From Halarcobacter bivalviorum (GTDB lineage Bacteria > Campylobacterota > Campylobacteria > Campylobacterales > Arcobacteraceae): a stretch of DNA of 64,000 nucleotides. Positions 1 through 64,000 of the stretch are shown here, piece after piece. The stretch lies in contig NZ_CP031217.1 of assembly GCF_003346815.1 (NCBI RefSeq), positions 2,418,001-2,482,000 of the forward strand. The letters are read 5' to 3'. Both the position numbers and the translations under genes were made by a program. The first letter of the stretch is position 1, and each line of letters starts with the position of its first letter. The notes beneath the pieces were generated by a model. The model did no database searches, was not told the DNA's origin, and saw only the letters and a program-made list of their open reading frames with translations.

Positions 1-672
1 TTCAATAGTAATCAAATCAACTTTTGATTTAATACCAGTTTGAACAAGTTTTTTAATTGTATTTCTCTGAATTTTTACAAGTTTTATTTTTGTATCTAAT
101 TGTCTAATTTCTTCTTCAATCTCTTTTAACTCTTGCTTTTTTTGTCTTTTTTGAGAATCAAGAACATTTACTGAACTTTTAAGCTCTTTTATTCTATTTT
201 TAAATAATACATTTTCTGATTCAATATAATCTTTTGCTATTTTTTTTACTTCATCAGAAAACTTAAGTTCAGGAACTTCTTTATCAAGATTAATATTTGA
301 TTCTACTTGTAATCTTTCTCGCATAGCTAACCATTGATTATAGCTTTCTTGGCTCTCTTCTAACGAGGCTTGAAATCTTGTTGTATCAATTTTTATTAGA
401 GCTTGTCCTTTCTTAACTTCTTCTCCAGACTTTACTAATATCTCTTCAATCAATCCTCCATCTAAAGATTGAATTGTTTGTATTTTAGAAGAAGGGATAA
501 CCTTTCCTTCTCCTTTTGCTAATTCATCAATTTCTGCAAAACTTGCCCAAATTATAAGAACTATTAAAAATACTACTATAAACATAAATAAAAAATCTAC
601 ACTAAATTTAGGTCTTTCATTTGATTGACCATAAAGATTATGGACAAATCTTACATCATTATTACTATTCAT
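1..672 (-). CDS. Type I secretion periplasmic adaptor (HlyD/LapC family), partial
   Basis: Membrane-fusion protein expected to bridge the inner-membrane ABC exporter and the outer-membrane channel during one-step export of the adhesin. The window holds 224 N-terminal residues; the rest lies beyond base 1. A cytoplasmic leader is followed by one membrane segment at about residues 26-44. Next comes a lipoyl-like half motif (LDGGLIEEILVKSGEEVKKG, about residues 67-86), then a long heptad-rich coiled coil. The ATG at 672 overlaps the last 8 bases of the exporter gene, which indicates translational coupling. Third gene of the operon TolC-ABC-HlyD. Family assignment is firm; the adhesin as substrate is inferred from proximity. 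Confidence 0.9.
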   Translation of the reverse strand, partial: MNSNNDVRFVHNLYGQSNERPKFSVDFLFMFIVVFLIVLIIWASFAEIDELAKGEGKVIPSSKIQTIQSLDGGLIEEILVKSGEEVKKGQALIKIDTTRFQASLEESQESYNQWLAMRERLQVESNINLDKEVPELKFSDEVKKIAKDYIESENVLFKNRIKELKSSVNVLDSQKRQKKQELKEIEEEIRQLDTKIKLVKIQRNTIKKLVQTGIKSKVDLITIE

Positions 673-2812
673 CTTGACTCTTTACAGCTTTATTATTTCC
701 AAAAACTTTATCTTTTGGTCCATCTGCAATAATTTTTCCATCATCTAAAACTATTACTCTATCAACAATTGAAAGTAATGAGAATTTATGTGTTACTACA
801 ATTACTGTTTGATTTGACAAAATACTATTCAATCTTTTTATAAAAGCTTTTTCAGTTTGTTTATCCATTGAGTTTGTTGGCTCATCTAAAATCATAAAGT
901 GTGGATTTCCAACTAAAGCTCTAGCTAAAGTAATAGCTTGTCTTTCTCCTCCACTTAAACCTTCACCTCTTTCACCAACAATAAAGTCATATCCTGATTC
1001 GTGCTTTCCTAAAAAATCATGAACACCACTAATTTTTGAAGCATTTAAAATCTCTTCATCTGTTGCAAAAGGATCTCCAATTGTTATATTATCTTTAACA
1101 CTTCCCATAAATAAAAATGGCTCTTGAGGAACAACACCAATTGCTTTTCTTAAATCAACTGGATCAATTTGTCTTACATCTGTATTATCAATTAGAACTG
1201 ATCCTTTTGTAGGCACATATAGATTTTGAATAAGTTTAATAAGTGTAGATTTTCCAGAACCAATTTTTCCTAAAATTGCTACTTTTTCACCTTGCTTAAT
1301 TTTTAAATTTATACTTTTTAATACTTCATAATTATGATTTTTATAAGAAAAAGATACATCTTTAAATTCTATATCACCTTTTAATTCAGGTCTACTTAAA
1401 TATACTTTATTCTCTTTTTCTACATCCATTTGCATTATTTCATCAAGATTCTTTAATGCAACAACTGTTCTATCATATTTGATTACCAAAGTAACTATTT
1501 TTGATGCAGGAGCTACAGCTCTTCTATTTAACATCATAGCAGCTACTATAGCTCCCATTGTCATATCTCCTGATGTTGCTATATATACACCAAAAACAAT
1601 AATTGCAACATTAGAAAACTTTGATAAAAAGTCTGTAAAGTTACTTGCAACTTGAGTTAAAAGCTGTGCTTTTTCTCCAAAATATGCAGTTTGACCTAAC
1701 GATTTATCAAAATGAGTTTTCATTCTATTTTGACCACGAACACTTTTTATAATCTCTAATCCTGTTACTGTTTCATTTAAAGATGTTTGCTTAAGTTGTT
1801 CTTCTTTAATAGTACTTGCAACAAGATTTTTTGTTTTTGTTTGCATAAAATATGAAAAAAGTAAAGATAGAATAATTGTAAGTACAGGAATCCAACCTAA
1901 CGGTCCACCTATATAAAAAATTATTGCTACAAATATAAAAACAAAAGGAACATCTACTAAAGCTGTAATTGTTGCTGTAGTAAAAAATTCTCTAATGGCT
2001 TCAAAAGAATGTAATCTATTTACAAACATACCTGTAGATGCAGGTTTTGAGTCTAATCTTAAATTTAAGATATGATCAAAAATTTTATTAGACATTACAA
2101 TATCTGCTCTTTTTGATGCCATACCTATATAATATGCTCTAATTGATTTTAATGCAAAATCAAAAATCATCACTACAAAAACACCTATTGCTAAAGCCCA
2201 AAGTGATTCAATTGCATTATTAGGTAAAATTCTGTCATATACATTCATTATAAATAAAGGTAAAGCCAATACAAAGATATTAATGAATATAGAAGCAACA
2301 ATAATTCTTGTATAAAACTCTTTATTTCTTTTCATTGTTCCCCAGAACCATTTTTTAGGTTCTGTAATAGAAAGCATTTTTGAAGCACGATTCTCAAAGT
2401 TATAAACTGGTTTTATAATAATTACTTTTCCAACATATAAACTTTCAAGCTCTTCAAAAGGAAGTTCTATCTCTCCATCACTCAATTCAGGAATAATTAC
2501 TTTTGAAATATTATTTTCAATATCATAATCTAAAAGAACCATTGATTCATATTTGTTTGTAAATATTACTGTTGGTAAAGTATATTTAGAGATATCTTCT
2601 ATTTTTTCTCTAGTAACAAATTTACTAATAAGCCCAATCTTTTTTGAAGCTTTTATAAAATTATTTACATTCATAACCTCATTAAAGATAGATAAGCCAT
2701 CTATTAATGAGTCTTTAGAACTATTTCGTTGATAATATTTAGATAAAAAGAAAAGATTCTCTAATAAAGAGTCTACTCTTCTTTCATTTTGATTGACTGT
2801 TTTATCTTCCAA
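665..2812 (-). CDS. Type I secretion system permease/ATPase (LapB/HlyB-like)
   Basis: Inner-membrane ABC exporter of 715 residues, probably powering export of a large RTX-type adhesin. Residues 1-150 resemble a C39 peptidase-like domain but contain no cysteine, so this is a non-cleaving substrate-docking domain, as in LapB and HlyB. A six-helix ABC membrane domain spans about 165-430. The nucleotide-binding domain has Walker A GKIGSGKST (515-523), signature LSGGERQ (619-625), Walker B FMILDEP (639-645) and a switch histidine near 675. It lies 20 bases after the TolC-like gene and overlaps the adaptor gene by 8 bases. Transport of the nearby adhesin is inferred. Confidence 0.93.
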   Translation of the reverse strand: MEDKTVNQNERRVDSLLENLFFLSKYYQRNSSKDSLIDGLSIFNEVMNVNNFIKASKKIGLISKFVTREKIEDISKYTLPTVIFTNKYESMVLLDYDIENNISKVIIPELSDGEIELPFEELESLYVGKVIIIKPVYNFENRASKMLSITEPKKWFWGTMKRNKEFYTRIIVASIFINIFVLALPLFIMNVYDRILPNNAIESLWALAIGVFVVMIFDFALKSIRAYYIGMASKRADIVMSNKIFDHILNLRLDSKPASTGMFVNRLHSFEAIREFFTTATITALVDVPFVFIFVAIIFYIGGPLGWIPVLTIILSLLFSYFMQTKTKNLVASTIKEEQLKQTSLNETVTGLEIIKSVRGQNRMKTHFDKSLGQTAYFGEKAQLLTQVASNFTDFLSKFSNVAIIVFGVYIATSGDMTMGAIVAAMMLNRRAVAPASKIVTLVIKYDRTVVALKNLDEIMQMDVEKENKVYLSRPELKGDIEFKDVSFSYKNHNYEVLKSINLKIKQGEKVAILGKIGSGKSTLIKLIQNLYVPTKGSVLIDNTDVRQIDPVDLRKAIGVVPQEPFLFMGSVKDNITIGDPFATDEEILNASKISGVHDFLGKHESGYDFIVGERGEGLSGGERQAITLARALVGNPHFMILDEPTNSMDKQTEKAFIKRLNSILSNQTVIVVTHKFSLLSIVDRVIVLDDGKIIADGPKDKVFGNNKAVKSQDE

Positions 2813-2832
2813 AAAACACCTTCATTTATTTT

Positions 2833-4629
2833 TTATTGATTATTACTTTTAAATTTATCATATAGTAGTTTATGCTTACTTAATGTATCGATATATATCT
2901 TCTTATCTATTATATTTTTATCAATATTTTTCATTTCTGAAATGGCATTTTCTAGATTATCAAAACTTCCATAGATTAAATTAGTTGTATTGTTAGTATT
3001 GTATGCAAAAATCTTATCTTTATTTAACTTATAATTATTCAGATATTCTTTTACACTCTCTTTTTGATCTATACTTGCAATATTAATCGTATACTTTCCT
3101 TCAGGAAATTCTGCTTTTGTAGTTTCTATAACTTTTTCTTCTACTACTTCAACTTTTTTTCCATTGATAATATCACTAATCTCTTTATCTGCAGATAGTT
3201 GCTCTTCTTTTGTTAAGTTTAAATCAGCACCTAATTCATTTAATAAATCTAAATCTTTTAATTCAGTATCATCTTTTTTATTTTGATTTTTAAATCTACT
3301 ATTATACTTTGTAGGAATAAAAGCTTTACAACTTTGATTATTTGAAGTTAAAACAGAATAACTTAACATCCCTCTATCAATTAGTATATTGAAGTAAAGT
3401 TGATATAACTCATATTCATAATTTAATAAATCAATTTCTGATCTATAATATTCTGATTCAGCATTTAATACATCGATAAATGTTCTTGTACCATCTTCTA
3501 ACTGCTTAATATATACATCTCTAATATTTTTATTATCTTGTACATATTTTTTATAATTTTCTATTCTTTTCTTTTGATTTTGATATTTATAATAATTAGT
3601 ATTAGCTTCTTTTACTACTTCATTAACCACATTATCAAGAATTTTTTGTTTTTCTAATAGAAATAATTTTTCTCTCTCTTTTTGAATTTTATTTTTACCA
3701 CCTTCGAATAAATTCCAATTTAAAATTAACCTACTTCTTGAAATATCTTGTCTTCCATTTTCAGGATAAGCTAAATCATCATCTAATGACCCTTGCCATT
3801 GGAATCTTAATGTAGGTAAAAAAGTGGCATTAGCTTGTACTATATTTTCTCTTTGTTCTTTTATATCTTCTACAGCTTTTAAAATCTTTAAGTTTTTTCT
3901 TAAAGCATCTTCAACATTTTCTTCACTTGTTTTAGGAATTAAATTATCATCTATTTGGGGTCTACATACATTACCTACGTTTTTTATACTTGTATATTGT
4001 AAGAAAGTATTTTTTATCTCTTTTTGTTCTACTTCTTGTTCTAAATATCTATCTATTAAAAAGTGTTTTTTTGAGTTAACTTCATATGTTTCTAAAATTT
4101 CACCACTTACTGCTTCTTTTTCCTGAGCTAAAATTAAATAATCTTCATGGATTTTAAGATTTAAATTAGATAGATCTAATAACTCTTGATATTTTACTAA
4201 ATCTAAATAACTATCAACAGTTCTTTTAACTATTTCTTCTACTCTTTGATTACTTCTATATTTATTTGAAAAATATTTATGTCTAAACTCTTCTACTTCA
4301 CTAGGAGTTTTCCCTCCATCATAAATAATTTGTTCAAGAGTTAAAGAAGTATTCCACCCATCTTTTCTTCCTGTAGTAGGATCAGTTTCGACATTATCTC
4401 TATCACTTCTAGTCTCAGTATCTTCTAAAAATGCTTGAAAATCTAGAGTAGGATAATAATCTGCTTTCTCTTCATCAACATATTTTCGATATGCTTCTTT
4501 ATTTAGTTTTTCTGATAATACATCAGGATTAGTATCTAGTGTCCTTACAACAGACTCTTTTAATGATACCGCATTTGATGCAGAAAAAGAAATCCCCGTT
4601 ACAAGTAGTATATGTGCTAACTTTTTCAT
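2833..4629 (-). CDS. TolC-family outer-membrane efflux protein with SPOR-like C-terminus
   Basis: Outer-membrane channel component of the type I system, 598 residues against about 420-480 for a plain TolC. A signal peptide ends near Ala20. Two TolC repeats follow (about 20-230 and 240-430), rich in coiled coil. After a low-complexity linker, residues 512-598 resemble a SPOR domain, with a strand beginning KYTINIAS and a second half containing IYGSFDNLENA; SPOR domains bind denuded peptidoglycan. The extra domain could anchor the channel to the wall. First gene of the secretion operon. Its promoter has TATAAT on the minus strand (4665-4660), and the upstream region carries the 19-bp shared element. 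The SPOR call is by pattern only. Confidence 0.88.
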   Translation of the reverse strand: MKKLAHILLVTGISFSASNAVSLKESVVRTLDTNPDVLSEKLNKEAYRKYVDEEKADYYPTLDFQAFLEDTETRSDRDNVETDPTTGRKDGWNTSLTLEQIIYDGGKTPSEVEEFRHKYFSNKYRSNQRVEEIVKRTVDSYLDLVKYQELLDLSNLNLKIHEDYLILAQEKEAVSGEILETYEVNSKKHFLIDRYLEQEVEQKEIKNTFLQYTSIKNVGNVCRPQIDDNLIPKTSEENVEDALRKNLKILKAVEDIKEQRENIVQANATFLPTLRFQWQGSLDDDLAYPENGRQDISRSRLILNWNLFEGGKNKIQKEREKLFLLEKQKILDNVVNEVVKEANTNYYKYQNQKKRIENYKKYVQDNKNIRDVYIKQLEDGTRTFIDVLNAESEYYRSEIDLLNYEYELYQLYFNILIDRGMLSYSVLTSNNQSCKAFIPTKYNSRFKNQNKKDDTELKDLDLLNELGADLNLTKEEQLSADKEISDIINGKKVEVVEEKVIETTKAEFPEGKYTINIASIDQKESVKEYLNNYKLNKDKIFAYNTNNTTNLIYGSFDNLENAISEMKNIDKNIIDKKIYIDTLSKHKLLYDKFKSNNQ

Positions 4630-4659
4630 CTATGCCCCAATTTAATAATTTATTTATTT

Positions 4660-4713
4660 ATTATATTGTAATTTTGATTAAAAAACAACTTTTAAGCAAC
4701 TTTTTTTTATAAT
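4660..4713. promoter_or_regulatory. Divergent promoter region of secretion operon and response regulator with 19-bp direct-repeat element
   Basis: On the plus strand, CAACTTTTAAGCAACTTTT occupies 4686-4704, two CAACTTTT half-sites starting 11 bases apart. A TATAAT at 4708-4713 serves the response-regulator gene. On the minus strand, TATAAT at 4665-4660 with a TTGTTT-like -35 at 4688-4683 would serve the TolC-ABC-HlyD operon, so the element overlaps that -35. Direct repeats about one helical turn apart are usual for OmpR-family regulators. A near-identical element precedes the adhesin gene. The sequence is seen; the binding protein is inferred. Confidence 0.6.
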
Positions 4714-4748
4714 TTAATAATTTTCTTTCAAATTAAAAGTACAAAAAC

Positions 4749-5435
4749 ATGAATAATTTAAAAAAACTAACGATATTATATCTAGAAGATGAAGAGCTTA
4801 TTAGAACCAATGTTACGGAAATATTAGGATATATGTTTGAAGAAGTTTATGAAGCTACAAACTATGAAGAAGCTTTAAATAAATTTACAAATAATAAGGT
4901 TGATATTATTTTGAGTGACATAAGTATGTCAGGAAAAAATGGCTTAGACTTTGTAAAACATATAAGAGAAACTAATAAAAGTATTCCTGTAATTTTATTA
5001 ACTGCACATACAGATACAAAATATTTATTAGAAGCTGTAAAGTTAAATCTTGTAGACTATCTAAGAAAACCCGTTAATTTTAAAGAGCTAAAAGACACAT
5101 TGAAAAAAGCTGCTGAAAATTGTAGTGTTGAATCAGATTTAATTATCGAATTTGAGGAAGAAATAATATATAATTTTACAAAAAAAGAGTTAACAAAAGA
5201 AAATATTTTAATAGATATTACAAAAAAAGAGATGCTTCTTTTAGATTTTTTATTTAAAAATAAAGATCGAACTGTTTCAAAAGATGAGATTCAAGTAAAT
5301 GTATGGGAAGATGATTTTGAAGCAACTGATTCTGCTTTTAAATCACTAATGAATAAACTAAGAAAAAAAATAGGAAAAAATTCAATAAAAAATATTTCTA
5401 AAGTGGGTTATAAATTTAATAATATGAGTTCTTAA
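4749..5435 (+). CDS. OmpR-family response regulator
   Basis: Two-component regulator of 228 residues. The receiver (about 6-120) has an acidic pair at Asp14/Glu15, phospho-acceptor Asp57 (ILSDISM), Thr85 and Lys107. The C-terminal winged-helix domain (about 145-226) ends in the typical LMNKLRKKIG...VGYKF pattern. The ATG has no clear SD and follows a TATAAT box by about 35 bases. The gene is divergent from the secretion operon and convergent with a kinase gene, overlapping it by 4 bases. With direct-repeat elements in front of itself and of the adhesin, it is the best candidate to control adhesin production and export; this is inference. Confidence 0.92.
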   Translation: MNNLKKLTILYLEDEELIRTNVTEILGYMFEEVYEATNYEEALNKFTNNKVDIILSDISMSGKNGLDFVKHIRETNKSIPVILLTAHTDTKYLLEAVKLNLVDYLRKPVNFKELKDTLKKAAENCSVESDLIIEFEEEIIYNFTKKELTKENILIDITKKEMLLLDFLFKNKDRTVSKDEIQVNVWEDDFEATDSAFKSLMNKLRKKIGKNSIKNISKVGYKFNNMSS

Positions 5436-6235
5436 TAAAGAGGGATTTTTATTATAAATTTTGCTCCATATTTACCATTCTCTACGAGTAATTTACCATT
5501 CATATTATTTTCAACAATAAGTTTTGACATAAAAAGACCAATACCTGTTCCATCTTTTTTATCTAAAGTAAAAAAAGGTTCAAATACTTTTTCTATTGGT
5601 TTTATTGTAATCCCACCAGCATTATCTTCTACTGTCAATATACTAAAGTTATCGATTTTATCAACAGCTAATGTGATTTTTGGATTTTCAATATTTTTTA
5701 AAAGAAGTGCATCTCTTGCATTATTTAAAATATTAATAAGTACTTGTGCATATTCATTTTTATATCCATAATGTTTAGGGTTTTTATGTAATAAGATTTC
5801 TAATTTGATATTATTTTGTTTAAGTGAGTTATTTACCATACTAACAGATAAGCTAATCTGTTTTGATAATCTATATTCTTCTTTTTTTTTCTCTTTTGCA
5901 AAAAAGTTTCTAAAGTCTTCTATAGTTTGAGACATATATGAAGTAATTTCTTCTGATTTTCCTATCTGTTTTAATAATTCAGTATTTGAAATCTTTCCTT
6001 CATATTCAATTCTACTTTGAATTAGCATAAAAATAGAAGAGAGCTCCATAAGTGGCTGTCTCCATTGATGAGCAATATTTCCAATCATTTCACCCATAGA
6101 AGCCATTTTACTTTGTTGAAAAAGCATTTCATCATTTCTTCTATTATGTTCTATCTCTTGTTTTACTTTACTTTTAAGATTTTCAATTTCTTGCTTTAAT
6201 CTTTGGTTTTCTTCTTCTAAACTATTTTTATTCAA
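5432..6235 (-). CDS. Cytoplasmic sensor histidine kinase (AHQWRQP type)
   Basis: Histidine kinase of 267 residues without membrane segment or recognisable sensor. An N-terminal coiled coil (about 5-40) precedes the dimerisation helix with His56 in NIAHQWRQP. Next are the signature QTIEDFRNFF and an HATPase domain with N box (NILNNARDAL), G1 (VEDNAGG) and G2 (GTGIGLFMSK). It probably phosphorylates the convergently encoded response regulator. The gene lies 45 bases downstream of the adhesin gene on the same strand, so it may be co-transcribed with the adhesin. The input signal must come through the coiled coil or a partner protein. Confidence 0.9.
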   Translation of the reverse strand: MNKNSLEEENQRLKQEIENLKSKVKQEIEHNRRNDEMLFQQSKMASMGEMIGNIAHQWRQPLMELSSIFMLIQSRIEYEGKISNTELLKQIGKSEEITSYMSQTIEDFRNFFAKEKKKEEYRLSKQISLSVSMVNNSLKQNNIKLEILLHKNPKHYGYKNEYAQVLINILNNARDALLLKNIENPKITLAVDKIDNFSILTVEDNAGGITIKPIEKVFEPFFTLDKKDGTGIGLFMSKLIVENNMNGKLLVENGKYGAKFIIKIPLY

Positions 6236-6280
6236 AATTATTCCATATATACAAGAATAGTTTCCTATTCTTGTATATTA

Positions 6281-9200
6281 TTATATATCATCATCTACAT
6301 CTATATCATTATCAATTAATAATGTTATATTTGAGTTACTTGCATTTGTATATTCAGTAAACTCACCATCTTGTCCATCAACAGTTTTATGTTCACTTCC
6401 TTTTTCCCATCCAGAACCACTTAGATTTATTTCATCTCCATTATTTCCAACAATAATTAAATCATTATCATCATCAGTTAAATCAATTAACTCATCTAAA
6501 TCAATATCTAATGTCTGATTAAGGTCATTATCTAAATCAAGAACTTCAAAGTTTGTAGCTTGAATATCTCCTAAATCGATACTTTCATAATCTAATTCTA
6601 AAGTATCAAACCCTGTTCCGGCATCAATACTTTCTGAACTATTATCAAATGATAAGTCTTCTGCTTCATCAGCTATTATTGTATCATTGACACCATTTGC
6701 TCCATCTTCACTAGAGTTTCCTGATAATTCAATTGCTTGTTCTCCTGTTGAGCTAATTGCATTTAATTGTTCATCAGATAAAGAACTTGAAGATTCAATT
6801 TTAATATCATTAGCAAACTCTCCATCTTTACTTATAATAGTAAATGTACCATCATTGTTATCAAGTACATCTGTCCCTGATATAATTGTACCATCTGGTA
6901 AATTATCTACTAAGATATTTAAGTTTGTTGTCTCTCCATCTATATCTAAAGTTAAAGGATATTCATAAGAAACTGAACCAAGGTTAATGCTTTCACCACT
7001 TGTAAATTCAATTTTCTCAATATTTTCTGCAACCATACTAAATTGACTTCCATACCATTTAGACTCTGAAATACTATAGCTTCCATCTGTATTTTCTACA
7101 ATTTTATAATCACTACTTCTTCCTTGAAGAACTAACGTATCATAGCCATCTCCACCATCAAAGTAATTCTCATGTCCAAGTTTTTGCATAATTGCTTTAT
7201 CATTACCTTCTCCACCATGGATTTCTACATTGTCTATCCATCCAGGTGCATTTACATCTATTGTATCATTACCTTCTCCACCAAATGCTGTTTGAGAATT
7301 ACCTGTAGATAGTTTGATATAATCATCTCCACCCTCACCATTTATAGTAAGGTTATCATTATGCCATCCACCTTTTGCTTTAATATAATCATCACCTTCT
7401 CCAGCATTAATAGTTTGATTATTACCTTTACCTACATAAATAGAATCATCACTATTAGTTCCATCTGTTGTTTCATTGTGATTCCACCCTTTTGAAATGA
7501 TTAAATTTTCATTTCCTACTTCACAATAATTAGCACCAGATTCTTGTCCTGAACCAGTATTTACTACTTGTTCTTCTCCTATTAACATTTTAATCGTTAC
7601 ATCTGTTGGATTAGTCTCAGGTACAAGTATTTTATCTGCTAACTCATAGTTTACATTTAAAATAACATCATTAAAATCAGCATCTCCTAATCCAGGGATA
7701 TCTTCAATTTTAATATTAGTTCCACCATTGCCATCAGATTCAAAAATAAAGTGATCTTTTCCATCTGCATTAAATTCTGGTGAATCATGGAATACTGGTT
7801 TACTTGATGGTTCTCCATCAATTAATAGTATTGGTTTATCACCTGTTGTATCAAATGTAATTACACTATCATCATCAACTTTATTTGCTCCATCTGATAT
7901 GATAAAGAATCCATAATCTTTACTTGCATCCATATCAGCAAGGAATGTATCAGGAGCCATACCATTTTGATCATCTATTACAATTTTTGCTTCTCCTGAA
8001 GGATTACCATCAGAATCTAACTCATAAATACCAATTACATTTTTAAATGCAGCACTTTCGCTAACATATTTTAACTCATAGTCATCATCTGAATCACTGT
8101 CTGAATCTGAATCACTGTCACTATCGCTATCAGAGTCTGAATCACTGTCTGAATCTGAGTCACTGTCACTATCGCTATCAGAGTCTGAATCACTGTCGCT
8201 ATCACTATCAGAGTCTGAATCACTGTCGCTATCACTATCAGAGTCTGAATCACTGTCTGAATCTGAATCACTGTCTGAATCTGAATCACTGTCGCTATCA
8301 CTGTCTGAATCTGAGTCGCTATCGCTATCAGAGTCTGAATCACTGTCTGAATCTGAGTCACTGTCACTATCGCTATCAGAGTCTGAATCACTGTCTGAAT
8401 CTGAATCACTGTCACTATCGCTATCAGAGTCTGAATCACTGTCTGAATCTGAGTCACTGTCACTATCGCTATCAGAGTCTGAATCACTGTCTGAATCTGA
8501 ATCACTGTCACTATCGCTATCAGAGTCTGAATCACTGTCTGAATCTGAGTCACTATCACTATCCGTGTCAGTATCAGTGTCTGTATCCGTGTCTGTGTCC
8601 GTATCTGTATCAGTGTCAGTGTCAGTATCTGTGTCAGTATCTGTATCTGTGTCAGTATCAGTGTCAGTATCAGTGTCTGTATCTGTGTCCGTGTCTGTAT
8701 CCGTGTCTGTGTCCGTATCTGTATCAGTGTCTGTATCAGTATCAGTGTCAGTGTCTGTATCTGTGTCCGTGTCTGTATCTGTGTCCGTGTCTGTATCCGT
8801 GTCAGTATCAGTATCAGTATCAGTGTCTGTGTCAGTGTCAGTATCTGTGTCAGTATCTGTATCAGTATCTGTATCTGTGTCAGTATCAGTGTCTGTATCT
8901 GTGTCCGTGTCTGTATCCGTGTCTGTGTCCGTATCTGTATCAGTGTCTGTATCAGTATCAGTGTCTGTGTCTGTGTCCGTATCTGTATCAGTATCTGTGT
9001 CAGTGTCAGTATCTGTGTCAGTATCTGTATCTGTGTCAGTATCAGTGTCTGTATCTGTGTCCGTGTCTGTATCCGTGTCAGTATCAGTATCAGTATCAGT
9101 GTCTGTGTCCGTATCAGTATCTGTGTCTGTGTCAGTATCAGTATCTGTATCTGTGTCAGTATCAGTATCTGTATCTGTGTCAGTATCTGTATCAGTATCT

Positions 9201-12200
9201 GTATCTGTGTCAGTATCAGTGTCTGTATCTGTGTCAGTATCAGTATCTGTGTCTGTATCCGTGTCAGTATCAGTGTCTGTGTCAGTGTCAGTATCAGTGT
9301 CTGTGTCAGTGTCAGTATCTGTATCAGTATCTGTATCTGTGTCAGTATCAGTGTCAGTATCAGTGTCTGTATCTGTGTCCGTGTCTGTATCCGTGTCTGT
9401 GTCCGTATCTGTATCAGTGTCTGTATCAGTATCAGTGTCAGTGTCTGTATCTGTGTCTGTATCAGTATCTGTGTCAGTATCAGTGTCTGTATCTGTGTCC
9501 GTGTCTGTATCCGTGTCTGTGTCCGTATCTGTATCAGTGTCTGTATCAGTATCAGTGTCAGTGTCTGTATCTGTGTCTGTATCAGTATCTGTATCTGTGT
9601 CAGTATCAGTGTCTGTATCTGTGTCCGTGTCTGTATCTGTGTCCGTGTCTGTATCCGTGTCTGTATCCGTGTCTGTATCCGTGTCAGTATCAGTGTCTGT
9701 ATCCGTGTCTGTGTCCGTATCTGTATCAGTGTCAGTGTCTGTATCTGTGTCTGTATCAGTATCTGTGTCTGTGTCAGTATCAGTGTCAGTATCAGTGTCT
9801 GTATCCGTGTCTGTGTCCGTATCTGTATCAGTGTCAGTGTCTGTATCTGTGTCTGTATCAGTATCTGTGTCTGTATCTGTGTCTGTATCTGTGTCTGTAT
9901 CTGTGTCCGTGTCTGTATCCGTGTCTGTGTCCGTATCTGTATCAGTGTCTGTATCAGTATCAGTGTCAGTGTCAGTGTCTGTATCTGTGTCTGTATCAGT
10001 ATCTGTGTCTGTGTCAGTATCAGTGTCTGTATCTGTGTCCGTGTCTGTATCTGTGTCCGTGTCTGTATCTGTATCCGTGTCAGTATCAGTATCAGTATCA
10101 GTATCAGTGTCTGTGTCCGTATCAGTATCTGTGTCCGTATCTGTATCAGTGTCAGTGTCTGTATCTGTGTCTGTATCCGTGTCTGTATCCGTGTCAGTAT
10201 CAGTGTCTGTATCCGTGTCTGTGTCCGTATCCGTGTCTGTGTCCGTATCTGTATCAGTGTCAGTGTCTGTATCTGTGTCTGTATCCGTGTCAGTATCAGT
10301 GTCTGTATCCGTGTCTGTGTCCGTATCTGTATCTGTGTCTGTATCAGTATCTGTGTCTGTGTCTGTGTCAGTATCAGTGTCCGTGTCTGTATCTGTGTCC
10401 GTGTCTGTATCTGTGTCCGTGTCTGTATCCGTGTCTGTGTCCGTATCTGTATCAGTGTCAGTGTCTGTATCTGTGTCTGTATCAGTATCTGTGTCTGTGT
10501 CAGTATCAGTGTCCGTGTCTGTATCTGTGTCCGTGTCTGTATCTGTGTCCGTGTCTGTATCTGTGTCCGTGTCTGTGTCCGTATCTGTATCAGTGTCAGT
10601 GTCTGTATCTGTGTCTGTATCAGTATCTGTGTCTGTATCTGTGTCTGTATCTGTGTCCGTGTCTGTATCCGTGTCTGTGTCCGTATCTGTATCAGTGTCT
10701 GTATCAGTATCAGTGTCAGTGTCTGTATCTGTGTCTGTATCAGTATCTGTGTCTGTATCCGTGTCTGTATCCGTGTCAGTATCAGTGTCTGTGTCCGTAT
10801 CAGTATCTGTATCTGTGTCAGTATCAGTATCTGTGTCTGTATCCGTGTCAGTATCAGTGTCTGTGTCAGTGTCAGTATCTGTGTCAGTATCTGTATCAGT
10901 ATCTGTATCTGTGTCAGTATCAGTGTCTGTATCTGTGTCCGTGTCAGTGTCTGTATCTGTGTCTGTATCAGTATCTGTGTCCGTATCTGTATCAGTGTCA
11001 GTGTCTGTATCTGTGTCTGTATCAGTATCTGTGTCTGTATCTGTGTCCGTGTCTGTATCCGTGTCTGTGTCCGTATCTGTATCAGTGTCTGTATCCGTGT
11101 CAGTGTCTGTATCCGTGTCTGTGTCAGTGTCAGTATCTGTGTCAGTATCTGTATCAGTATCTGTATCCGTGTCTGTGTCAGTGTCAGTATCTGTGTCAGT
11201 ATCTGTATCTGTGTCAGTATCAGTATCAGTGTCAGTATCTGTGTCAGTATCTGTATCAGTATCTGTATCTGTGTCAGTATCAGTGTCTGTATCTGTGTCC
11301 GTGTCTGTATCCGTGTCTGTGTCCGTATCTGTATCAGTGTCTGTATCAGTATCAGTGTCAGTGTCTGTGTCCGTATCTGTATCAGTGTCAGTATCTGTGT
11401 CAGTATCTGTATCTGTGTCAGTATCAGTGTCCGTATCTGTATCAGTGTCTGTATCAGTATCAGTGTCAGTGTCTGTATCTGTGTCTGTATCAGTATCTGT
11501 ATCTGTGTCAGTATCAGTGTCCGTGTCTGTATCTGTGTCCGTGTCTGTATCCGTGTCTGTATCCGTGTCTGTATCCGTGTCTGTATCCGTGTCTGTATCC
11601 GTGTCAGTATCAGTGTCTGTATCAGTGTCTGTATCAGTATCTGTGTCAGTATCAGTATCAGTGTCTGTGTCCGTATCAGTATCTGTATCTGTGTCAGTAT
11701 CAGTATCTGTGTCTGTATCCGTGTCAGTATCAGTATCAGTATCAGTGTCTGTGTCCGTATCAGTATCTGTGTCCGTATCTGTATCAGTGTCAGTGTCTGT
11801 ATCTGTGTCTGTATCAGTATCTGTGTCTGTGTCAGTATCAGTGTCCGTGTCCGTGTCTGTATCTGTGTCCGTGTCTGTATCTGTATCTGTGTCAGTATCA
11901 GTGTCTGTATCTGTGTCCGTGTCTGTATCTGTGTCCGTGTCTGTATCCGTGTCTGTGTCCGTATCTGTATCAGTGTCTGTATCAGTATCAGTATCAGTAT
12001 CAGTGTCTGTGTCAGTGTCTGTATCTGTGTCTGTATCAGTATCTGTATCTGTGTCAGTATCAGTGTCCGTGTCTGTATCTGTGTCCGTGTCTGTATCTGT
12101 GTCCGTGTCTGTATCCGTGTCTGTATCCGTGTCAGTATCAGTGTCTGTATCAGTGTCTGTATCAGTATCTGTGTCAGTATCAGTATCAGTGTCTGTGTCC

Positions 12201-13075
12201 GTATCAGTATCTGTATCTGTGTCAGTATCAGTATCTGTGTCTGTATCCGTGTCAGTATCAGTATCAGTATCAGTATCAGTGTCTGTGTCCGTATCAGTAT
12301 CTGTGTCTGTATCAGTATCTGTATCAGTATCTGTATCAGTGTCTGTATCTGTGTCTGTATCTGTGTCCGTGTCAGTATCAGTGTCTGTATCAGTATCAGT
12401 ATCAGTATCTGTGTCTGTGTCCGTATCTGTGTCAGTATCTGTGTCAGTATCAGTGTCAGTATCTGTATCAGTATCTGTATCAGTATCTGTATCAGTATCT
12501 GTGTCAGTATCCGTGTCTGTATCAGTATCACCTTCTAATCTGTCACTTCTTTCTGTTTCAGCAGGAGTCACTTCTTGTTCAGTATCTTCTTGTGCACCAA
12601 AATAAGTTTGAGAAACTACTGTTCCAGCAGCTGCTGCTTCTAATTGCTCAGCTAAACTACCAAAATTATCGATAATTGCACCATCAATATTTGCAACTGT
12701 ACTTTCTGCTAAATTAGTTTTTAAAACTTCTATTATTTCTGCGCTTTCTAAAGAAGGATCATTTAAAGCATTTTCAATTTCATTCATACCGTCTTGAGTT
12801 GAAGATACTCCAAGAGCAGTTGTTAAAGCAAAAGGATCAGTAGGATTGTTGCTTTTTATTAAGTCAGCCATATTTTCTAAAACTAAATTGATTTTTTCAT
12901 CACCTTGTTTTAGAATTAAATTAATTGAACTATCACCATTGGTTAAGTTAAAAGTATAATTATCGGCACCTACTAAATAGTATTGTTCCCCTTCTTGAGG
13001 TTGAAAGGTCATACCATTTTCAACTATTTTTTCCTCTAATTCTGCATTTGTATGTCTAATTATTAATTTAATCAT
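6281..13075 (-). CDS. Giant secreted RTX-type adhesin with Thr-Asp/Ser-Asp dipeptide stalk
   Basis: Probable type I-secreted surface adhesin, 2264 residues. Residues 1-180 form a folded N-terminal module containing AAAAG at 147-151, which fits the LapG-type cleavage consensus of LapA-like retention modules. Residues 183-1663 are nearly pure dipeptide: about 661 Thr-Asp units, then about 79 Ser-Asp units. After this come a DUF4114-like segment (FESDGNGG...[11 protein letters not shown]), RTX-like calcium-binding glycine-rich repeats (such as [11 protein letters not shown] and FGGEGNDTI) and an acidic tail typical of type I secretion signals. An SD (AAGGA) precedes the ATG. A shared 19-bp element and TATAAT lie just upstream. 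The polyacidic stalk should be extended and calcium-sensitive. The adhesin role is inferred; no ligand domain is recognised. Confidence 0.85.
8087..8560 (-). repeat. Ser-Asp coding repeat tract with 48-bp tandem units
   Basis: About 79 Ser-Asp dipeptides. Unlike the adjoining Thr-Asp part, the DNA is organised in 48-bp units: copies start at 8346, 8394, 8442, 8490 and 8538 and alternate at one synonymous position, giving an apparent 96-bp period. Related but rearranged units fill 8099-8345. Serine codons from both the TCN and AGY families are mixed. Confidence 0.9.
8561..12529 (-). repeat. Thr-Asp coding hexanucleotide repeat tract (about 661 units)
   Basis: 3969 bases encode only alternating Asp and Thr. 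Threonine codons ACA, ACT and ACG and aspartate codons GAT and GAC are shuffled, so the tract is a mosaic and not a perfect 6-bp microsatellite; ACC appears absent. Longer blocks of the same codon order recur many times, suggesting segmental duplication. No stop codon can form in several frames, which creates long spurious open frames on both strands. Confidence 0.95.
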
Positions 13076-13114
13076 TTTTTTTCCTTCGCTTGAAACTGAA
13101 AATTTCCTACTCCA

Positions 13115-13145
13115 ATTATAAAATAAAAAAGTTGCTTATTAGTCG
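13115..13145 (-). promoter_or_regulatory. Adhesin promoter with 19-bp element
   Basis: Reading the minus strand, CGACTAATAAGCAACTTTT lies at 13145-13127, followed six bases later by TATAAT at 13120-13115. The half-sites CGACT and CAACT start 11 bases apart. Sixteen of 19 bases match the element between the regulator and secretion operons at 4686-4704. It probably binds the OmpR-family regulator encoded at 4749; the regulator assignment is inferred. Confidence 0.6.
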
Positions 13146-13154
13146 CTTTTATTT

Positions 13155-13859
13155 TTATGAAATAAAATCTTTAATTCTTTCATAATCTTCTATATAATCT
13201 ACCTCTGCCCAAAATACTCCAGCAATGTCATTTACATAAACTTTTTTACCATCTTCTACAGTTCTATAGATGATATCTTCCCACCAACAACTATAATCTT
13301 CATTAGAAACAGCATCTATAACATTTTGCTTAAATACTTGTAGATCACTTTTATTTAAAATTCCAATTCCTACATATTCACCTGTAGTTTCATTATTTGT
13401 TAAATGTTTTCCATATTTTTTTAGAAATTCACCTTCCCAATTAAATCTATAGTCTGCATCTTCAATTCTTGTACTATCACTTAACATTAGAGGTGATCTT
13501 TTTTCAGCCAATAAAATATCTAATACTTTCTCTTCCATAAAAACATCACCATTCATAATCATAATATCATCATCTGGAGTTAAAAAATCTCTTGCAAACC
13601 AAACTGATGAGATCGAATTTGCTACTCTAAAAAAAGGATTGAAATATCTAACATAAGATAAACCTTCTAAGGCTTGATGAATATATCTTTCTTGATATCC
13701 AGTTACAATAGCTATCTCTTTTATCCCTTTCTTTTTTAATAATTCCATGGTGTATCTAATTAAAGGTTGGCCATTTATATCTACACAACATTTTGGTTGT
13801 CCTTGAAGATGCCTACTAATTCTACTTCCAACTCCAGCTGCCATTATTAAAACTTTCAT
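13155..13859 (-). CDS. Sugar-phosphate/phosphonate-type nucleotidyltransferase (LicC/PntC-like)
   Basis: Nucleotidyltransferase of 234 residues with a Rossmann-like fold. The N-terminal MAAGVGSR (6-13) is the nucleotide loop, Lys23 in GQPKCC is the usual catalytic lysine, and NGDV at 103-106 supplies a metal-binding Asp. It resembles phosphocholine or 2-aminoethylphosphonate cytidylyltransferases more than hexose-1-phosphate enzymes. The neighbouring PhnW-like aminotransferase ends one base upstream, which favours an aminoalkyl phosphate or phosphonate as substrate. No PEP mutase or CDP-alcohol transferase is visible in the window, so the exact substrate is open. Last gene of the 11-gene operon. 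Confidence 0.8.
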   Translation of the reverse strand: MKVLIMAAGVGSRISRHLQGQPKCCVDINGQPLIRYTMELLKKKGIKEIAIVTGYQERYIHQALEGLSYVRYFNPFFRVANSISSVWFARDFLTPDDDIMIMNGDVFMEEKVLDILLAEKRSPLMLSDSTRIEDADYRFNWEGEFLKKYGKHLTNNETTGEYVGIGILNKSDLQVFKQNVIDAVSNEDYSCWWEDIIYRTVEDGKKVYVNDIAGVFWAEVDYIEDYERIKDFIS

Positions 13860-13860
13860 T

Positions 13861-14943
13861 TTATTCTCCCCTGCTTATTTTATAGTAATCATAAAGTGCA
13901 TCAATTAATATATCTACATACTCTTTTGTCATATCTCCCATATGTGAAACTCTAAAAACCTTATCTTTAAGTTCTCCACCATTTGGAGTAAGTACACAGT
14001 TATATCTTCTTTCTAAGTCTCTTACTATATCACTTGCACTTTTTTCATCAAGTGGACTTAAAGTTGTCATGGCATTTGGCATGAAATTACTATATATTTC
14101 TAAAGGTAATTTCTCAATTTCTTTTCTAAAATACTCTGCTATGTCTCTTGCTTTATTATTATGAAAAGAGATTCCTTCTTTCTTTATATTTAATAATCTG
14201 TCATGTAATTGTAAAATTATTAATACTGCGGGAGTAAAAGGAGTTTGTCCTCTCTCTCCATCTTTTATATAACTGTTAAAATCAAAATATAACTGATGTT
14301 TAGGGTTAATCTTTTTTATTGCCATAGGAGATAAAACTACCATAGTTAAACCAGGAGGTAAAGCTAGTCCTTTATGTGAACTTGTAATTACCACATCTAT
14401 ATTTTGTTCTTGCATATCAAGTTTATCTGTGATAAACATACTTATAGCATCAACAATATTTAAAATATTATATTTTTTTGTAAACTTACCTATACTTTCT
14501 AAATCATATAATATTCCTACACTTGTTTCATGAGCATTTACTAATAAAGCTGTTGCATCCTTATAAACTTCTAACTCTTCAGTATTTTTTAGGTTATTAT
14601 CATTTATTTGATGATTATAATTCTTTATATTATGAATATTACAAATATCTACAAATCTTTGTCCAAATCCTCCACCATTTATTACTAATGCTTTATCTTC
14701 TGTATTTAAAAGATTTTGTATAGAAGCTTCCATTCCTGCTGTTCCAGAAGCTGTTAAAAAAAGTACTCTACTTCCTTTTGGTGCATTTAATATTTCAAGT
14801 AAGATTTTTTCACATTCAAATACTATTTGAGAAAACTCTTCATTTCTAAAATAAGGAGTTTGGATTGAACCAAGTTTTAATGTACTTTCATACATCTTAA
14901 CTGGACCAGGAGTAAAAATATATTTATTATATAAATTAAACAT
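13861..14943 (-). CDS. Class V aminotransferase (2-aminoethylphosphonate transaminase-like)
   Basis: PLP enzyme of about 360 residues similar to PhnW and alanine-glyoxylate aminotransferases. An N-terminal FTPGPV motif, the phosphate-binding SGTAGMEAS, an Asp in NIVDAISMF for the pyridine nitrogen, and Lys191 in SSHKGLALPPG as the Schiff-base lysine are all present. I chose the ATG at 14943 because AAAGG lies eight bases before it; a TTG at 14958 would add five residues. Paired with the nucleotidyltransferase one base downstream, it could supply or consume an aminoalkyl phosphonate; a different amino donor or acceptor is also possible. Confidence 0.82.
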   Translation of the reverse strand: MFNLYNKYIFTPGPVKMYESTLKLGSIQTPYFRNEEFSQIVFECEKILLEILNAPKGSRVLFLTASGTAGMEASIQNLLNTEDKALVINGGGFGQRFVDICNIHNIKNYNHQINDNNLKNTEELEVYKDATALLVNAHETSVGILYDLESIGKFTKKYNILNIVDAISMFITDKLDMQEQNIDVVITSSHKGLALPPGLTMVVLSPMAIKKINPKHQLYFDFNSYIKDGERGQTPFTPAVLIILQLHDRLLNIKKEGISFHNNKARDIAEYFRKEIEKLPLEIYSNFMPNAMTTLSPLDEKSASDIVRDLERRYNCVLTPNGGELKDKVFRVSHMGDMTKEYVDILIDALYDYYKISRGE

Positions 14944-14973
14944 TTTAGGCCTTTGCAATAATATAATTAATTA

Positions 14974-16371
14974 TCAAATTTCTTTTTTGATAGTATAGAG
15001 TAATTTATCTGCATTATTTATAAAGTAAAAAGTACTTTTGTCATAAAAAAATTTATTAAGATTTTTTTCATTATTATCAAATTGAAAAACTAAATCCCAA
15101 TAAAATTTATTTTTTGTTCTTAAAACTTTTATTCTTTCATATGAAGATGTCTTATCTTTAACCATTAAATAAATATAGTCATTTTCTATAAAAAAATCTA
15201 TAGGTATATAATTATCATTTAATGAAAGTTCTTCGAAAGTTGAGATATTTTTATTAGTAAAATAAACTCCAAAAGAGTTTTCTTTTATATATTCACCAAT
15301 ATATAAATATCCATTTTTATACATCACTGCTTTTGTGATTGTTTTTTTCTTATTGTAATATAAAGACTTAGAAGGGAAAATTTTGCTTTCTTTGATTTGT
15401 TTTTCTTTGATTATTTTATTAATTTTAAAAATAAAATCTTCATCATAACTTTTGCTAAATTTGATAAAGTCTATTCTTCTTAGTTCTTTTGTTAAATTTT
15501 TTTTATTATTCTCATATTCCATATAATTTAAATATTTATCTATTAAAGTTACAAAATCTAAAGCTTCTTTTTCATTCATTCTTAAAGCTAAGATAGTCTC
15601 TTTTATAGCATTTAAAATAAATATATTATTATTAAAAGATTTTTGCTGTTTTTCTGTCCATCTTTGTTTAGGATAGAAATAAAACTCTTCTGCTTTATTA
15701 TCATATAAAGCTAATTTTTCTAATACTTTTAAAAAAAACAACTGTGTATTTTCAAAACTATTATCATATAAATAAGCTAATCTATTCCAAAAGTATTTAG
15801 AAGAATAGGTGCTATTAAGTAAGATTTCTAATTCTACAATACTCTGAGGAAGTTTTCTTTTATAGTTTCCTTTCTCATTTTTTGCAATTTTTTCAATCCA
15901 TCTGGCATGTCCTTCCATAACCCAACGATTATTAAAATAAGTATAACCATAGTGAACTAAGTGAAAAAATTCATGAAGAGGTGTCAATGTATTTGGAATT
16001 AAATCTGTTGATAACTTTATACTTATTGATTTGTTTTTTTTATTTAAAATATCACTTGCAGCACCTCTTGCTTTTAAATTTATTAAATAAATATCAATAT
16101 ACTTAGCCCCATGGAATCTTTTTTGAGTTAAAGGGCTTTTAAAATGAAGCTTTTTATTTATCAAATCAGAAGCAAATCTTAATTTTTCATAGATACTTTC
16201 TACATAATCAGGTACTTGATTATTATTTTTATCTTCTTGATTTTTTAAAGGTAATGCATTTTTACCTGTTAAAGTATAATAAATTCTAAATTCTTCTTTT
16301 ATATAAACATTCTCATTCTTTGCAAATAAAAAATAAAAAGGAAGAAAAACTAAAACTATTAATTTAATCAT
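14974..16371 (-). CDS. Secreted gluzincin-like metallopeptidase with propeller-like tail
   Basis: Exported protein of 465 residues with a signal peptide ending near Ala17. A calcium-loop-like EDKNNNQVPDYV (46-57) and HEFFH at 133-137 with Glu153 in WVMEGHARW form a zinc site typical of HExxH...E peptidases of the MXAN_6640-like group. From about residue 345 the chain matches the C-terminal parts of the two propeller-like proteins encoded upstream (for example GYLYIGEYI and FGVYFTN). The same peptidase module opens the 1057-residue fusion in this operon. The gene overlaps its upstream neighbour by 8 bases and has an AAAGG SD. Proteolytic activity is inferred from the motif; the substrate is unknown. 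Confidence 0.72.
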   Translation of the reverse strand: MIKLIVLVFLPFYFLFAKNENVYIKEEFRIYYTLTGKNALPLKNQEDKNNNQVPDYVESIYEKLRFASDLINKKLHFKSPLTQKRFHGAKYIDIYLINLKARGAASDILNKKNKSISIKLSTDLIPNTLTPLHEFFHLVHYGYTYFNNRWVMEGHARWIEKIAKNEKGNYKRKLPQSIVELEILLNSTYSSKYFWNRLAYLYDNSFENTQLFFLKVLEKLALYDNKAEEFYFYPKQRWTEKQQKSFNNNIFILNAIKETILALRMNEKEALDFVTLIDKYLNYMEYENNKKNLTKELRRIDFIKFSKSYDEDFIFKINKIIKEKQIKESKIFPSKSLYYNKKKTITKAVMYKNGYLYIGEYIKENSFGVYFTNKNISTFEELSLNDNYIPIDFFIENDYIYLMVKDKTSSYERIKVLRTKNKFYWDLVFQFDNNEKNLNKFFYDKSTFYFINNADKLLYTIKKEI

Positions 16372-17509
16372 TACAAACCTTTAAAATATCTCCAGTTTCT
16401 ATTTTCAATTCTTTTAAATCCCATTTTTTAGGGTTTTTTATCTCACTCCCCATTCCAAAATAAAAACAATTATCATACTTTTCAAAGCTTCTTGCAAAAG
16501 TTTTATATGAAAAACTTAAAATCTTGTTTATTTTATAATTATCATTTTTAAACTCAAAAGAATAAATGATATTTTTATTTTTGTCACTTACTAATACATA
16601 TACTTTATTTTCTCTAACAATTATATCTCTAGGTATTTCATTTTTTTTTAACTCTACTTTATTTATTAGTAAATCATTTGAAATAAAATATAAACCAAAA
16701 GGTAAATTTTGATGATCATTATGAGTATAAGCTCCAATATACAAATTACCACTTTTTAATATTGTAGTTTTAATGATTTTAATCATTTTTTTTTCAAGTT
16801 TTGTATTAGGAAACATTCTATTCACATTTAAATCAAATCTTGAGGAAAAAATCTCTTTTTCTTTAATCCATTGAGTGATACTAAGTTCAGTAGGTACTTG
16901 TTTTTTAAAAGTTTTTATTGCAAAAAGCTTATCCTCTAAGAGCATAAAACTATAAACTCTTCCTCTACCATGTAATATCTCTTTCCACGTAGAAGCTGCT
17001 AAATCACTTATTAAAACAGCACTATTTCCTAATAATCCTATTGAAGTAAAAAGTTGTTCATCTTTTTCTACAAGATCATAGACATGTAAAGCTTTAGGAA
17101 GTGTTCTATATTTTTCCCATTTATCTTTCTCTTTTTTATAAATATTTCCATAAGTCCATTTTTGTGTTGCATCATGCCCTGGAACATATAATCTATTATT
17201 ATAAACTTTGAAAATATCTATTTGTTCTTCTGCTACTTCATACTCATACTCAAACTTTTCTGTTTTTGGATTAAAACTTATAATTGTCACTCTTCCAGCA
17301 TTTTGTGCAGGACCTATATTGCTACTATTTCCAGCACCTAAATATATTTTTCCTTCAAAGAATTGCATATCCCAAATATTTCTTGCATATATATTTTCAT
17401 TATCTTTATAATATTTAGAGTACGGATTTCCTAAAAGTAAAACTTCTTTTGCATTTAAGTTTATAAAAAAGATTAATATAAAAAAGAAAAATAGTTTTTT
17501 TTTAATCAT
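16364..17509 (-). CDS. Secreted beta-propeller-like protein, paralogue 1
   Basis: Exported protein of 381 residues; signal peptide ends at about Ala21. The body is built of short beta-rich repeats with alternating aromatic and glycine turns (NIWDMQFFEGKIYLGAGNSS, then RLYVPGHDA and KALHVYDLV), as in beta-propellers. It is clearly paralogous to the product of 17998-19179, sharing the order GAGNS, PGHDA, LHVYDL, GRVYSFM, YIGAY, TFARSFE, FYFGMGS and TGDILK. No catalytic motif is recognised. It overlaps the P-loop kinase gene by 8 bases upstream and the peptidase gene by 8 bases downstream. It may bind or sense a ligand made or exported by this operon; function unknown. Confidence 0.7.
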   Translation of the reverse strand: MIKKKLFFFFILIFFINLNAKEVLLLGNPYSKYYKDNENIYARNIWDMQFFEGKIYLGAGNSSNIGPAQNAGRVTIISFNPKTEKFEYEYEVAEEQIDIFKVYNNRLYVPGHDATQKWTYGNIYKKEKDKWEKYRTLPKALHVYDLVEKDEQLFTSIGLLGNSAVLISDLAASTWKEILHGRGRVYSFMLLEDKLFAIKTFKKQVPTELSITQWIKEKEIFSSRFDLNVNRMFPNTKLEKKMIKIIKTTILKSGNLYIGAYTHNDHQNLPFGLYFISNDLLINKVELKKNEIPRDIIVRENKVYVLVSDKNKNIIYSFEFKNDNYKINKILSFSYKTFARSFEKYDNCFYFGMGSEIKNPKKWDLKELKIETGDILKVCND

Positions 17510-17996
17510 TATTTATCTCTTCATAAATTCTTTTTGCTAACTCTTCAGAAGAACTTTTTTCACTATCTACAGAAAAATCATAATCCATATCTTTGTGTAC
17601 TCTTTCAAATTGATATTTAACCAATTTAAAGTCATTTCGTCCTCTTTTTTTCTCTCTTTCTAAAAGGGTTTTTAAAGATAAGTGTACACCAATATATTTT
17701 GCAGAAGGAAGTTTTCTTTTGGCATCTTGCTTTAAACTACTTGTTTCTAAAACATTATCTATAATTACATTAAAGCCCATGTCATACCATACTTTTGCAG
17801 TACGATGCAAGCCTTTTACTTCTTCTTTATATAAAGGCCATTTTTCAGTTGAATATTTTTTACATAATACCTTATGGAAATTATCCAAACTTAGATAAAT
17901 TGTAGGTTCACTAAAATAATCTACTAAAAAAGAGCAAATTGAAGTTTTTCCACTAGAGCTAACTCCATTTAGGTAGCAGATTATATTTTTTTTCAT
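17502..17996 (-). CDS. P-loop kinase/phosphotransferase, CPT-like
   Basis: Cytoplasmic P-loop protein of 164 residues resembling the chloramphenicol phosphotransferase-like family. Walker A GVSSSGKTS is at 11-19. A conserved Asp in YLSLDNFH, a central NVIIDNVL strand and a lid-like LLEREKKRGRND follow. Members phosphorylate small hydroxylated molecules; resistance to an antibiotic or a tailoring step on the operon product are both possible. It sits between the two propeller paralogues, one base after the first and overlapping the second by 8 bases, so it is an integral operon member. Substrate unknown. Confidence 0.72.
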   Translation of the reverse strand: MKKNIICYLNGVSSSGKTSICSFLVDYFSEPTIYLSLDNFHKVLCKKYSTEKWPLYKEEVKGLHRTAKVWYDMGFNVIIDNVLETSSLKQDAKRKLPSAKYIGVHLSLKTLLEREKKRGRNDFKLVKYQFERVHKDMDYDFSVDSEKSSSEELAKRIYEEINND

Positions 17997-17997
17997 T

Positions 17998-19179
17998 TTA
18001 CTTTAGCCACTCACTAGCATCAATTTTAAGAATATCTCCTGTTTTTGAAGAAATCTCTTTTAAAGACCAATCTTCTCCTTCTGAAACATCTGTTCCCATC
18101 CCAAAATAAAAATCATTTTTATATAATTCAAATGATCTAGCAAAAGTATCATAATCAAAAGTAAAAAGTGTTTTTAATTTATCAATTTCTTTTGTTGTTG
18201 TATGATAAACTCTATTTTTTACACCTTTTTTTGTAGTTTTTGAGGCTAAGATATAAATATCATTTTCTCTTTTTAGAATATCATTTGCTATAAAACCTTT
18301 GTCTAAATTAATTTTTTTACTAATGATTTTTTTATCTTTTAATGTAGCAATATATATTCCAAAAGGTATTGTTTGATGACTATTGTATTTATATGCTCCT
18401 ATATAAATGGCTCTTCTATCAAAACTAATAATTCTTGTTGCTCTTGAATATTTTATTTTAAATTTTGTATCAGGAAACATATCGTAAATACTAATATCAT
18501 ACCTTGGAATAAATTTTCCATTAATATATTGAGCTACACTAAAATAAGGTTTTGAAGTTCTTTTAAATTTTTTTAATGCAAACAATTGATCATCTAAATT
18601 CATAAAACTATAGACTCTGCTTCTTCCAATTTTTTGAATTTCCCAAGTTTTACCTAGATTTGTTGTAATACCAACTGCTGCACCTTCATAAAGACCTAAT
18701 CCAGCAAAAAGTTTATTATCTTTTAATACTAAATCATAAACATGTAATGCTTTAGGTATATTTCTAAATTTTTTCCAAGAATCATCATCTTTTCGAATAT
18801 AAAAATTCCCCCAATCCCAACTACCTTTTGCATCATGCCCAGGAATTAGTAATTTACTATTTAAAATCTTGAAAATATCTACTTGGTCATCATCTATTTT
18901 ACCTTCACTATAAAACTTCTCTTTTTCTAAATCATATACCATTAGATTTACAGGTCCAGAGTTTTTTGAAGGTCCTTCATTAGCACTATTTCCCGCTCCA
19001 ATAAAAAGTTTTTTATCATATACTTGTAAATCCCATGAATTACGAGAATATACATCTTCTGCTTTTTTATATTGTTTTGCATAAGGAGTTCCAAGATACT
19101 CTATTTTTTCAGTAATATCTTTTGCAAAAGAGATATTACTAAGTAAAATAGCAAAAAATAAAATCTTTATAATTCTCAT
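17998..19179 (-). CDS. Secreted beta-propeller-like protein, paralogue 2
   Basis: Exported protein of 393 residues; signal peptide ends near Ala19. The repeat pattern and motif order match the 16364-17509 product (GAGNSANEGP, LIPGHDAKG, KALHVYDLV, GRSRVYSFMN, YIGAYKYNSHQ, TFARSFELY, FYFGMGTD, TGDILKI). The two genes flank a kinase gene, so this is a dispersed duplication inside one operon. An AAAGG SD precedes the ATG. No enzyme motif is seen. A ligand-binding or structural role outside the cytoplasm is likely but unproven. Confidence 0.7.
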   Translation of the reverse strand: MRIIKILFFAILLSNISFAKDITEKIEYLGTPYAKQYKKAEDVYSRNSWDLQVYDKKLFIGAGNSANEGPSKNSGPVNLMVYDLEKEKFYSEGKIDDDQVDIFKILNSKLLIPGHDAKGSWDWGNFYIRKDDDSWKKFRNIPKALHVYDLVLKDNKLFAGLGLYEGAAVGITTNLGKTWEIQKIGRSRVYSFMNLDDQLFALKKFKRTSKPYFSVAQYINGKFIPRYDISIYDMFPDTKFKIKYSRATRIISFDRRAIYIGAYKYNSHQTIPFGIYIATLKDKKIISKKINLDKGFIANDILKRENDIYILASKTTKKGVKNRVYHTTTKEIDKLKTLFTFDYDTFARSFELYKNDFYFGMGTDVSEGEDWSLKEISSKTGDILKIDASEWLK

Positions 19180-19183
19180 TTGT

Positions 19184-21571
19184 TTACCTTTTATCTAAAT
19201 TTGCTTTATATAGTTTATGCTTTTTAACAGGACAGAAAATTCTCTTTGAGTGATCTAAGCCCTTACTTAAACCTGGTCCATCATTTACTAATAGATAATC
19301 CTTATTTATTTGTAAGAATTTAAATTTTAAATAAGATTGAACTCTTGGTAAAGAAAAATCATTTTTGCCAATAAACATATTTGCTATATCATCACTCATT
19401 TTTCCTGAAAATCCAAAGGCTACTACCTTTTTATTATTTAATACTACGTATCCTTCTAAATCTTCATTATCAAAAAGATTATAATATAAAATTGCATTTC
19501 GAGTATATTTCTCATCACTTAATCGTCCATACTTAGAACGTTGAATATTAATCCATTTATCAAAAATTTCTAAGCAAGACTTCTTATATTCTAAAGAATA
19601 TGGTAAAAATTCTATCTTTTCATTTTTTGCAATACTATTTAAATCTTGTCGTAGGTTTCTAAATTTTTTTCCACTAAGATTTTCATAGATAGAAGGGTCA
19701 TATAAATAGTCAAAAGTTTTATACTCAAAAGTGATTTTTTTCTCCATCTCTTTTAGAATAGAAACGTCTTCTTTATCTAACCAAATAATTGAAGCTTTCT
19801 TATAACCTTTATATTTAAAAATTCTTTCAAAGGCACTATTTAATTTCTCTTTTAATAATGGTAAGGTAGGTAAATATAAAGACAATTTTGGAGGATAGGT
19901 TCTATTAAACTTATCTAATAAAAATAAATTTAAAAAATCTTTTTCTTTTTCTATTAGAATTTCTCTACTTGAAGATAAAGACCAAAAATAAATAAAAGGG
20001 AAATAGTATATCCAAGCTCTCTTTTTTTCTAAGTTTATATACTTTTTAAAATCTTTGATATCATTTACTTCTAAAGTTCTTAGTTGTCGTAAAGACTCAT
20101 TTTTAGATCTCATTCTTGGTGTACTTTTAATTGTTTCTAATTTAAAACCTTCTAAATTTTTTATATATTCTATAAAAGCAGGAAGATTACTTTCAAAGAT
20201 ACCTTTTACACACAATAAGTCATTCTCTTTAATTTCATCCAGAACCTCATCTTTTATATTTTCAAAATCTATACTATGATTTTTCCAAATTGATTTATCC
20301 TCTAAGACATTGATATGTTCACTAAATTTTTCAACACTATATAAAACATCTAAGCCAGAAGCCTTGATTAACGTTTGAAAATATTTAGAATCAATTAATT
20401 GCATCTCTCCATCTTTGTAATCTACAAATTCTGAAGTCAATAAAATTTTTCTATTTATTTCTTCATTTGAAATTAACTTTAATGTTTTAAAAAAACTTAT
20501 ATATCCTTCTATTCCACCTCTATTACTTTGGTCATATAAAAAAAATGATTTATTTTTATAAGAAGCTTTATAAAAAACACCACTACTTTTTAAATTTTCT
20601 ATATTATAAAAACTATTTGCTGCTTCATGAATATCAAATCCTAAATGATAAGTACAAAGAAGAACTCCTAAAGAGTTTGTTGGAGCATATTCTTCTAAAA
20701 AAGGCACTCTATAAGCTACTACTTTATTTTCAATTTTTGCAATTACATCCCAACCAAAATTTTTAAATTTTTTATATAAGATATATGCATTATTTGAAGG
20801 TTTTGTACCATATGTTTTAATTGTGAGATTTTTATATTTACTAAGTTCTTTTTGAATTTTAGAATAATGTTTATCATCTGCATTTACTAAAAATTTACTA
20901 TTTTCATCTAATGAAGTAGCAATTGATAATTTATTTTCAATTATCTTTTCAATTGTTTTAAATCTTTCAATATGCTCATGTCCAATAGATGTTAATACAG
21001 CAATATTGGGTTTTATTAGTTTACTTCGTCTTTGAATTTTACTTTTATTAGCAACAGGGATTTCCATTAAAAAGGCTTTATTCTGTTTTTTTAATGAAGC
21101 TAAATTACAATAATTACTTGCAGTATAATTTGCACTATTTAATCTTGTATAAGTAGAAGCTTGATTTTTAATTACATGATATAAATGTGATTTAAAGCCT
21201 GTTTTTCCATAACTTCCAGTTATTAATACTTTTTTAGCTTCTGTTTTTAAACTTGCAAATTCAGCTAGTTTCTTTAAAGCTTGATAGGTATTTTCAACTC
21301 TCAGTATAGGAATTTTTGTATTAATCTCTAAATCATTTTTTACAATTAAAGCACTTACTCCTTTTTTTATAGCTCTAGTAATTTTATTTTCATTATTTCT
21401 ATAAGCTTTAGGGTTGTGCCAATTATCAGAGATAACAACAAAAGCATTACCTTCTTTTAAATAATGATAAGTATGATGAAACTCATTTATTTTTAGATTA
21501 TCATCATAATTTTCCCAATAGCCATCAACTATTTCTGCTATTTCTTTAGGAGTAAAAAATAGTTGTTCCAT
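19184..21571 (-). CDS. Mur ligase-like / DUF2156 (GNAT-fold) fusion protein
   Basis: About 795 residues. The N-terminal half follows MurF order: an N-terminal uridine-domain-like part, then the ATP-binding centre with P-loop GSYGKTG, NSANYTASN, a TSIGHEH metal site and a C-terminal ligase domain with YDQSNRGG. About residues 490-795 resemble the DUF2156/phosphatidylglycerol lysyltransferase C-terminal fold, ending VNDGPGLSKGLDHSKR. Together they could activate a carboxylate, join it to an amine, and transfer an aminoacyl group. I prefer the ATG at 21571, one base after the upstream stop; a GTG at 21589 would overlap the upstream gene by 17 bases. Substrates unknown. Confidence 0.75.
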   Translation of the reverse strand: MEQLFFTPKEIAEIVDGYWENYDDNLKINEFHHTYHYLKEGNAFVVISDNWHNPKAYRNNENKITRAIKKGVSALIVKNDLEINTKIPILRVENTYQALKKLAEFASLKTEAKKVLITGSYGKTGFKSHLYHVIKNQASTYTRLNSANYTASNYCNLASLKKQNKAFLMEIPVANKSKIQRRSKLIKPNIAVLTSIGHEHIERFKTIEKIIENKLSIATSLDENSKFLVNADDKHYSKIQKELSKYKNLTIKTYGTKPSNNAYILYKKFKNFGWDVIAKIENKVVAYRVPFLEEYAPTNSLGVLLCTYHLGFDIHEAANSFYNIENLKSSGVFYKASYKNKSFFLYDQSNRGGIEGYISFFKTLKLISNEEINRKILLTSEFVDYKDGEMQLIDSKYFQTLIKASGLDVLYSVEKFSEHINVLEDKSIWKNHSIDFENIKDEVLDEIKENDLLCVKGIFESNLPAFIEYIKNLEGFKLETIKSTPRMRSKNESLRQLRTLEVNDIKDFKKYINLEKKRAWIYYFPFIYFWSLSSSREILIEKEKDFLNLFLLDKFNRTYPPKLSLYLPTLPLLKEKLNSAFERIFKYKGYKKASIIWLDKEDVSILKEMEKKITFEYKTFDYLYDPSIYENLSGKKFRNLRQDLNSIAKNEKIEFLPYSLEYKKSCLEIFDKWINIQRSKYGRLSDEKYTRNAILYYNLFDNEDLEGYVVLNNKKVVAFGFSGKMSDDIANMFIGKNDFSLPRVQSYLKFKFLQINKDYLLVNDGPGLSKGLDHSKRIFCPVKKHKLYKANLDKR

Positions 21572-21572
21572 A

Positions 21573-24500
21573 TCAAATATCCAGCTCACTTATATATCTG
21601 TCAATATATTTTTCAAAATAAGTAGGGAATCCTGAAAGGGTATAACCAACTCTTGGATTAATCTCAAAAATTTTAGGAATATTATTTTCTATTTTAAAAT
21701 TAATACTACACTGGCAATAATCATCATTACTACTTAAATAAGATACTATTTCTTCAAAAAGCTCTAAAAAAGGAGTTTCACAATATTCTACTTTAATAGT
21801 TTCTTTTTTTTCTGCTTGTAAAACATAAAAATCTTTTTCCACTTTTTTACTAAAAGTAAAATCTTCAATAATCTTCCCTTTTTTCATAAAAATAGTAGTT
21901 GCATACTCTACCTTACTAGGTAAATATTCAGATATTATTAGATTCTTATCTTTAAAAGTAATCTCATCTTTTGAGTAAGCTATAAAAATACCTCTTCCTG
22001 CTCCACCTGAAATAGTTTTTACAATACAAGGATAGATAACTTCATTTTCATTAGAATAATATTTTGGAACATATTGCTCATATCCTTTTTGAAGCATTAA
22101 ATCATAAAACAGTTTTTTATCGACAAAGTGTTTTAATGTTTTTTGAGTATTAACTAAAAATTTCAAACCTTTTTCTTTTAAAAGTTTTTCATTTTTAGCA
22201 ATTGCTTTTTGAGCAGAATAGTTATTTCCAAATAAGATATTGATTTTATTATCTAGTGCAAAATCAATTACTTTTTTTATATCACTAAAACTTGTATGAT
22301 AAGCTTCTATAAAAGAACATTTTTTTAATGTACTTTGCCACTTATCTGCAAAGAGTATTTTATTTTTACTCTTTTTATGTTTCTCTATTCCTAAATGTTT
22401 TAAAACCATATCTTCCAATAATCTTTTTTCATGTAAATAAACACTCACATAATGATCACAATTTTTATAAGAAAAAAGTTTTATTCTTTTATCATCTAAA
22501 TATAAAGCATGAACTTCATCCAAAGGGACACTTTCAGAATAGTGAATTTCAATTTTATTATTAATATTACTATTTTTATAAAGTTCTTTTATATTTAAAT
22601 ATTTTGTATATTTTTCATTTACTTTACTTAACTCTTTATTCCATCTTTTATCAGAAAACTTTTTTCTTGTTTTATTATCAATAAAAGTTTGAGGAGAGAA
22701 GGCTAAAACATTAGTTACATTTAAAAGTTTTCCTGCAATTAAAGCCATATATCCACCCATTGAAGAGCCAATACAAAGTATTTTTTTATAATTGCCTTTT
22801 TTTATAAAATAACTTAATAGATTTACTATTTCATCAATACTATTTGCAATTACATTTGAGCCATTGTGATACCAAGAATCTGAATTATCTAAAATAAAAA
22901 TCTTATTTGTAATTACTTCATTTGTAATAAAAGGATAACGAGAATTAAATACTCCACCTAAATGTCCTCCATATCCAGAAAAAGAGATTACTAAAATATC
23001 ACTTTTCATTTCAAAATCAAAAAGATGAGTTAGCTTTTCATTATGAGTTGTTCTACCAAAATATTCATAATTATGTTTTATTTTTTCAACAAATTCATAA
23101 GTTGGAATGAAACATTTATTTTTAGTATCATAAAGTTCTAAAATATTTTTATGAAAATTAGAATTGCTATTTGGTTTTATTTTATACTGATTAATATCAT
23201 CCGTATAAATAATTAAATATCTTTCATAAGTAAGAATATTTTCTAAAGCTTTTATATCTTTTAAATTGGGGTTTCCATTTAATAAAATAGTTTTGCTTTG
23301 AGAATTCCAAACTGTTGTTTTTAAAAATTCAAGATTTTCAAGACCTTTTAAAGAAACTAGTTTATTATGTGCAACAGATAATAAACCATAAACTTTTTTC
23401 AAATTATTTAATTCTTCTAAACTTTTTATTGAATTAGAAGATAAAGAAAGACTAGCAACAACTGTTGTTAAATACTCTAATCCTTTTAAAGAAGTTAAGT
23501 TATTATTATGTAAATATAAAGAAGATCCCGTATGTTCTAAACCTCTTAAAAAAGCAATACTTCTTAATTTCTTATTTGAAGTAATCTTAATATAACCATC
23601 TATTCTTTTTATTTTTAAAAAAAATTTACTTAGAGCATATATATTTTCTAAACTTTCATTATGTGTTATTTCAATATTTTTTACATATTCTAAAGAATGA
23701 AAACCATTAATTTCTTCAAGAACTTTATTATCACTAATCTTTAAAGTCCCAGATATCTGTTTTATTCTATTGAATCCATCTAATATTTTTAAATTAGTAT
23801 CAGAGATAATTAAATCTCCTTCAATCATATGAAGATTATCATAACTATTGTAGTGATAGGTTTCCACTTCTAAATTATGTAAGACATTTTTTTTACTTTC
23901 TCTTATTATATAAAGTTCGATTACTTCTAAAAAAACTCTTATCTCTTTTTTATTTTTTAAATCTACATTCTCAAAAGTTTTTAATAATGCATTTAAAACA
24001 TAAAGATTATTTATTATTGATTTTTTCTGTATTTTTTCTATTTTTAATTCAGCTAATAATTCTTTCTCTTCTAGTTCACAATTTAAAAGAAAATTCTTAA
24101 TAAAAGAAGATAAATCATCAACATAAAAAAATAGTTTTCTAAAAAAATATTCTGCATCATGAGCTCTTAATAAAAGAGAATCTAACTCTTCTATTGTTTG
24201 AGGTAATATCTCATCTTTCATCTGTCGTTTATGAATTAAATTTTGACTCCATCTAGCTAAGCCTTCCATAAACCACATATTATTAAAATTACAGTAGTTA
24301 TATTGAAAAACATGAAATAATTCATGTATTGGAGTTGCTGTATCTTCTATCAAATCATTATGAATTTGGATTTTAACAGCCTTACCTTTCATATCTTCTT
24401 CTAAAAAGTATTCACTATTATCTACAAGTTCTGAAGCTACCAAACCTTTTTGTTTAGGTATATCTACTATTAATATATCAATAAACTCAGCACCTTTATC

Positions 24501-24746
24501 AAAATAAATCCCTTCTTTTAGTGGATTTCTTAACTTAAGTTTTTTTGTATATATTTCATTTGCTTGGAAGAAAAGTTTAAAAATATTTATTATGTAATCA
24601 GGAATATCTTTTTTATAGCTAAATTTTAAGTTAGCAGGTGTTTTATCATCTTTTGAAAGATTATAAAAAATTCTAAAAGGGTTACTTATAAAACAGTATT
24701 CATACTCTTTTTTTACAAAACTAATATTTTTAAAATTAACTTTCAT
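21573..24746 (-). CDS. Peptidase-like / LRR / alpha-beta hydrolase / ATP-grasp fusion protein
   Basis: 1057 residues without a signal peptide. Residues 1-290 carry a gluzincin site, HELFH at 141-145 and Glu161 in FMEGLARW, matching the secreted peptidase of this operon. Residues about 300-510 are leucine-rich or receptor-L-like repeats (GLEYL, NNLTSLKG, NKLVSLKGLE). Residues about 580-790 look like an alpha/beta hydrolase with nucleophile Ser662 in GSSMGG. Residues about 800-1057 look like an ATP-grasp ligase, with a lysine in PCIVKTISGGAGRG and the metal ligands in FEINPRVG. ATP-grasp and Mur-ligase chemistry side by side recalls cyanophycin-type synthesis. Start is supported by GAAAGG; the next gene follows at once. 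Confidence 0.72.
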   Translation of the reverse strand: MKVNFKNISFVKKEYEYCFISNPFRIFYNLSKDDKTPANLKFSYKKDIPDYIINIFKLFFQANEIYTKKLKLRNPLKEGIYFDKGAEFIDILIVDIPKQKGLVASELVDNSEYFLEEDMKGKAVKIQIHNDLIEDTATPIHELFHVFQYNYCNFNNMWFMEGLARWSQNLIHKRQMKDEILPQTIEELDSLLLRAHDAEYFFRKLFFYVDDLSSFIKNFLLNCELEEKELLAELKIEKIQKKSIINNLYVLNALLKTFENVDLKNKKEIRVFLEVIELYIIRESKKNVLHNLEVETYHYNSYDNLHMIEGDLIISDTNLKILDGFNRIKQISGTLKISDNKVLEEINGFHSLEYVKNIEITHNESLENIYALSKFFLKIKRIDGYIKITSNKKLRSIAFLRGLEHTGSSLYLHNNNLTSLKGLEYLTTVVASLSLSSNSIKSLEELNNLKKVYGLLSVAHNKLVSLKGLENLEFLKTTVWNSQSKTILLNGNPNLKDIKALENILTYERYLIIYTDDINQYKIKPNSNSNFHKNILELYDTKNKCFIPTYEFVEKIKHNYEYFGRTTHNEKLTHLFDFEMKSDILVISFSGYGGHLGGVFNSRYPFITNEVITNKIFILDNSDSWYHNGSNVIANSIDEIVNLLSYFIKKGNYKKILCIGSSMGGYMALIAGKLLNVTNVLAFSPQTFIDNKTRKKFSDKRWNKELSKVNEKYTKYLNIKELYKNSNINNKIEIHYSESVPLDEVHALYLDDKRIKLFSYKNCDHYVSVYLHEKRLLEDMVLKHLGIEKHKKSKNKILFADKWQSTLKKCSFIEAYHTSFSDIKKVIDFALDNKINILFGNNYSAQKAIAKNEKLLKEKGLKFLVNTQKTLKHFVDKKLFYDLMLQKGYEQYVPKYYSNENEVIYPCIVKTISGGAGRGIFIAYSKDEITFKDKNLIISEYLPSKVEYATTIFMKKGKIIEDFTFSKKVEKDFYVLQAEKKETIKVEYCETPFLELFEEIVSYLSSNDDYCQCSINFKIENNIPKIFEINPRVGYTLSGFPTYFEKYIDRYISELDI

Positions 24747-27700
24747 TTAGAACCTTTCTAATAAAGGCTCTAAAATATCTTTATATAATTCACTTTTTTT
24801 AAAATCTGTTGCTGTTATATAATTGTTTGCATTAATAAAATCAATAAATTTACCATAGTCAAAACTTACCCATCCTAAGCCCCAAGTTCTGCCTTCAAAT
24901 TTTTTATCAAAATTTAAACTATTTATAAATTTTTTTAAGGAAATTCTATCGTTTTCATTCATCTTTGAAACTTTATATTTCCCATTCTCTTTTTCATATT
25001 TTACAAATCCAATATGAAGATTTAAAGTTGCTACTTCAATATGTAAAAGATACTCTTTATTTCCAAAGTAATAGAAACTTCCAAAAAGCTGTTTTTTAGG
25101 TAATTCTACTTTTTTATCTAAATTATTAAACCACATTTCACAATATTCTTCATTATAAACGTATGATTTCATACCTGTACTTTTTATATCTTCATTTACA
25201 TTTACTAGCTTTTTTGAAATAAAATATTTATCTATAGTTGTAAAAAATTCTAATAATAAAGTTTTTCTAAATTCTGTAAAATTTTTATACTTTGAAAGAG
25301 ATTCTTTAAAACTATTTGCAGTTAATTCATATTTATATAATAAATCATTTATTTTTATTGTTGAATTCTCTAATTCAAACATTGTTACTAAAGATTTATA
25401 TTCATTTATTTTTTTATCTGTTAATTTATAATCATTTATTCTATAATCAAAGATACTTCTATCTTTCATTTTTAAAATTCTATCTGATACTCTTCCTAGA
25501 TATAAATAAGCACTTCCTATTATAAATAATAAATCACCACCTTTTATATCTAAATATAAGCTTTTCGCAAGAACATCAATATCTTCTTCATGAGAAACTA
25601 AAATATTTTTATTTTCTAAATTTTCATGAACATAATTCATAAAGTTACCTGTTGTATATAACCTATCAATATTACTTTCATTAATTAGTTTTGCTAACTC
25701 AGAATGAGACTCTTGAGTCCATGAAGAATCTTTTTTAATTGAAATCCCACCAACTAAAGCAATTATCTTCCCTGGTACTTTAAAGTTCTTTAAATCATTA
25801 AAAGCTGATTTCATTCCATGAATTCCACCTCTTCTACTTTGGTCATAAAATAAAACATCTCCTGATTTTTTAGAAATTTTTATTACTCTTCCCATAGTTT
25901 CAAATGGTTCAATTCCTTCAAAATCTTTAGCAGCTTTTAAAACATCAAATCCCATCTCTTTTACGGCTAATAAAATCCCAACACTTGCTAATGGTGCATG
26001 TTGTTGTATCATAGGAACAAAATATTTAACTTTTATTCCATCAATATTAGCTTCCACTTTCCAACCAATATTTTTTGAATCAAAAGTTTGTTTTAAAAGT
26101 TGTGCCTTATCACTCTTTGTAATACCATAACTTATAATTTCAACATTTGGTTTTCTTTTATAAATTGCATTTAATAATTTTGGATAATGTTCTATATTTG
26201 AATTTACAATACATTTTCCACCTTCTTTTAAACCTTCAACAACAGAAGATTTTGCAATCATAATATTTTCAATAGTTTTGTGCATATCCATATGGTTTGG
26301 ACCAATATTTGTAAAAAAGCATAAATTAGGATTTACCATCATTGCTCTTTCAACTCTATATGCTTCATCACTTCCCACTGAAACCTCATTGATTTCAACT
26401 TTATCATCTACTTCTAAATTGATTAAAGATCTTAAAACAGGTACTTCTGTATTTGCACTATTTAATACAGCATGAGTTTTTATTTGTTTATTTAAAATAT
26501 GATGGAATTGTACTTTTGCACCAGTTTTCCCCTCTGTTCCTGTTACTAAAACAGTATAAGGATTATGCTCTTGTCTTACTTTTATTGCACACTGTTTAAA
26601 AGCTTCAAAACAATCATCAACTAATAAAACTGGTAAATGCTCAACATACTTTAAATATTTTTTATCATCAATAACAACTGCTTTTATATCTTTTTTAAGA
26701 ACTTTTTTAAGCTCATGCATAGGATCTTTTTTCTCTTTTATCCAGTCTCTTATTGCCATTGTGAAATAGATATTTCCACTATAATAAGTTCCGTAAGTTC
26801 CCACACCTGTAAAAGTCATACTATCATTAATATCTGTTAGCCAAACACCTCTTGTATATTCAACTAATTTAGTAGGAGATAAAAAAATCTCTTTAAAAGA
26901 ATCTATTTTTTCTTTTAAAACTAAAGACATTTCCACAAACTTTTCTCTATTTTCAGGTTCCATATCTAATATTGAATAATTAAATAAAGAGATTTCAGGA
27001 TTTTTTATTAGTTCTAAAGTTCTTTTCATCCCTTTTTTTACTTCTTCTATCCATTGGTCATGAGATACTTCATTATCTAGATTAGGATTATCTAATAATG
27101 CTGGAGGAAAACCATTAAACATCAAAAGATGAGATAAAGTTACACAAGAGAAAGTTCTACTATTACCATCAGGGAAAGGGTGTAATAATTCAAGTTCTCT
27201 TGGTACTAAAGATATAACTCTTAATTTTTCTTCATCAGTTTTTGCTTTTTTTATATTTTTATTATATCTATCAACTATCTCTTCCATTTTTGAAACCATT
27301 AACATTTGAACTGAATGTTTAGCTTCATAAAACTCATGTAAACTTAGTTTCCCTTCTAAAGCTTCTACTTGTTTCTTATCTAGATTAGGGTACCAGTTTC
27401 GATAATTAATTTTTCCATCTTTTAACATAAAGTCATAAACTTCATCTACATTTAACTCATCTGCTGTTTTACCCCATTGTTTTGAGTTAAAAATTGCAGT
27501 ACCATCTCCTTTTCTCAACTCAAAAACTTCTACTAAATGCTCATAAGTTGTTGATTTAGCAAAAAAAGGCATCCCAGAATTTAAATATCTTATATCTCCT
27601 GGACTTGATTTTAAATTTGTTGTTTCTACACTTAACATACAAATCTTATGAAGCTCTCTTAAATATGTAGCTTTTAAACCATTTGAAATATCAAAGTTGT

Positions 27701-27860
27701 CAAGCATATGACAAAAACCATTTAATAAAGCAGGAACACTTCCTCTTTCACCACCTTCATATCCAACCCAGCCATTATATTTTTTTTGAAATCTTCCATC
27801 AACAAAAAATCTCCAAAATTGTGATATATCAAATTGTTTTAAATATTTAATTCCAGACAT
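24747..27860 (-). CDS. Fic-like domain / Mur ligase fusion protein
   Basis: 1037 residues. The N-terminal third has a Fic-type core with HPFPDGNSR at 227-235; canonical Fic is HPFxxGNGR, so the second glycine is serine. Residues about 430-800 are a Mur ligase: P-loop GTEGKTG (441-447), LNSANTEVP, NIGPNHMDMHK as a metal and substrate site, and FYDQSRRGGIHG, all parallel to the 795-residue Mur protein of the operon. Residues 800-1037 are unrecognised. No D-alanine or UDP-MurNAc signature is evident. It may AMPylate or otherwise modify a partner and ligate an amine to a carboxylate. Start has an AAGGGA SD. Confidence 0.74.
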   Translation of the reverse strand: MSGIKYLKQFDISQFWRFFVDGRFQKKYNGWVGYEGGERGSVPALLNGFCHMLDNFDISNGLKATYLRELHKICMLSVETTNLKSSPGDIRYLNSGMPFFAKSTTYEHLVEVFELRKGDGTAIFNSKQWGKTADELNVDEVYDFMLKDGKINYRNWYPNLDKKQVEALEGKLSLHEFYEAKHSVQMLMVSKMEEIVDRYNKNIKKAKTDEEKLRVISLVPRELELLHPFPDGNSRTFSCVTLSHLLMFNGFPPALLDNPNLDNEVSHDQWIEEVKKGMKRTLELIKNPEISLFNYSILDMEPENREKFVEMSLVLKEKIDSFKEIFLSPTKLVEYTRGVWLTDINDSMTFTGVGTYGTYYSGNIYFTMAIRDWIKEKKDPMHELKKVLKKDIKAVVIDDKKYLKYVEHLPVLLVDDCFEAFKQCAIKVRQEHNPYTVLVTGTEGKTGAKVQFHHILNKQIKTHAVLNSANTEVPVLRSLINLEVDDKVEINEVSVGSDEAYRVERAMMVNPNLCFFTNIGPNHMDMHKTIENIMIAKSSVVEGLKEGGKCIVNSNIEHYPKLLNAIYKRKPNVEIISYGITKSDKAQLLKQTFDSKNIGWKVEANIDGIKVKYFVPMIQQHAPLASVGILLAVKEMGFDVLKAAKDFEGIEPFETMGRVIKISKKSGDVLFYDQSRRGGIHGMKSAFNDLKNFKVPGKIIALVGGISIKKDSSWTQESHSELAKLINESNIDRLYTTGNFMNYVHENLENKNILVSHEEDIDVLAKSLYLDIKGGDLLFIIGSAYLYLGRVSDRILKMKDRSIFDYRINDYKLTDKKINEYKSLVTMFELENSTIKINDLLYKYELTANSFKESLSKYKNFTEFRKTLLLEFFTTIDKYFISKKLVNVNEDIKSTGMKSYVYNEEYCEMWFNNLDKKVELPKKQLFGSFYYFGNKEYLLHIEVATLNLHIGFVKYEKENGKYKVSKMNENDRISLKKFINSLNFDKKFEGRTWGLGWVSFDYGKFIDFINANNYITATDFKKSELYKDILEPLLERF

Positions 27861-27873
27861 ATTAATACTTCCC

Positions 27874-30084
27874 TTATAGTTGAACTTTATGAATAAACTT
27901 TTCTAAATCTTTATTTGTTTTTATAAACAAGATATCATTTTCAGATAACTCATTTAAAATCTCATTCTCTAAAGTATCAAAACTTTGAGAATGATTTTTC
28001 CAAATATTTATATCTTCTATAACTTCAATATGATTTGTAAAACTTCCAATTGTATAAAGTGAATCTATCTTTGCTTTAGAAATCAATGTTTTATATTTTT
28101 CTATATCTAAACTATGGACACTCATTTCATCAACAAATTCAGATACAATAACTACTTTTTTTCCATAAGATGAAGTCTCTTCTACTTTATGAAAAAACTC
28201 TTCAAATAATTCATAACTATTTATTTCACTATAATCATAAACTTTACACTTAGCAGCTTTTTTTTCTATAATTTTTTCTTCTTTTTGCCAAACAGGAAGT
28301 AATCTTCCAAAGAAACAAGCAGCATGTTGAACTGAGTCAACTCTAACCCACTGACGTGTTAGTTTAAATCTAAAACTATGAAGAGCTTTTTTAGGATTTA
28401 TATGTGCATATACTGATTTTTCGTCATGGAATGTTTTCATTAAGCCTTTTGCACTTAACATCATATGTTCCATTATCCATGAAGCTTTTTGCTCATCACC
28501 TAAATATTTAGCTAAATAATAAGCACTAACCACCCCTTCACATCTTGAAGCATCGTGGTAAACATGGTCTCCATATTCATAATAAAAACCACCTATATAG
28601 TCTTTGTTTAAAGAGAATGTATTTTCATCTTTATACATATGTTCAAACATCTGTTTTGTATCATTAAAAACAAAATCAATATAACTTTGTTTTTTTAAGC
28701 CTTCTACTTTTACCCACTCTTCAATTGCCTGCATAAGCCAAGCATCAGCAGGTAATGATTCAAACATATAATCATATTTTATTGGTCTTACATCAACTAG
28801 AAAGTCAAGTGCTTGTTCACTTTTTTCTTTTATCTCTTTTTTAAACTTTTTATCTATATTCTTAGCATGATGATAATATAAAGCAAGTCCTAATAAGGCT
28901 TCTCCTGGATAATAAAAAGAGAAAAGATTTTTCTTTATTTCATCATCAGGATTTATTAATGGTTTACCTTCATTGTATAAAGGATGTATATAATATCCAA
29001 TCAGTTCCCCATCTTTATCAACTCTACTTAAAATATGTCTTACTAAACCATCTATATATTTTCTATAAGATTCATCTTTTGTATGTATATAATAATGCAT
29101 CAAAGCAACTAAGCCTATTCCAGCTCCACCTAATTTAGATTTTTTATTAAAAAAAGGATAACAAGCATACTCTTTTTTATAAGTATGTGTTCTAAAAGTA
29201 GAGATTAAAAAGTCTAATGAATCTTTTGCTTTTTCTAAATAGATTTTCTTTTTACTTAATTCAAAAGCTCGCAATAAAGTGATTGTTCCACCACTATGTC
29301 TTAAAATATTATTATATAAAGGGTTAATCATATTAGGGTGTAAATCATCTACAATAGTATTTTTATAAGGGTCATAAAAATATAAGAAGCTACCATCTTC
29401 ATTCATATTTTCAATTAACCAATCAGAGCTTTTAATCATCTTATCATAAACTATTTCTTTAGAAAACTCTACTGGCTCAGGATAACCTCTATTAAGTTTT
29501 AATACCTCATCTTCATAGGTAATATAAGCTTCAGATTCAAGAAAAGTATACTCTATTGGCTCTCTTCTCATTAAATGAACTCTTTCACTTATCTTATTTG
29601 TTTTTCTTGCAATTCCACACTGTTTTGATAAATAGTTTAATAACTGATTTACACTCATTATAGATTTTGTATAACCATCTGTAGGCATAAAAAATCTTGT
29701 AATACCTTCATATTTATACTTTAGTCCATTTACTCCAGGTTCAAATCTATTTGGAGATTTCATTCTTAAAGTAGTTAAGTTTCTAATATTACAAGGATAC
29801 TCTTTTGTAACAATTTCAAAAAGAATCCTACATTTTGAACTATCATTGATATTAAAAGAATAAAAACTAGGATTTGTTTTTATTTTAAAAATGATTCTTT
29901 TAATTGTCTCTTCAAAGCTCTCTTTTTTTGAGCCCCATCTAATAGGCCTTAAGCCCTCTTGAAAAAGAGTAATATATACTTGTGAAATTTTAGAATCATA
30001 AGTGATTTCTAAATTTTTACTATCAATATTAAATGGTGTGCCTAATGCCAAAGATTCTCTTGTTTTTGCTAACAAATGGTTCAT
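27874..30084 (-). CDS. Alpha/alpha-toroid protein with AMMECR1-like N-terminus and orphan Mur C-terminal domain
   Basis: 736 residues, no signal peptide. Residues 1-195 weakly recall AMMECR1-type domains. Residues about 205-600 are helical-hairpin repeats of the six-hairpin or prenyltransferase toroid type, with HDASRCEGVVSAY near 510. Residues about 640-736 match the C-terminal Mur-ligase region of the 795-residue protein (shared VSEFVD/TSEFVD, IWKNHS and ENDIL/ENDLL), but no P-loop is present. It may modify or scaffold the product of the two ligases. An AGAGG SD precedes the ATG; the next gene begins 13 bases downstream. Catalytic function is not recognised. Confidence 0.68.
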   Translation of the reverse strand: MNHLLAKTRESLALGTPFNIDSKNLEITYDSKISQVYITLFQEGLRPIRWGSKKESFEETIKRIIFKIKTNPSFYSFNINDSSKCRILFEIVTKEYPCNIRNLTTLRMKSPNRFEPGVNGLKYKYEGITRFFMPTDGYTKSIMSVNQLLNYLSKQCGIARKTNKISERVHLMRREPIEYTFLESEAYITYEDEVLKLNRGYPEPVEFSKEIVYDKMIKSSDWLIENMNEDGSFLYFYDPYKNTIVDDLHPNMINPLYNNILRHSGGTITLLRAFELSKKKIYLEKAKDSLDFLISTFRTHTYKKEYACYPFFNKKSKLGGAGIGLVALMHYYIHTKDESYRKYIDGLVRHILSRVDKDGELIGYYIHPLYNEGKPLINPDDEIKKNLFSFYYPGEALLGLALYYHHAKNIDKKFKKEIKEKSEQALDFLVDVRPIKYDYMFESLPADAWLMQAIEEWVKVEGLKKQSYIDFVFNDTKQMFEHMYKDENTFSLNKDYIGGFYYEYGDHVYHDASRCEGVVSAYYLAKYLGDEQKASWIMEHMMLSAKGLMKTFHDEKSVYAHINPKKALHSFRFKLTRQWVRVDSVQHAACFFGRLLPVWQKEEKIIEKKAAKCKVYDYSEINSYELFEEFFHKVEETSSYGKKVVIVSEFVDEMSVHSLDIEKYKTLISKAKIDSLYTIGSFTNHIEVIEDINIWKNHSQSFDTLENEILNELSENDILFIKTNKDLEKFIHKVQL

Positions 30085-30103
30085 ATCTAGCCTCTAAATT
30101 TAA

Positions 30104-31381
30104 CTATTTACTTTCAATTCTAAATTCAACTCTTCTTGATAACTCTTTATTTTCTGTTCCATCTTCATTAAGAATTAGTTGACTTGAAGATTTTCCTTTT
30201 GCAACAAAATTTTCATTTATAAAAGTTTCATTTTCAATAATAGATGAATCAAGTAATGTTTTTAAATATTCTAATACAGCATCTGCTCTTTGCTGAGATA
30301 AAACCATATTTCTTTTAAATTTTTCTTCTTCACTAGTTACACTATTAAAAGCGGAAGAAGTATGACCTTCTATATAAACTTTTTTTATTGAAGTTTTATA
30401 TTGAATTAATGCCTCTACATACCTTGGGAAAAAGTTTGCTAAGATAGTTTTAAATTCCTCTTTTAAATCATTACTTCCTCTTTCAAATAATAAAGAAGGA
30501 TTATTAAATCTAAAAGTCAAAGTCTTTTCATCAAAAGTAGCATGCCAGTTATTTAAATCTTTTTCAAACTCTTTTTTTAATAAAGAAGGTAAGCTATTAA
30601 CAGCTTTAATTTCTAATTCTTCTGAAACTAAACCTTTCTCATTCATTGAATTTACAGAAATAGCATCTACTCTATAATATCCATTTAAAAGTTTCTCTTG
30701 AACTTGTGCACACCATCTTTTTCCTAAGATATTTGCCTCAATAACACTTTCACCAGAATCAAAAGAAATTTGTATTCTTTGTACATCTGTATCAAAAACA
30801 TCACCACAAATATTAGGTCTATTATCTGTTAAAACACCATATTCGTCAATTGAGATTTGATTATAAAATTGAACATTTGTAGGTTTCTTAGGAGTAACAA
30901 CTTTCCCTACACATTGTGCTTGAATATTTTTAGAACTTAACAATTTAGCTGTTCTCATATCTGTTGCTTTTACAGCATAATCATAAGCAGAAATACCTTT
31001 TTCATCTTTGATATTTACCTTTGCCCCATTACAAATTAATAACTCAGAAATAAAAGCATAACCATTTCTTGTAGAATCAAGTAATGGTGTATCAAAATAG
31101 TTATCAAAACTATTTACATCTGCACCTTTTGTAATTAACATTTTTGCAATATCATAGTGGTTAAATCTTGCCGCTAAGTGTAATGGTGTGTAACCATATT
31201 CATCTTTTTCTTCTAAGTCAGCATTATTTTCAATTAATTCATTTACTAGTCTTATATCATTTACCCTAATCGCATAGTGTAAATTTTTATTCATTCTTAC
31301 ATCATAATTTCCATTTTTTGATGTACATCCTGTGAAGATACCAATTATAAATATACTTACTATAAATATATATTTAGACAT
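30104..31381 (-). CDS. Ankyrin-repeat OmpA-like lipoprotein
   Basis: 425-residue lipoprotein with a lipobox ending GIFTGC (Cys19). Three to four ankyrin repeats span about 30-150 (such as GYTPLHLAARFNHYDIAKML). A middle region is unassigned. The C-terminal OmpA domain (about 290-425) has the peptidoglycan-binding pattern IEGHTSS...LSQQRADAVLEYL...RRVEFRI. It should sit in the outer membrane facing the periplasm and grip the wall, with the ankyrin part free to bind protein. First gene of the 11-gene operon; the toroid gene begins 19 bases downstream. An AAGGA SD and a TATAAT at 31448-31443 lie upstream. Confidence 0.82.
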   Translation of the reverse strand: MSKYIFIVSIFIIGIFTGCTSKNGNYDVRMNKNLHYAIRVNDIRLVNELIENNADLEEKDEYGYTPLHLAARFNHYDIAKMLITKGADVNSFDNYFDTPLLDSTRNGYAFISELLICNGAKVNIKDEKGISAYDYAVKATDMRTAKLLSSKNIQAQCVGKVVTPKKPTNVQFYNQISIDEYGVLTDNRPNICGDVFDTDVQRIQISFDSGESVIEANILGKRWCAQVQEKLLNGYYRVDAISVNSMNEKGLVSEELEIKAVNSLPSLLKKEFEKDLNNWHATFDEKTLTFRFNNPSLLFERGSNDLKEEFKTILANFFPRYVEALIQYKTSIKKVYIEGHTSSAFNSVTSEEEKFKRNMVLSQQRADAVLEYLKTLLDSSIIENETFINENFVAKGKSSSQLILNEDGTENKELSRRVEFRIESK

Positions 31382-31442
31382 TATATTCCTTTTAAAGTTT
31401 TAAAATAATTTACTTTATAATCTTTTATTTTATCTAAATAAA

Positions 31443-31448
31443 ATTATA
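31443..31448 (-). promoter_or_regulatory. Possible -10 box for the 11-gene operon
   Basis: Minus-strand TATAAT lies 61 bases before the ATG of the ankyrin-OmpA lipoprotein gene, in the 106-base gap after the receiver-PilZ gene. No convincing -35 is visible, which is common for promoters of this group. Read-through from the upstream kinase/regulator pair is also possible. Confidence 0.4.
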
Positions 31449-31487
31449 TTATGGTAATTTAAAAGAAGAAAGAGAAAATAAAATCCG

Positions 31488-32588
31488 TTAAATCCTCAAT
31501 TCTTTAAACTCTTTAACTAACTCTAATTGTCTTTGAGAAATATAATTTTCTAAAATTTTTCTATCTCCAAATTTAAGTTCATAAATAAATATTATTTTGC
31601 TATAGTCTTCATCTATTTTATTTATTTTATAAACCAATGCTTTAAAAGCAAGTCTCTCTTTATGAATAATCTTATTTTCAAAAGAGGCTTCATGCTCAGT
31701 TTTAAAGCCAATGACTAAATCTACTTTATCTCCACGTTTTAATCTACTTGTAACATTTTTTGCTTTGAAGGCAATTGCACAGACTGAAATAGATTCTACT
31801 TTATAATTATATCTTTCACTATTTGCAAAAATTGAAGCCGTAAAAAGTTCATCAGGATCAACTCTCACTTCTCTTCTATTTTTTGAACTTGTTTCTACTT
31901 CACTTAAGTTTATCAAGGTAATAATCTTATTTACTTCATCATACTCACTAAAAGTCCCTACTAAAATTTTATCTTCAAAATGTAAAGTAGTTTCTCCTTC
32001 ATACTTAATTGCTTTAATTTGTACATTCTCAGTTTTTAATAGAACTTTATCTTTATGTATATTAATAATTTTTGCTTCATGAATGAAAGGTACTCCCTTA
32101 TAATGATTTACCAATTCTAAAGGTTTATTCTCAAGTTTTACTTCATATAAAAATTTAAAAATATCATCAAAATCTTCTTCATCTTTATTTTCAAGTTTCA
32201 TTAAAGAATTTAATAAAGAAGAGATTAACACATCATAATTCACAGGTTTTTGAATAAACTCATCTATTCCTAATTTTTTAAACTTTATAATATTTTCTTC
32301 ATAAGCATGTGCAGAGATGATTATGATTCTTGTATTAGGGCTAAATAATAAAAGTTTTTCAATAAATTCATGCCCATTCATTAGTGGCATTGTTAAATCA
32401 GTAAGAACTAAATCAGGTAAATTCTTTTTGAAAAGTTCTAATCCCATAACACCATTATCAGCAACAAAAACCTCTTTAAATAGTTTTCCAAGAAAAGTTT
32501 TCATCTGTTTTTGAATATGTTTACTATCTTCTACAACTAAAACACTATATTGATTTGCTTTATTTTTTAATTTTATTAATTCAGACAC
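31488..32588 (-). CDS. Response regulator with PilZ-like output domain
   Basis: 366 residues. The receiver (about 12-130) has an acidic pair in VVEDSKH, the phospho-acceptor Asp in LVLTDLTMP, a switch Ser in IIISAHA and the Lys in FIQKPVN. The C-terminal part (about 240-345) resembles PilZ: NRREVR gives the RxxxR c-di-GMP motif, but the second motif reads ESISVCA, lacking the usual glycine. It could couple phosphorylation to c-di-GMP binding, or have lost nucleotide binding. The gene overlaps the upstream kinase gene by 8 bases, so that kinase is the likely partner. Confidence 0.85.
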   Translation of the reverse strand: MSELIKLKNKANQYSVLVVEDSKHIQKQMKTFLGKLFKEVFVADNGVMGLELFKKNLPDLVLTDLTMPLMNGHEFIEKLLLFSPNTRIIIISAHAYEENIIKFKKLGIDEFIQKPVNYDVLISSLLNSLMKLENKDEEDFDDIFKFLYEVKLENKPLELVNHYKGVPFIHEAKIINIHKDKVLLKTENVQIKAIKYEGETTLHFEDKILVGTFSEYDEVNKIITLINLSEVETSSKNRREVRVDPDELFTASIFANSERYNYKVESISVCAIAFKAKNVTSRLKRGDKVDLVIGFKTEHEASFENKIIHKERLAFKALVYKINKIDEDYSKIIFIYELKFGDRKILENYISQRQLELVKEFKELRI

Positions 32589-35124
32589 TCTCTTTCCTTA
32601 ATGTAATCTCGAAGCAGGCACCCTCTTCTTTATTATAAACTTTTAGTTTTCCAAGTAGGTGTTTTTCTACAATTATTTTTGACATATATAAACCTAAACC
32701 TGTACCTTCAAGTTCATTCTTTGTAGTAAAATATGGTTCAAAGATTTTGTCCAATAACTCCTCTTTTATTCCCCCTGCATTATCAGAAATCTTTATTATA
32801 ACCCTATCTTTAAAAGATGACTCTTCTATTTTTATATATCTATTTTCTATCTCTTTTTGAACTAATACTTCTTTTGCATTTTTTAAAATATTTATTAAAA
32901 CCTGTAATAGCTCTTTTCTAAAATTATTAATTTGACAAGTAGAACAATACTCTTCTAAAATATTAATATTATTGTTTTCTAAAGTCTTTCCAATTACTGA
33001 GAAGGCATCTTTAAATACCTCTTTTATATAAAAAAGCTCTTTTTGTTTATTTGGTTTAAAAAAATTCCTAAAATCTTCAATTGTTTGAGAAAGATATTGA
33101 GTTTGATTTATAATATCCTGTGCATTTTCTTTTAAGGCTTCAGCTTCTAAAGTATCAAGTTCGACATCCATCAAAATATTATTTGCACTCATAGCAACTA
33201 CAGAAATTGGCTGTCTCCATTGATGGGCAATCATACTAATCATCTCTCCCATAGCAGCATGTCTTGATTGAGCTATCATTAACTCTTCTTTATCCTTTAG
33301 CTCTTCTTGAAGTTTAATCTCATTGGTAATTTCTTGTTTTATTGCCATATAATTTGTAATTTTCTGACTTTTCTTAGAAAAAATTGGAAAAATAATTGCT
33401 CTCTCCCAAAATTCATTTTTATCCTTAGCTAAATTTTTAAAAGTTCCCGTCCAAGTCTCACCACTACTTATTGTCTCCCAAAGTAGTTCATACTCTTTTT
33501 TATCTAGAAAATCTGCTTTTAAAATATTTGGATTTTTTCCAGCAACTTCTGAAAAACTATAACCACTTACTTTAGTAAAATGTGTATTTACATACTCTAT
33601 TTCTCCTTGAGTATTTGTAATCACAAAAGAGATAGGAGCTTGTTCTACAGCTTGTCTTAAAATAGAGAGTTCATTTTGAATTAATGCAAACTCTGTTACA
33701 TCTTGAATTGTACCAATAACTGAATATACATTTTTATTTTTATCTTTTTTTATCTCAATGTTGCAGTTTACATATCGAATTTCCCTATCTGATTGTCTAA
33801 TTATTCGATATTCACTTTTATATGCTTTTCCTGTTTGTTTAGCTAAGAAAAATTTTCTAATTACTACTTCTCTATCCTCATCATGGGTAAAGTTTTTAAT
33901 CAAATCTTCTAAAGTTATCTTATCTTCATCACCTAATCCAAATACAGCTTTTATATTTTTTGACAAAGTTAACTCATTATTTTTAAAGTTATATCTAAAA
34001 TGTCCAAGATGTGACATTTTTTCTGCTTTTAAAAGATTTTTTTCACTTCTTTTTAAATCTATTTCTAACTCTTTTTGTTTTGAAACGTCTGTATGAAAAC
34101 CAACCATTCTAATAGCTTTTTTATTTTCATTAAAAATCGTTTTTCCTCTATCTAAAATCCATACCCATTGTCCATCTTTATGTTTTAATCTATGAATATT
34201 TTCATAATGAGTTGTTTCTCCTCTATGATTTGCATTTATATCATGGGAAGCTTTTTCAAAATCATCAGGATGAACTAATTTTTCCCAAGTTTCCAAAGAG
34301 TTTGCTAACTCCTCATCTTTATAACCTAGCATTGTTTTCCAAATCTTTGAGAAGTATACTTCATTTGTAAGTAAATTCCAATCCCATAATCCATCATTTG
34401 AACCATTAATTGCATATTCATATCTTTGAGATAAAATCTTATATCTATTTGAGATTTCTATAATTGTTCTATGTTTTTTATAGATATTATTTACAAAATG
34501 AATTAAAACAAGTAAAACCAATAAAGATAAAAAGAAACTAAAAAGCATATAGTATTCTCTTTTTTTAGAAGAAATAAGATAAAAATCTCTGAATTCATTG
34601 GTATCAATAGTAACTCTTACACCACCTCGAATATCACCAATCTTATAACCTTGAGCACTGTGACATTCTAAACAAGCTCTTGTAACTGTTAAAGCTGCCA
34701 TATAATTAAATTTCTTATAGTTTTTATTAAACTCATAACTCTCTGAAATCTCTTTTTTCTCAAATTTTTTCAATACTTTTGTTTCATAATAGTTTGGTTT
34801 ATTATTTGGATTTAAAGGAAAAAGGCTTGTTATTTTATAACTTTTTACATTGTTATTATTAGACATGTCAAAAATCTGTTTTGTCATATCAATAGGATTT
34901 ATTTTTTGATACTCTTCATCATGTTTTATAAAAACACCTTTATTGGTAGTGTTCCACATTTTTGTAACAAAAAAACTATTAAAACTTGTTCTAGCCTCTT
35001 TTAAGATATTATCTTCATAAATTTTAATCTGATTAGATATTGAAAAATTTATATAGTAAATTTGTAATAAAAATCCAATAAAAACGACTCCAACTGTTAT
35101 TAAAATTGCTTTAAGATGACTCAT
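32581..35124 (-). CDS. PAS sensor histidine kinase with DUF3365 haem-type periplasmic domain
   Basis: 847-residue membrane kinase. A transmembrane helix near 7-28 and another near 192-212 enclose a DUF3365/Tll0287-like domain with C151-LE-C154-H155, a c-type haem-binding motif. Three PAS/PAC segments follow (about 230-355, 360-480 and 490-610). The kinase core has MIAHQWRQP, QTIEDFRNFF, NILKNAKEVL, SDNAGG and GTGLGLYMSK. It probably senses redox state or a haem ligand and phosphorylates the receiver-PilZ protein encoded 8 bases into its 3' end. The haem role rests on the motif alone. Confidence 0.9.
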   Translation of the reverse strand: MSHLKAILITVGVVFIGFLLQIYYINFSISNQIKIYEDNILKEARTSFNSFFVTKMWNTTNKGVFIKHDEEYQKINPIDMTKQIFDMSNNNNVKSYKITSLFPLNPNNKPNYYETKVLKKFEKKEISESYEFNKNYKKFNYMAALTVTRACLECHSAQGYKIGDIRGGVRVTIDTNEFRDFYLISSKKREYYMLFSFFLSLLVLLVLIHFVNNIYKKHRTIIEISNRYKILSQRYEYAINGSNDGLWDWNLLTNEVYFSKIWKTMLGYKDEELANSLETWEKLVHPDDFEKASHDINANHRGETTHYENIHRLKHKDGQWVWILDRGKTIFNENKKAIRMVGFHTDVSKQKELEIDLKRSEKNLLKAEKMSHLGHFRYNFKNNELTLSKNIKAVFGLGDEDKITLEDLIKNFTHDEDREVVIRKFFLAKQTGKAYKSEYRIIRQSDREIRYVNCNIEIKKDKNKNVYSVIGTIQDVTEFALIQNELSILRQAVEQAPISFVITNTQGEIEYVNTHFTKVSGYSFSEVAGKNPNILKADFLDKKEYELLWETISSGETWTGTFKNLAKDKNEFWERAIIFPIFSKKSQKITNYMAIKQEITNEIKLQEELKDKEELMIAQSRHAAMGEMISMIAHQWRQPISVVAMSANNILMDVELDTLEAEALKENAQDIINQTQYLSQTIEDFRNFFKPNKQKELFYIKEVFKDAFSVIGKTLENNNINILEEYCSTCQINNFRKELLQVLINILKNAKEVLVQKEIENRYIKIEESSFKDRVIIKISDNAGGIKEELLDKIFEPYFTTKNELEGTGLGLYMSKIIVEKHLLGKLKVYNKEEGACFEITLRKESV

Positions 35125-35299
35125 TTGTTTCTCTTCATTTATAATAAAAATATTATTCTATTATAATGGATTTTTATTAATAATCCACCTACAAATATTA
35201 ATTTATTTTTTATTTTATTGTCACTTTTGTAACACATAAAGTAAATTCTTTATAATAAATCAGATAAAATATTATTAATTAAGACAGAAGGAAATAATT

Positions 35300-37297
35300 T
35301 TGAAAAAAATTATCTATTTTTTCATTCCATTTATTGTGACATTTTTGACAGCAAACAATAATAATTTTGATACAAAATTAACTAAAGAAGAGTTATCTTT
35401 TTTAAAAAATAATAAAATCTTAAAAGTTTGTATTGACCCAAACTGGATGCCCTTTGAAAAAAATTTAAATGGTAAACATATTGGAATGACAGCTGATTAT
35501 TTAAAACTTATTGAAAATAAACTTCAAATAAAAATAGAAATGATTCCAACAAAAACTTGGCTTGAATCATTAAACTTTGGAAAAGAAAAAAAATGTGATA
35601 TTTTTTCTTTAGTTATGGAAACTCCAGAAAGAAAAAAGTTTCTTAATTTCACAAAAGCTTATTTAGAAATACCCCTTGTATTAGCTACTAAAACAAATGA
35701 ACTATTTATAGATGATATTACAAAAGTAAACAGAAGTATGGGTATTGTTAAAGGTTATGCTTATGCTGAAATATTAAAAGAAGCCTACCCAAATCTAAAT
35801 TTAATTTATGTGAAAGACATAAAAGAAGGATTAAAAAAAGTAAATGAAGAAGAGTTATTTGGTTTTATTGGAACTCTTTCTACAGTTGGTTATCATATTC
35901 AAAAAGAGTACATTGGCCATTTAAAGATAGTAGGAAAATTTGATCAAAAGTGGAATTTAGGAATTGGAGTTAGAAAAGATTATCCTTTATTACTCTCTAT
36001 TTTAAATAAAGCAATTAAAGATATAAATTATGAAGACCATCAAAATATTTTAAATAAATGGCTCTCTATAAAATATGAAAAGATAAGTTATAAATATTTA
36101 GTTGAAGTCATTATTATCTTTTTTGTTGTTCTTACTAGTATCTTATTTATAAATAGAAAATTAAAAAATGAAATTGAAAAAAGAAAAAAAGTTGAAAACT
36201 ACTTAAATAGAGTAATCAAAGGTGCAAAATTAGGTATTTGGACTTGGTATGTAAAAGAAAATACCAATATTATAAACGAAAGATGGGCAGAAATAATTGG
36301 TTACACAAAAGAAGAAATCAAAGATAAAAACCAATTTTCTTTTATTTTAAAAGAGGATTTAAAAATTGTAGAACAAGCTATTGATAATCATATCAGAGGG
36401 AAAAAAGATTATGAAGCTTGTTTTCGAATGAGAGCAAAAGATGGTTCAATAAAATGGATTTTATCTAATGGAAGTATTGTAAAAAAGGATAAAAATGGAA
36501 ATCCTCTAATTATGGCTGGAATCCATCAAGATATAACAGAAAACAAAACTTTAGAGTTAGAATTAAAAAATCAAAATGAGTTTATAATACAACAATCAAG
36601 ACAAGCTGCAATGGGAGAGATGCTTGAAAATATAGCTCATCAATGGAGACAACCTCTTTCTATAATAACAACATCAGCTAGTGGAGTAAAAATAAAAAGT
36701 GAACTATCTGATTTATCTCAAGAGCAACTATTTGAATTTATGGATCAAATTCTTACTAGTGGAATGTATCTGTCTCAAACAATTGAAGACTTTAGAAACT
36801 TTTTTAAAAGAGATAAAAATCCAACCACAGTAGATACTTATGAAATAATAAATAAATCTTTACAATTTTTAAAATCTAAAATTATAAATAGAGAGATTGT
36901 AATTGTACAAGATATCAAAATAGATACTATTTTTGTCTATGAAAATGAATTGATACAGGCTTTAATTAACATCTTTACAAATGCAATTGATGCTTTAGAA
37001 AAAATTGAAGAGAAAAGATTTATTTTTATAGTAATTAAAGATATAAAAGATAACTATATACTAAAAATAAAAGATAATGCAAAAGGAATAGACTCAAAGG
37101 TTTTACCAAGAGTTTTTGACCCTTATTTTACAACAAAACACCAAAGCCAAGGTACAGGAATCGGTCTTTATATGACAAAAGAGATAATTGAAAAGCATTT
37201 TTTAGGTAAAATAGAAGTATTAAATGAAGATTTTATCTACAACAATGTTCAATATACAGGAGCTTGTTTTAAAATCAAAATCCCAAAGAATGGTTAA
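35300..37297 (+). CDS. Sensor histidine kinase with periplasmic solute-binding (SBP_bac_3) domain
   Basis: 665 residues. A signal or anchor helix is followed by a family 3 solute-binding domain (about 35-255; CIDPNWMPFE, GMTADY, CDIFSLVMETPERKK and VRKDYPLLLSILNKAI). A transmembrane helix lies near 268-287, then a PAS domain (about 300-420) and a kinase core with IAHQWRQP, QTIEDFRNFF, FTNAIDALEK and GTGIGLYMTK. It probably detects a small organic ligand in the periplasm. The start is TTG with AGAAGGAAAT as SD; TATAAT at 35251-35256 is a likely -10. No receiver gene is directly fused; the Hpt and receiver genes downstream may be partners. Confidence 0.9.
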   Translation: MKKIIYFFIPFIVTFLTANNNNFDTKLTKEELSFLKNNKILKVCIDPNWMPFEKNLNGKHIGMTADYLKLIENKLQIKIEMIPTKTWLESLNFGKEKKCDIFSLVMETPERKKFLNFTKAYLEIPLVLATKTNELFIDDITKVNRSMGIVKGYAYAEILKEAYPNLNLIYVKDIKEGLKKVNEEELFGFIGTLSTVGYHIQKEYIGHLKIVGKFDQKWNLGIGVRKDYPLLLSILNKAIKDINYEDHQNILNKWLSIKYEKISYKYLVEVIIIFFVVLTSILFINRKLKNEIEKRKKVENYLNRVIKGAKLGIWTWYVKENTNIINERWAEIIGYTKEEIKDKNQFSFILKEDLKIVEQAIDNHIRGKKDYEACFRMRAKDGSIKWILSNGSIVKKDKNGNPLIMAGIHQDITENKTLELELKNQNEFIIQQSRQAAMGEMLENIAHQWRQPLSIITTSASGVKIKSELSDLSQEQLFEFMDQILTSGMYLSQTIEDFRNFFKRDKNPTTVDTYEIINKSLQFLKSKIINREIVIVQDIKIDTIFVYENELIQALINIFTNAIDALEKIEEKRFIFIVIKDIKDNYILKIKDNAKGIDSKVLPRVFDPYFTTKHQSQGTGIGLYMTKEIIEKHFLGKIEVLNEDFIYNNVQYTGACFKIKIPKNG

Positions 37298-37302
37298 AAT
37301 AA

Positions 37303-37611
37303 ATGAAAAAACTTTTTAAAACAACTTTAATAGCTGCTATTTTAGGTGCTTTATTTAGTTATGGTGCAATCAACTTTTTGTATTATAAAATGGAACAAGA
37401 ACTAATTACTTATTTAGTTTTAAATGAAGAAGCTAAAAAATTACAAGATATTTATGCTTTATGTAGTGGCTTATTAAGTGTAAATCCAACTCAAGAGAAT
37501 CTTTCAGGTTGTAATAATATTGTAACAGAAGTTGAACACTTATCAGTTAAGATAAAAGAACAGTGTCCTTATATAAGTTTTTATACTTCATACATAAATG
37601 AGCTACAATAA
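37303..37611 (+). CDS. Small membrane-anchored protein of unknown function
   Basis: 102 residues starting five bases after the solute-binding kinase gene, so co-transcribed with it. One N-terminal helix (about 8-28) anchors or exports the chain. The rest is helical, with cysteines in LCSGLLS, SGCNNIV and EQCPYI that could form disulfides in the periplasm. It may be an accessory to the adjacent kinase; no family is recognised. A strong hairpin terminator follows immediately. Confidence 0.65.
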   Translation: MKKLFKTTLIAAILGALFSYGAINFLYYKMEQELITYLVLNEEAKKLQDIYALCSGLLSVNPTQENLSGCNNIVTEVEHLSVKIKEQCPYISFYTSYINELQ

Positions 37612-37649
37612 AAAAAGGAAGCCATAAGATAAACTTATAACTTCCTTTT
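37612..37649. terminator. Hairpin terminator after the solute-binding kinase operon
   Basis: An inverted repeat begins at the stop codon: AAAAGGAAG (37613-37621) pairs with CTTCCTTTT (37641-37649), and the inner arms ATAAG (37624-37628) and CTTAT (37634-37638) extend the stem. A-rich and T-rich flanks let it act on both strands. Confidence 0.7.
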
Positions 37650-37768
37650 AGATATGCATGAAATTAATCTTTGTAAGAATACTCCAATAATTCTGAAATA
37701 ATACTTAATTTTTCATAAGTTAAACTTATAATACAGAATAGTATATATCTTAATATTAAATTTTTCAT

Positions 37769-37802
37769 TTGTTTAAAATGTAATTTTGGTTATAATCCAT
37801 CC
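37769..37802 (+). promoter_or_regulatory. Promoter of the Hpt gene, apparently leaderless
   Basis: TATAAT at 37791-37796 lies only six bases before the ATG at 37803, and TTGTTT at 37769-37774 gives a 16-base spacer. The predicted start of transcription would fall on or next to the A of the start codon, and no SD is visible. This suggests a leaderless mRNA, by inference from spacing. Confidence 0.5.
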
Positions 37803-38333
37803 ATGAATTTAAAATATATAAATAAAGACTTAGCATTAAAATATTTAGATTATGATATTAAACTTTATAAAAATATTCTTGAAGGGTTTAAAGAGCAATA
37901 TACAAATTTAAACTTCTTGAAACTAGAAGATAACTCTTTTTATAAAGAAGTTCATCAATTAAAATCACTTAGTAAAAATATTGGAGCAAATCAATTATAT
38001 AAACTTGCTGAAGATATGAATAAAAATAAACATAGAGAATTAGAGACCGAACTTCAAGAAATATTAGCTAATGTTTTAAGTGAAATAGAAAGAGTCTCTA
38101 TACAAGAAATCACTACTACAAATATTTTAAATACAAATGAAGAATCTAAAGAAGAACTTTTTGCACAAATTTTAAATGGAGCAATAAAAAATCGACCTAA
38201 AAAAGTTGAAGAACCTATTGAAAAATTAAAAACTCTTAAAAATCTAACTGAAGAAGAAAAAATCCTAATTGAAAAGCTAGATAAAGAAATTAAAGTATAT
38301 AATTTTAAAAATATTGTAAATATTCTTTCATAA
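37803..38333 (+). CDS. Hpt-domain phosphotransfer protein
   Basis: 176 residues. The N-terminal 90 residues fit a histidine phosphotransfer domain: the helix KEVHQLKSLSKNIGANQLYK holds the candidate His in the HxLK pattern, followed by KLAEDMNK. The C-terminal half is charged and helical, without a known domain. It lacks ATPase motifs and so would relay phosphate between kinases and receivers; the receiver-kinase protein encoded 11 bases downstream is an obvious partner. No SD is visible and the promoter abuts the ATG. Confidence 0.75.
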   Translation: MNLKYINKDLALKYLDYDIKLYKNILEGFKEQYTNLNFLKLEDNSFYKEVHQLKSLSKNIGANQLYKLAEDMNKNKHRELETELQEILANVLSEIERVSIQEITTTNILNTNEESKEELFAQILNGAIKNRPKKVEEPIEKLKTLKNLTEEEKILIEKLDKEIKVYNFKNIVNILS

Positions 38334-38344
38334 TTAGGATACCC

Positions 38345-39457
38345 ATGTCTAAACCTTTAATTCTAATTGTCGATGACAATCAAGCAAATATAAAAATACT
38401 TGTTGAATTTTTATCAAATGATTATGAAGTAGTTGTTTCAATTACAGGAAAAGACGCTTTAGAAATTATTGACAATGAGAAAATTGATTTAATTTTATTA
38501 GATATTTTCATGCCACATATGGATGGATTTGAGGTTTGTGAAAAAGTATATGAAAAACATGATAAACATGAAATCCCTATTATTTTTGTAACTGCTAGTA
38601 GTAATGATGATGATATTGAAAAAGGTTTTAATCTTGGAGCCGTTGATTATGTAACAAAACCTTTTAGAAAAGTAGAAATCCTATCAAGAGTAAAAACCCA
38701 TATTTTGCTAAAAGATTATAAGAATAATCTTGAGTCTAAAGTAAAAGAAGAAATAGAAAAAAACAAAATAAAAGAAAAAATCATGTTTCACCAATCAAAA
38801 CTTGTAAGTATAGGTGAAATGACAAATAGTATCGCACACCAATGGAGACAACCCTTAAACTCAATAAACTCGGCAGTTATGGGAATAGATACTTGCCTAA
38901 TGAAAAATCATATTAACAATGAAGAGATTAATGAAAAACTTGAAGAAATAGAGATACAAACTCAATATATGTCTAAAACAATAGAAGATTTTAGTAACTT
39001 TTTAAATCCAAATAAACATAAAGGTTATAATAATTTAAAAGAAATAGTAAGAAAAACCCTAACTATTATTCATACTAAACTCTCAAAAAACAATATTTCT
39101 TGCAATCTTATAGAAAAAACAACTTCTACAGTTTTATGTACTGAAGGAGAAATTATTCAAGTATTAATAGTAATTTTAAATAATGCAGTAGATGCACTAA
39201 AAGAAAACTCTATAACAAATCCTAAAATAGATATTGAAATAGATACAAATAAAATAAGTATTACAGATAATGCAGGAGGAATAAAAAAAGATAATATTGA
39301 TAATATTTTTCTGCCATACTTTACTACAAAAAAAGCAGATGAAGGACTAGGAATCGGACTTCACTTAGCAAAAGCAATAATCGAAGAATCAAATAATGGA
39401 AAACTTAGTGTTGAAAATGTTGATTGTGGTGCTAAGTTTGAGATTAAATTTAACTAA
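38345..39457 (+). CDS. Receiver-histidine kinase hybrid
   Basis: 370 residues with the receiver first (about 5-120): Asp10/Asp11, phospho-acceptor Asp53 in LLLDIFMP, Thr in VTASS and Lys in VTKPF. A coiled coil (about 120-145) leads to the kinase core with SIAHQWRQP, KTIEDFSNFL, ILNNAVDALK, TDNAGG and GLGIGLHLAK. There is no membrane segment. This layout allows a phosphorelay through the upstream Hpt protein. The core is related to the three other AHQWRQP kinases in the window but more diverged. SD is AGGA, eight bases before the ATG. Confidence 0.88.
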   Translation: MSKPLILIVDDNQANIKILVEFLSNDYEVVVSITGKDALEIIDNEKIDLILLDIFMPHMDGFEVCEKVYEKHDKHEIPIIFVTASSNDDDIEKGFNLGAVDYVTKPFRKVEILSRVKTHILLKDYKNNLESKVKEEIEKNKIKEKIMFHQSKLVSIGEMTNSIAHQWRQPLNSINSAVMGIDTCLMKNHINNEEINEKLEEIEIQTQYMSKTIEDFSNFLNPNKHKGYNNLKEIVRKTLTIIHTKLSKNNISCNLIEKTTSTVLCTEGEIIQVLIVILNNAVDALKENSITNPKIDIEIDTNKISITDNAGGIKKDNIDNIFLPYFTTKKADEGLGIGLHLAKAIIEESNNGKLSVENVDCGAKFEIKFN

Positions 39458-39469
39458 TTAGTTTTGAAG

Positions 39470-39545
39470 TGGAGGAGGTAGCCGGACTTGAACCGACGAA
39501 TATCTGATTTGCAATCAGGTGCATTACCAACTTTGCTATACCTCC
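39470..39545 (-). tRNA. tRNA-Cys(GCA)
   Basis: A cloverleaf can be folded: acceptor GGAGGTA pairs with TACCTCC, the anticodon arm is CTGAT-TTGCAAA-TCAG-like with anticodon GCA, and the T arm holds GGTTCAAGTCC. The discriminator is U, as expected for cysteine, and CCA is encoded (39472-39470). A minus-strand TATAAT at 39565-39560 is the likely -10. Confidence 0.95.
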
Positions 39546-39587
39546 GAAAAGTGAACGAAATTATATCAAAAATAGCTTAATTTTTAT

Positions 39588-40442
39588 TTAAGATTTAATA
39601 CTTCTTTCCACTTTGATTAAATAGACTCCTGAAAAGATTACAATCACTGCTCCAAGCATAGTTATACTATCTGGAATATCACTAAAAATAAGCCATCCAA
39701 GAAGTGTAGCACTTATAATCTCTAAATATTGGAATGAGGCTAATAAACTTGCATTTGCATAATATAAAGCCTTTGAGATTAAAAATTGAGTTACTACTGT
39801 TATTACAGTAAGAGAAAGCAATAACCACCAAGTTGAGATTTCAAAAGGCTGAAAAGCAATTACTTCTATCTCAAAAGGTTTTAATACTAAATAGATTATC
39901 CCTATAAATATTGAAGCTAAAAAACCTATCCAAAACTGCATAGAAACAATATCTTTAATATCTTTTGAAACTCTAATTGCCATAAGATATAGAGCATAAA
40001 AAACTGCTGCTAAAATAGGTAAAATAGCTGCTGTACCATAAGCAGACCAGTTTGGTCTAATAATTACTAAAGTTCCTATAAATCCAATAATTAAAACAAA
40101 AACTAACTCCTTTGAAACTTTCTCTTTTAAAAAGATTATTGATAATAGTGTTAAAATCAAAGGTTCAATAAAAAATAGTGCAATATTATTAGCTAAAGGC
40201 AAGTACATTAATCCCCAAAAAAGTAAAAACATACAAGAAGATATAAAAACTGCTAAGAAAAAATAAATCCATTTAAAACTTGCAATCTTTTTTCTTAAAA
40301 TTTTTGCTATAAAATATATTAAAATTGCTTGTAAAAAAAATCTAAAAAAAGTGATTTGCATAGGAGAGTAAGTAGTTGAAAGCCATTTTCCTATTGCATC
40401 AGAAAAAGGGATAACTAAAACAGCTATAAGCATTAATAACAT
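39588..40442 (-). CDS. EamA/DMT-family transporter
   Basis: 284 residues with about ten membrane helices arranged as two EamA repeats (about 5-130 and 145-280). The second repeat ends with SATLLGWLIFSDIPDSITMLGAVIVI-type helices; that segment spans residues about 243-270. Such proteins export or import metabolites; the substrate cannot be predicted. The first ATG has no good SD. A proper AAGGA lies at 40490-40486, in frame with an ATC at 40478 that would give a more usual N-terminus (KNIAEKDTQKG before the first Met). The true start may therefore be non-canonical or altered. Confidence 0.85.
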   Translation of the reverse strand: MLLMLIAVLVIPFSDAIGKWLSTTYSPMQITFFRFFLQAILIYFIAKILRKKIASFKWIYFFLAVFISSCMFLLFWGLMYLPLANNIALFFIEPLILTLLSIIFLKEKVSKELVFVLIIGFIGTLVIIRPNWSAYGTAAILPILAAVFYALYLMAIRVSKDIKDIVSMQFWIGFLASIFIGIIYLVLKPFEIEVIAFQPFEISTWWLLLSLTVITVVTQFLISKALYYANASLLASFQYLEIISATLLGWLIFSDIPDSITMLGAVIVIFSGVYLIKVERSIKS

Positions 40443-40698
40443 ACCCTTTTGAGTATCTTTTTCTGCAATATTTTTGATGATATTTTCCTTATATATTTTA
40501 ACTCATAAATTAGTAGCTCTAATTTTTGAGGTGGAATTCTATCTTTTTAATCTTAAAAAATAGTTCAATGTTACAATTTATAAAAATAAAAAAGAAGTTT
40601 TATTAACTACACTAAATTTAAACTGCAGAAATAAAACAACTAGATTTAAAAAATGATTTAATTTTAAAATAAATTTTAGATTGATTAAAGTTATAAAG

Positions 40699-40787
40699 TG
40701 GCAGAGAGCAAGGGATTCGAACCCTCGGAGGCGTGAACCTCGCCGGTTTTCAAAACCGGTCCATTCGACCAACTCTGGCAACTCTCT
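40699..40787 (-). tRNA. tRNA-Ser(TGA)
   Basis: Type II tRNA of 89 bases. Acceptor AGAGAGT pairs with GCTCTCT, the anticodon loop TTTTGAAAA carries TGA, and a long variable arm (GCGAGG...CCTCC) is present. Discriminator G and encoded CCA (40701-40699) fit serine. The first pair is A-U, which is slightly unusual. It follows the tRNA-Leu gene on the same strand, with a terminator-like hairpin between them. Confidence 0.93.
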
Positions 40788-40792
40788 ACGAA

Positions 40793-40816
40793 CAAAAAAA
40801 AAGATGCTTTCGCATC
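40793..40816 (-). terminator. Intrinsic terminator between tRNA-Leu and tRNA-Ser
   Basis: Read on the minus strand, GATGC-GAAA-GCATC (40816-40803) with a GNRA-type loop is followed by nine T residues (40802-40794). It would end transcripts after tRNA-Leu, or attenuate read-through into tRNA-Ser, which shows no obvious promoter of its own. Confidence 0.65.
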
Positions 40817-40827
40817 ATTTAAAAAAG

Positions 40828-40914
40828 TGGTGCGAATGGTGAGAATCGAACTCACACTCCGAAACCGGAATGGGATTTTAAGTCCCACGCGTCTACCTAT
40901 TCCGCCACACTCGC
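40828..40914 (-). tRNA. tRNA-Leu(TAA)
   Basis: Type II tRNA of 87 bases. Acceptor GCGAGTG pairs with CATTCGC, the anticodon stem is GGGAC with loop carrying TAA, and the T arm holds GAGTTCGATTCTC. Discriminator A and encoded CCA (40830-40828) are right for leucine. A consensus promoter lies about 60 bases upstream. Confidence 0.95.
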
Positions 40915-40974
40915 ACTCTTAAAGTAGAATTTGAAAAACCGTTTTTCGATGTTTGTTTCTCAAATTGGACTGGA

Positions 40975-41003
40975 ATTATAATAGGTTTTTTTTTATTTGT
41001 CAA
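40975..41003 (-). promoter_or_regulatory. Consensus sigma70-type promoter for tRNA-Leu
   Basis: Minus strand: TTGACA at 41003-40998, a 17-base spacer and TATAAT at 40980-40975. Both hexamers match the consensus exactly, as expected for stable RNA genes. It faces the tRNA-Leu/tRNA-Ser pair. Confidence 0.8.
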
Positions 41004-41117
41004 GGGTTTTTTCAAAAAATTTCAAAAAATTTCAAAATTTGCAAATTTTAATAAAAAATGAACAGCAATAAATGTATAATAATTACCATTAATAATAGCG
41101 CTATTAAAGGATATTAA

Positions 41118-42806
41118 TTGAGAAGTAATGAGATAAAAAAAGGGTATGACAGAACGCCTCACAGGTCACTGCTAAGAGCTACAGGATTAAAAGACGAAGA
41201 TTTTGATAAACCATTTATTGGAGTTGCAAACTCTTTTATAGAATTAATTCCAGGACATTTCTTTTTAGATAAAGTTTCACAAATCATAAAAGAAGAAATC
41301 AAAGCAAATGGATGTGTTCCATTTGAATTTAATACTATTGGAGTAGATGATGGTATTGCAATGGGACATGATGGTATGTTATTTTCACTTCCATCAAGAG
41401 AATTAATTGCAAACTCTATCGAAACAGTAATGAATGCACATAAATTAGATGCAATGATTGCTATTCCAAACTGTGATAAAATTGTACCAGGTATGATTAT
41501 GGGTGCATTAAGAGTAAATGTTCCTACAATATTTGTTTCTGGTGGACCAATGCAAAAAGGTCACACTAAAGATGGTCAACCTATTGATTTAGCTACTGCA
41601 TTTGAAGCTGTTGGTAAATTTGAAAAAGGTGATATGAATGAAGAAGAGTTAAAAGACATTGAATGTAATGCATGTCCAAGTGGTGGTTCATGTTCAGGAA
41701 TGTTTACTGCTAACTCTATGAATACATTAATGGAAGCAATGGGAATTGCCTTACCAGGAAATGGAACAATCTTAGCCCTTACTCCAGAAAGAGAAGAGTT
41801 ATATAGAAAAGCTGCAAGAAGAATTTGTGAGATTGCAAAAGATGAAAAAGCAAGACAAGATTATAAATTAACAAATATCTTAAATGAAAATGCAGTTAGA
41901 AATGCTTTTGCTGTTGATATGGCAATGGGTGGTTCTTCAAATACTGTTTTACATATGTTAGCAATTGCAAAAGAAGCAAAAGTTAATTTTAACCTTGAAG
42001 ATATTAACTCTATTTCTAAAAGAGTTTCTCATATTGCAAAAATTTCTCCATCTTTATCTACTGTTCACATGGAAGATATTAATAAAGCTGGTGGTGTAAA
42101 TGCAGTTATGAAAGAGATGACAAAAAGAGGTGATGATATTTTAATAGATAACCCAACAATCTCGGGAGAAACTATTTTAGAAAAAATCAAAGATGCTTAC
42201 ATCAAAGATACAAATATTATCCACACAATTGATAATCCTTATTCTCAAGTTGGTGGATTAGCTATTTTATACGGTAACCTAGCAGAACAAGGTGCAGTTA
42301 TTAAAACAGCTGGTATTACAGGAGATAGAGTATTTACTGGACGTGCTGTATGTTTTGATGGACAACCAGAAGCTATTAAAGGTATTGTTGAAGGTAAAGT
42401 TCAAGCTGGAGATGTAGTTGTTATTAGATACGAAGGTCCTAAAGGTGGTCCAGGTATGCAAGAGATGTTAGCACCTACTTCACTTATTATGGGAATGGGA
42501 CTTGGAGATAAAGTTGCATTAATTACTGATGGAAGATTTTCAGGGGCAACTAGAGGAGCTTCAATTGGACACGTTTCTCCAGAAGCAGCTGAAGGTGGAA
42601 TGATTGGTTTATTAAAAGATGGAGATGAGATTCACATCGATGTTGACCAATATATTTTATCTGTAAATCTAACTGATGAGGAAATAGCAAGTAGAAAAGC
42701 TGAGTTTAAACCTCTTAAAAAACCTCTTAACTCTTCTTGGTTAGGACAATATAGAGCACTTGTAACAAATGCAAGCTCAGGAGCAGTTTTAAAAACTGAT
42801 TTATAA
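41118..42806 (+). CDS. ilvD: Dihydroxy-acid dehydratase
   Basis: Converts 2,3-dihydroxy-3-methyl acids to 2-oxo acids in valine, isoleucine and pantothenate synthesis; cytoplasmic Fe-S enzyme. The 562-residue length and N-terminus [20 protein letters not shown] are standard. Cluster and substrate motifs include [10 protein letters not shown] and [14 protein letters not shown] (ligand cysteines), [10 protein letters not shown], and GRFSGATRG near the C-terminus. The start is TTG with AAAGGA eight bases before it; TATAAT at 41075-41080 is a likely -10. A hairpin terminator follows. No leader-peptide attenuator is seen. Confidence 0.97.
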
Positions 42807-42810
42807 AAAA

Positions 42811-42837
42811 GAGTATGAGTTTTCTCATACTTCTTTT
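42811..42837 (+). terminator. Intrinsic terminator of ilvD
   Basis: AGTATGAG (42812-42819), loop TTTT, then CTCATACT (42824-42831) and a T-rich tail (TCTTTT) directly after the ilvD stop codon. Confidence 0.75.
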
Positions 42838-42942
42838 CCACAATTATTTTACATTGTATTAATTTTTTATTTACGATTTATTCAAAAATAGTTTACATTT
42901 AGCTATTATAATTCTTTTAAATATAATTAAAAAAGGATGAAA

Positions 42943-44361
42943 ATGTTAAAGAAACTATATTTCACAGTAATATTCATTGCCACATGTTCATTTGCACAAT
43001 CAATTGATTTTCAAATGGCAGAAAAAAACCCACAAAGAGTAGCTCCAAGTAATCCAAATCAAATTTTATCTTTCAATGAAAGTATTAAAGACCCTATGAA
43101 ATCGGTTGTAAATATTGCTGCAAAAAGAAGAGTATCTTCAAATGCAGGAAATATTCCATTTCAAATGTTTAATGACCCTTTCTTAAAAAGATTTTTTGGG
43201 GATCAATTTAATGAACAATTTGGACAAAATAGAATTCAAAGATCATTAGGTTCTGGTGTAATCATCTCAAAAGATGGATATATTGTTACAAACAACCATG
43301 TTATTGAAAATGCAGATGAAATTATTATCACAATTGCAGATAACCCAAAAGAGTATAATGCAAGAGTTATAGGAAAAGATTCAGATAGTGATCTAGCTGT
43401 AATTAAAATCGAAGGAAATAACTTTGATGCTATAAGATTTGGTTATTCTGAAAACCTACAAGTTGGTGATTTAATTTTTGCTATTGGTAACCCTTTTGGT
43501 ATTGGTACAACTGTAACTCAAGGTATTATCTCTGCACTAAATAAAGATCATGTTGGGATTAATAGATATGAAAACTTTATTCAAACAGATGCTTCTATTA
43601 ACCCAGGAAACTCTGGTGGAGCTTTAGTTGATAGTAGAGGTGCTTTAATTGGTATTAATAGTGCAATTATTACTAAATCTGGGGGAAACAATGGTATTGG
43701 ATTTGCAATTCCTGTTTCAATGGTAAAAGATGTTGTAAAGAAACTAATTGAAGATGGAAAAGTTACAAGAGGTTATTTAGGTGTTGTTATTGGAGATTTA
43801 GACCAAAGAGTATCTAAACTTTATAAAAAACAAAGAGGTGCTTTAATTTTAGATGTTGCAAATGATACGCCTGCTGCAAAAGGTGGATTAAAAAGAGGTG
43901 ACTTAATCTACTCTATCAATAATATTCCTATTGAAGATAGAAAAGATTTACAAAATGTGATTGCATCATTTAAACCAAATCAAACAATCAATGTAAAACT
44001 TGAAAGAAATAAAAAAGAGTTAAAATTAAATGTTACTCTAGGAAATAGAGCTGGTCTTGTTACTTCAGAAGCAAATAATGGAAAGTTTTTAGGTGGCCTA
44101 TTATTATCTGAACTAAACTCAAATGTGATTAAAAGATTTAGATTGAGTTCAAATGCAAAAGGTGTTTTAGTAGTAAATGTTGAGCCAGACTCAGATGCTG
44201 AAAAAGTTGGATTTGAACCAGGAGATGTTATTATACAAATTGAAGAGATTGAAGTAAAAAGCTTTCCTGATATGCAACAAGCAATAAGAAAGTATAATAA
44301 TAAACTAAAAAGAATCTATATAGATAGATATGGACAAACTATAGTTCTAGCTATAAAATAA
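42943..44361 (+). CDS. Periplasmic serine protease, DegP/HtrA family
   Basis: Protein quality-control protease of the periplasm, about 472 residues. A signal peptide ends near SFA. The trypsin-like domain has the triad His119 (TNNHVIE), Asp150 (DSDLAVIK) and Ser224 (NPGNSGGA). Two PDZ domains follow (about 265-355 and 380-470). The ATG at 42943 is chosen because AAGGA lies five bases upstream; an earlier ATG at 42937 abuts the SD. The gene is followed by a response-regulator/kinase pair on the same strand, an arrangement usual in Campylobacterota. Envelope-stress control by that pair is plausible. Confidence 0.95.
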   Translation: MLKKLYFTVIFIATCSFAQSIDFQMAEKNPQRVAPSNPNQILSFNESIKDPMKSVVNIAAKRRVSSNAGNIPFQMFNDPFLKRFFGDQFNEQFGQNRIQRSLGSGVIISKDGYIVTNNHVIENADEIIITIADNPKEYNARVIGKDSDSDLAVIKIEGNNFDAIRFGYSENLQVGDLIFAIGNPFGIGTTVTQGIISALNKDHVGINRYENFIQTDASINPGNSGGALVDSRGALIGINSAIITKSGGNNGIGFAIPVSMVKDVVKKLIEDGKVTRGYLGVVIGDLDQRVSKLYKKQRGALILDVANDTPAAKGGLKRGDLIYSINNIPIEDRKDLQNVIASFKPNQTINVKLERNKKELKLNVTLGNRAGLVTSEANNGKFLGGLLLSELNSNVIKRFRLSSNAKGVLVVNVEPDSDAEKVGFEPGDVIIQIEEIEVKSFPDMQQAIRKYNNKLKRIYIDRYGQTIVLAIK

Positions 44362-44386
44362 AGGATTTACTATAATACAAGTACTT

Positions 44387-45046
44387 ATGATAGAAGATGA
44401 TTTAGAATTAGCTCAAATCATCACAGAATATTTAGCTTCACAAGATATTGAAGTTACTAATACAGATAGCCCTTATAACGGGCTATCTATGCTTAATCTA
44501 AAAAAATATGAACTTATCATTTTAGATTTAACTCTTCCTGAGATTGATGGTCTTGAAGTTATCCCTAAAATTAGAGAGAAATCAGATATTCCTATTATTA
44601 TTTCAAGTGCAAGAGATGATATTCTTGATAAAGTTATGGGCTTAGAAAGAGGAGCTGATGATTATCTTCCAAAACCTTATAATCCAAGAGAACTACAAGC
44701 AAGAATCAAAGCTATTTTAAAAAGAACTACAAATATCGATAAAAAGAAAGAGGATGAGAAAAAGAGTGATTTCATTTTAAAAGAAGATGATATGCAAATT
44801 ACTTTTAAAAATGAGATTTTAAATCTTACTCTAGCAGAATATGATATTTTAAAACTTCTTATCCAAAGAAATGGAGCTGTTATTGCTAGAGAAGATTTTA
44901 TCTATGCAAGTGACCACATCGAAGATGATAGTAGTTTAAAAAATATTGATGTAATGATTTCAAGAATTAGAACAAAGATTTCTAAAGTTGATGATAGTAA
45001 AACCTACATAAAATCAGTAAGAGGAATTGGTTATCAATTAGTATGA
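44387..45046 (+). CDS. OmpR-family response regulator (ArsR-like)
   Basis: 219 residues from the first ATG. Receiver: acidic MIEDD at the start, phospho-acceptor Asp in LIILDLTLPE, Ser in IIISSARDD and Lys in YLPKPYN. The winged-helix domain (about 125-218) ends VRGIGYQLV. The ATG lacks an SD and would trim the first receiver strand. AAGGA at 44361-44365 points to an in-frame ATA at 44372 or 44375, giving an N-terminus with the usual IQVLMIEDD strand. The gene overlaps the kinase gene by 4 bases. Homologues act as essential or acid-response regulators in epsilonproteobacteria. Confidence 0.9.
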   Translation: MIEDDLELAQIITEYLASQDIEVTNTDSPYNGLSMLNLKKYELIILDLTLPEIDGLEVIPKIREKSDIPIIISSARDDILDKVMGLERGADDYLPKPYNPRELQARIKAILKRTTNIDKKKEDEKKSDFILKEDDMQITFKNEILNLTLAEYDILKLLIQRNGAVIAREDFIYASDHIEDDSSLKNIDVMISRIRTKISKVDDSKTYIKSVRGIGYQLV

Positions 45047-46263
45047 TTCGTAATATTTCTATCTCTGCTTTTATTAATACTATTTTTATTTTAGCTTTAA
45101 TTGCTGTTTCTATTACTTTTGCAATTTTTATAAAGCTAGATAAGCAAAGATATAATATTACTATGCAAAAAAAGTATGAACTTGTAGCAGAAAACATACT
45201 AAAATCACTTGAAGGTAAACCTAATAATGCTGGTATAAAATTTATAGTTGACCAGTTTAAAATGGTTCAATTAACAGAACAAGAACAAAAATTAAGAATT
45301 ATTAATAATGGTAAAACTCTTATCCTAAGAGATACTCTTGATGGAGTATATAGAATCTTTATTTTAGATGATATTTTATATATTTATATTCAAAGAGATG
45401 GGTATAACCTAATGATAAAAGATACTCAAAGTTATACTCATAATTTAATGATTATAGCTCTAGCAATTGCTATTTCTCTTGGGGTACTCTTTTCACTATA
45501 TTACATTTTAAAAAGAAAACTAAAACCACTTAGACGATTAAATAAAGAGATAAAAAAATTCTCTGAGGGCAATTTTAATGTAAAAATTAAATTTAATAGT
45601 ACTGATGAGATAGGAACTATTGCTAAAACTTTTGATGAAGCCCTAACACATATAAATAATCAAAGAAAGTCAAAAGATTTATTTATGCGAAATATGATGC
45701 ATGAATTAAAAACACCTATTACAAAAGCAATGTTTATTGCAGAGACATTAGAAGATGAGAAAAAAAGAGATATGCTTCAAAAAGCTTTCCATCGTATGGA
45801 TGATATTATTAAAGAACTTGCAATGGTTGAAAAACTTACTTCAAGTAATACTTTTGTATACAAAGAATTAACTTCATTTTTTAAAATCTATACAAGAACC
45901 TTGGATATTGCTCTTTTAAGTCCAGATAAATTAACTTCTAAAATAAAAGATTTTAAATTAAACGCAGATATTGCAATGTTCTCTGTAGCACTTAAAAATC
46001 TAATTGATAATGCAATAAAATTTTCTCCAAACTCTCATGCTACACTAAATGCAGATAAACATAGAATAGATATTATCTCAGAAGGTGAACCTTTAAAAGA
46101 GAGTTTAGAATACTATACAGAACCATTTTCTCAAGAAGAGAAAAGAAGTGATGGTTTTGGTTTAGGTTTATATATTGTAAAAACTATTGCAAATCTACAT
46201 GGCTTTAAACTAGTTTATAATCACAATAAAGGTAAAAATATTTTCTCTATTTTGATAGATTAA
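45043..46263 (+). CDS. ArsS-family membrane sensor histidine kinase
   Basis: 406 residues. Transmembrane helices near 10-30 and 132-154 flank a short periplasmic domain (about 31-130). A HAMP domain follows (about 155-205, LKPLRRLNKEIKKFSEGNF). The kinase core has FMRNMMHELKTPITK with the phospho-acceptor His, N box LIDNAIKFS and G2 GFGLGLYIVK. It overlaps the regulator gene by four bases, so the two are a co-translated pair. Its 3' end overlaps the convergent Cys-rich gene by 17 bases. Confidence 0.93.
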   Translation: MIRNISISAFINTIFILALIAVSITFAIFIKLDKQRYNITMQKKYELVAENILKSLEGKPNNAGIKFIVDQFKMVQLTEQEQKLRIINNGKTLILRDTLDGVYRIFILDDILYIYIQRDGYNLMIKDTQSYTHNLMIIALAIAISLGVLFSLYYILKRKLKPLRRLNKEIKKFSEGNFNVKIKFNSTDEIGTIAKTFDEALTHINNQRKSKDLFMRNMMHELKTPITKAMFIAETLEDEKKRDMLQKAFHRMDDIIKELAMVEKLTSSNTFVYKELTSFFKIYTRTLDIALLSPDKLTSKIKDFKLNADIAMFSVALKNLIDNAIKFSPNSHATLNADKHRIDIISEGEPLKESLEYYTEPFSQEEKRSDGFGLGLYIVKTIANLHGFKLVYNHNKGKNIFSILID

Positions 46264-46672
46264 CGTTTTTCATAACCTCAAACCAATCTCTTTTAAAATG
46301 CTTTTTAATATATCTTTCTTTATGTGGTACTAAACATCCTGCACAGTTTTGATGAATATAGTCTTCTCCAATATATTGTGCACCATCTTTTGAATCAATA
46401 CTACAATAAGAGTATAGAGTCTTATCATCTTGTTTCTTTACACCAGCATCATCAAATCTAAAATTTGGACAGGCACAAAGATAACAGTTTAACTCTTCAT
46501 AATCATGGCACTTTCTATTATCTTTATATAAAGGACAGAAATCATTCTCTTCTTTAACCATATTATCAAATCTAAAATACTCAATTACCTCATCTACACT
46601 TTTATCTTTTAACTTTTCCATTATCTTTGCATGTTTTTTCCCATGCTCTAAATACCATTCATTATATGTCAT
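46247..46672 (-). CDS. Cysteine-rich small protein, probably metal-binding
   Basis: 141 residues, no signal peptide. Nine cysteines lie in an ordered pattern: FCPLY, RKCHDY, NCYLCACPNF, YCSID and QNCAGC, followed by VPHKERYIKKHF. The spacing suggests zinc or Fe-S binding. I recognise it as a conserved small metal-binding type but cannot assign a role. It is the last gene of the operon starting at marC, nine bases after the SDR gene. Confidence 0.7.
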   Translation of the reverse strand: MTYNEWYLEHGKKHAKIMEKLKDKSVDEVIEYFRFDNMVKEENDFCPLYKDNRKCHDYEELNCYLCACPNFRFDDAGVKKQDDKTLYSYCSIDSKDGAQYIGEDYIHQNCAGCLVPHKERYIKKHFKRDWFEVMKNVNLSK

Positions 46673-46681
46673 TTTCTCTTC

Positions 46682-47368
46682 TTAAATATATATCATTTTT
46701 TTGGTCATTCCACCATCAATAGTTAGATTGCTACCCGTAATAAAACCTCTATTTTCTAATAAAAATTTTACTGCATCAACTATATCTTTAGTAGTTCCAA
46801 CTCTTCCACTCAAATGTTGTTCTTTATCCTCTTTTGTAGGGATATACTCTTTATTAGTATTTATCCACCCTGGACTAATAGAATTTACTTTTATCTCTTT
46901 TGATAAAGAGTTTGCTAAAGCATGAGTCAAGGAGCTAATACCTCCTTTTGAAGCACTATAAGCTTCTGTTCCCTTCTCAGACATAATAGCTCTTGTAGAA
47001 GAGATATTTATAATATGTCCTTTTGATTTTTTTAATCTTTTTGCAAACTTTTTTGATAGTATATATGGTGCTCTTAAATTTATATTTAAGATTTTATTCC
47101 ACTCTTTAATAGTTTGCTCTTCTAAAGGTTTGTGTGTGAATATTGCTGCATTATTAATAAGTGCATAGATAGTATGATGCTCTTCTTTTATCTTTTTTAT
47201 TGTTTCTAAAAGCTCTTTTCTTGAACTTAAATCACAAGAATAGAAGCTCACATCTTTTATATCTTCTTTTACAACATCAATATTTATTATCTTATATTTT
47301 TTTCTCAAAGCTTTTGCTATGGCTCTTCCAATACCATTTGAAGCTCCAGTTATTATTATAGTTTTCAA
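46682..47368 (-). CDS. Short-chain dehydrogenase/reductase
   Basis: 228-residue NAD(P)-dependent oxidoreductase. The cofactor loop TGASNGIG is at 7-14, NNAAIF holds the conserved NNA, the catalytic Ser lies in INISSTRA, and YSASKGG gives the Tyr and Lys. The C-terminal NLTIDGG is typical of classical SDRs. Substrate unknown. The gene overlaps dtd by 4 bases. Confidence 0.9.
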   Translation of the reverse strand: MKTIIITGASNGIGRAIAKALRKKYKIINIDVVKEDIKDVSFYSCDLSSRKELLETIKKIKEEHHTIYALINNAAIFTHKPLEEQTIKEWNKILNINLRAPYILSKKFAKRLKKSKGHIINISSTRAIMSEKGTEAYSASKGGISSLTHALANSLSKEIKVNSISPGWINTNKEYIPTKEDKEQHLSGRVGTTKDIVDAVKFLLENRGFITGSNLTIDGGMTKKMIYI

Positions 47369-47814
47369 TTTAACTCTTTACTATCTACTATAAAAGTAAC
47401 TGGACCATCATTTTGAATACTTACTTCCATATTTGCACCAAAGATTCCACTTTGAACATGAACTCCATGACTTGCTACAAAAGTTTTAAACTCTTCATAA
47501 TACTCATTTGCTATTCGTGGTTCTTCACTTGAATCAAAACTAGGTCTTCGCCCTTTTTTGATATTTCCAGCAAGGGTAAATTGAGAGATAATCAAAGCTT
47601 CTCCTCCTACATCAAGAAGAGATAAATTCATCTTGTCATTTTCATCTTGAAAAATTCTAAGGTTTACTATTTTATTTACTAATCTTTGAATATCCTCTTT
47701 TGTATCACCTTTTTTAACTCCAAGTAAAATATTTAACCCCTGCCCTATTTGACCTACTATTTTCTCATCTACTTTTACAGATGAAGATTTTACTCTTTGA
47801 ATAACTGCTATCAT
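47365..47814 (-). CDS. dtd: D-aminoacyl-tRNA deacylase
   Basis: Hydrolyses D-amino acids, and glycine on tRNA-Ala, from mischarged tRNAs. 149 residues, the normal length. The N-terminal MIAVIQRVK, the SQFTLAG motif and the C-terminal NDGPVTFIVDS (GP cis-proline site) are diagnostic. It follows mcrB without a gap and overlaps the SDR gene. Confidence 0.96.
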   Translation of the reverse strand: MIAVIQRVKSSSVKVDEKIVGQIGQGLNILLGVKKGDTKEDIQRLVNKIVNLRIFQDENDKMNLSLLDVGGEALIISQFTLAGNIKKGRRPSFDSSEEPRIANEYYEEFKTFVASHGVHVQSGIFGANMEVSIQNDGPVTFIVDSKELN

Positions 47815-49371
47815 TTATACTTCTTTTCCTAAAATTTCTACGACTTTTTTATAATTTTCTTCATCACCATAAAAATACTCTTCTAAAAGTGGTTTAATTT
47901 TATACTCTTTTATAAACTCTAAATCCAAACCACACATAAAATAACTATGTCCTAACATAAACTCTTCACCTCTAGTTTTTTCAATAAATTCATTTATTTT
48001 TATCATTAAATTTCGTGCAGCAATATTTGTTACCCGTTCAGGTTTTGGAGTCATCTTTAAAAATGTAAACCTACGTCTAAGTGCTATATCTATAGTAGCA
48101 ATAGATTTATCAGTAGAATTCATAGTAGCTATGATGTATAAGTTTTTAGGGATTAAAAACTTTTCTTTTGAGTATGGTAAAGTCACTTCATACTCTTTTT
48201 TACCTCTTTTGTCCTCTTCTATTAATGTAATAAGCTCACCAAAAATCTTAGAAATATTTCCTCTATTTATTTCATCTATTACTATGTAGAAGTTTTTTTG
48301 TTTTTCTTTTTTTATATGTTTCTTTCTTTTTATCTTTAATAGCTCATCTAAAATTGCATTATAATAAGGTGCTAATCCACCTTTAATAATTGTATTTGCC
48401 TCTTCATAATACATTTTCTCTAAAGTTATTAAAGATAAAGTGTGACTTCTATCTTGGTTCTTTTTTTCAAAATAAATTGTTTTTTCATTATAATCATATA
48501 TATAAAAGTAGCTATCTTTTCTTTTTAAATTAACTTTTAAAAGTTCTTCATTTTCAATAGAATCAGATAAAAACTCTTCAAGTGCTTCTTTAAAAATAGC
48601 TTGAGTTATTTCTGATTTTGATTTTAAAAGATTTGTTTCTGCTTCATTTACTAACCTTTTAAGTATTCCATCTTCAAGCTTTATATTTCCACTTTCAGTT
48701 GGTCTAAAACCTTCTATAAAGTCTTCATAAGAATAGCTTTGATGAAAAGTTACAAATTCCATTCTTTTCTCTTTTTTTATATCTTTATATAATTCTTCAA
48801 TACTATCTTTTTTTATTTCATCATCTTTATCATTTACAATAAAATCAAAAATCTCACTTTCACTAAAATCTCCACCTTCAACTAAAGAAATTAACTTTTT
48901 ATAATTGTATGTTTTCCCAACTCCTGGAGCACCATAAAGCATTATGTTTTTTGTTTTAATATTATTATTTTCATTGTAAAGTTCTTCAACTACCAAACTA
49001 TCATTACTTTTCTCAATTTTATAGCCAAGTTCATTTTTAACATAATTTAAAAATCTATCAAAACGTTCTCCACCCCATTGACTCGAAACATATAATTTTT
49101 TGTTATCAAAATATATTACTTCATCATGATTTGAGAAAAAACGTTTTTCTCTTTTTTCTAATCTACCATCTTCTTCCCATTTTATTATTTCATCTTCATT
49201 TTTTATAATTCCAAGGTTAGCCTTACCAAAACTATCAGGAAAAACCTTTTTTAACTCTTCATAACTAATATTTGGGTGTTCATTTACATATTTGCATACA
49301 ACTTCTAAAACTAATCTATTTTTAGATAATTCTTTTTTCTCATTGAAATCATATTTAGTATAATCTGGCAT
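47815..49371 (-). CDS. mcrB: McrB-type AAA+ GTPase of a modification-dependent restriction system
   Basis: 518 residues. An N-terminal region of about 130 residues would read DNA, with no recognised fold. The AAA+ domain has Walker A GAPGVGKTY (147-155), a FHQSYSYEDFIEGFRP segment, the McrB-type Walker B region YIVIDEINRGNISKIFGE, and ATMNSTDKSI...ALRRRF. Such motors translocate DNA and activate the McrC nuclease on methylated sites. The start overlaps mcrC by 17 bases. No methylase gene is nearby, which fits a methyl-directed system; the target modification is unknown. Confidence 0.9.
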   Translation of the reverse strand: MPDYTKYDFNEKKELSKNRLVLEVVCKYVNEHPNISYEELKKVFPDSFGKANLGIIKNEDEIIKWEEDGRLEKREKRFFSNHDEVIYFDNKKLYVSSQWGGERFDRFLNYVKNELGYKIEKSNDSLVVEELYNENNNIKTKNIMLYGAPGVGKTYNYKKLISLVEGGDFSESEIFDFIVNDKDDEIKKDSIEELYKDIKKEKRMEFVTFHQSYSYEDFIEGFRPTESGNIKLEDGILKRLVNEAETNLLKSKSEITQAIFKEALEEFLSDSIENEELLKVNLKRKDSYFYIYDYNEKTIYFEKKNQDRSHTLSLITLEKMYYEEANTIIKGGLAPYYNAILDELLKIKRKKHIKKEKQKNFYIVIDEINRGNISKIFGELITLIEEDKRGKKEYEVTLPYSKEKFLIPKNLYIIATMNSTDKSIATIDIALRRRFTFLKMTPKPERVTNIAARNLMIKINEFIEKTRGEEFMLGHSYFMCGLDLEFIKEYKIKPLLEEYFYGDEENYKKVVEILGKEV

Positions 49372-50548
49372 ACTCCCATCCTTTCTCTTCCAATATCTTT
49401 TTCATCTTCTTTTTTATATCTTCAATATATTCTCTATACTTACCATTAAAACTCAAATCTATCTTTTTAATTTGGAGTTCTACTTTTTTATCATTATTTC
49501 CAAGATTATGTACTACACTTTCATTTAGTTCAATATCTTTATTTAAATTTTTTGGATACAAAAGCATTGTTTTTTTAATACCTTGAAAATTATTACCATA
49601 TGCATACATTTGGTACTTATCATTTCTATCTATTTTTTGCATATCTATTCTTTTGTATTTACAATCAATAATAAGATTTTTACTATTTACTATAATATCA
49701 GGCTTTAGTTTTAAGCTTCCAAACTCTTTATATTTTTTTGGGATAAATACATCTTCTTCTATCTCATTTATAATTTTTCCTACAAACTTTTCAAACAATA
49801 TATTCATATCAAAAAGAAAAGCAAAGGATTTCTTACCTTTTGAAAAAAGTGGTATTGTCTTTTGCAAAAGTAAAAGTGCCATTTCAAAACTAGTCTTATA
49901 TCTTTGATTAATTCTATTAAAATAGATATTTAATCTATCTATATCCATTTTAAAAGATTCTACTTCATCAAAAATAAGTTCACATTGTTTTAAAATTTTC
50001 TTATTTTTTACATATTTCTGTAACTCTTTTATTGCATATAAAAAGAACTGATTTAAAGTATTGTTTTCACTAAATTCATCATATTCACAATATATCTTAT
50101 TTTTTGTAAAATTATATTTCAAATTTTCATTTATTAGATATTTACCTTTTAAAGTAGTAAGATTTTCCTGTTCTGTTATGTACTCTTTATAAAGCCCTTT
50201 TTTTAGTTCACTTAAAAGGTTTTGAGCAAACAGTTGTACCAAAACTTCAATAATTGTATGCTTTTCATTTTCGCAAGAAGCTATTTGTTCATTTGAAAGT
50301 TTTATATCATAAACATACATCAACATATAAATAAAAATATCTAAGTTTTTACTCTCCTCATCTGCTATTTTAGGGAGGACATAATAATCATTATCTTCAA
50401 AATTTAATATACCACAATATTGGCGTGTCTTTATTTTCCCCCAATCCTCTTTAAAATACTTATGCAAGGATTTGTTTTCTTTAATATGATTGATTAACTT
50501 CTCATTTAATGATGATATTTCTTTGTATTCATATAAGTATTTTTGCAT
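49355..50548 (-). CDS. mcrC: McrC-type endonuclease component
   Basis: 397 residues. The N-terminal part is the helical McrC linker domain that contacts the McrB ring. A PD-(D/E)xK nuclease lies in the C-terminal half: LKPDIIVNSKN followed by LIIDCKYKRI supplies Asp, Asp and Lys. Gene order mcrC-mcrB is reversed relative to E. coli mcrBC. It lies 11 bases downstream of the transglutaminase-like gene inside an otherwise housekeeping operon. Confidence 0.88.
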   Translation of the reverse strand: MQKYLYEYKEISSLNEKLINHIKENKSLHKYFKEDWGKIKTRQYCGILNFEDNDYYVLPKIADEESKNLDIFIYMLMYVYDIKLSNEQIASCENEKHTIIEVLVQLFAQNLLSELKKGLYKEYITEQENLTTLKGKYLINENLKYNFTKNKIYCEYDEFSENNTLNQFFLYAIKELQKYVKNKKILKQCELIFDEVESFKMDIDRLNIYFNRINQRYKTSFEMALLLLQKTIPLFSKGKKSFAFLFDMNILFEKFVGKIINEIEEDVFIPKKYKEFGSLKLKPDIIVNSKNLIIDCKYKRIDMQKIDRNDKYQMYAYGNNFQGIKKTMLLYPKNLNKDIELNESVVHNLGNNDKKVELQIKKIDLSFNGKYREYIEDIKKKMKKILEEKGWEYARLY

Positions 50549-50559
50549 AGGGTTAAAAT

Positions 50560-51165
50560 TTATTTATACTCCAAACTTTCAACTACTAATTTCTTATTCC
50601 TAAACGGGTCTATAATCGCTTCAATCTCTTCTAACTTATATTTCAAAGGAAATCCTATTTTAGAATTTGTTGCTGTTGTTTCTAGTTTATAAAAGGCTTG
50701 CCCATTTACATAAAGAGCTTTTTTATTTGCTAACTTTTCTTTTAATTTTACTATCACAAAAACATGTTTTGGCACAAATACAAAGTAAGCTTCATACCCT
50801 TTTGTTTTAAGTAGTGAGATAAGCAAGTTTGATTTATCATCACAATCTCCAAAATTTTGTTCTACTACATGTTTAGGACTTCTTGCAACACTTTTATTTA
50901 CTTTATAAGGTATTCTTGTTACAAAATCAAGCATTGATTGCACTTCACAAAGTTCATCTTTTAAACAATTTTTTGTTAGAAAATTTCCTAATCTAAAAGT
51001 ATAGTCATCTTGCCTAACTTGATTTACATAGGTTGCCCCATCTATATTTATAAATTGATTTTTAACGATAAAAAAAGATTTAAACAAAAAACTTATCAAT
51101 ATAGCAAAAAAAATTACAGTAACAATAAGTGCAATCTTATTTACTAACTTACTTTCAAAAAGCAT
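50560..51165 (-). CDS. Transglutaminase-like membrane-anchored protein
   Basis: 201 residues with an N-terminal membrane helix (about 11-31). A transglutaminase-like core is suggested by GDCDDKSNLLISLLKTKGYE (catalytic Cys before the helix) and VPKHVFVIVKL (catalytic His). It faces the periplasm and could act as a peptidase or amidase on envelope peptides. SD AAGGCC precedes the ATG; it overlaps the aminotransferase gene by 11 bases. Confidence 0.75.
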   Translation of the reverse strand: MLFESKLVNKIALIVTVIFFAILISFLFKSFFIVKNQFINIDGATYVNQVRQDDYTFRLGNFLTKNCLKDELCEVQSMLDFVTRIPYKVNKSVARSPKHVVEQNFGDCDDKSNLLISLLKTKGYEAYFVFVPKHVFVIVKLKEKLANKKALYVNGQAFYKLETTATNSKIGFPLKYKLEEIEAIIDPFRNKKLVVESLEYK

Positions 51166-52093
51166 CTAAGGCCTTTTTTAATCCCTTTATATTACTTAGT
51201 GAACCCACATAAAAACTTACGAAATACTCATCTATAAAATCATACTCTAAACAAGAGTTTATAATAACCCCATGTTTTTGAATCTGACTTTTAAACTCTT
51301 TTGCATCTATATTTTTAAGCCTAATTAAAAGTGAGTTTGAATTACTTTGAAACATCGATTCTACATATTTATGTTCTTGTAATATTTTCTCTAGTTCTAT
51401 TCTATTTTTTATATAGATTGAGTTTGTAATTGAAGAGAACTTATTATCTTTTAATGCCTCTTCTAAATATTTTATTTCAAAATTTGAGATTTTATTTTGA
51501 GGTTCAAATTTTCGCAAGTTTTTTATATTTTCATTATTTGCGAAAACAGTTGCAATATTTAAATTTTTTCTTGAGTAAAATTTACTTAAATCCTTTAAAA
51601 TAAAAAGATTTTCATATTCACTTAAATACTCTACACTCGATTGTTTTCCACAAAAATCAATAAGAGTCTCATCAATAATTACTTTAGCTTCTTTACTTTT
51701 CCAATACTCAAAAAGCTTATCTAATTCATAAAAGGTGCCATCTAAAAAAGAGGGATTCATAAAAACTACAACACTTTGTTCTTTTATTGGTAAAAAGATA
51801 TTTTCAAATCTATTAATTAATCTAGTTTCATAGCCTAGATTATTTGCAGCCTCTTTATACTCTAAATTACAAGGAGAATAGATATAACAATATTTTGAGT
51901 TTAAATATTTTAGAAGTGAATAAATAGAAGAAGAAAAACCATTAAAAAGTTCAATATTCTCTTTTTTTATTCTGTATCTGGTTTCAAGTAAGCATAAAAG
52001 AGATTTATAGCAAGAACTCTCATCACATACTTTATTGAAGTCAATCTCTATATTTGGCTTTAAAAAATTAACTTCACTTCTAAAATCAAACAT
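51155..52093 (-). CDS. Class I/II PLP aminotransferase-like protein (CobD/HisC-like)
   Basis: 312 residues, shorter than typical HisC (about 350-365). Lys in ILKDLSKFYS is the predicted Schiff-base residue, an aspartate in VIIDETLIDF aligns with the cofactor nitrogen ligand, and YSPCNLEYKEAA fits the aromatic substrate loop. It resembles threonine-phosphate decarboxylase and histidinol-phosphate aminotransferase. Substrate unknown. It abuts marC. Confidence 0.75.
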   Translation of the reverse strand: MFDFRSEVNFLKPNIEIDFNKVCDESSCYKSLLCLLETRYRIKKENIELFNGFSSSIYSLLKYLNSKYCYIYSPCNLEYKEAANNLGYETRLINRFENIFLPIKEQSVVVFMNPSFLDGTFYELDKLFEYWKSKEAKVIIDETLIDFCGKQSSVEYLSEYENLFILKDLSKFYSRKNLNIATVFANNENIKNLRKFEPQNKISNFEIKYLEEALKDNKFSSITNSIYIKNRIELEKILQEHKYVESMFQSNSNSLLIRLKNIDAKEFKSQIQKHGVIINSCLEYDFIDEYFVSFYVGSLSNIKGLKKALDAF

Positions 52094-52693
52094 CTACAAC
52101 CCTAAAAAGTTTTTAATCCCTGTAAATACAATTTGTGCAGATAAAGCAGCTAAAAAAAGCCCTGTAATCTTTGAAATCACAAGTAAACCTTGTTTTCCAA
52201 CTAATCTATCAATTATTGAAGAAGAGTAAAGCATAATACCTATTACTAAAATTGCACAAACAAGAGCTAAACTACCTAATAACATTGAACCATTTGAATC
52301 AAAGTTTGCACCCATTACAAGTAAAACCCCTATCGTACCTGGTCCGATTGTGATTGGAATAGAAAGAGGTACAACTGCTAATTCAGAGATATCTTTTTGC
52401 TCTACTTTTTGAGTATCCTTATTTCCTTTGATTAACTCAACTGCTGATAAAAATAGTAAAGAACCAGCTCCAATTCTAAAAGCATCTAAAGTTATTCCAA
52501 ATACTGCAAAAATATGCTTTCCAAAATAGAGTAAAATTAAACTAATAACAACTACTGAAATAGTTACTTTTATAGCTAGTGCTTTTTTTTGATTTGAGGT
52601 AGCATCAGTTGTTACTGTTAAAAAAACTGATAATACAAAAAAAGGTGTCATGATAAAAAACATTTTTAAAAATGTTGAAAAGAATAATTCCAT
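52094..52693 (-). CDS. MarC-family inner-membrane protein
   Basis: 199 residues with six predicted membrane helices typical of MarC/UPF0056: FFIMTPFFVLSVFLTVTTDA at the start, PLSIPITIGPGTIGVLLVMG in the middle and a C-terminal VFTGIKNFLGL. Its function is not established; the old link to antibiotic resistance is not supported. The SD and first base of the start codon lie in one arm of an 11-bp inverted repeat. Confidence 0.9.
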   Translation of the reverse strand: MELFFSTFLKMFFIMTPFFVLSVFLTVTTDATSNQKKALAIKVTISVVVISLILLYFGKHIFAVFGITLDAFRIGAGSLLFLSAVELIKGNKDTQKVEQKDISELAVVPLSIPITIGPGTIGVLLVMGANFDSNGSMLLGSLALVCAILVIGIMLYSSSIIDRLVGKQGLLVISKITGLFLAALSAQIVFTGIKNFLGL

Positions 52694-52725
52694 TATACTT
52701 CCTAAAAACTATTGAGGAAGTATAA
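52693..52725 (-). promoter_or_regulatory. Inverted repeat covering the marC ribosome-binding site
   Basis: TTATACTTCCT (52693-52703) and AGGAAGTATAA (52715-52725) are perfect reverse complements with an 11-base loop. In the minus-strand transcript the 3' arm contains the SD AGGA and the A of the AUG. A folded mRNA would hide the start. No U-run follows, so a simple terminator of dsbD is less likely. Confidence 0.55.
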
Positions 52726-52754
52726 CAAAATATAGTTGTAGATTTATTTTATTG

Positions 52755-54515
52755 TTATTTAAAATTTTTGTTTATAACTTCTAAAAACTCTTGTGGATTT
52801 TTATAGCCAATTATCTTAGCTGCTTTCATCTCTTGATTATTTTCATCAAAGAAGATTAAAGCAGGAGGTCCAAATACTTGGAATTTTTTCATTAAAGCTT
52901 TATCTTCATCTGTATTTTTTGTAACATCAGCTTTTAAAATTGTAAATCTTTCAAGTACTTTTTTTACCTCTTCATCTTGGAATGTAATATTATCTAACTC
53001 TTTACAAGATACACACCACTCAGCCCAAAAGTCAAGCATAACTGGTTTAGATGAAGCTTTTATTGCTTGGTCTAACTCTTCAAGATTTTTAACCTTTACA
53101 AACTTCACATCACTAGAACTTGTTGCTACAACTTTTGAAGAAGTAAACTTTTCAAGTGGTTTTAGTACATTTGTTGCACCACTTATAGCACCTATAAAAG
53201 TTGCAGTACCATAGATTAAAAGAACTGTTGCAAGTAGTTTTACTAAAACATGCTCGAAAGTTTTGATAAATAATCCAGCTCCTAGGAATAATAGTGCCCA
53301 TAAATACATGATTAATGTAGGGTCTAATACTCTATCTAACATCCAAACGGCAATTGCAAGCATTACAATACCAAATACTTTTGTAACTTGCTCCATCCAA
53401 CCACCAGGTTTTGGCATAAACTTACCAGCACCAAGCCCAATAAGAAGTAAAGGAACACCCATACCTAAACTCATCACAAATAAAGCAGCTCCACCTAAGA
53501 TGGCATCACCTGTTTGTCCAATATAAACTAAAGCTCCTGCAAGAGGTGGTGCAACACAAGGACCAACAACAAGTGCAGATAAGAATCCCATTACAGCAAC
53601 TCCAAATACACCTTGTTTCTCTTTCCCTTCAGTCGTTTTATTTAGTTTTGTTTGTAAACTTTGTGGTAATTCTAATTTAAAATATCCAAACATAGAGAAA
53701 GCCAATACTACAAAGATAAATGCAAAAGAAACCAATACATACGGATTTTGTAAAGCTACTTGTAAATTAGCTCCAAATAGACCTGCTATAACTCCTGCTA
53801 TTGTGTATGCTAAAGCCATTGCTAAAACATAAACTAAAGATAAGAAAAAACCTTTTGAAGCTGTTAGTTTTTCATTATCCCCTGCTTTTACAATAATAGA
53901 TGAAAGAATTGGAATCATAGGGAAAACACAAGGAGTTAGAGATAATAAAAGTCCAAATCCAAAGAAAGTTGCAAGAACTAAAATTGCACTTTTATCCTTA
54001 AGTGTATTTACAATTGAATCACTCTCTGAAATATTTTCATTAGCTATTGTTTCATTTATAGTTACATCTTTTTTAGTTTCAATAATTTTTGAAGCATCTA
54101 AGTTTGAAGCTAAATTTACAGAAATAGTTTCACTCATAGGTGCATAACAAAGTCCTGCTTTTGAACATCCTTGAAAAAGTAATTGAACTTCATAACTATC
54201 AGCTTTTAATTCCTCTTTTAAAAGTGAAAAAGGAATATCTATAGAGATTTCATTAAAGTGAACAATAAACTCATCATATGGCTCAGGTTTTGGCATCTGA
54301 AGTTTAGATGTAATCTCTTTTTTCTCTGGCTTTGTAATAAAAACTTTTAATTGTTCATCATAAAGATAAATATCTTTACCTAGTTTTATACTAGCAACAA
54401 TCTTATCTTGCTGCTCTTCTAGTTTTACTTGAAATGCTTCATGTGGCTCTAAAAATGACCTTTGTATAGAAAAAGCATATACAACCATTAACATTAGCAA
54501 TAATATTTTTTTCAT
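52755..54515 (-). CDS. dsbD: Thiol:disulfide interchange protein DsbD
   Basis: Carries electrons from cytoplasmic thioredoxin to the periplasm for disulfide isomerisation and cytochrome c maturation. 586 residues: signal peptide, periplasmic alpha domain with FQGCSKAGLCY, an eight-helix core with TPCVFPM and VGPCVAPP as the buried redox pair, and a C-terminal thioredoxin domain with WAEWCVSCKEL. Length and order are canonical. The promoter overlaps a palindrome at 54540-54563. It is upstream of marC on the same strand. Confidence 0.96.
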   Translation of the reverse strand: MKKILLLMLMVVYAFSIQRSFLEPHEAFQVKLEEQQDKIVASIKLGKDIYLYDEQLKVFITKPEKKEITSKLQMPKPEPYDEFIVHFNEISIDIPFSLLKEELKADSYEVQLLFQGCSKAGLCYAPMSETISVNLASNLDASKIIETKKDVTINETIANENISESDSIVNTLKDKSAILVLATFFGFGLLLSLTPCVFPMIPILSSIIVKAGDNEKLTASKGFFLSLVYVLAMALAYTIAGVIAGLFGANLQVALQNPYVLVSFAFIFVVLAFSMFGYFKLELPQSLQTKLNKTTEGKEKQGVFGVAVMGFLSALVVGPCVAPPLAGALVYIGQTGDAILGGAALFVMSLGMGVPLLLIGLGAGKFMPKPGGWMEQVTKVFGIVMLAIAVWMLDRVLDPTLIMYLWALLFLGAGLFIKTFEHVLVKLLATVLLIYGTATFIGAISGATNVLKPLEKFTSSKVVATSSSDVKFVKVKNLEELDQAIKASSKPVMLDFWAEWCVSCKELDNITFQDEEVKKVLERFTILKADVTKNTDEDKALMKKFQVFGPPALIFFDENNQEMKAAKIIGYKNPQEFLEVINKNFK

Positions 54516-54539
54516 TTATATATCTATCCTTTAAAAATC

Positions 54540-54563
54540 TTAATTGATATTATAATCAATTAA
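54540..54563 (-). promoter_or_regulatory. Palindromic operator-like site over the dsbD -10 box
   Basis: TTAATTGAT (54540-54548) and ATCAATTAA (54555-54563) are perfect inverted arms around ATTATA, which on the minus strand is TATAAT, 34 bases before the dsbD start. A dimeric repressor bound here would block the promoter. The AT-only core makes chance more likely than usual. Confidence 0.4.
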
Positions 54564-54690
54564 TGTGAAGTCTTTGTTTACATTAATTAAGAATTATAAA
54601 TTTCTTAGTTTTGAGAATTATAATTAATTGTTATATAATTTTTGATAAAAACTTGTTATTATTTTAAATAATTAATTATAAGGGTAACTA

Positions 54691-55047
54691 ATGCATAGAG
54701 TTATTGATTTATCACCAAATGAGGTTGAAAAATTAATAGATGAAGATATTGTAATGATTGATGTTAGAAGAGATGATGAATTCAGACATACAGGAATTAT
54801 TAAAAATGCTCATAAGATGACTTTTTTTGACATGTTTGGAAATTGTGATATAGCAACTTGGATGAGAGATTTTGAAAAATTAGTAAAATCAAAAGACCAA
54901 CTTGTAGTATTAATTTGCGCACATGCAAATAGAACAAGAACTATTTCAGACTTTTTAATACAAAATCATGGATATACAAATATTGCTCATTTAGAAGGTG
55001 GAATGGCAAATTGGTTAGAAGAGGGAAAACAGACAATATTTAGCTAA
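54691..55047 (+). CDS. Single-domain rhodanese-like protein
   Basis: 118 residues. The rhodanese fold is indicated by MIDVRRDDEFRHTGIIKNAH and the active-site loop LICAHANRTRT with the catalytic Cys, then GHY-like HGYTNIAHLEGGMANW at the end. It carries sulfane sulfur; the partner is unknown. The loop CAHANRTR is positively charged, as in sulfurtransferases. It is monocistronic and convergent with the 76-residue gene. Confidence 0.9.
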   Translation: MHRVIDLSPNEVEKLIDEDIVMIDVRRDDEFRHTGIIKNAHKMTFFDMFGNCDIATWMRDFEKLVKSKDQLVVLICAHANRTRTISDFLIQNHGYTNIAHLEGGMANWLEEGKQTIFS

Positions 55048-55076
55048 GAGAAGAGCTATTATTGCTCCTCTTTCTT
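55045..55076. terminator. Imperfect hairpin between convergent genes
   Basis: AAGAGAAGAGC (55047-55055 region) can pair with GCTCCTCTTTCTT (55064-55076), leaving mismatches. T-rich and A-rich flanks could support termination in both directions, but the stem is imperfect. Confidence 0.35.
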
Positions 55077-55289
55077 CTTAGCACTAGCTTCTTGTAAAAT
55101 TGCAATTACATCATCAAGATTTGCATATGGAATATGAGATTTCCACTCAATATCTTTTCCATTTAATGAAATTCCAATACTTACAACATCTGGTGTTCCT
55201 TTTCCATATGGTTCAGAAACATTTGAAATAGAAATAATACCCTTTTTTGTCCCACTTAAAGGAAGAGTTCCTAATTCTGTTGTTGCCAT
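55059..55289 (-). CDS. Conserved small protein of unknown function
   Basis: 76 residues, soluble. A beta-rich start (LGTLPLSGTKKGIISISNVS) is followed by a helix (YANLDDVIAILQEASAKK) and a charged tail. No metal or catalytic motif is seen. AAGGA eight bases before the ATG supports it as real. It lies 53 bases upstream of nothing on its strand, with the Cache-EAL gene on the same strand ending the other side. Confidence 0.7.
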   Translation of the reverse strand: MATTELGTLPLSGTKKGIISISNVSEPYGKGTPDVVSIGISLNGKDIEWKSHIPYANLDDVIAILQEASAKKKEEQ

Positions 55290-55342
55290 GTGTAATCCTT
55301 TTTTTATTTATTTAAATTTTACTAAAAATAACTTTTAATTAG

Positions 55343-57817
55343 TTAAAAAAGTGGTGCTGGTTCACCTAAATAAAACCCTTGATACTCATCTGCACCTAAA
55401 TCTTGAAGAATTTTATAAACTGTTTCATTATGAATAAACTCTACAACTACAATTATTTTTAATGATTTACAAAAATCAATAATTGATTTAACCATTTCAT
55501 ATGAAGTTTGATTTTTATCTATATCTTTAATTAAAGAACCATCAATTTTTATATATTCTGGTTTAATATTTAAAACGTGAGTAAAGTTTGAATATCCTGT
55601 TCCAAAGTCATCAATTGCAAACTTAATACCTTTTTTTCTATATGTTAATATAAACTCATCTAATACTTTATGGTCAGAAATAAAATCACTTTCAAGTATT
55701 TCAAAAACAATTTTTTCTCTTTGTTCTTTTGTTAGAACTCTTACTTCTCTTTCAATAAAATCCATAAAATCTAAATTTAAAATATCAGAAAAGCTAATAT
55801 TGACAGAAACCATTTTTCCTATAGTATCAATATTGTCAAAAGCTTTTTTAATAACTATTTGATTTAATTTAAAATATTGTTTTGTTTTAATTGCCACATC
55901 AAAAAAGTTTCCAGGAGAAAGATAATGAACTTTTCCATCTACATCATCTTTTATTCTCATTAATGTTTCATATTTAATTAGGTTCTCATTTTTATCAAAA
56001 ATTGGTTGGAAAAAAGGTACCACTTTATCATTATCAATTGCATATTTAATTTTATCTTTCCAATGCATCATTTTTTTGATATTCTCTTTAGTATCAATCT
56101 CTTTGTTATAAACCATAGTTTTATAACCCATTTGTTTTGCTTTTTTTAAAGCAATATTCGCACTTTTTATTGAGTCATTTTGAGAGATTGAAACTCCTAA
56201 AGATACTGATAAAAATAGATCAATGCCTAAACTATCTACAGTAAACTCTTTACCAAAAATTTCATGTATTTCAGAAAGCAACTGCTCATATCTTATAAAG
56301 TTTCCAATATTTGTATCTTTTAAAGCAAAGATATCCCCTGCTACACGATATAATTCAAGCTCATTTTCTAAAGAAAAATCTTTTAATACTTCCATTACTT
56401 TTATTAAAACTTCATTTCCTATTTCAAAACCATAAAGTTCATTAATGTCATCAAAGTTATTAATATCAATAAAAGTTAAAGCTACCATATCATCTTTTCT
56501 AAGATCTTGAGTTAATGATTCTCTATTTTTTAATCCTGTTAACTCATCATAATAGAGCTTAGTTCTTATTTGCATTGTTCTTTCAGTAATTTTTTCTTCT
56601 AAACTTCTTGTATTTTCTTGAATATAATCAAGCATTCTATTAAAGTGACTTGCTAAAACTCCTAGCTCATCGTCACTATTAATATCTGCTCTTGCATTTA
56701 AATTACCATTTTTTACTAATTCTGCATTTTTAGTTAATACTTCAATTGGCCGTAAAAGTTTTTGTACAAAAAGTATAGCAATTGACATAAGAACCAACAG
56801 TAAAATAACTGATAAATTGATAATTAAAGAATCAATTTCATCTGCTTTTTTTTCTAAATCTTTTTTATAAACAGAAGAGACTATATACCACTCAAAGAAA
56901 TCATTATATTTAATCCAAGCTAGCTTTTTATCATCTATATTGTTTTTATTCCAAGAATACTCCCAAACTTTTCCATTTTTATAAGCATTTTCAAAACTCT
57001 TAAAAGAAATAGCTTTTTCAAAACTTTCTGAACTATCTTTTAGTAACTCTTTATTGGGATGCATGATGATATTGTAGTTTTTATCTAAAATATAAATATA
57101 ACTATTTTCTTTAGATAATAAAGAATCTATAAGAGGTCTAAGTTTTTTGATTGTTTTATCTTTTTGAGCTTCAATTTCTATTTCTATATGTGAATCATAA
57201 ACTGCAGAAGAAATAATCATATCAAATGGTTCAAAATAAATACTATGAACTAACTTATCAGAAGTAGCTTTACTATTTGGTTTTTCCCAGCTATATCTTG
57301 TATATGTCTCTTTTTCTTCAATAGAGTTTTTAATCACTGTAGGAATAAAGATTTTACCTTTTGAGTCTTTTAGATTATAAATATTTTGACCAATATACTC
57401 TTTAGTAGGATGATATAAAACCTCACCTTTTGTATTTATTACATAAATATAATCATCATGTCCATACTCTATTTTAGAGATAATAGATAAAGCACTATTA
57501 GTAGCCTTCTCTTTTGTATAAAGTCCTTCTTTGAACATTTCATTATATGATGAAGCAATATTATAAGCAAGATAAGAGATTTCTCTTATTTTTTGACGAT
57601 AGTCTCTCTCTTTTAAAGTTTTAAATTCATTTAATTGTTCTTCTCGTGAAGCAATAATAGTTGAAACCTTGTCAAGTTGTTGTTTAACTTGATTGGTTTC
57701 AAAATCAACTAAATATTTTGTAACTTTTGGAGATATTACAAAGATTATAAAAGATAAATATACACAGACAATAAAAACAAAAACTGCTCCTATTTTAAGA
57801 AAAATTTTGTTTTTCAT
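55343..57817 (-). CDS. Dual-Cache sensor with HAMP, degenerate GGDEF and EAL domains
   Basis: 824-residue c-di-GMP protein. Transmembrane helices near 7-28 and 333-353 enclose two Cache-type periplasmic repeats (HDDYIYVINTKGEVLYHP and NSYIYILDKNYNIIMHP). A HAMP domain spans about 350-405. The GGDEF motif reads AGDIF, so cyclase activity is unlikely. The EAL domain keeps ETLMRI, FEILESDFI, IDDFGTGYSNF, KIDGSLI and QGFYLGEP, so it is probably an active phosphodiesterase responsive to an external ligand. It lies four bases after psd. It lacks the LapD N-terminal fold. Confidence 0.92.
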   Translation of the reverse strand: MKNKIFLKIGAVFVFIVCVYLSFIIFVISPKVTKYLVDFETNQVKQQLDKVSTIIASREEQLNEFKTLKERDYRQKIREISYLAYNIASSYNEMFKEGLYTKEKATNSALSIISKIEYGHDDYIYVINTKGEVLYHPTKEYIGQNIYNLKDSKGKIFIPTVIKNSIEEKETYTRYSWEKPNSKATSDKLVHSIYFEPFDMIISSAVYDSHIEIEIEAQKDKTIKKLRPLIDSLLSKENSYIYILDKNYNIIMHPNKELLKDSSESFEKAISFKSFENAYKNGKVWEYSWNKNNIDDKKLAWIKYNDFFEWYIVSSVYKKDLEKKADEIDSLIINLSVILLLVLMSIAILFVQKLLRPIEVLTKNAELVKNGNLNARADINSDDELGVLASHFNRMLDYIQENTRSLEEKITERTMQIRTKLYYDELTGLKNRESLTQDLRKDDMVALTFIDINNFDDINELYGFEIGNEVLIKVMEVLKDFSLENELELYRVAGDIFALKDTNIGNFIRYEQLLSEIHEIFGKEFTVDSLGIDLFLSVSLGVSISQNDSIKSANIALKKAKQMGYKTMVYNKEIDTKENIKKMMHWKDKIKYAIDNDKVVPFFQPIFDKNENLIKYETLMRIKDDVDGKVHYLSPGNFFDVAIKTKQYFKLNQIVIKKAFDNIDTIGKMVSVNISFSDILNLDFMDFIEREVRVLTKEQREKIVFEILESDFISDHKVLDEFILTYRKKGIKFAIDDFGTGYSNFTHVLNIKPEYIKIDGSLIKDIDKNQTSYEMVKSIIDFCKSLKIIVVVEFIHNETVYKILQDLGADEYQGFYLGEPAPLF

Positions 57818-57821
57818 ATAA

Positions 57822-58631
57822 TTAATTTAGCTTTTTACAAATACTTTGCCCATATTTAACAGATTGACCAGTTAATTCTTCTAACTGAACAAAATCTTTT
57901 TCCCAGAACATTACAACGGTAGAACCCATTTTAAAGTAACCAAGACAGTCACCTTTTTTAATTTTCATATCTTCATACTCATAAATTTGAATATCTCTAA
58001 TCTTAGTATTTGTTTCAACTCTTGGTTCAAAGTCAAATACCATTTGACCAACATTTAATGCTCCAACAAAAACCATATAAAAGATTTTATCTTCATGAGT
58101 ACACTCTAAAATTACTCTTTCATTTTCAGCAAAAAGGTCAATTTGTTTATTTAAATATTTTAGATTTACAGGATATAACTTTCCTGGAACATGAAGTAAT
58201 CTTTTTATTTCAAAATCACTAGGTGCATGGTATCTATGATAATCCTTTGGAGATAGATAGAAGTTCATATATTCTCCATCTACTAACTTTGAAAAATTAT
58301 CTGCACAATTATAAGTTAACAACTCTTCGAATGAGTATTCCATACCTTTTATTTGTAAAGCTAAATCTCCATCAACTTGTCCACATTGTGTAATTAAACT
58401 ATCTGTTGGAGAAATAAATACTTTCTCATCTTTATTAATTTCTCTTGCAATTGCTAACTCTCTTGTAAAAAGGTCATTCAGTGATTTGTAGAATTTTTCA
58501 TTTCTAAACTCACTCATATCAAGCTTTAAACTCTTTACATATATTTTATTAATAAATTTCTGTATAAATGCTGGAAATTCTGTTTTTGCAAACTTTCCAA
58601 AGTATTGAGAGATAATATTTGTAATATGCAT
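57822..58631 (-). CDS. psd: Phosphatidylserine decarboxylase proenzyme
   Basis: Makes phosphatidylethanolamine from phosphatidylserine. 269 residues. Self-cleavage site GST in FKMGSTVVMFW (usually LGST) will give the pyruvoyl alpha chain. The catalytic His lies in PKDYHRYHAPSDF and the Asp in FISPTDSLI. Membrane-associated. It forms an operon with the Cache-EAL gene four bases downstream. Confidence 0.96.
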   Translation of the reverse strand: MHITNIISQYFGKFAKTEFPAFIQKFINKIYVKSLKLDMSEFRNEKFYKSLNDLFTRELAIAREINKDEKVFISPTDSLITQCGQVDGDLALQIKGMEYSFEELLTYNCADNFSKLVDGEYMNFYLSPKDYHRYHAPSDFEIKRLLHVPGKLYPVNLKYLNKQIDLFAENERVILECTHEDKIFYMVFVGALNVGQMVFDFEPRVETNTKIRDIQIYEYEDMKIKKGDCLGYFKMGSTVVMFWEKDFVQLEELTGQSVKYGQSICKKLN

Positions 58632-58778
58632 CTTTCCCCTTAATTTTTGTACTAAATATATATTTTATCTAAATATTACTTGATTTTATTAAAGCTATTA
58701 CATAAATTATTATTATAAGTCTATTTAAATTTTTTTTTGATAATCTTCGAAAAAAAATTATTATAGGAGAAATTTTTA

Positions 58779-59018
58779 ATGCATAAAGTTATTGTAGAAA
58801 CAGAATGTGGTTGTTTTAGAAGAAGTGATTTAGAAAACAACTTAGAATTTAACTCAAAAGATGATGCTTTAAGTAAAGCAATTCAAATGAAAAATCAAAT
58901 GAACTTAGAGTTCTGTAAAAAACATGAATTCGATTTAGTAGAGCATGGAAATAATTTTGTTATCAATTTTAGACAAGAAGCTCCATCTTCATGTTGTGGA
59001 ACAGGATGCTGTAGTTAA
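58779..59018 (+). CDS. Small cysteine-rich protein with CCGTGCC tail
   Basis: 79 residues. The N-terminus has ECGCFRRSD, one cysteine lies in LEFCKKHEF, and the last residues are SSCCGTGCCS. The clustered cysteines suggest metal or Fe-S binding. AGGAGAAA gives a strong SD, and the frame is preserved to a clean stop, so it is very likely real. Role unknown; no partner gene is adjacent on this strand. Confidence 0.75.
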   Translation: MHKVIVETECGCFRRSDLENNLEFNSKDDALSKAIQMKNQMNLEFCKKHEFDLVEHGNNFVINFRQEAPSSCCGTGCCS

Positions 59019-59021
59019 GAA

Positions 59022-59046
59022 GCACAGTAATTTATTACTACTGTGC
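59022..59046. other. Hairpin at the convergent ends of the Cys-rich gene and mltA
   Basis: GCACAGTA (59022-59029) and TACTGTGC (59039-59046) form an 8-bp perfect stem. The second arm covers the last codons of mltA. No T-run follows on either strand, so it may stabilise 3' ends and not terminate. Confidence 0.4.
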
Positions 59047-60147
59047 AAACTCTTTAGGAACAAGTATTGTTAACTTTCCTTGTTCCTTCATCCCTCCAGC
59101 ATAAAGCTCTGCATCTTCTCCATTTCCATAGAAAAAATCTGCTCTTATTTCCCCTTTAATTGCTCCACCAACATCAGCTGCAACCATTAATCTATCTATC
59201 TTATCTTGCGTAACAGAATTTTTTGTATTGATAAAAACTGGCATTCCTAGTGGAATATATCTTCTATCAACAGCAAGATTTCTTTCTGCTGTTAAAGCTG
59301 TTCCTAAAGCCCCCGTTGCACCTTGACCTCTTTTTGAGAAAAAGATATAACTTTCATTTTCATGTAAAACTTCATCTACTCTATTAGGATTTGCTTCTAA
59401 ATAGGCTTTAATTCCTTGCATTGAAGCTCCATAACCTTTTAGAACACCTTCATCTAAAAGCATTCTTCCTATTCCTTTATATTTATGTCCATTTTGATTT
59501 GCATAACCTACATTTATTGTTTCACCAGTATCTAATAATACTTTTCCTGAACCTTGAATATGTAAGAAAAATAGATCAAATCTATCATCTACATAACAAA
59601 TAGCTTCTAAATCATCTCTTTTATTAATTGCTTCTCTATCATCATAAGGGATAATTTTATTTCCCTCAATTTTTCCTCTTAACCTATATTTTTTCAGTTC
59701 TGGATAAATAGAAGATAAGTCAACAATATACATATCTTTTGGAGTCTTATAAATTGGATACTTATATTTTGAAGTTTTTGTTAAGCTACCTCTTAATAAC
59801 GGTTCATAATAACCTGTGATAACACCTTTATTTGTACCATTTTTATTATATAGTTCATAAGCAACAAAATTTTCTGTAAAAAATTTAGAACCATTTGTAG
59901 CCACTTGTGCTTTTTCACATACATTTTTAAATAGATTAAATCTCTTTGACCGTTTACAGTCTTTTTTAAAAACTTCTAAGGCATAGTTTAAGTTATCTTC
60001 ATAAAAACCTTCAATTGTATTTAAATCAACTTTTAATACTTGTGCTTGTGATATTTTTTCTAATTTTTGTAAATTTAAAGGCTCTTTTTGAGAACAGCCT
60101 GTAAAAAATAAAATAAAAAGAAGTGTAGATGAAATAATCAGCTTCAT
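59038..60147 (-). CDS. mltA: Membrane-bound lytic murein transglycosylase A
   Basis: Outer-membrane lipoprotein that cleaves peptidoglycan strands, leaving 1,6-anhydro ends. 369 residues. Lipobox FFTGC gives Cys18. The MltA domain includes GVITGYYEPLL, FFLHIQGSG and the C-terminal 3D domain, with catalytic Asp in AADVGGAIKG and in IRADFFYGNG. It is downstream of the zinc-ribbon gene with a 52-base gap. Confidence 0.95.
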   Translation of the reverse strand: MKLIISSTLLFILFFTGCSQKEPLNLQKLEKISQAQVLKVDLNTIEGFYEDNLNYALEVFKKDCKRSKRFNLFKNVCEKAQVATNGSKFFTENFVAYELYNKNGTNKGVITGYYEPLLRGSLTKTSKYKYPIYKTPKDMYIVDLSSIYPELKKYRLRGKIEGNKIIPYDDREAINKRDDLEAICYVDDRFDLFFLHIQGSGKVLLDTGETINVGYANQNGHKYKGIGRMLLDEGVLKGYGASMQGIKAYLEANPNRVDEVLHENESYIFFSKRGQGATGALGTALTAERNLAVDRRYIPLGMPVFINTKNSVTQDKIDRLMVAADVGGAIKGEIRADFFYGNGEDAELYAGGMKEQGKLTILVPKEFAQ

Positions 60148-60199
60148 TTTTTGTCCTTCAAACTTTTTGGAATTCTAACATTTGAAAGTTAATAGAAGA

Positions 60200-60502
60200 T
60201 TACATAGAACAATTAGATAGTGAGCTTTGAGAATAAACCTCTTTTAATCCACAAGTTTTGCAAGAGTATTCAATATCAATAACTCCAGAACAACCATGAT
60301 TTTTTAATACTCTTGTAGTAATTATTTCTACTTTAAAAGTAGTTTTTGTTTTTTCATCATAAAAAGTTTTTGCTTTATCACCACAGGCAGGGCAAATACC
60401 TTTATTTAATTTATCAACTCTTGAATGTTTATTTTTGTAGTAAAGTAAGATAGAGAAGACTACTATTAAAAAAGTTAATAGTAAAAAAATTAGAGTTTGC
60501 AT
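60200..60502 (-). CDS. Membrane-anchored zinc-ribbon protein
   Basis: 100 residues. One membrane helix (about 3-21) is followed by a ribbon with two CxxC pairs, CPACG and CKTCG, plus NHGCSG and a terminal NCSM. It is probably a small zinc protein facing the cytoplasm or periplasm. No SD is visible; the bases before the ATG form one arm of a perfect hairpin around the dnaK stop codon, so translation may be coupled to dnaK. Confidence 0.7.
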   Translation of the reverse strand: MQTLIFLLLTFLIVVFSILLYYKNKHSRVDKLNKGICPACGDKAKTFYDEKTKTTFKVEIITTRVLKNHGCSGVIDIEYSCKTCGLKEVYSQSSLSNCSM

Positions 60503-60524
60503 GAAGTAGAGATTACTCTACTTC
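60503..60524 (-). other. Perfect hairpin around the dnaK stop codon
   Basis: GAAGTAGAG (60503-60511), loop ATTA (60512-60515) and CTCTACTTC (60516-60524) form a 9-bp stem. On the transcript the loop holds the dnaK UAA, and the 3' arm abuts the AUG of the zinc-ribbon gene. No U-run follows. Confidence 0.6.
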
Positions 60525-62405
60525 AGCATCGATAACATCGTCATCGTCTTTTTTTGCTTTTTGATTTGGTTGTGCACCAGCACCTGCTTGGTCACCACCT
60601 TCTTTTTTATACATTGCTTCTGCCAACTTGTGAGAAACCTCAGTTAAAGCTTTTACTTTCTCTTCAATTTGCTCTTTAGTTGCATTTTCATCTTTTAGAA
60701 CTTCTTCTAAAGCTGCAGCTGCATCAATAATTGCAGTTTTTTCTTCAGCAGAAACTGCATTTTCATTCTCTTCTAAAGTCTTTTTAGTTGAGTGTAATAA
60801 TGCATCAGCTTGGTTTCTAATTTCAATTACCTCTTTTTTCTTAGCATCTGCTTCTTTATTAGCTTCTGCTTCTTGAACCATTTTTTCAATCTCTTCATCA
60901 GATAATCCAGATGAACCAGAGATAGTAATTTTATTCTCTTTTCCAGTTCCTTTATCTTTTGCAGATACATTTAAAACACCATTTGCATCAATATCAAATG
61001 TTACTTCAATTTGAGGAACACCTCTTGGAGCTGCTGGGATATCTGATAATTCAAACATACCTAAAGATTTATTATCCTTAGCAAACTCTCTTTCTCCTTG
61101 AGAAACATGAATTGATACTGCTGGTTGATTATCTTCAGCTGTAGAGAATACTTGAGACTTTTTAACTGGAATTGTAGTTCCTTTATCAATTAACTTAGTC
61201 ATAACTCCACCAAGAGTTTCAATACCAAGTGATAATGGAGTTACATCAAGTAATAATACGTCTTTAACATCTCCTCTTAATACACCAGCTTGAACAGCAG
61301 CACCTGCAGCAACAACTTCATCTGGGTTTACACCTTTATTTAAATCTTTTCCAAAATACTCTCTAACTACTTGGTTAGCTTTTGGTAATCTTGTAGAACC
61401 ACCAACCATAATTACTTCTTGAATCTCACCTTTATCTAATCCAGCATCTTTTAATGCTACTTTGATATGGTCTAAAGTTTCATTAATTAAATTCTCAGTC
61501 ATAGACTCAAATTTTGCTCTTGTTAATGATTTAACTAAGTGAACTGGTCCTGCATTACCCATAGAAATAAATGGTAAGTTAATCTCTGTTGATTCAGCAG
61601 AAGATAACTCTTTTTTAGCATTTTCAGCTGCATCTTTTAATCTTTGTAATGCCATTTTGTCATTTTTAATATCAAAACCATTTTCAGATTCGAACTCTTT
61701 TGCTAACCAATCAATAATTGCGTTATCAAAATCATCTCCACCTAAGAATGCATTACCATCAGTTGAAAGTACTTCAAATGTTCCATCACCAATCTCTAAT
61801 ACAGTAACGTCAAATGTACCACCACCTAAATCGTATACTAATACTTTCTCTTCACCTTTTTTATCAAGTCCATAAGCTAATGAAGCAGCTGTTGGCTCAT
61901 TGATAATTCTTAATACATTAAGACCTGCAATTGTTCCCGCTTCTTGAGTTGCTTTTCTTTGTGCATCATTGAAGTATGCTGGAACTGTAATAACTGCATC
62001 AGTTACAGGAGCACCTAAATACTCTTCCGCATCTGCTTTTAATTTTCCTAAAATTTTTGCAGAGATTTCTTGAGGAGTATAAACTTTTCCTGCAATATCA
62101 ACTGCTGCTGCACCATTTCTATCAACGATTTTATATCCTACTTTAGATTGTGCTTCTTTAGCATTCTCTTCATCCATCATAAGACCCATAATTCTTTTTA
62201 CAGAATAGATTGTCTTTTCAGGGTTTGTAATAGCTTGTCTTTTTGCTGGATCACCAACTAAAACTTCACCTTTATCTGTAAATGCTACGATAGATGGAGT
62301 TGTATTTTTTCCTTCTTTATTAGGAATAACTTTTGCTTCACCATTTTCATAAACTGCCATACAAGAATTTGTTGTACCTAAGTCAATACCAATTACTTTA
62401 CTCAT
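60513..62405 (-). CDS. dnaK: Molecular chaperone DnaK (Hsp70)
   Basis: ATP-dependent chaperone, 630 residues. N-terminal [13 protein letters not shown], phosphate loop [10 protein letters not shown], and VGGSTRLP are present; the substrate domain has [16 protein letters not shown]; the lid ends with the acidic EEVD-like [10 protein letters not shown]. Third gene of the heat-shock operon with hrcA and grpE. AAGGA lies upstream of the ATG. The gap to grpE is 77 bases and shows no clear promoter. Confidence 0.99.
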
Positions 62406-62482
62406 AACTATATCCTTATCATTTTTTTATTATCAAATTTTTATTTTTATATTCAATAGTTTAAAGACTTTCCGGTCGCTTT

Positions 62483-63067
62483 TTATTTTTTACAAATAGA
62501 AACCATTGCTGGTCTTAATAACCTATCTTTAAATAGATAACCTTTTTGTAAAGCCTGAACAATTTGTCCATCTTCATGCTCTGTACTATCCACTTGCATA
62601 ACTGCATTATGGAAATTTGGATCAAATTCTCCTTCAGTTTCAACAATTGAAATATCATGTTTTTCAAATGCTGTATAGAAGTTTTTGATTGTTAATTCAA
62701 CACCCTCTTTTAGTTTTGCTAAAAGTTCTTCAGCTGGAACTTCTTTTGCTGCTTCTTCAGCTGCAAGTGCCATCTCTAAAGTATCAATTGGTGCTAATAA
62801 ATCTTTTGCAAACTTCTCAGAAGCATAATCAATTGCTTGATACTTCTCTTTTTCTAACCTTTTTTTAATATTTTCAAAATCAGCATGAACTCTAAAATAT
62901 TTATCTTCACTCTCTTTTAATTTAGCTTCAAGTTCTGCTATTTTTTCTTCTAAAGTTAATTCTTTAGGTTCATTTGTCTCTTCATGAACTTCTTGTGTTT
63001 CAACATTTTGTTCAACTTCTTCTTGATTTATTTGTTCTTCTTTTAATTCTTCTTTATTTTCACTCAA
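62483..63067 (-). CDS. grpE: Nucleotide exchange factor GrpE
   Basis: Releases ADP from DnaK. 194 residues. A long acidic N-terminus and coiled coil (about 35-90, with [16 protein letters not shown]) lead to the beta domain, which has [16 protein letters not shown] and [14 protein letters not shown]. The start is TTG with AGGAGA six bases before it. Ten bases separate it from hrcA. Confidence 0.97.
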
Positions 63068-63077
63068 AATATCTCTC

Positions 63078-63869
63078 CTAAACCATACTTATTTTATTAT
63101 AAAAATATTCGTAGTCTTTAGATAACTCTCCAACTACTAACATTTTAATCTCTTTATTTTCAATCTTACAATTATGACAAATGGCAATATAACCTTCAGG
63201 AATTAAATCCTCAAAATATAAACCCTCTTCTAAAGAGTCTAAAATATTCCCTTTAAGAAATGCATTTATACTATTTTCATCATAATTATATTTTAGTGCT
63301 AAAGAGAAAAACTCTTTAGTATTATAAATATGAAAATTTTTATTTTGTAAATGCTGACTCACTTTTTCATAGATTTCATATGCTCCAACTTGTTTTGAAA
63401 TATTTACAATATGTACTAATTCAAGTCCTTGCATATCACTTAAAAATCTATATAGTGCATCAGAATATTTAACAGTAATTGCAAAAGTGCTAAACTCTAA
63501 AATCATATATCTATTTTCAACATTTAAAATATCTTTTAAAACATCTGATTTTTGCTCTTGCACAAATACTGCCACACCTAGGTCTTTAGAAAAATATTCT
63601 ATTGCCCTTCTATCAACAAAATCAAGTTTGAAATTTAATTTATTACTCCAATATAGTTTTAAAGCTTCTGTTGTAGGAGTTCTTCCTGAACTAACATGTT
63701 CTTGTGCTAAAAATCCTTCATCTCCCAACTTCTTAAAATATCCTCTAATAGTTGCTGGAGAGTATGCAATATCATACATAGACTTTAGCTGTGTAGAACC
63801 TATTGGCTCTAAATGTTCAATATAGGCTTTAATAATCGAATGTAATAAAAACTCTTTTTTATCAATCAT
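63078..63869 (-). CDS. hrcA: Heat-shock repressor HrcA-like
   Basis: Represses chaperone operons through CIRCE. 263 residues, shorter than the about 340 of Bacillus but usual for Campylobacterota. The winged-helix N-terminus includes [12 protein letters not shown] and [18 protein letters not shown] followed by SSGRTPT. The C-terminal half is diverged. First gene of the operon. Two CIRCE-like sites and a consensus promoter lie just upstream. Confidence 0.93.
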
Positions 63870-63881
63870 AATTTCTCACTT

Positions 63882-63908
63882 TTAGCACTTGTAATCTCAA
63901 ACTGCTAA
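63882..63908 (-). promoter_or_regulatory. CIRCE-like operator 1
   Basis: TTAGCACTT-N9-AACTGCTAA. The left arm matches CIRCE (TTAGCACTC) at 8 of 9 bases and the right arm (GAGTGCTAA) at 7 of 9. It lies between the -10 box and the hrcA start, over the expected transcription start, where HrcA would block initiation. Confidence 0.8.
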
Positions 63909-63912
63909 AAAC

Positions 63913-63941
63913 ATTATACTATATGAGTGTATAAATGTCAA
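63913..63941 (-). promoter_or_regulatory. Consensus sigma70-type promoter of hrcA-grpE-dnaK
   Basis: Minus strand: TTGACA at 63941-63936, a 17-base spacer, then TATAAT at 63918-63913. Both hexamers are perfect. CIRCE-like sites bracket it on both sides, so a strong promoter is held down by a repressor. Confidence 0.85.
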
Positions 63942-63948
63942 GTTGTTT

Positions 63949-63975
63949 TTAGCAAAAGATAAAGAAAAGTGCTAA
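63949..63975 (-). promoter_or_regulatory. CIRCE-like operator 2
   Basis: TTAGCAAAA-N9-AAGTGCTAA. The right arm matches CIRCE at 8 of 9 bases and the left at 6 of 9. It lies just upstream of the -35 box. Spacing and arm length agree with CIRCE, but the left arm is weak. Confidence 0.6.
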
Positions 63976-64000
63976 TTTCTTTTAAAGTGCCCTTTTTTAA

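What the first reader, a model, noticed from the sequence alone, without database searches (positions are those of the whole stretch)
13155..31381. Compact 11-gene operon that looks like an undescribed ligase-based biosynthetic system
Seen: eleven minus-strand genes in 18.2 kb with gaps of 0-30 bases or short overlaps. They encode two Mur-ligase fusions, an ATP-grasp fusion, a DUF2156-like domain, an aminotransferase, a nucleotidyltransferase, a P-loop kinase, secreted peptidase and propeller proteins, a toroid and an OmpA-type lipoprotein. Known: Mur ligases, ATP-grasp enzymes and DUF2156-type transferases make amide or ester bonds with amino acids; nucleotidyltransferases activate head groups. 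Inference: the operon makes an amino-acid-containing envelope or extracellular product and handles it outside the cytoplasm. I know of no named system with this set.
Basis: partly seen in the sequence, partly recalled or inferred. Interest (0 to 1): 0.85.

Follow-up and report, generated by a model that had tools for sequence, protein, structure and literature searches.

The report
Decoration kit for Asp-Thr repeat adhesin
Eleven genes next to a giant secreted protein with an unbroken run of 740 aspartate-threonine or aspartate-serine pairs look like a dedicated kit that chemically decorates that run, using a relative of an enzyme known to attach phosphocholine to proteins; the chemistry itself has not been tested.

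Summary
The operon is real: eleven minus-strand genes, gaps of 0-19 bases or overlaps of 8-17. One "Mur fusion" begins with a Fic domain related to the phosphocholine transferase AnkX (PDB E 2e-26), with the catalytic motif and three of four published CMP-binding residues. The gene 79 bases downstream is a T1SS-type adhesin with 740 uninterrupted Asp-Thr/Ser dipeptides whose synonymous sites are scrambled.

The toroid tracks such D[ST] arrays: of 397 Campylobacterota genomes, arrays are detected in 10 of 15 toroid-positive and 1 of 382 toroid-negative genomes, that one not a true array. Of ten Methylococcales neighbourhoods fetched, five hold true arrays, each beside a toroid relative.

Fic-Mur with a cytidylyltransferase and a PLP enzyme is one of several kits. 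In one relative the kit holds an aminoethylphosphonate pathway (three enzymes over curated cut-offs), followed by the array adhesin.

Best reading: a cassette that modifies array Thr/Ser with CMP-activated phospho- or phosphono-amine groups, and probably adds amino acids, before type I secretion. The chemistry is inferred. My ten paper searches found no named system with this anatomy.

The parts
30104..31381 (-). ankyrin + OmpA-type protein, probably a lipoprotein, first gene; a relative lies just left of the window in the T1SS operon
   Evidence: Pfam Ank_2 3.6e-32, OmpA 5.7e-9; hydrophobic N-terminus ending ..FTGC (read; simple lipobox pattern not matched); 37% identical copy in L132
27874..30084 (-). 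toroid protein: N-terminal alpha/beta domain + alpha/alpha6 barrel; in the window (1 of 12 aligned) also a Mur C-terminal-like stretch
   Evidence: model pLDDT 69; residues 210-599 match GH76/AGE-type barrels, 6shm Z 27.6, rmsd 2.9, 306 aligned; tracks D[ST] arrays; extension only in window row
24747..27860 (-). Fic-Mur protein: AnkX-like Fic domain (2-333), MurF-like ligase (about 360-790), C-terminal domain (about 803-1037)
   Evidence: PDB 4ber E 2e-26; HPFPDGNSR at 227; D21, R23, Y34 = AnkX D28, R30, Y41; Mur_ligase_M 6.6e-22; CTD model pLDDT 96
21573..24746 (-). cytoplasmic fusion: HExxH metallopeptidase-like, LRR-like (Recep_L), alpha/beta-hydrolase-like (weak) and ATP-grasp domains
19184..21589 (-). 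Mur ligase + LPG_synthase_C (DUF2156/GNAT-type aminoacyl transferase) fusion
   Evidence: Mur_ligase_M 1.6e-24; LPG_synthase_C 5.5e-11
   Evidence: hydrophobic N-terminus; no Pfam family
17502..17996 (-). CPT-like small-molecule kinase, found in 0 of 16 related loci
   Evidence: PF07931 2.6e-24; no tblastn hit at 1e-5
16364..17509 (-). exported protein, paralogue of 17998-19179
   Evidence: hydrophobic N-terminus; both queries hit the same places
14974..16371 (-). exported MXAN_6640-like HExxH metallopeptidase
   Evidence: NF045524 4.7e-17, 63 of 140 bits; HEFFH at 133
13861..14958 (-). class V aminotransferase, PhnW/AepZ-like but far below cut-off
   Evidence: TIGR03301 152 of 360.8 bits; 6pd1 second half 2.1e-19; best PDB 3f0h 1.2e-81
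13155..13859 (-). LicC/PntC-like nucleotidyltransferase (cytidylyltransferase by homology)
   Evidence: 1jyk CTP:phosphocholine cytidylyltransferase 2.2e-14; 6pd1 first half 5.4e-7; present in 17 of 17 Fic-Mur genomes searched
6281..13075 (-). giant adhesin (2264 aa), proposed substrate: N-terminal module, D[ST] array, C-terminal RTX-like part
   Evidence: three GGxGxD motifs read in the printed C-terminus
8090..12529 (-). array: 740 Asp-Thr/Ser dipeptides (661 DT then 79 DS), no interruption
5432..6235 (-). sensor histidine kinase behind the adhesin
2833..4629 (-). T1SS outer-membrane efflux protein
   Evidence: PF02321 1.8e-33
665..2812 (-). T1SS ABC transporter with C39-like domain; a HlyD relative lies just left of the window
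   Evidence: L132

Best explanation
The operon is a cytoplasmic modification kit, with a few exported helpers, for the D[ST] array of the T1SS adhesin encoded directly downstream. The PLP enzyme supplies an amino-alcohol phosphate (a phosphonate in one relative); the LicC/PntC-like enzyme activates it as a CMP conjugate; the AnkX-like Fic domain transfers the phospho- or phosphono-amine group to array Thr/Ser hydroxyls; the linked Mur ligases, ATP-grasp and GNAT domains form amide bonds, on array Asp carboxylates or on the new amines; the toroid, the common denominator, binds or modifies the array in a way not yet known; the product leaves by type I secretion. SHOWN: gene set, homologies, conserved Fic and CMP-site residues, and co-occurrence of toroid with arrays. 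INFERRED: every chemical step, the donor, and that the array is the acceptor. My odds: operon serves the array adhesin 0.75; Fic puts a CMP-derived amine group on Thr/Ser 0.5; ligases act on the same array 0.4.
For: Toroid vs array: 10 of 15 vs 1 of 382 genomes, p 1.4e-15 uncorrected for relatedness; short arrays found by reading raise it to 13 of 15. Fic-Mur vs array: 5 of 6 vs 6 of 391, p 3.4e-8. Among 20 genomes sharing the adhesin N-terminal module, 4 of 4 toroid+ have D[ST] runs close behind it, 0 of 16 toroid-. 14 of 20 Fic-Mur genomes carry arrays at E 1e-6, each confirmed by translation; in 7 of the 14 the array adhesin is beside the kit. Methylococcales: of ten neighbourhoods, five true arrays, each beside toroid or toroid2 (G420, G536, G502, G522, G547). 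Fic motif in 20 of 20 domains and CMP residues in 19 of 19 with that region. Natural swaps: G346 has PepM (423 > 319.6 bits), Ppd (397 > 312.5) and AEP transaminase (387 > 360.8 bits) between Fic-Mur and array adhesin; G411 has a HisC/CobD-like PLP enzyme; G393 has a partial AvrB-family (Fido) match between toroid and array adhesin.
Against: No biochemical data. Arrays occur without Fic-Mur (6 of 391 hits in Campylobacterota, one not a true array; 17 of 175 hits in Methylococcales, at least five true arrays), so Fic-Mur is optional. 6 of 20 Fic-Mur genomes show no array at E 1e-6; all six are draft MAGs by title. In 7 of the 14 array-bearing Fic-Mur genomes the array is only on another contig than the kit; in G006 the kit's contig is 323 kb long and no array lies within the roughly 16 kb looked at on either side. 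The window genome lacks PEP mutase, so its head group is unknown. AnkX R44 is Gly here. The Fic-Mur C-terminal domain is also fused to the aminotransferase, which fits a complex as well as array binding. Negative genomes rest on few scored candidates (2 per genome).
Confidence: 0.6

Rival explanations
1. The operon makes a separate amino-acid-containing envelope or capsule polymer (poly-glutamate or cyanophycin-like) and the adhesin is only a neighbour, perhaps displaying it.
For: Mur ligases; PGA_cap (CapA-type) proteins in two array loci, L097 and L045; ATP-grasp; exported helpers.
Against: The toroid-array pair occurs in G304 and G321 (complete genomes) and G373 with no match to the window's ligases in the roughly 20 kb fetched (in G373 the toroid lies near a contig start). 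No CapB/CapC model among the NCBIfam hits of the two Mur proteins. The PGA_cap protein of L045 also matches the lasso-peptide epimerase MslH, below its cut-off (85 of 700 bits).
Confidence: 0.15
2. The array is modified, but mainly on Asp by Mur/ATP-grasp ligation (a ribosomally templated cyanophycin-like chain); the Fic domain is regulatory or acts elsewhere.
For: Two Mur ligases and a third Mur-like stretch in the window operon; in G522 a toroid2-GNAT fusion and a Mur ligase lie beside a D[ST]/D-Ala array with no Fic match.
Against: Fic-Mur and the cytidylyltransferase occur together in 17 of 17 genomes, which suits stoichiometric supply; an AvrB-family match takes the place in G393.
Confidence: 0.15
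3. The array is an unmodified acidic spacer and the operon controls secretion or retention of the adhesin (as phosphocholination controls Rab1).
For: OmpA-type protein, metallopeptidase and T1SS genes are retention-type functions.
Against: Does not explain supply genes (PepM-Ppd-AEPT in G346) or why the link is to D[ST] arrays and not to the shared N-terminal module.
Confidence: 0.08
4. Anti-phage defence island.
For: Fic region weakly matches PADLOC PDC-S04 (2.1e-8).
Against: Of ten proteins scanned the only other hits are generic PLP similarity; the recurring partners are adhesin and T1SS genes.
Confidence: 0.02

Closest known systems
AnkX phosphocholine transferase (Legionella effector)
   Same: N-terminal Fic + CMP-binding region align over about 330 residues; HPFxDxNxR; D28/R30/Y41 kept (criterion from PMC4454073, passages seen)
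   Different: Fused to a Mur ligase and a C-terminal domain without a clear known fold, not to ankyrin repeats; sits in a biosynthetic operon; target predicted to be the cell's own adhesin
Pnt/Lic tailoring (LicC or PntC + transferase)
   Same: nucleotidyltransferase and PLP enzyme adjacent, matching the two halves of the fusion 6pd1; AEP set in G346
   Different: Neighbours reported there are LicD-like phosphotransferases or glycosyltransferases (PMC6697681, passages seen; no word beginning with Fic in its main text); here a Fic-Mur protein and, proposed, a protein target
Cyanophycin synthetase / MurF-type ligases
   Same: Mur and ATP-grasp domains; proposed acceptor rich in Asp
   Different: MurF scores far below cut-off (142 and 132 of 288.6 bits); proposed backbone is ribosomal
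Glycosylated Ser-Asp repeat proteins of staphylococci (recalled)
   Same: long D/S repeat decorated by neighbouring enzymes
   Different: Gram-positive, sugar donors, no Fic, Mur or toroid (all recalled, not tested)
LapA/BapA-type T1SS adhesins
   Same: ABC-C39, HlyD and OEP neighbours, C-terminal RTX-like repeats
   Different: No D[ST] run follows the same N-terminal module in 21 of 25 copies within the flank seen; here a long one does

Membership tests
AnkX-type transferase | Fic catalytic motif HPFx[D/E]xNxR | tested here: met
   20 of 20 homologues
AnkX-type transferase | at least 3 of 4 CMP-binding residues D28, R30, Y41, R44 plus Fic (criterion of PMC4454073) | tested here: met
   three kept in 19 of 19 with that region; R44 position Gly in 15 of 19
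AnkX-type transferase | NCBIfam AnkX equivalog cut-off (1400 bits) | tested here: not met
   145 bits, N-terminal part only
AnkX-type transferase | phosphocholine transfer from CDP-choline | not testable with these tools
   needs enzyme assay
Phosphonate tailoring (Pnt) cluster | PEP mutase in the genome | tested here: not met
   0 of 17 Fic-Mur genomes over cut-off, window included; met in G346, which was not among the 17 (motif EDKxxxxxNS)
Pnt/Lic tailoring | LicC/PntC-like nucleotidyltransferase | tested here: met
   superfamily level: 1jyk 2.2e-14; CTP use untested
MurF | curated MurF score | tested here: not met
   142 and 132 bits vs 288.6
T1SS giant adhesin | ABC/HlyD/OEP genes nearby | tested here: met
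T1SS giant adhesin (LapA type) | LapG cleavage and LapD/LapG genes | not tested
   not searched
GH76 / AGE barrel enzymes (toroid) | alpha/alpha6 fold | tested here: met
   Z 27.6 to 6shm, rmsd 2.9, 306 aligned; model pLDDT 69
GH76 | catalytic Asp pair | not tested
   sequence identity 8-12% to GH76 rows; residues not mapped

The most novel reading that the evidence does not exclude
A giant, RiPP-like secreted polymer: a ribosomal (Asp-Thr/Ser)n backbone in which hydroxyls carry phospho- or phosphono-amine groups placed by AnkX- or AvrB-like Fido enzymes, and carboxylates or amines carry amino acids placed by Mur/ATP-grasp/GNAT ligases. It would be a genetically encoded zwitterionic brush with swappable chemistry, served by a new toroid enzyme family; AnkX-like effectors may derive from such bacterial self-modification enzymes.
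Probability: 0.3. Interest if true: 0.95.

Novelty: categorically new. Interest (0 to 1): 0.86.

Why it matters
If right, it adds a kind of protein modification: hundreds of repeats in one secreted protein decorated by a cassette whose chemistry is swapped between relatives (phosphonate, amino-alcohol phosphate, Fido variants). It gives a bacterial self-modification context for an enzyme type known from injected effectors, a protein destination for phosphonates, and a predicted enzyme family (the toroid) whose substrate is named and testable. Each part has known relatives; what is new is the pairing of toroid, swappable kits and D[ST] arrays.

Tried and rejected
Phosphonate chemistry in the window itself: rejected, no PEP mutase over cut-off in 17 of 17 genomes (weak hits in four genomes, the window's among them, are probably methylisocitrate-lyase-like, not checked further).

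AMMECR1-like N-terminus of the toroid: my hunch by eye; a profile search of the PDB gave 0 hits; dropped. Absence from a fold list is not used as proof of novelty: the Fic-Mur C-terminal domain had no Foldseek hit at E 1e-3 and best Z 6.3.

Fic-Mur replication in the order of G011 (Methylobacter; called Methylococcales here): only 1 of 176 genomes has the full protein, two more match its Mur part only, so no power. The array query there hit 18 of 176, which at first looked like evidence against; of the 17 besides G011 I fetched neighbourhoods of 10. Five have true D[ST] arrays beside toroid or toroid2. G487 is a DADADS repeat at a contig end with no toroid in the stretch; G518, G493, G464 and G511 are mixes such as DV/DI/DT. 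G495 and G542 show D[ST] runs of 28 and 32 residues in total and their neighbours were not fetched. The other five (G445, G447, G448, G498, G507) were not examined.

G186 (array hit in a toroid-negative genome): the stretch holds no D[ST] run of four or more dipeptides. G305 and G311 (toroid without array) are drafts; G305's contig ends 142 bases behind the nucleotidyltransferase and G311's within a gene directly behind the toroid.

Defence. Function from the toroid fold: such barrels host many chemistries, so none is claimed. An error of mine mended on re-check: one of 25 module copies (G375) was judged on the wrong frame; one search reads all six frames of all 25 and gives the same counts.

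Paper searches showed, among the titles listed (only the best-ranked of each), no description of this gene set or of enzymes acting on D[ST] arrays in T1SS adhesins; the library lacks most subscription journals and preprints, so this is not proof of absence.
Full report
1. THE OBSERVATION. Eleven minus-strand ORFs fill 13155-31381 with gaps of 0-19 bases or overlaps of 8-17 bases. Two additions change the reading. First, the protein at 24747-27860 is not just a Mur fusion: residues 2-333 align with AnkX, the phosphocholine transferase, over its Fic and CMP-binding parts (E 2e-26; NCBIfam AnkX model 2.4e-42, far below its full-length cut-off). Second, the next gene downstream, 79 bases on, is a 2264-residue adhesin (6281-13075) with T1SS genes behind it.

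2. THE ARRAY. Residues 183-1662 of the adhesin are 740 consecutive Asp-Thr or Asp-Ser dipeptides (661 DT, then 79 DS), with no exception. The DNA is not a simple repeat: Asp codons split 387/353, Thr codons 314/239/108, 12 hexamers occur, and neighbouring units are identical in 8.3% of cases against 15.9% expected. So the alternation looks held by selection on the protein, with mixed codons. A genome of the same genus (G411) has 742 DT units at the same place with its own codon mix.

3. CONSERVATION OF THE KIT. A scan with Fic-Mur gave 16 loci, by record title Sulfurimonas (5), Arcobacter, Campylobacteraceae, Methylococcaceae (2), Methylobacter, Oceanospirillum, a gammaproteobacterium, Alcaligenaceae, Gallionellaceae, Geobacteraceae and Desulfobulbus. 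In the fetched stretches, many cut by contig ends, the aminotransferase is found in 13 of 16 and the nucleotidyltransferase in 12 of 16; the latter is in 17 of 17 genomes. A toroid (10 of 16) or a related toroid2, fused in front of Fic-Mur in L014, L015 and L016 and separate in L017, is in 14 of 16. The CPT-like kinase is in 0 of 16. In an even draw of 397 genomes of the window's phylum, Fic-Mur is in 6. I call the phylum Campylobacterota because G202 carries the same 322,821-base contig length as the Sulfurimonas record of L010.

4. LINK TO ARRAYS. A 100-residue (DT)n query hits 14 of 20 Fic-Mur genomes at E 1e-6 or better (the 21st genome, G393, has no Fic-Mur and reached only 0.004). All 14 were confirmed as D[ST] arrays by translation. 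In 7 the array adhesin is beside the kit: window, L006, L036 (contig ends in DTDTD), L043 (convergent), L045, L047, and L015 with (DS)n; in the other 7 (G001, G006, G008, G009, G010, G012, G015) it is only on another contig. In 397 phylum genomes the query hits 11: 5 of 6 Fic-Mur genomes and 6 of 391 others. In five of those six others the array adhesin lies within about 8 kb of a toroid (47-74% identical) and near T1SS genes, without Fic-Mur; the sixth, G186, is not a D[ST] array. Conversely the toroid is in 15 of 397; 10 were array hits, three more (G207, G376, G393) have short arrays beside it, two are drafts ending at the cluster. Fisher p is 1.4e-15 for toroid and 3.4e-8 for Fic-Mur. These assume independent genomes, while the toroid genomes fall in four genera, so they overstate the case; and short arrays in toroid-negative genomes would have escaped the query.

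5. AN INTERNAL CONTROL. The adhesin's N-terminal module occurs in 20 of 397 genomes, 25 copies. D[ST] runs of five or more dipeptides follow in 4 copies, all in toroid-positive genomes (window, G411, G346; 12 dipeptides in G393); the other 21 copies show none in the flank held, in any frame. Hence the link is to the array, not to the adhesin type.

6. SECOND PHYLUM. In the order of G011 (Methylococcales), full Fic-Mur is in 1 of 176 genomes but the array query hits 18 of 176. Of ten neighbourhoods fetched, five hold true D[ST] arrays and all five have a toroid (59-60% identical; G420, G536, G502) or toroid2 (57-59%; G522, G547) beside them; the other five are different D-X repeats. Seven hits were not followed to their neighbours. 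In G522 a toroid2-GNAT fusion, a Mur ligase and a metallopeptidase relative sit next to the array.

7. WHAT THE FIC DOMAIN PROBABLY DOES. The motif HPFxDxNxR is intact in 20 of 20 Fic domains, and D21, R23 and Y34 (AnkX D28, R30, Y41) in 19 of 19 with that region; the fourth position is Gly in 15 of 19. A published rule accepts three of four as AnkX type (PMC4454073, passages). The nucleotidyltransferase's best solved relative is the CTP:phosphocholine enzyme LicC, and it and the aminotransferase match the two halves of the fusion 6pd1, presumably the PntC-AEPT protein described in PMC6697681. The supply genes vary between relatives: in G346 PepM, Ppd, a nucleotidyltransferase and AEP transaminase lie between the Fic-Mur protein and the array adhesin, PepM with its diagnostic motif (motif from PMC6697681, passages); in G411 a HisC/CobD-like PLP enzyme, below those models' cut-offs, takes the aminotransferase's place. 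The window genome has no PEP mutase, so an amino-alcohol phosphate is the likelier group there (inference; such routes are known from Campylobacter capsules, recalled). In G393 a 195-residue protein matching the C-terminal third of the AvrB family, another Fido group, lies between toroid and array adhesin (below the NCBIfam cut-off); AvrB is reported to rhamnosylate its target (PMC10866546, title and start of abstract).

8. THE REST OF THE KIT. By simple hydropathy, Fic-Mur, murGNAT, the ATP-grasp fusion, toroid, kinase, PLP enzyme and nucleotidyltransferase lack export signals, while the metallopeptidase, both putative propellers and the OmpA-type protein have hydrophobic N-termini. So modification would precede export and the exported proteins would act on the product. 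The Fic-Mur C-terminal domain has a confident model without a clear PDB match and recurs fused to the aminotransferase (L005, L010, L011) and to a radical SAM/SPASM enzyme (L006), which suggests a shared docking module. CapA/MslH-like proteins occur in two array loci. The toroid barrel resembles GH76/AGE enzymes; its reaction is unknown.

9. JUDGEMENT. Ordinary explanations fail on one point each: a free polymer does not explain toroid-array coupling where no ligase was found; an unmodified spacer does not explain the supply genes. I give 0.75 that the operon serves the array adhesin, 0.6 to the combined core model, 0.3 to the boldest form. It works like AnkX plus Pnt/Lic tailoring but is filed as a member of neither, since defining features were tested and not met (AnkX cut-off; PEP mutase in the window).

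Noticed in passing
window 8090-12529: Synonymous codons are shuffled so that neighbouring units are identical about half as often as expected; this may protect the array from slippage. ACC is absent here but present in G411's array.
   Followed up: partly
window 8071-12531 (-) and 8565-12605 (+): Long ORFs in other frames of the repeat (VSVS.., ILIQTQ..) are by-products, not genes.
   Followed up: no
L124:11789-12376: Partial AvrB/XopAH-family match in a genome of the window's genus, between toroid and array adhesin.
   Followed up: partly
L036:11811-18588: A second, split version of the kit in G004: separate Mur ligases, a double ATP-grasp protein and a stand-alone AnkX-like Fic (28% identical), just before the adhesin start.
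   Followed up: partly
L009:7201-10845 and L014:18787-21492: LRR-like proteins fused to a PPDK_N domain, reminiscent of small-molecule phosphorylating enzymes.
   Followed up: no
L152:2-982 and L136: The G522 array mixes Asp-Ser with long Asp-Ala stretches, so not every unit need carry a hydroxyl.
   Followed up: no
L132:7985-9319: Second ankyrin-OmpA gene behind HlyD, left of the window, 37% identical to 30104-31381.
   Followed up: no
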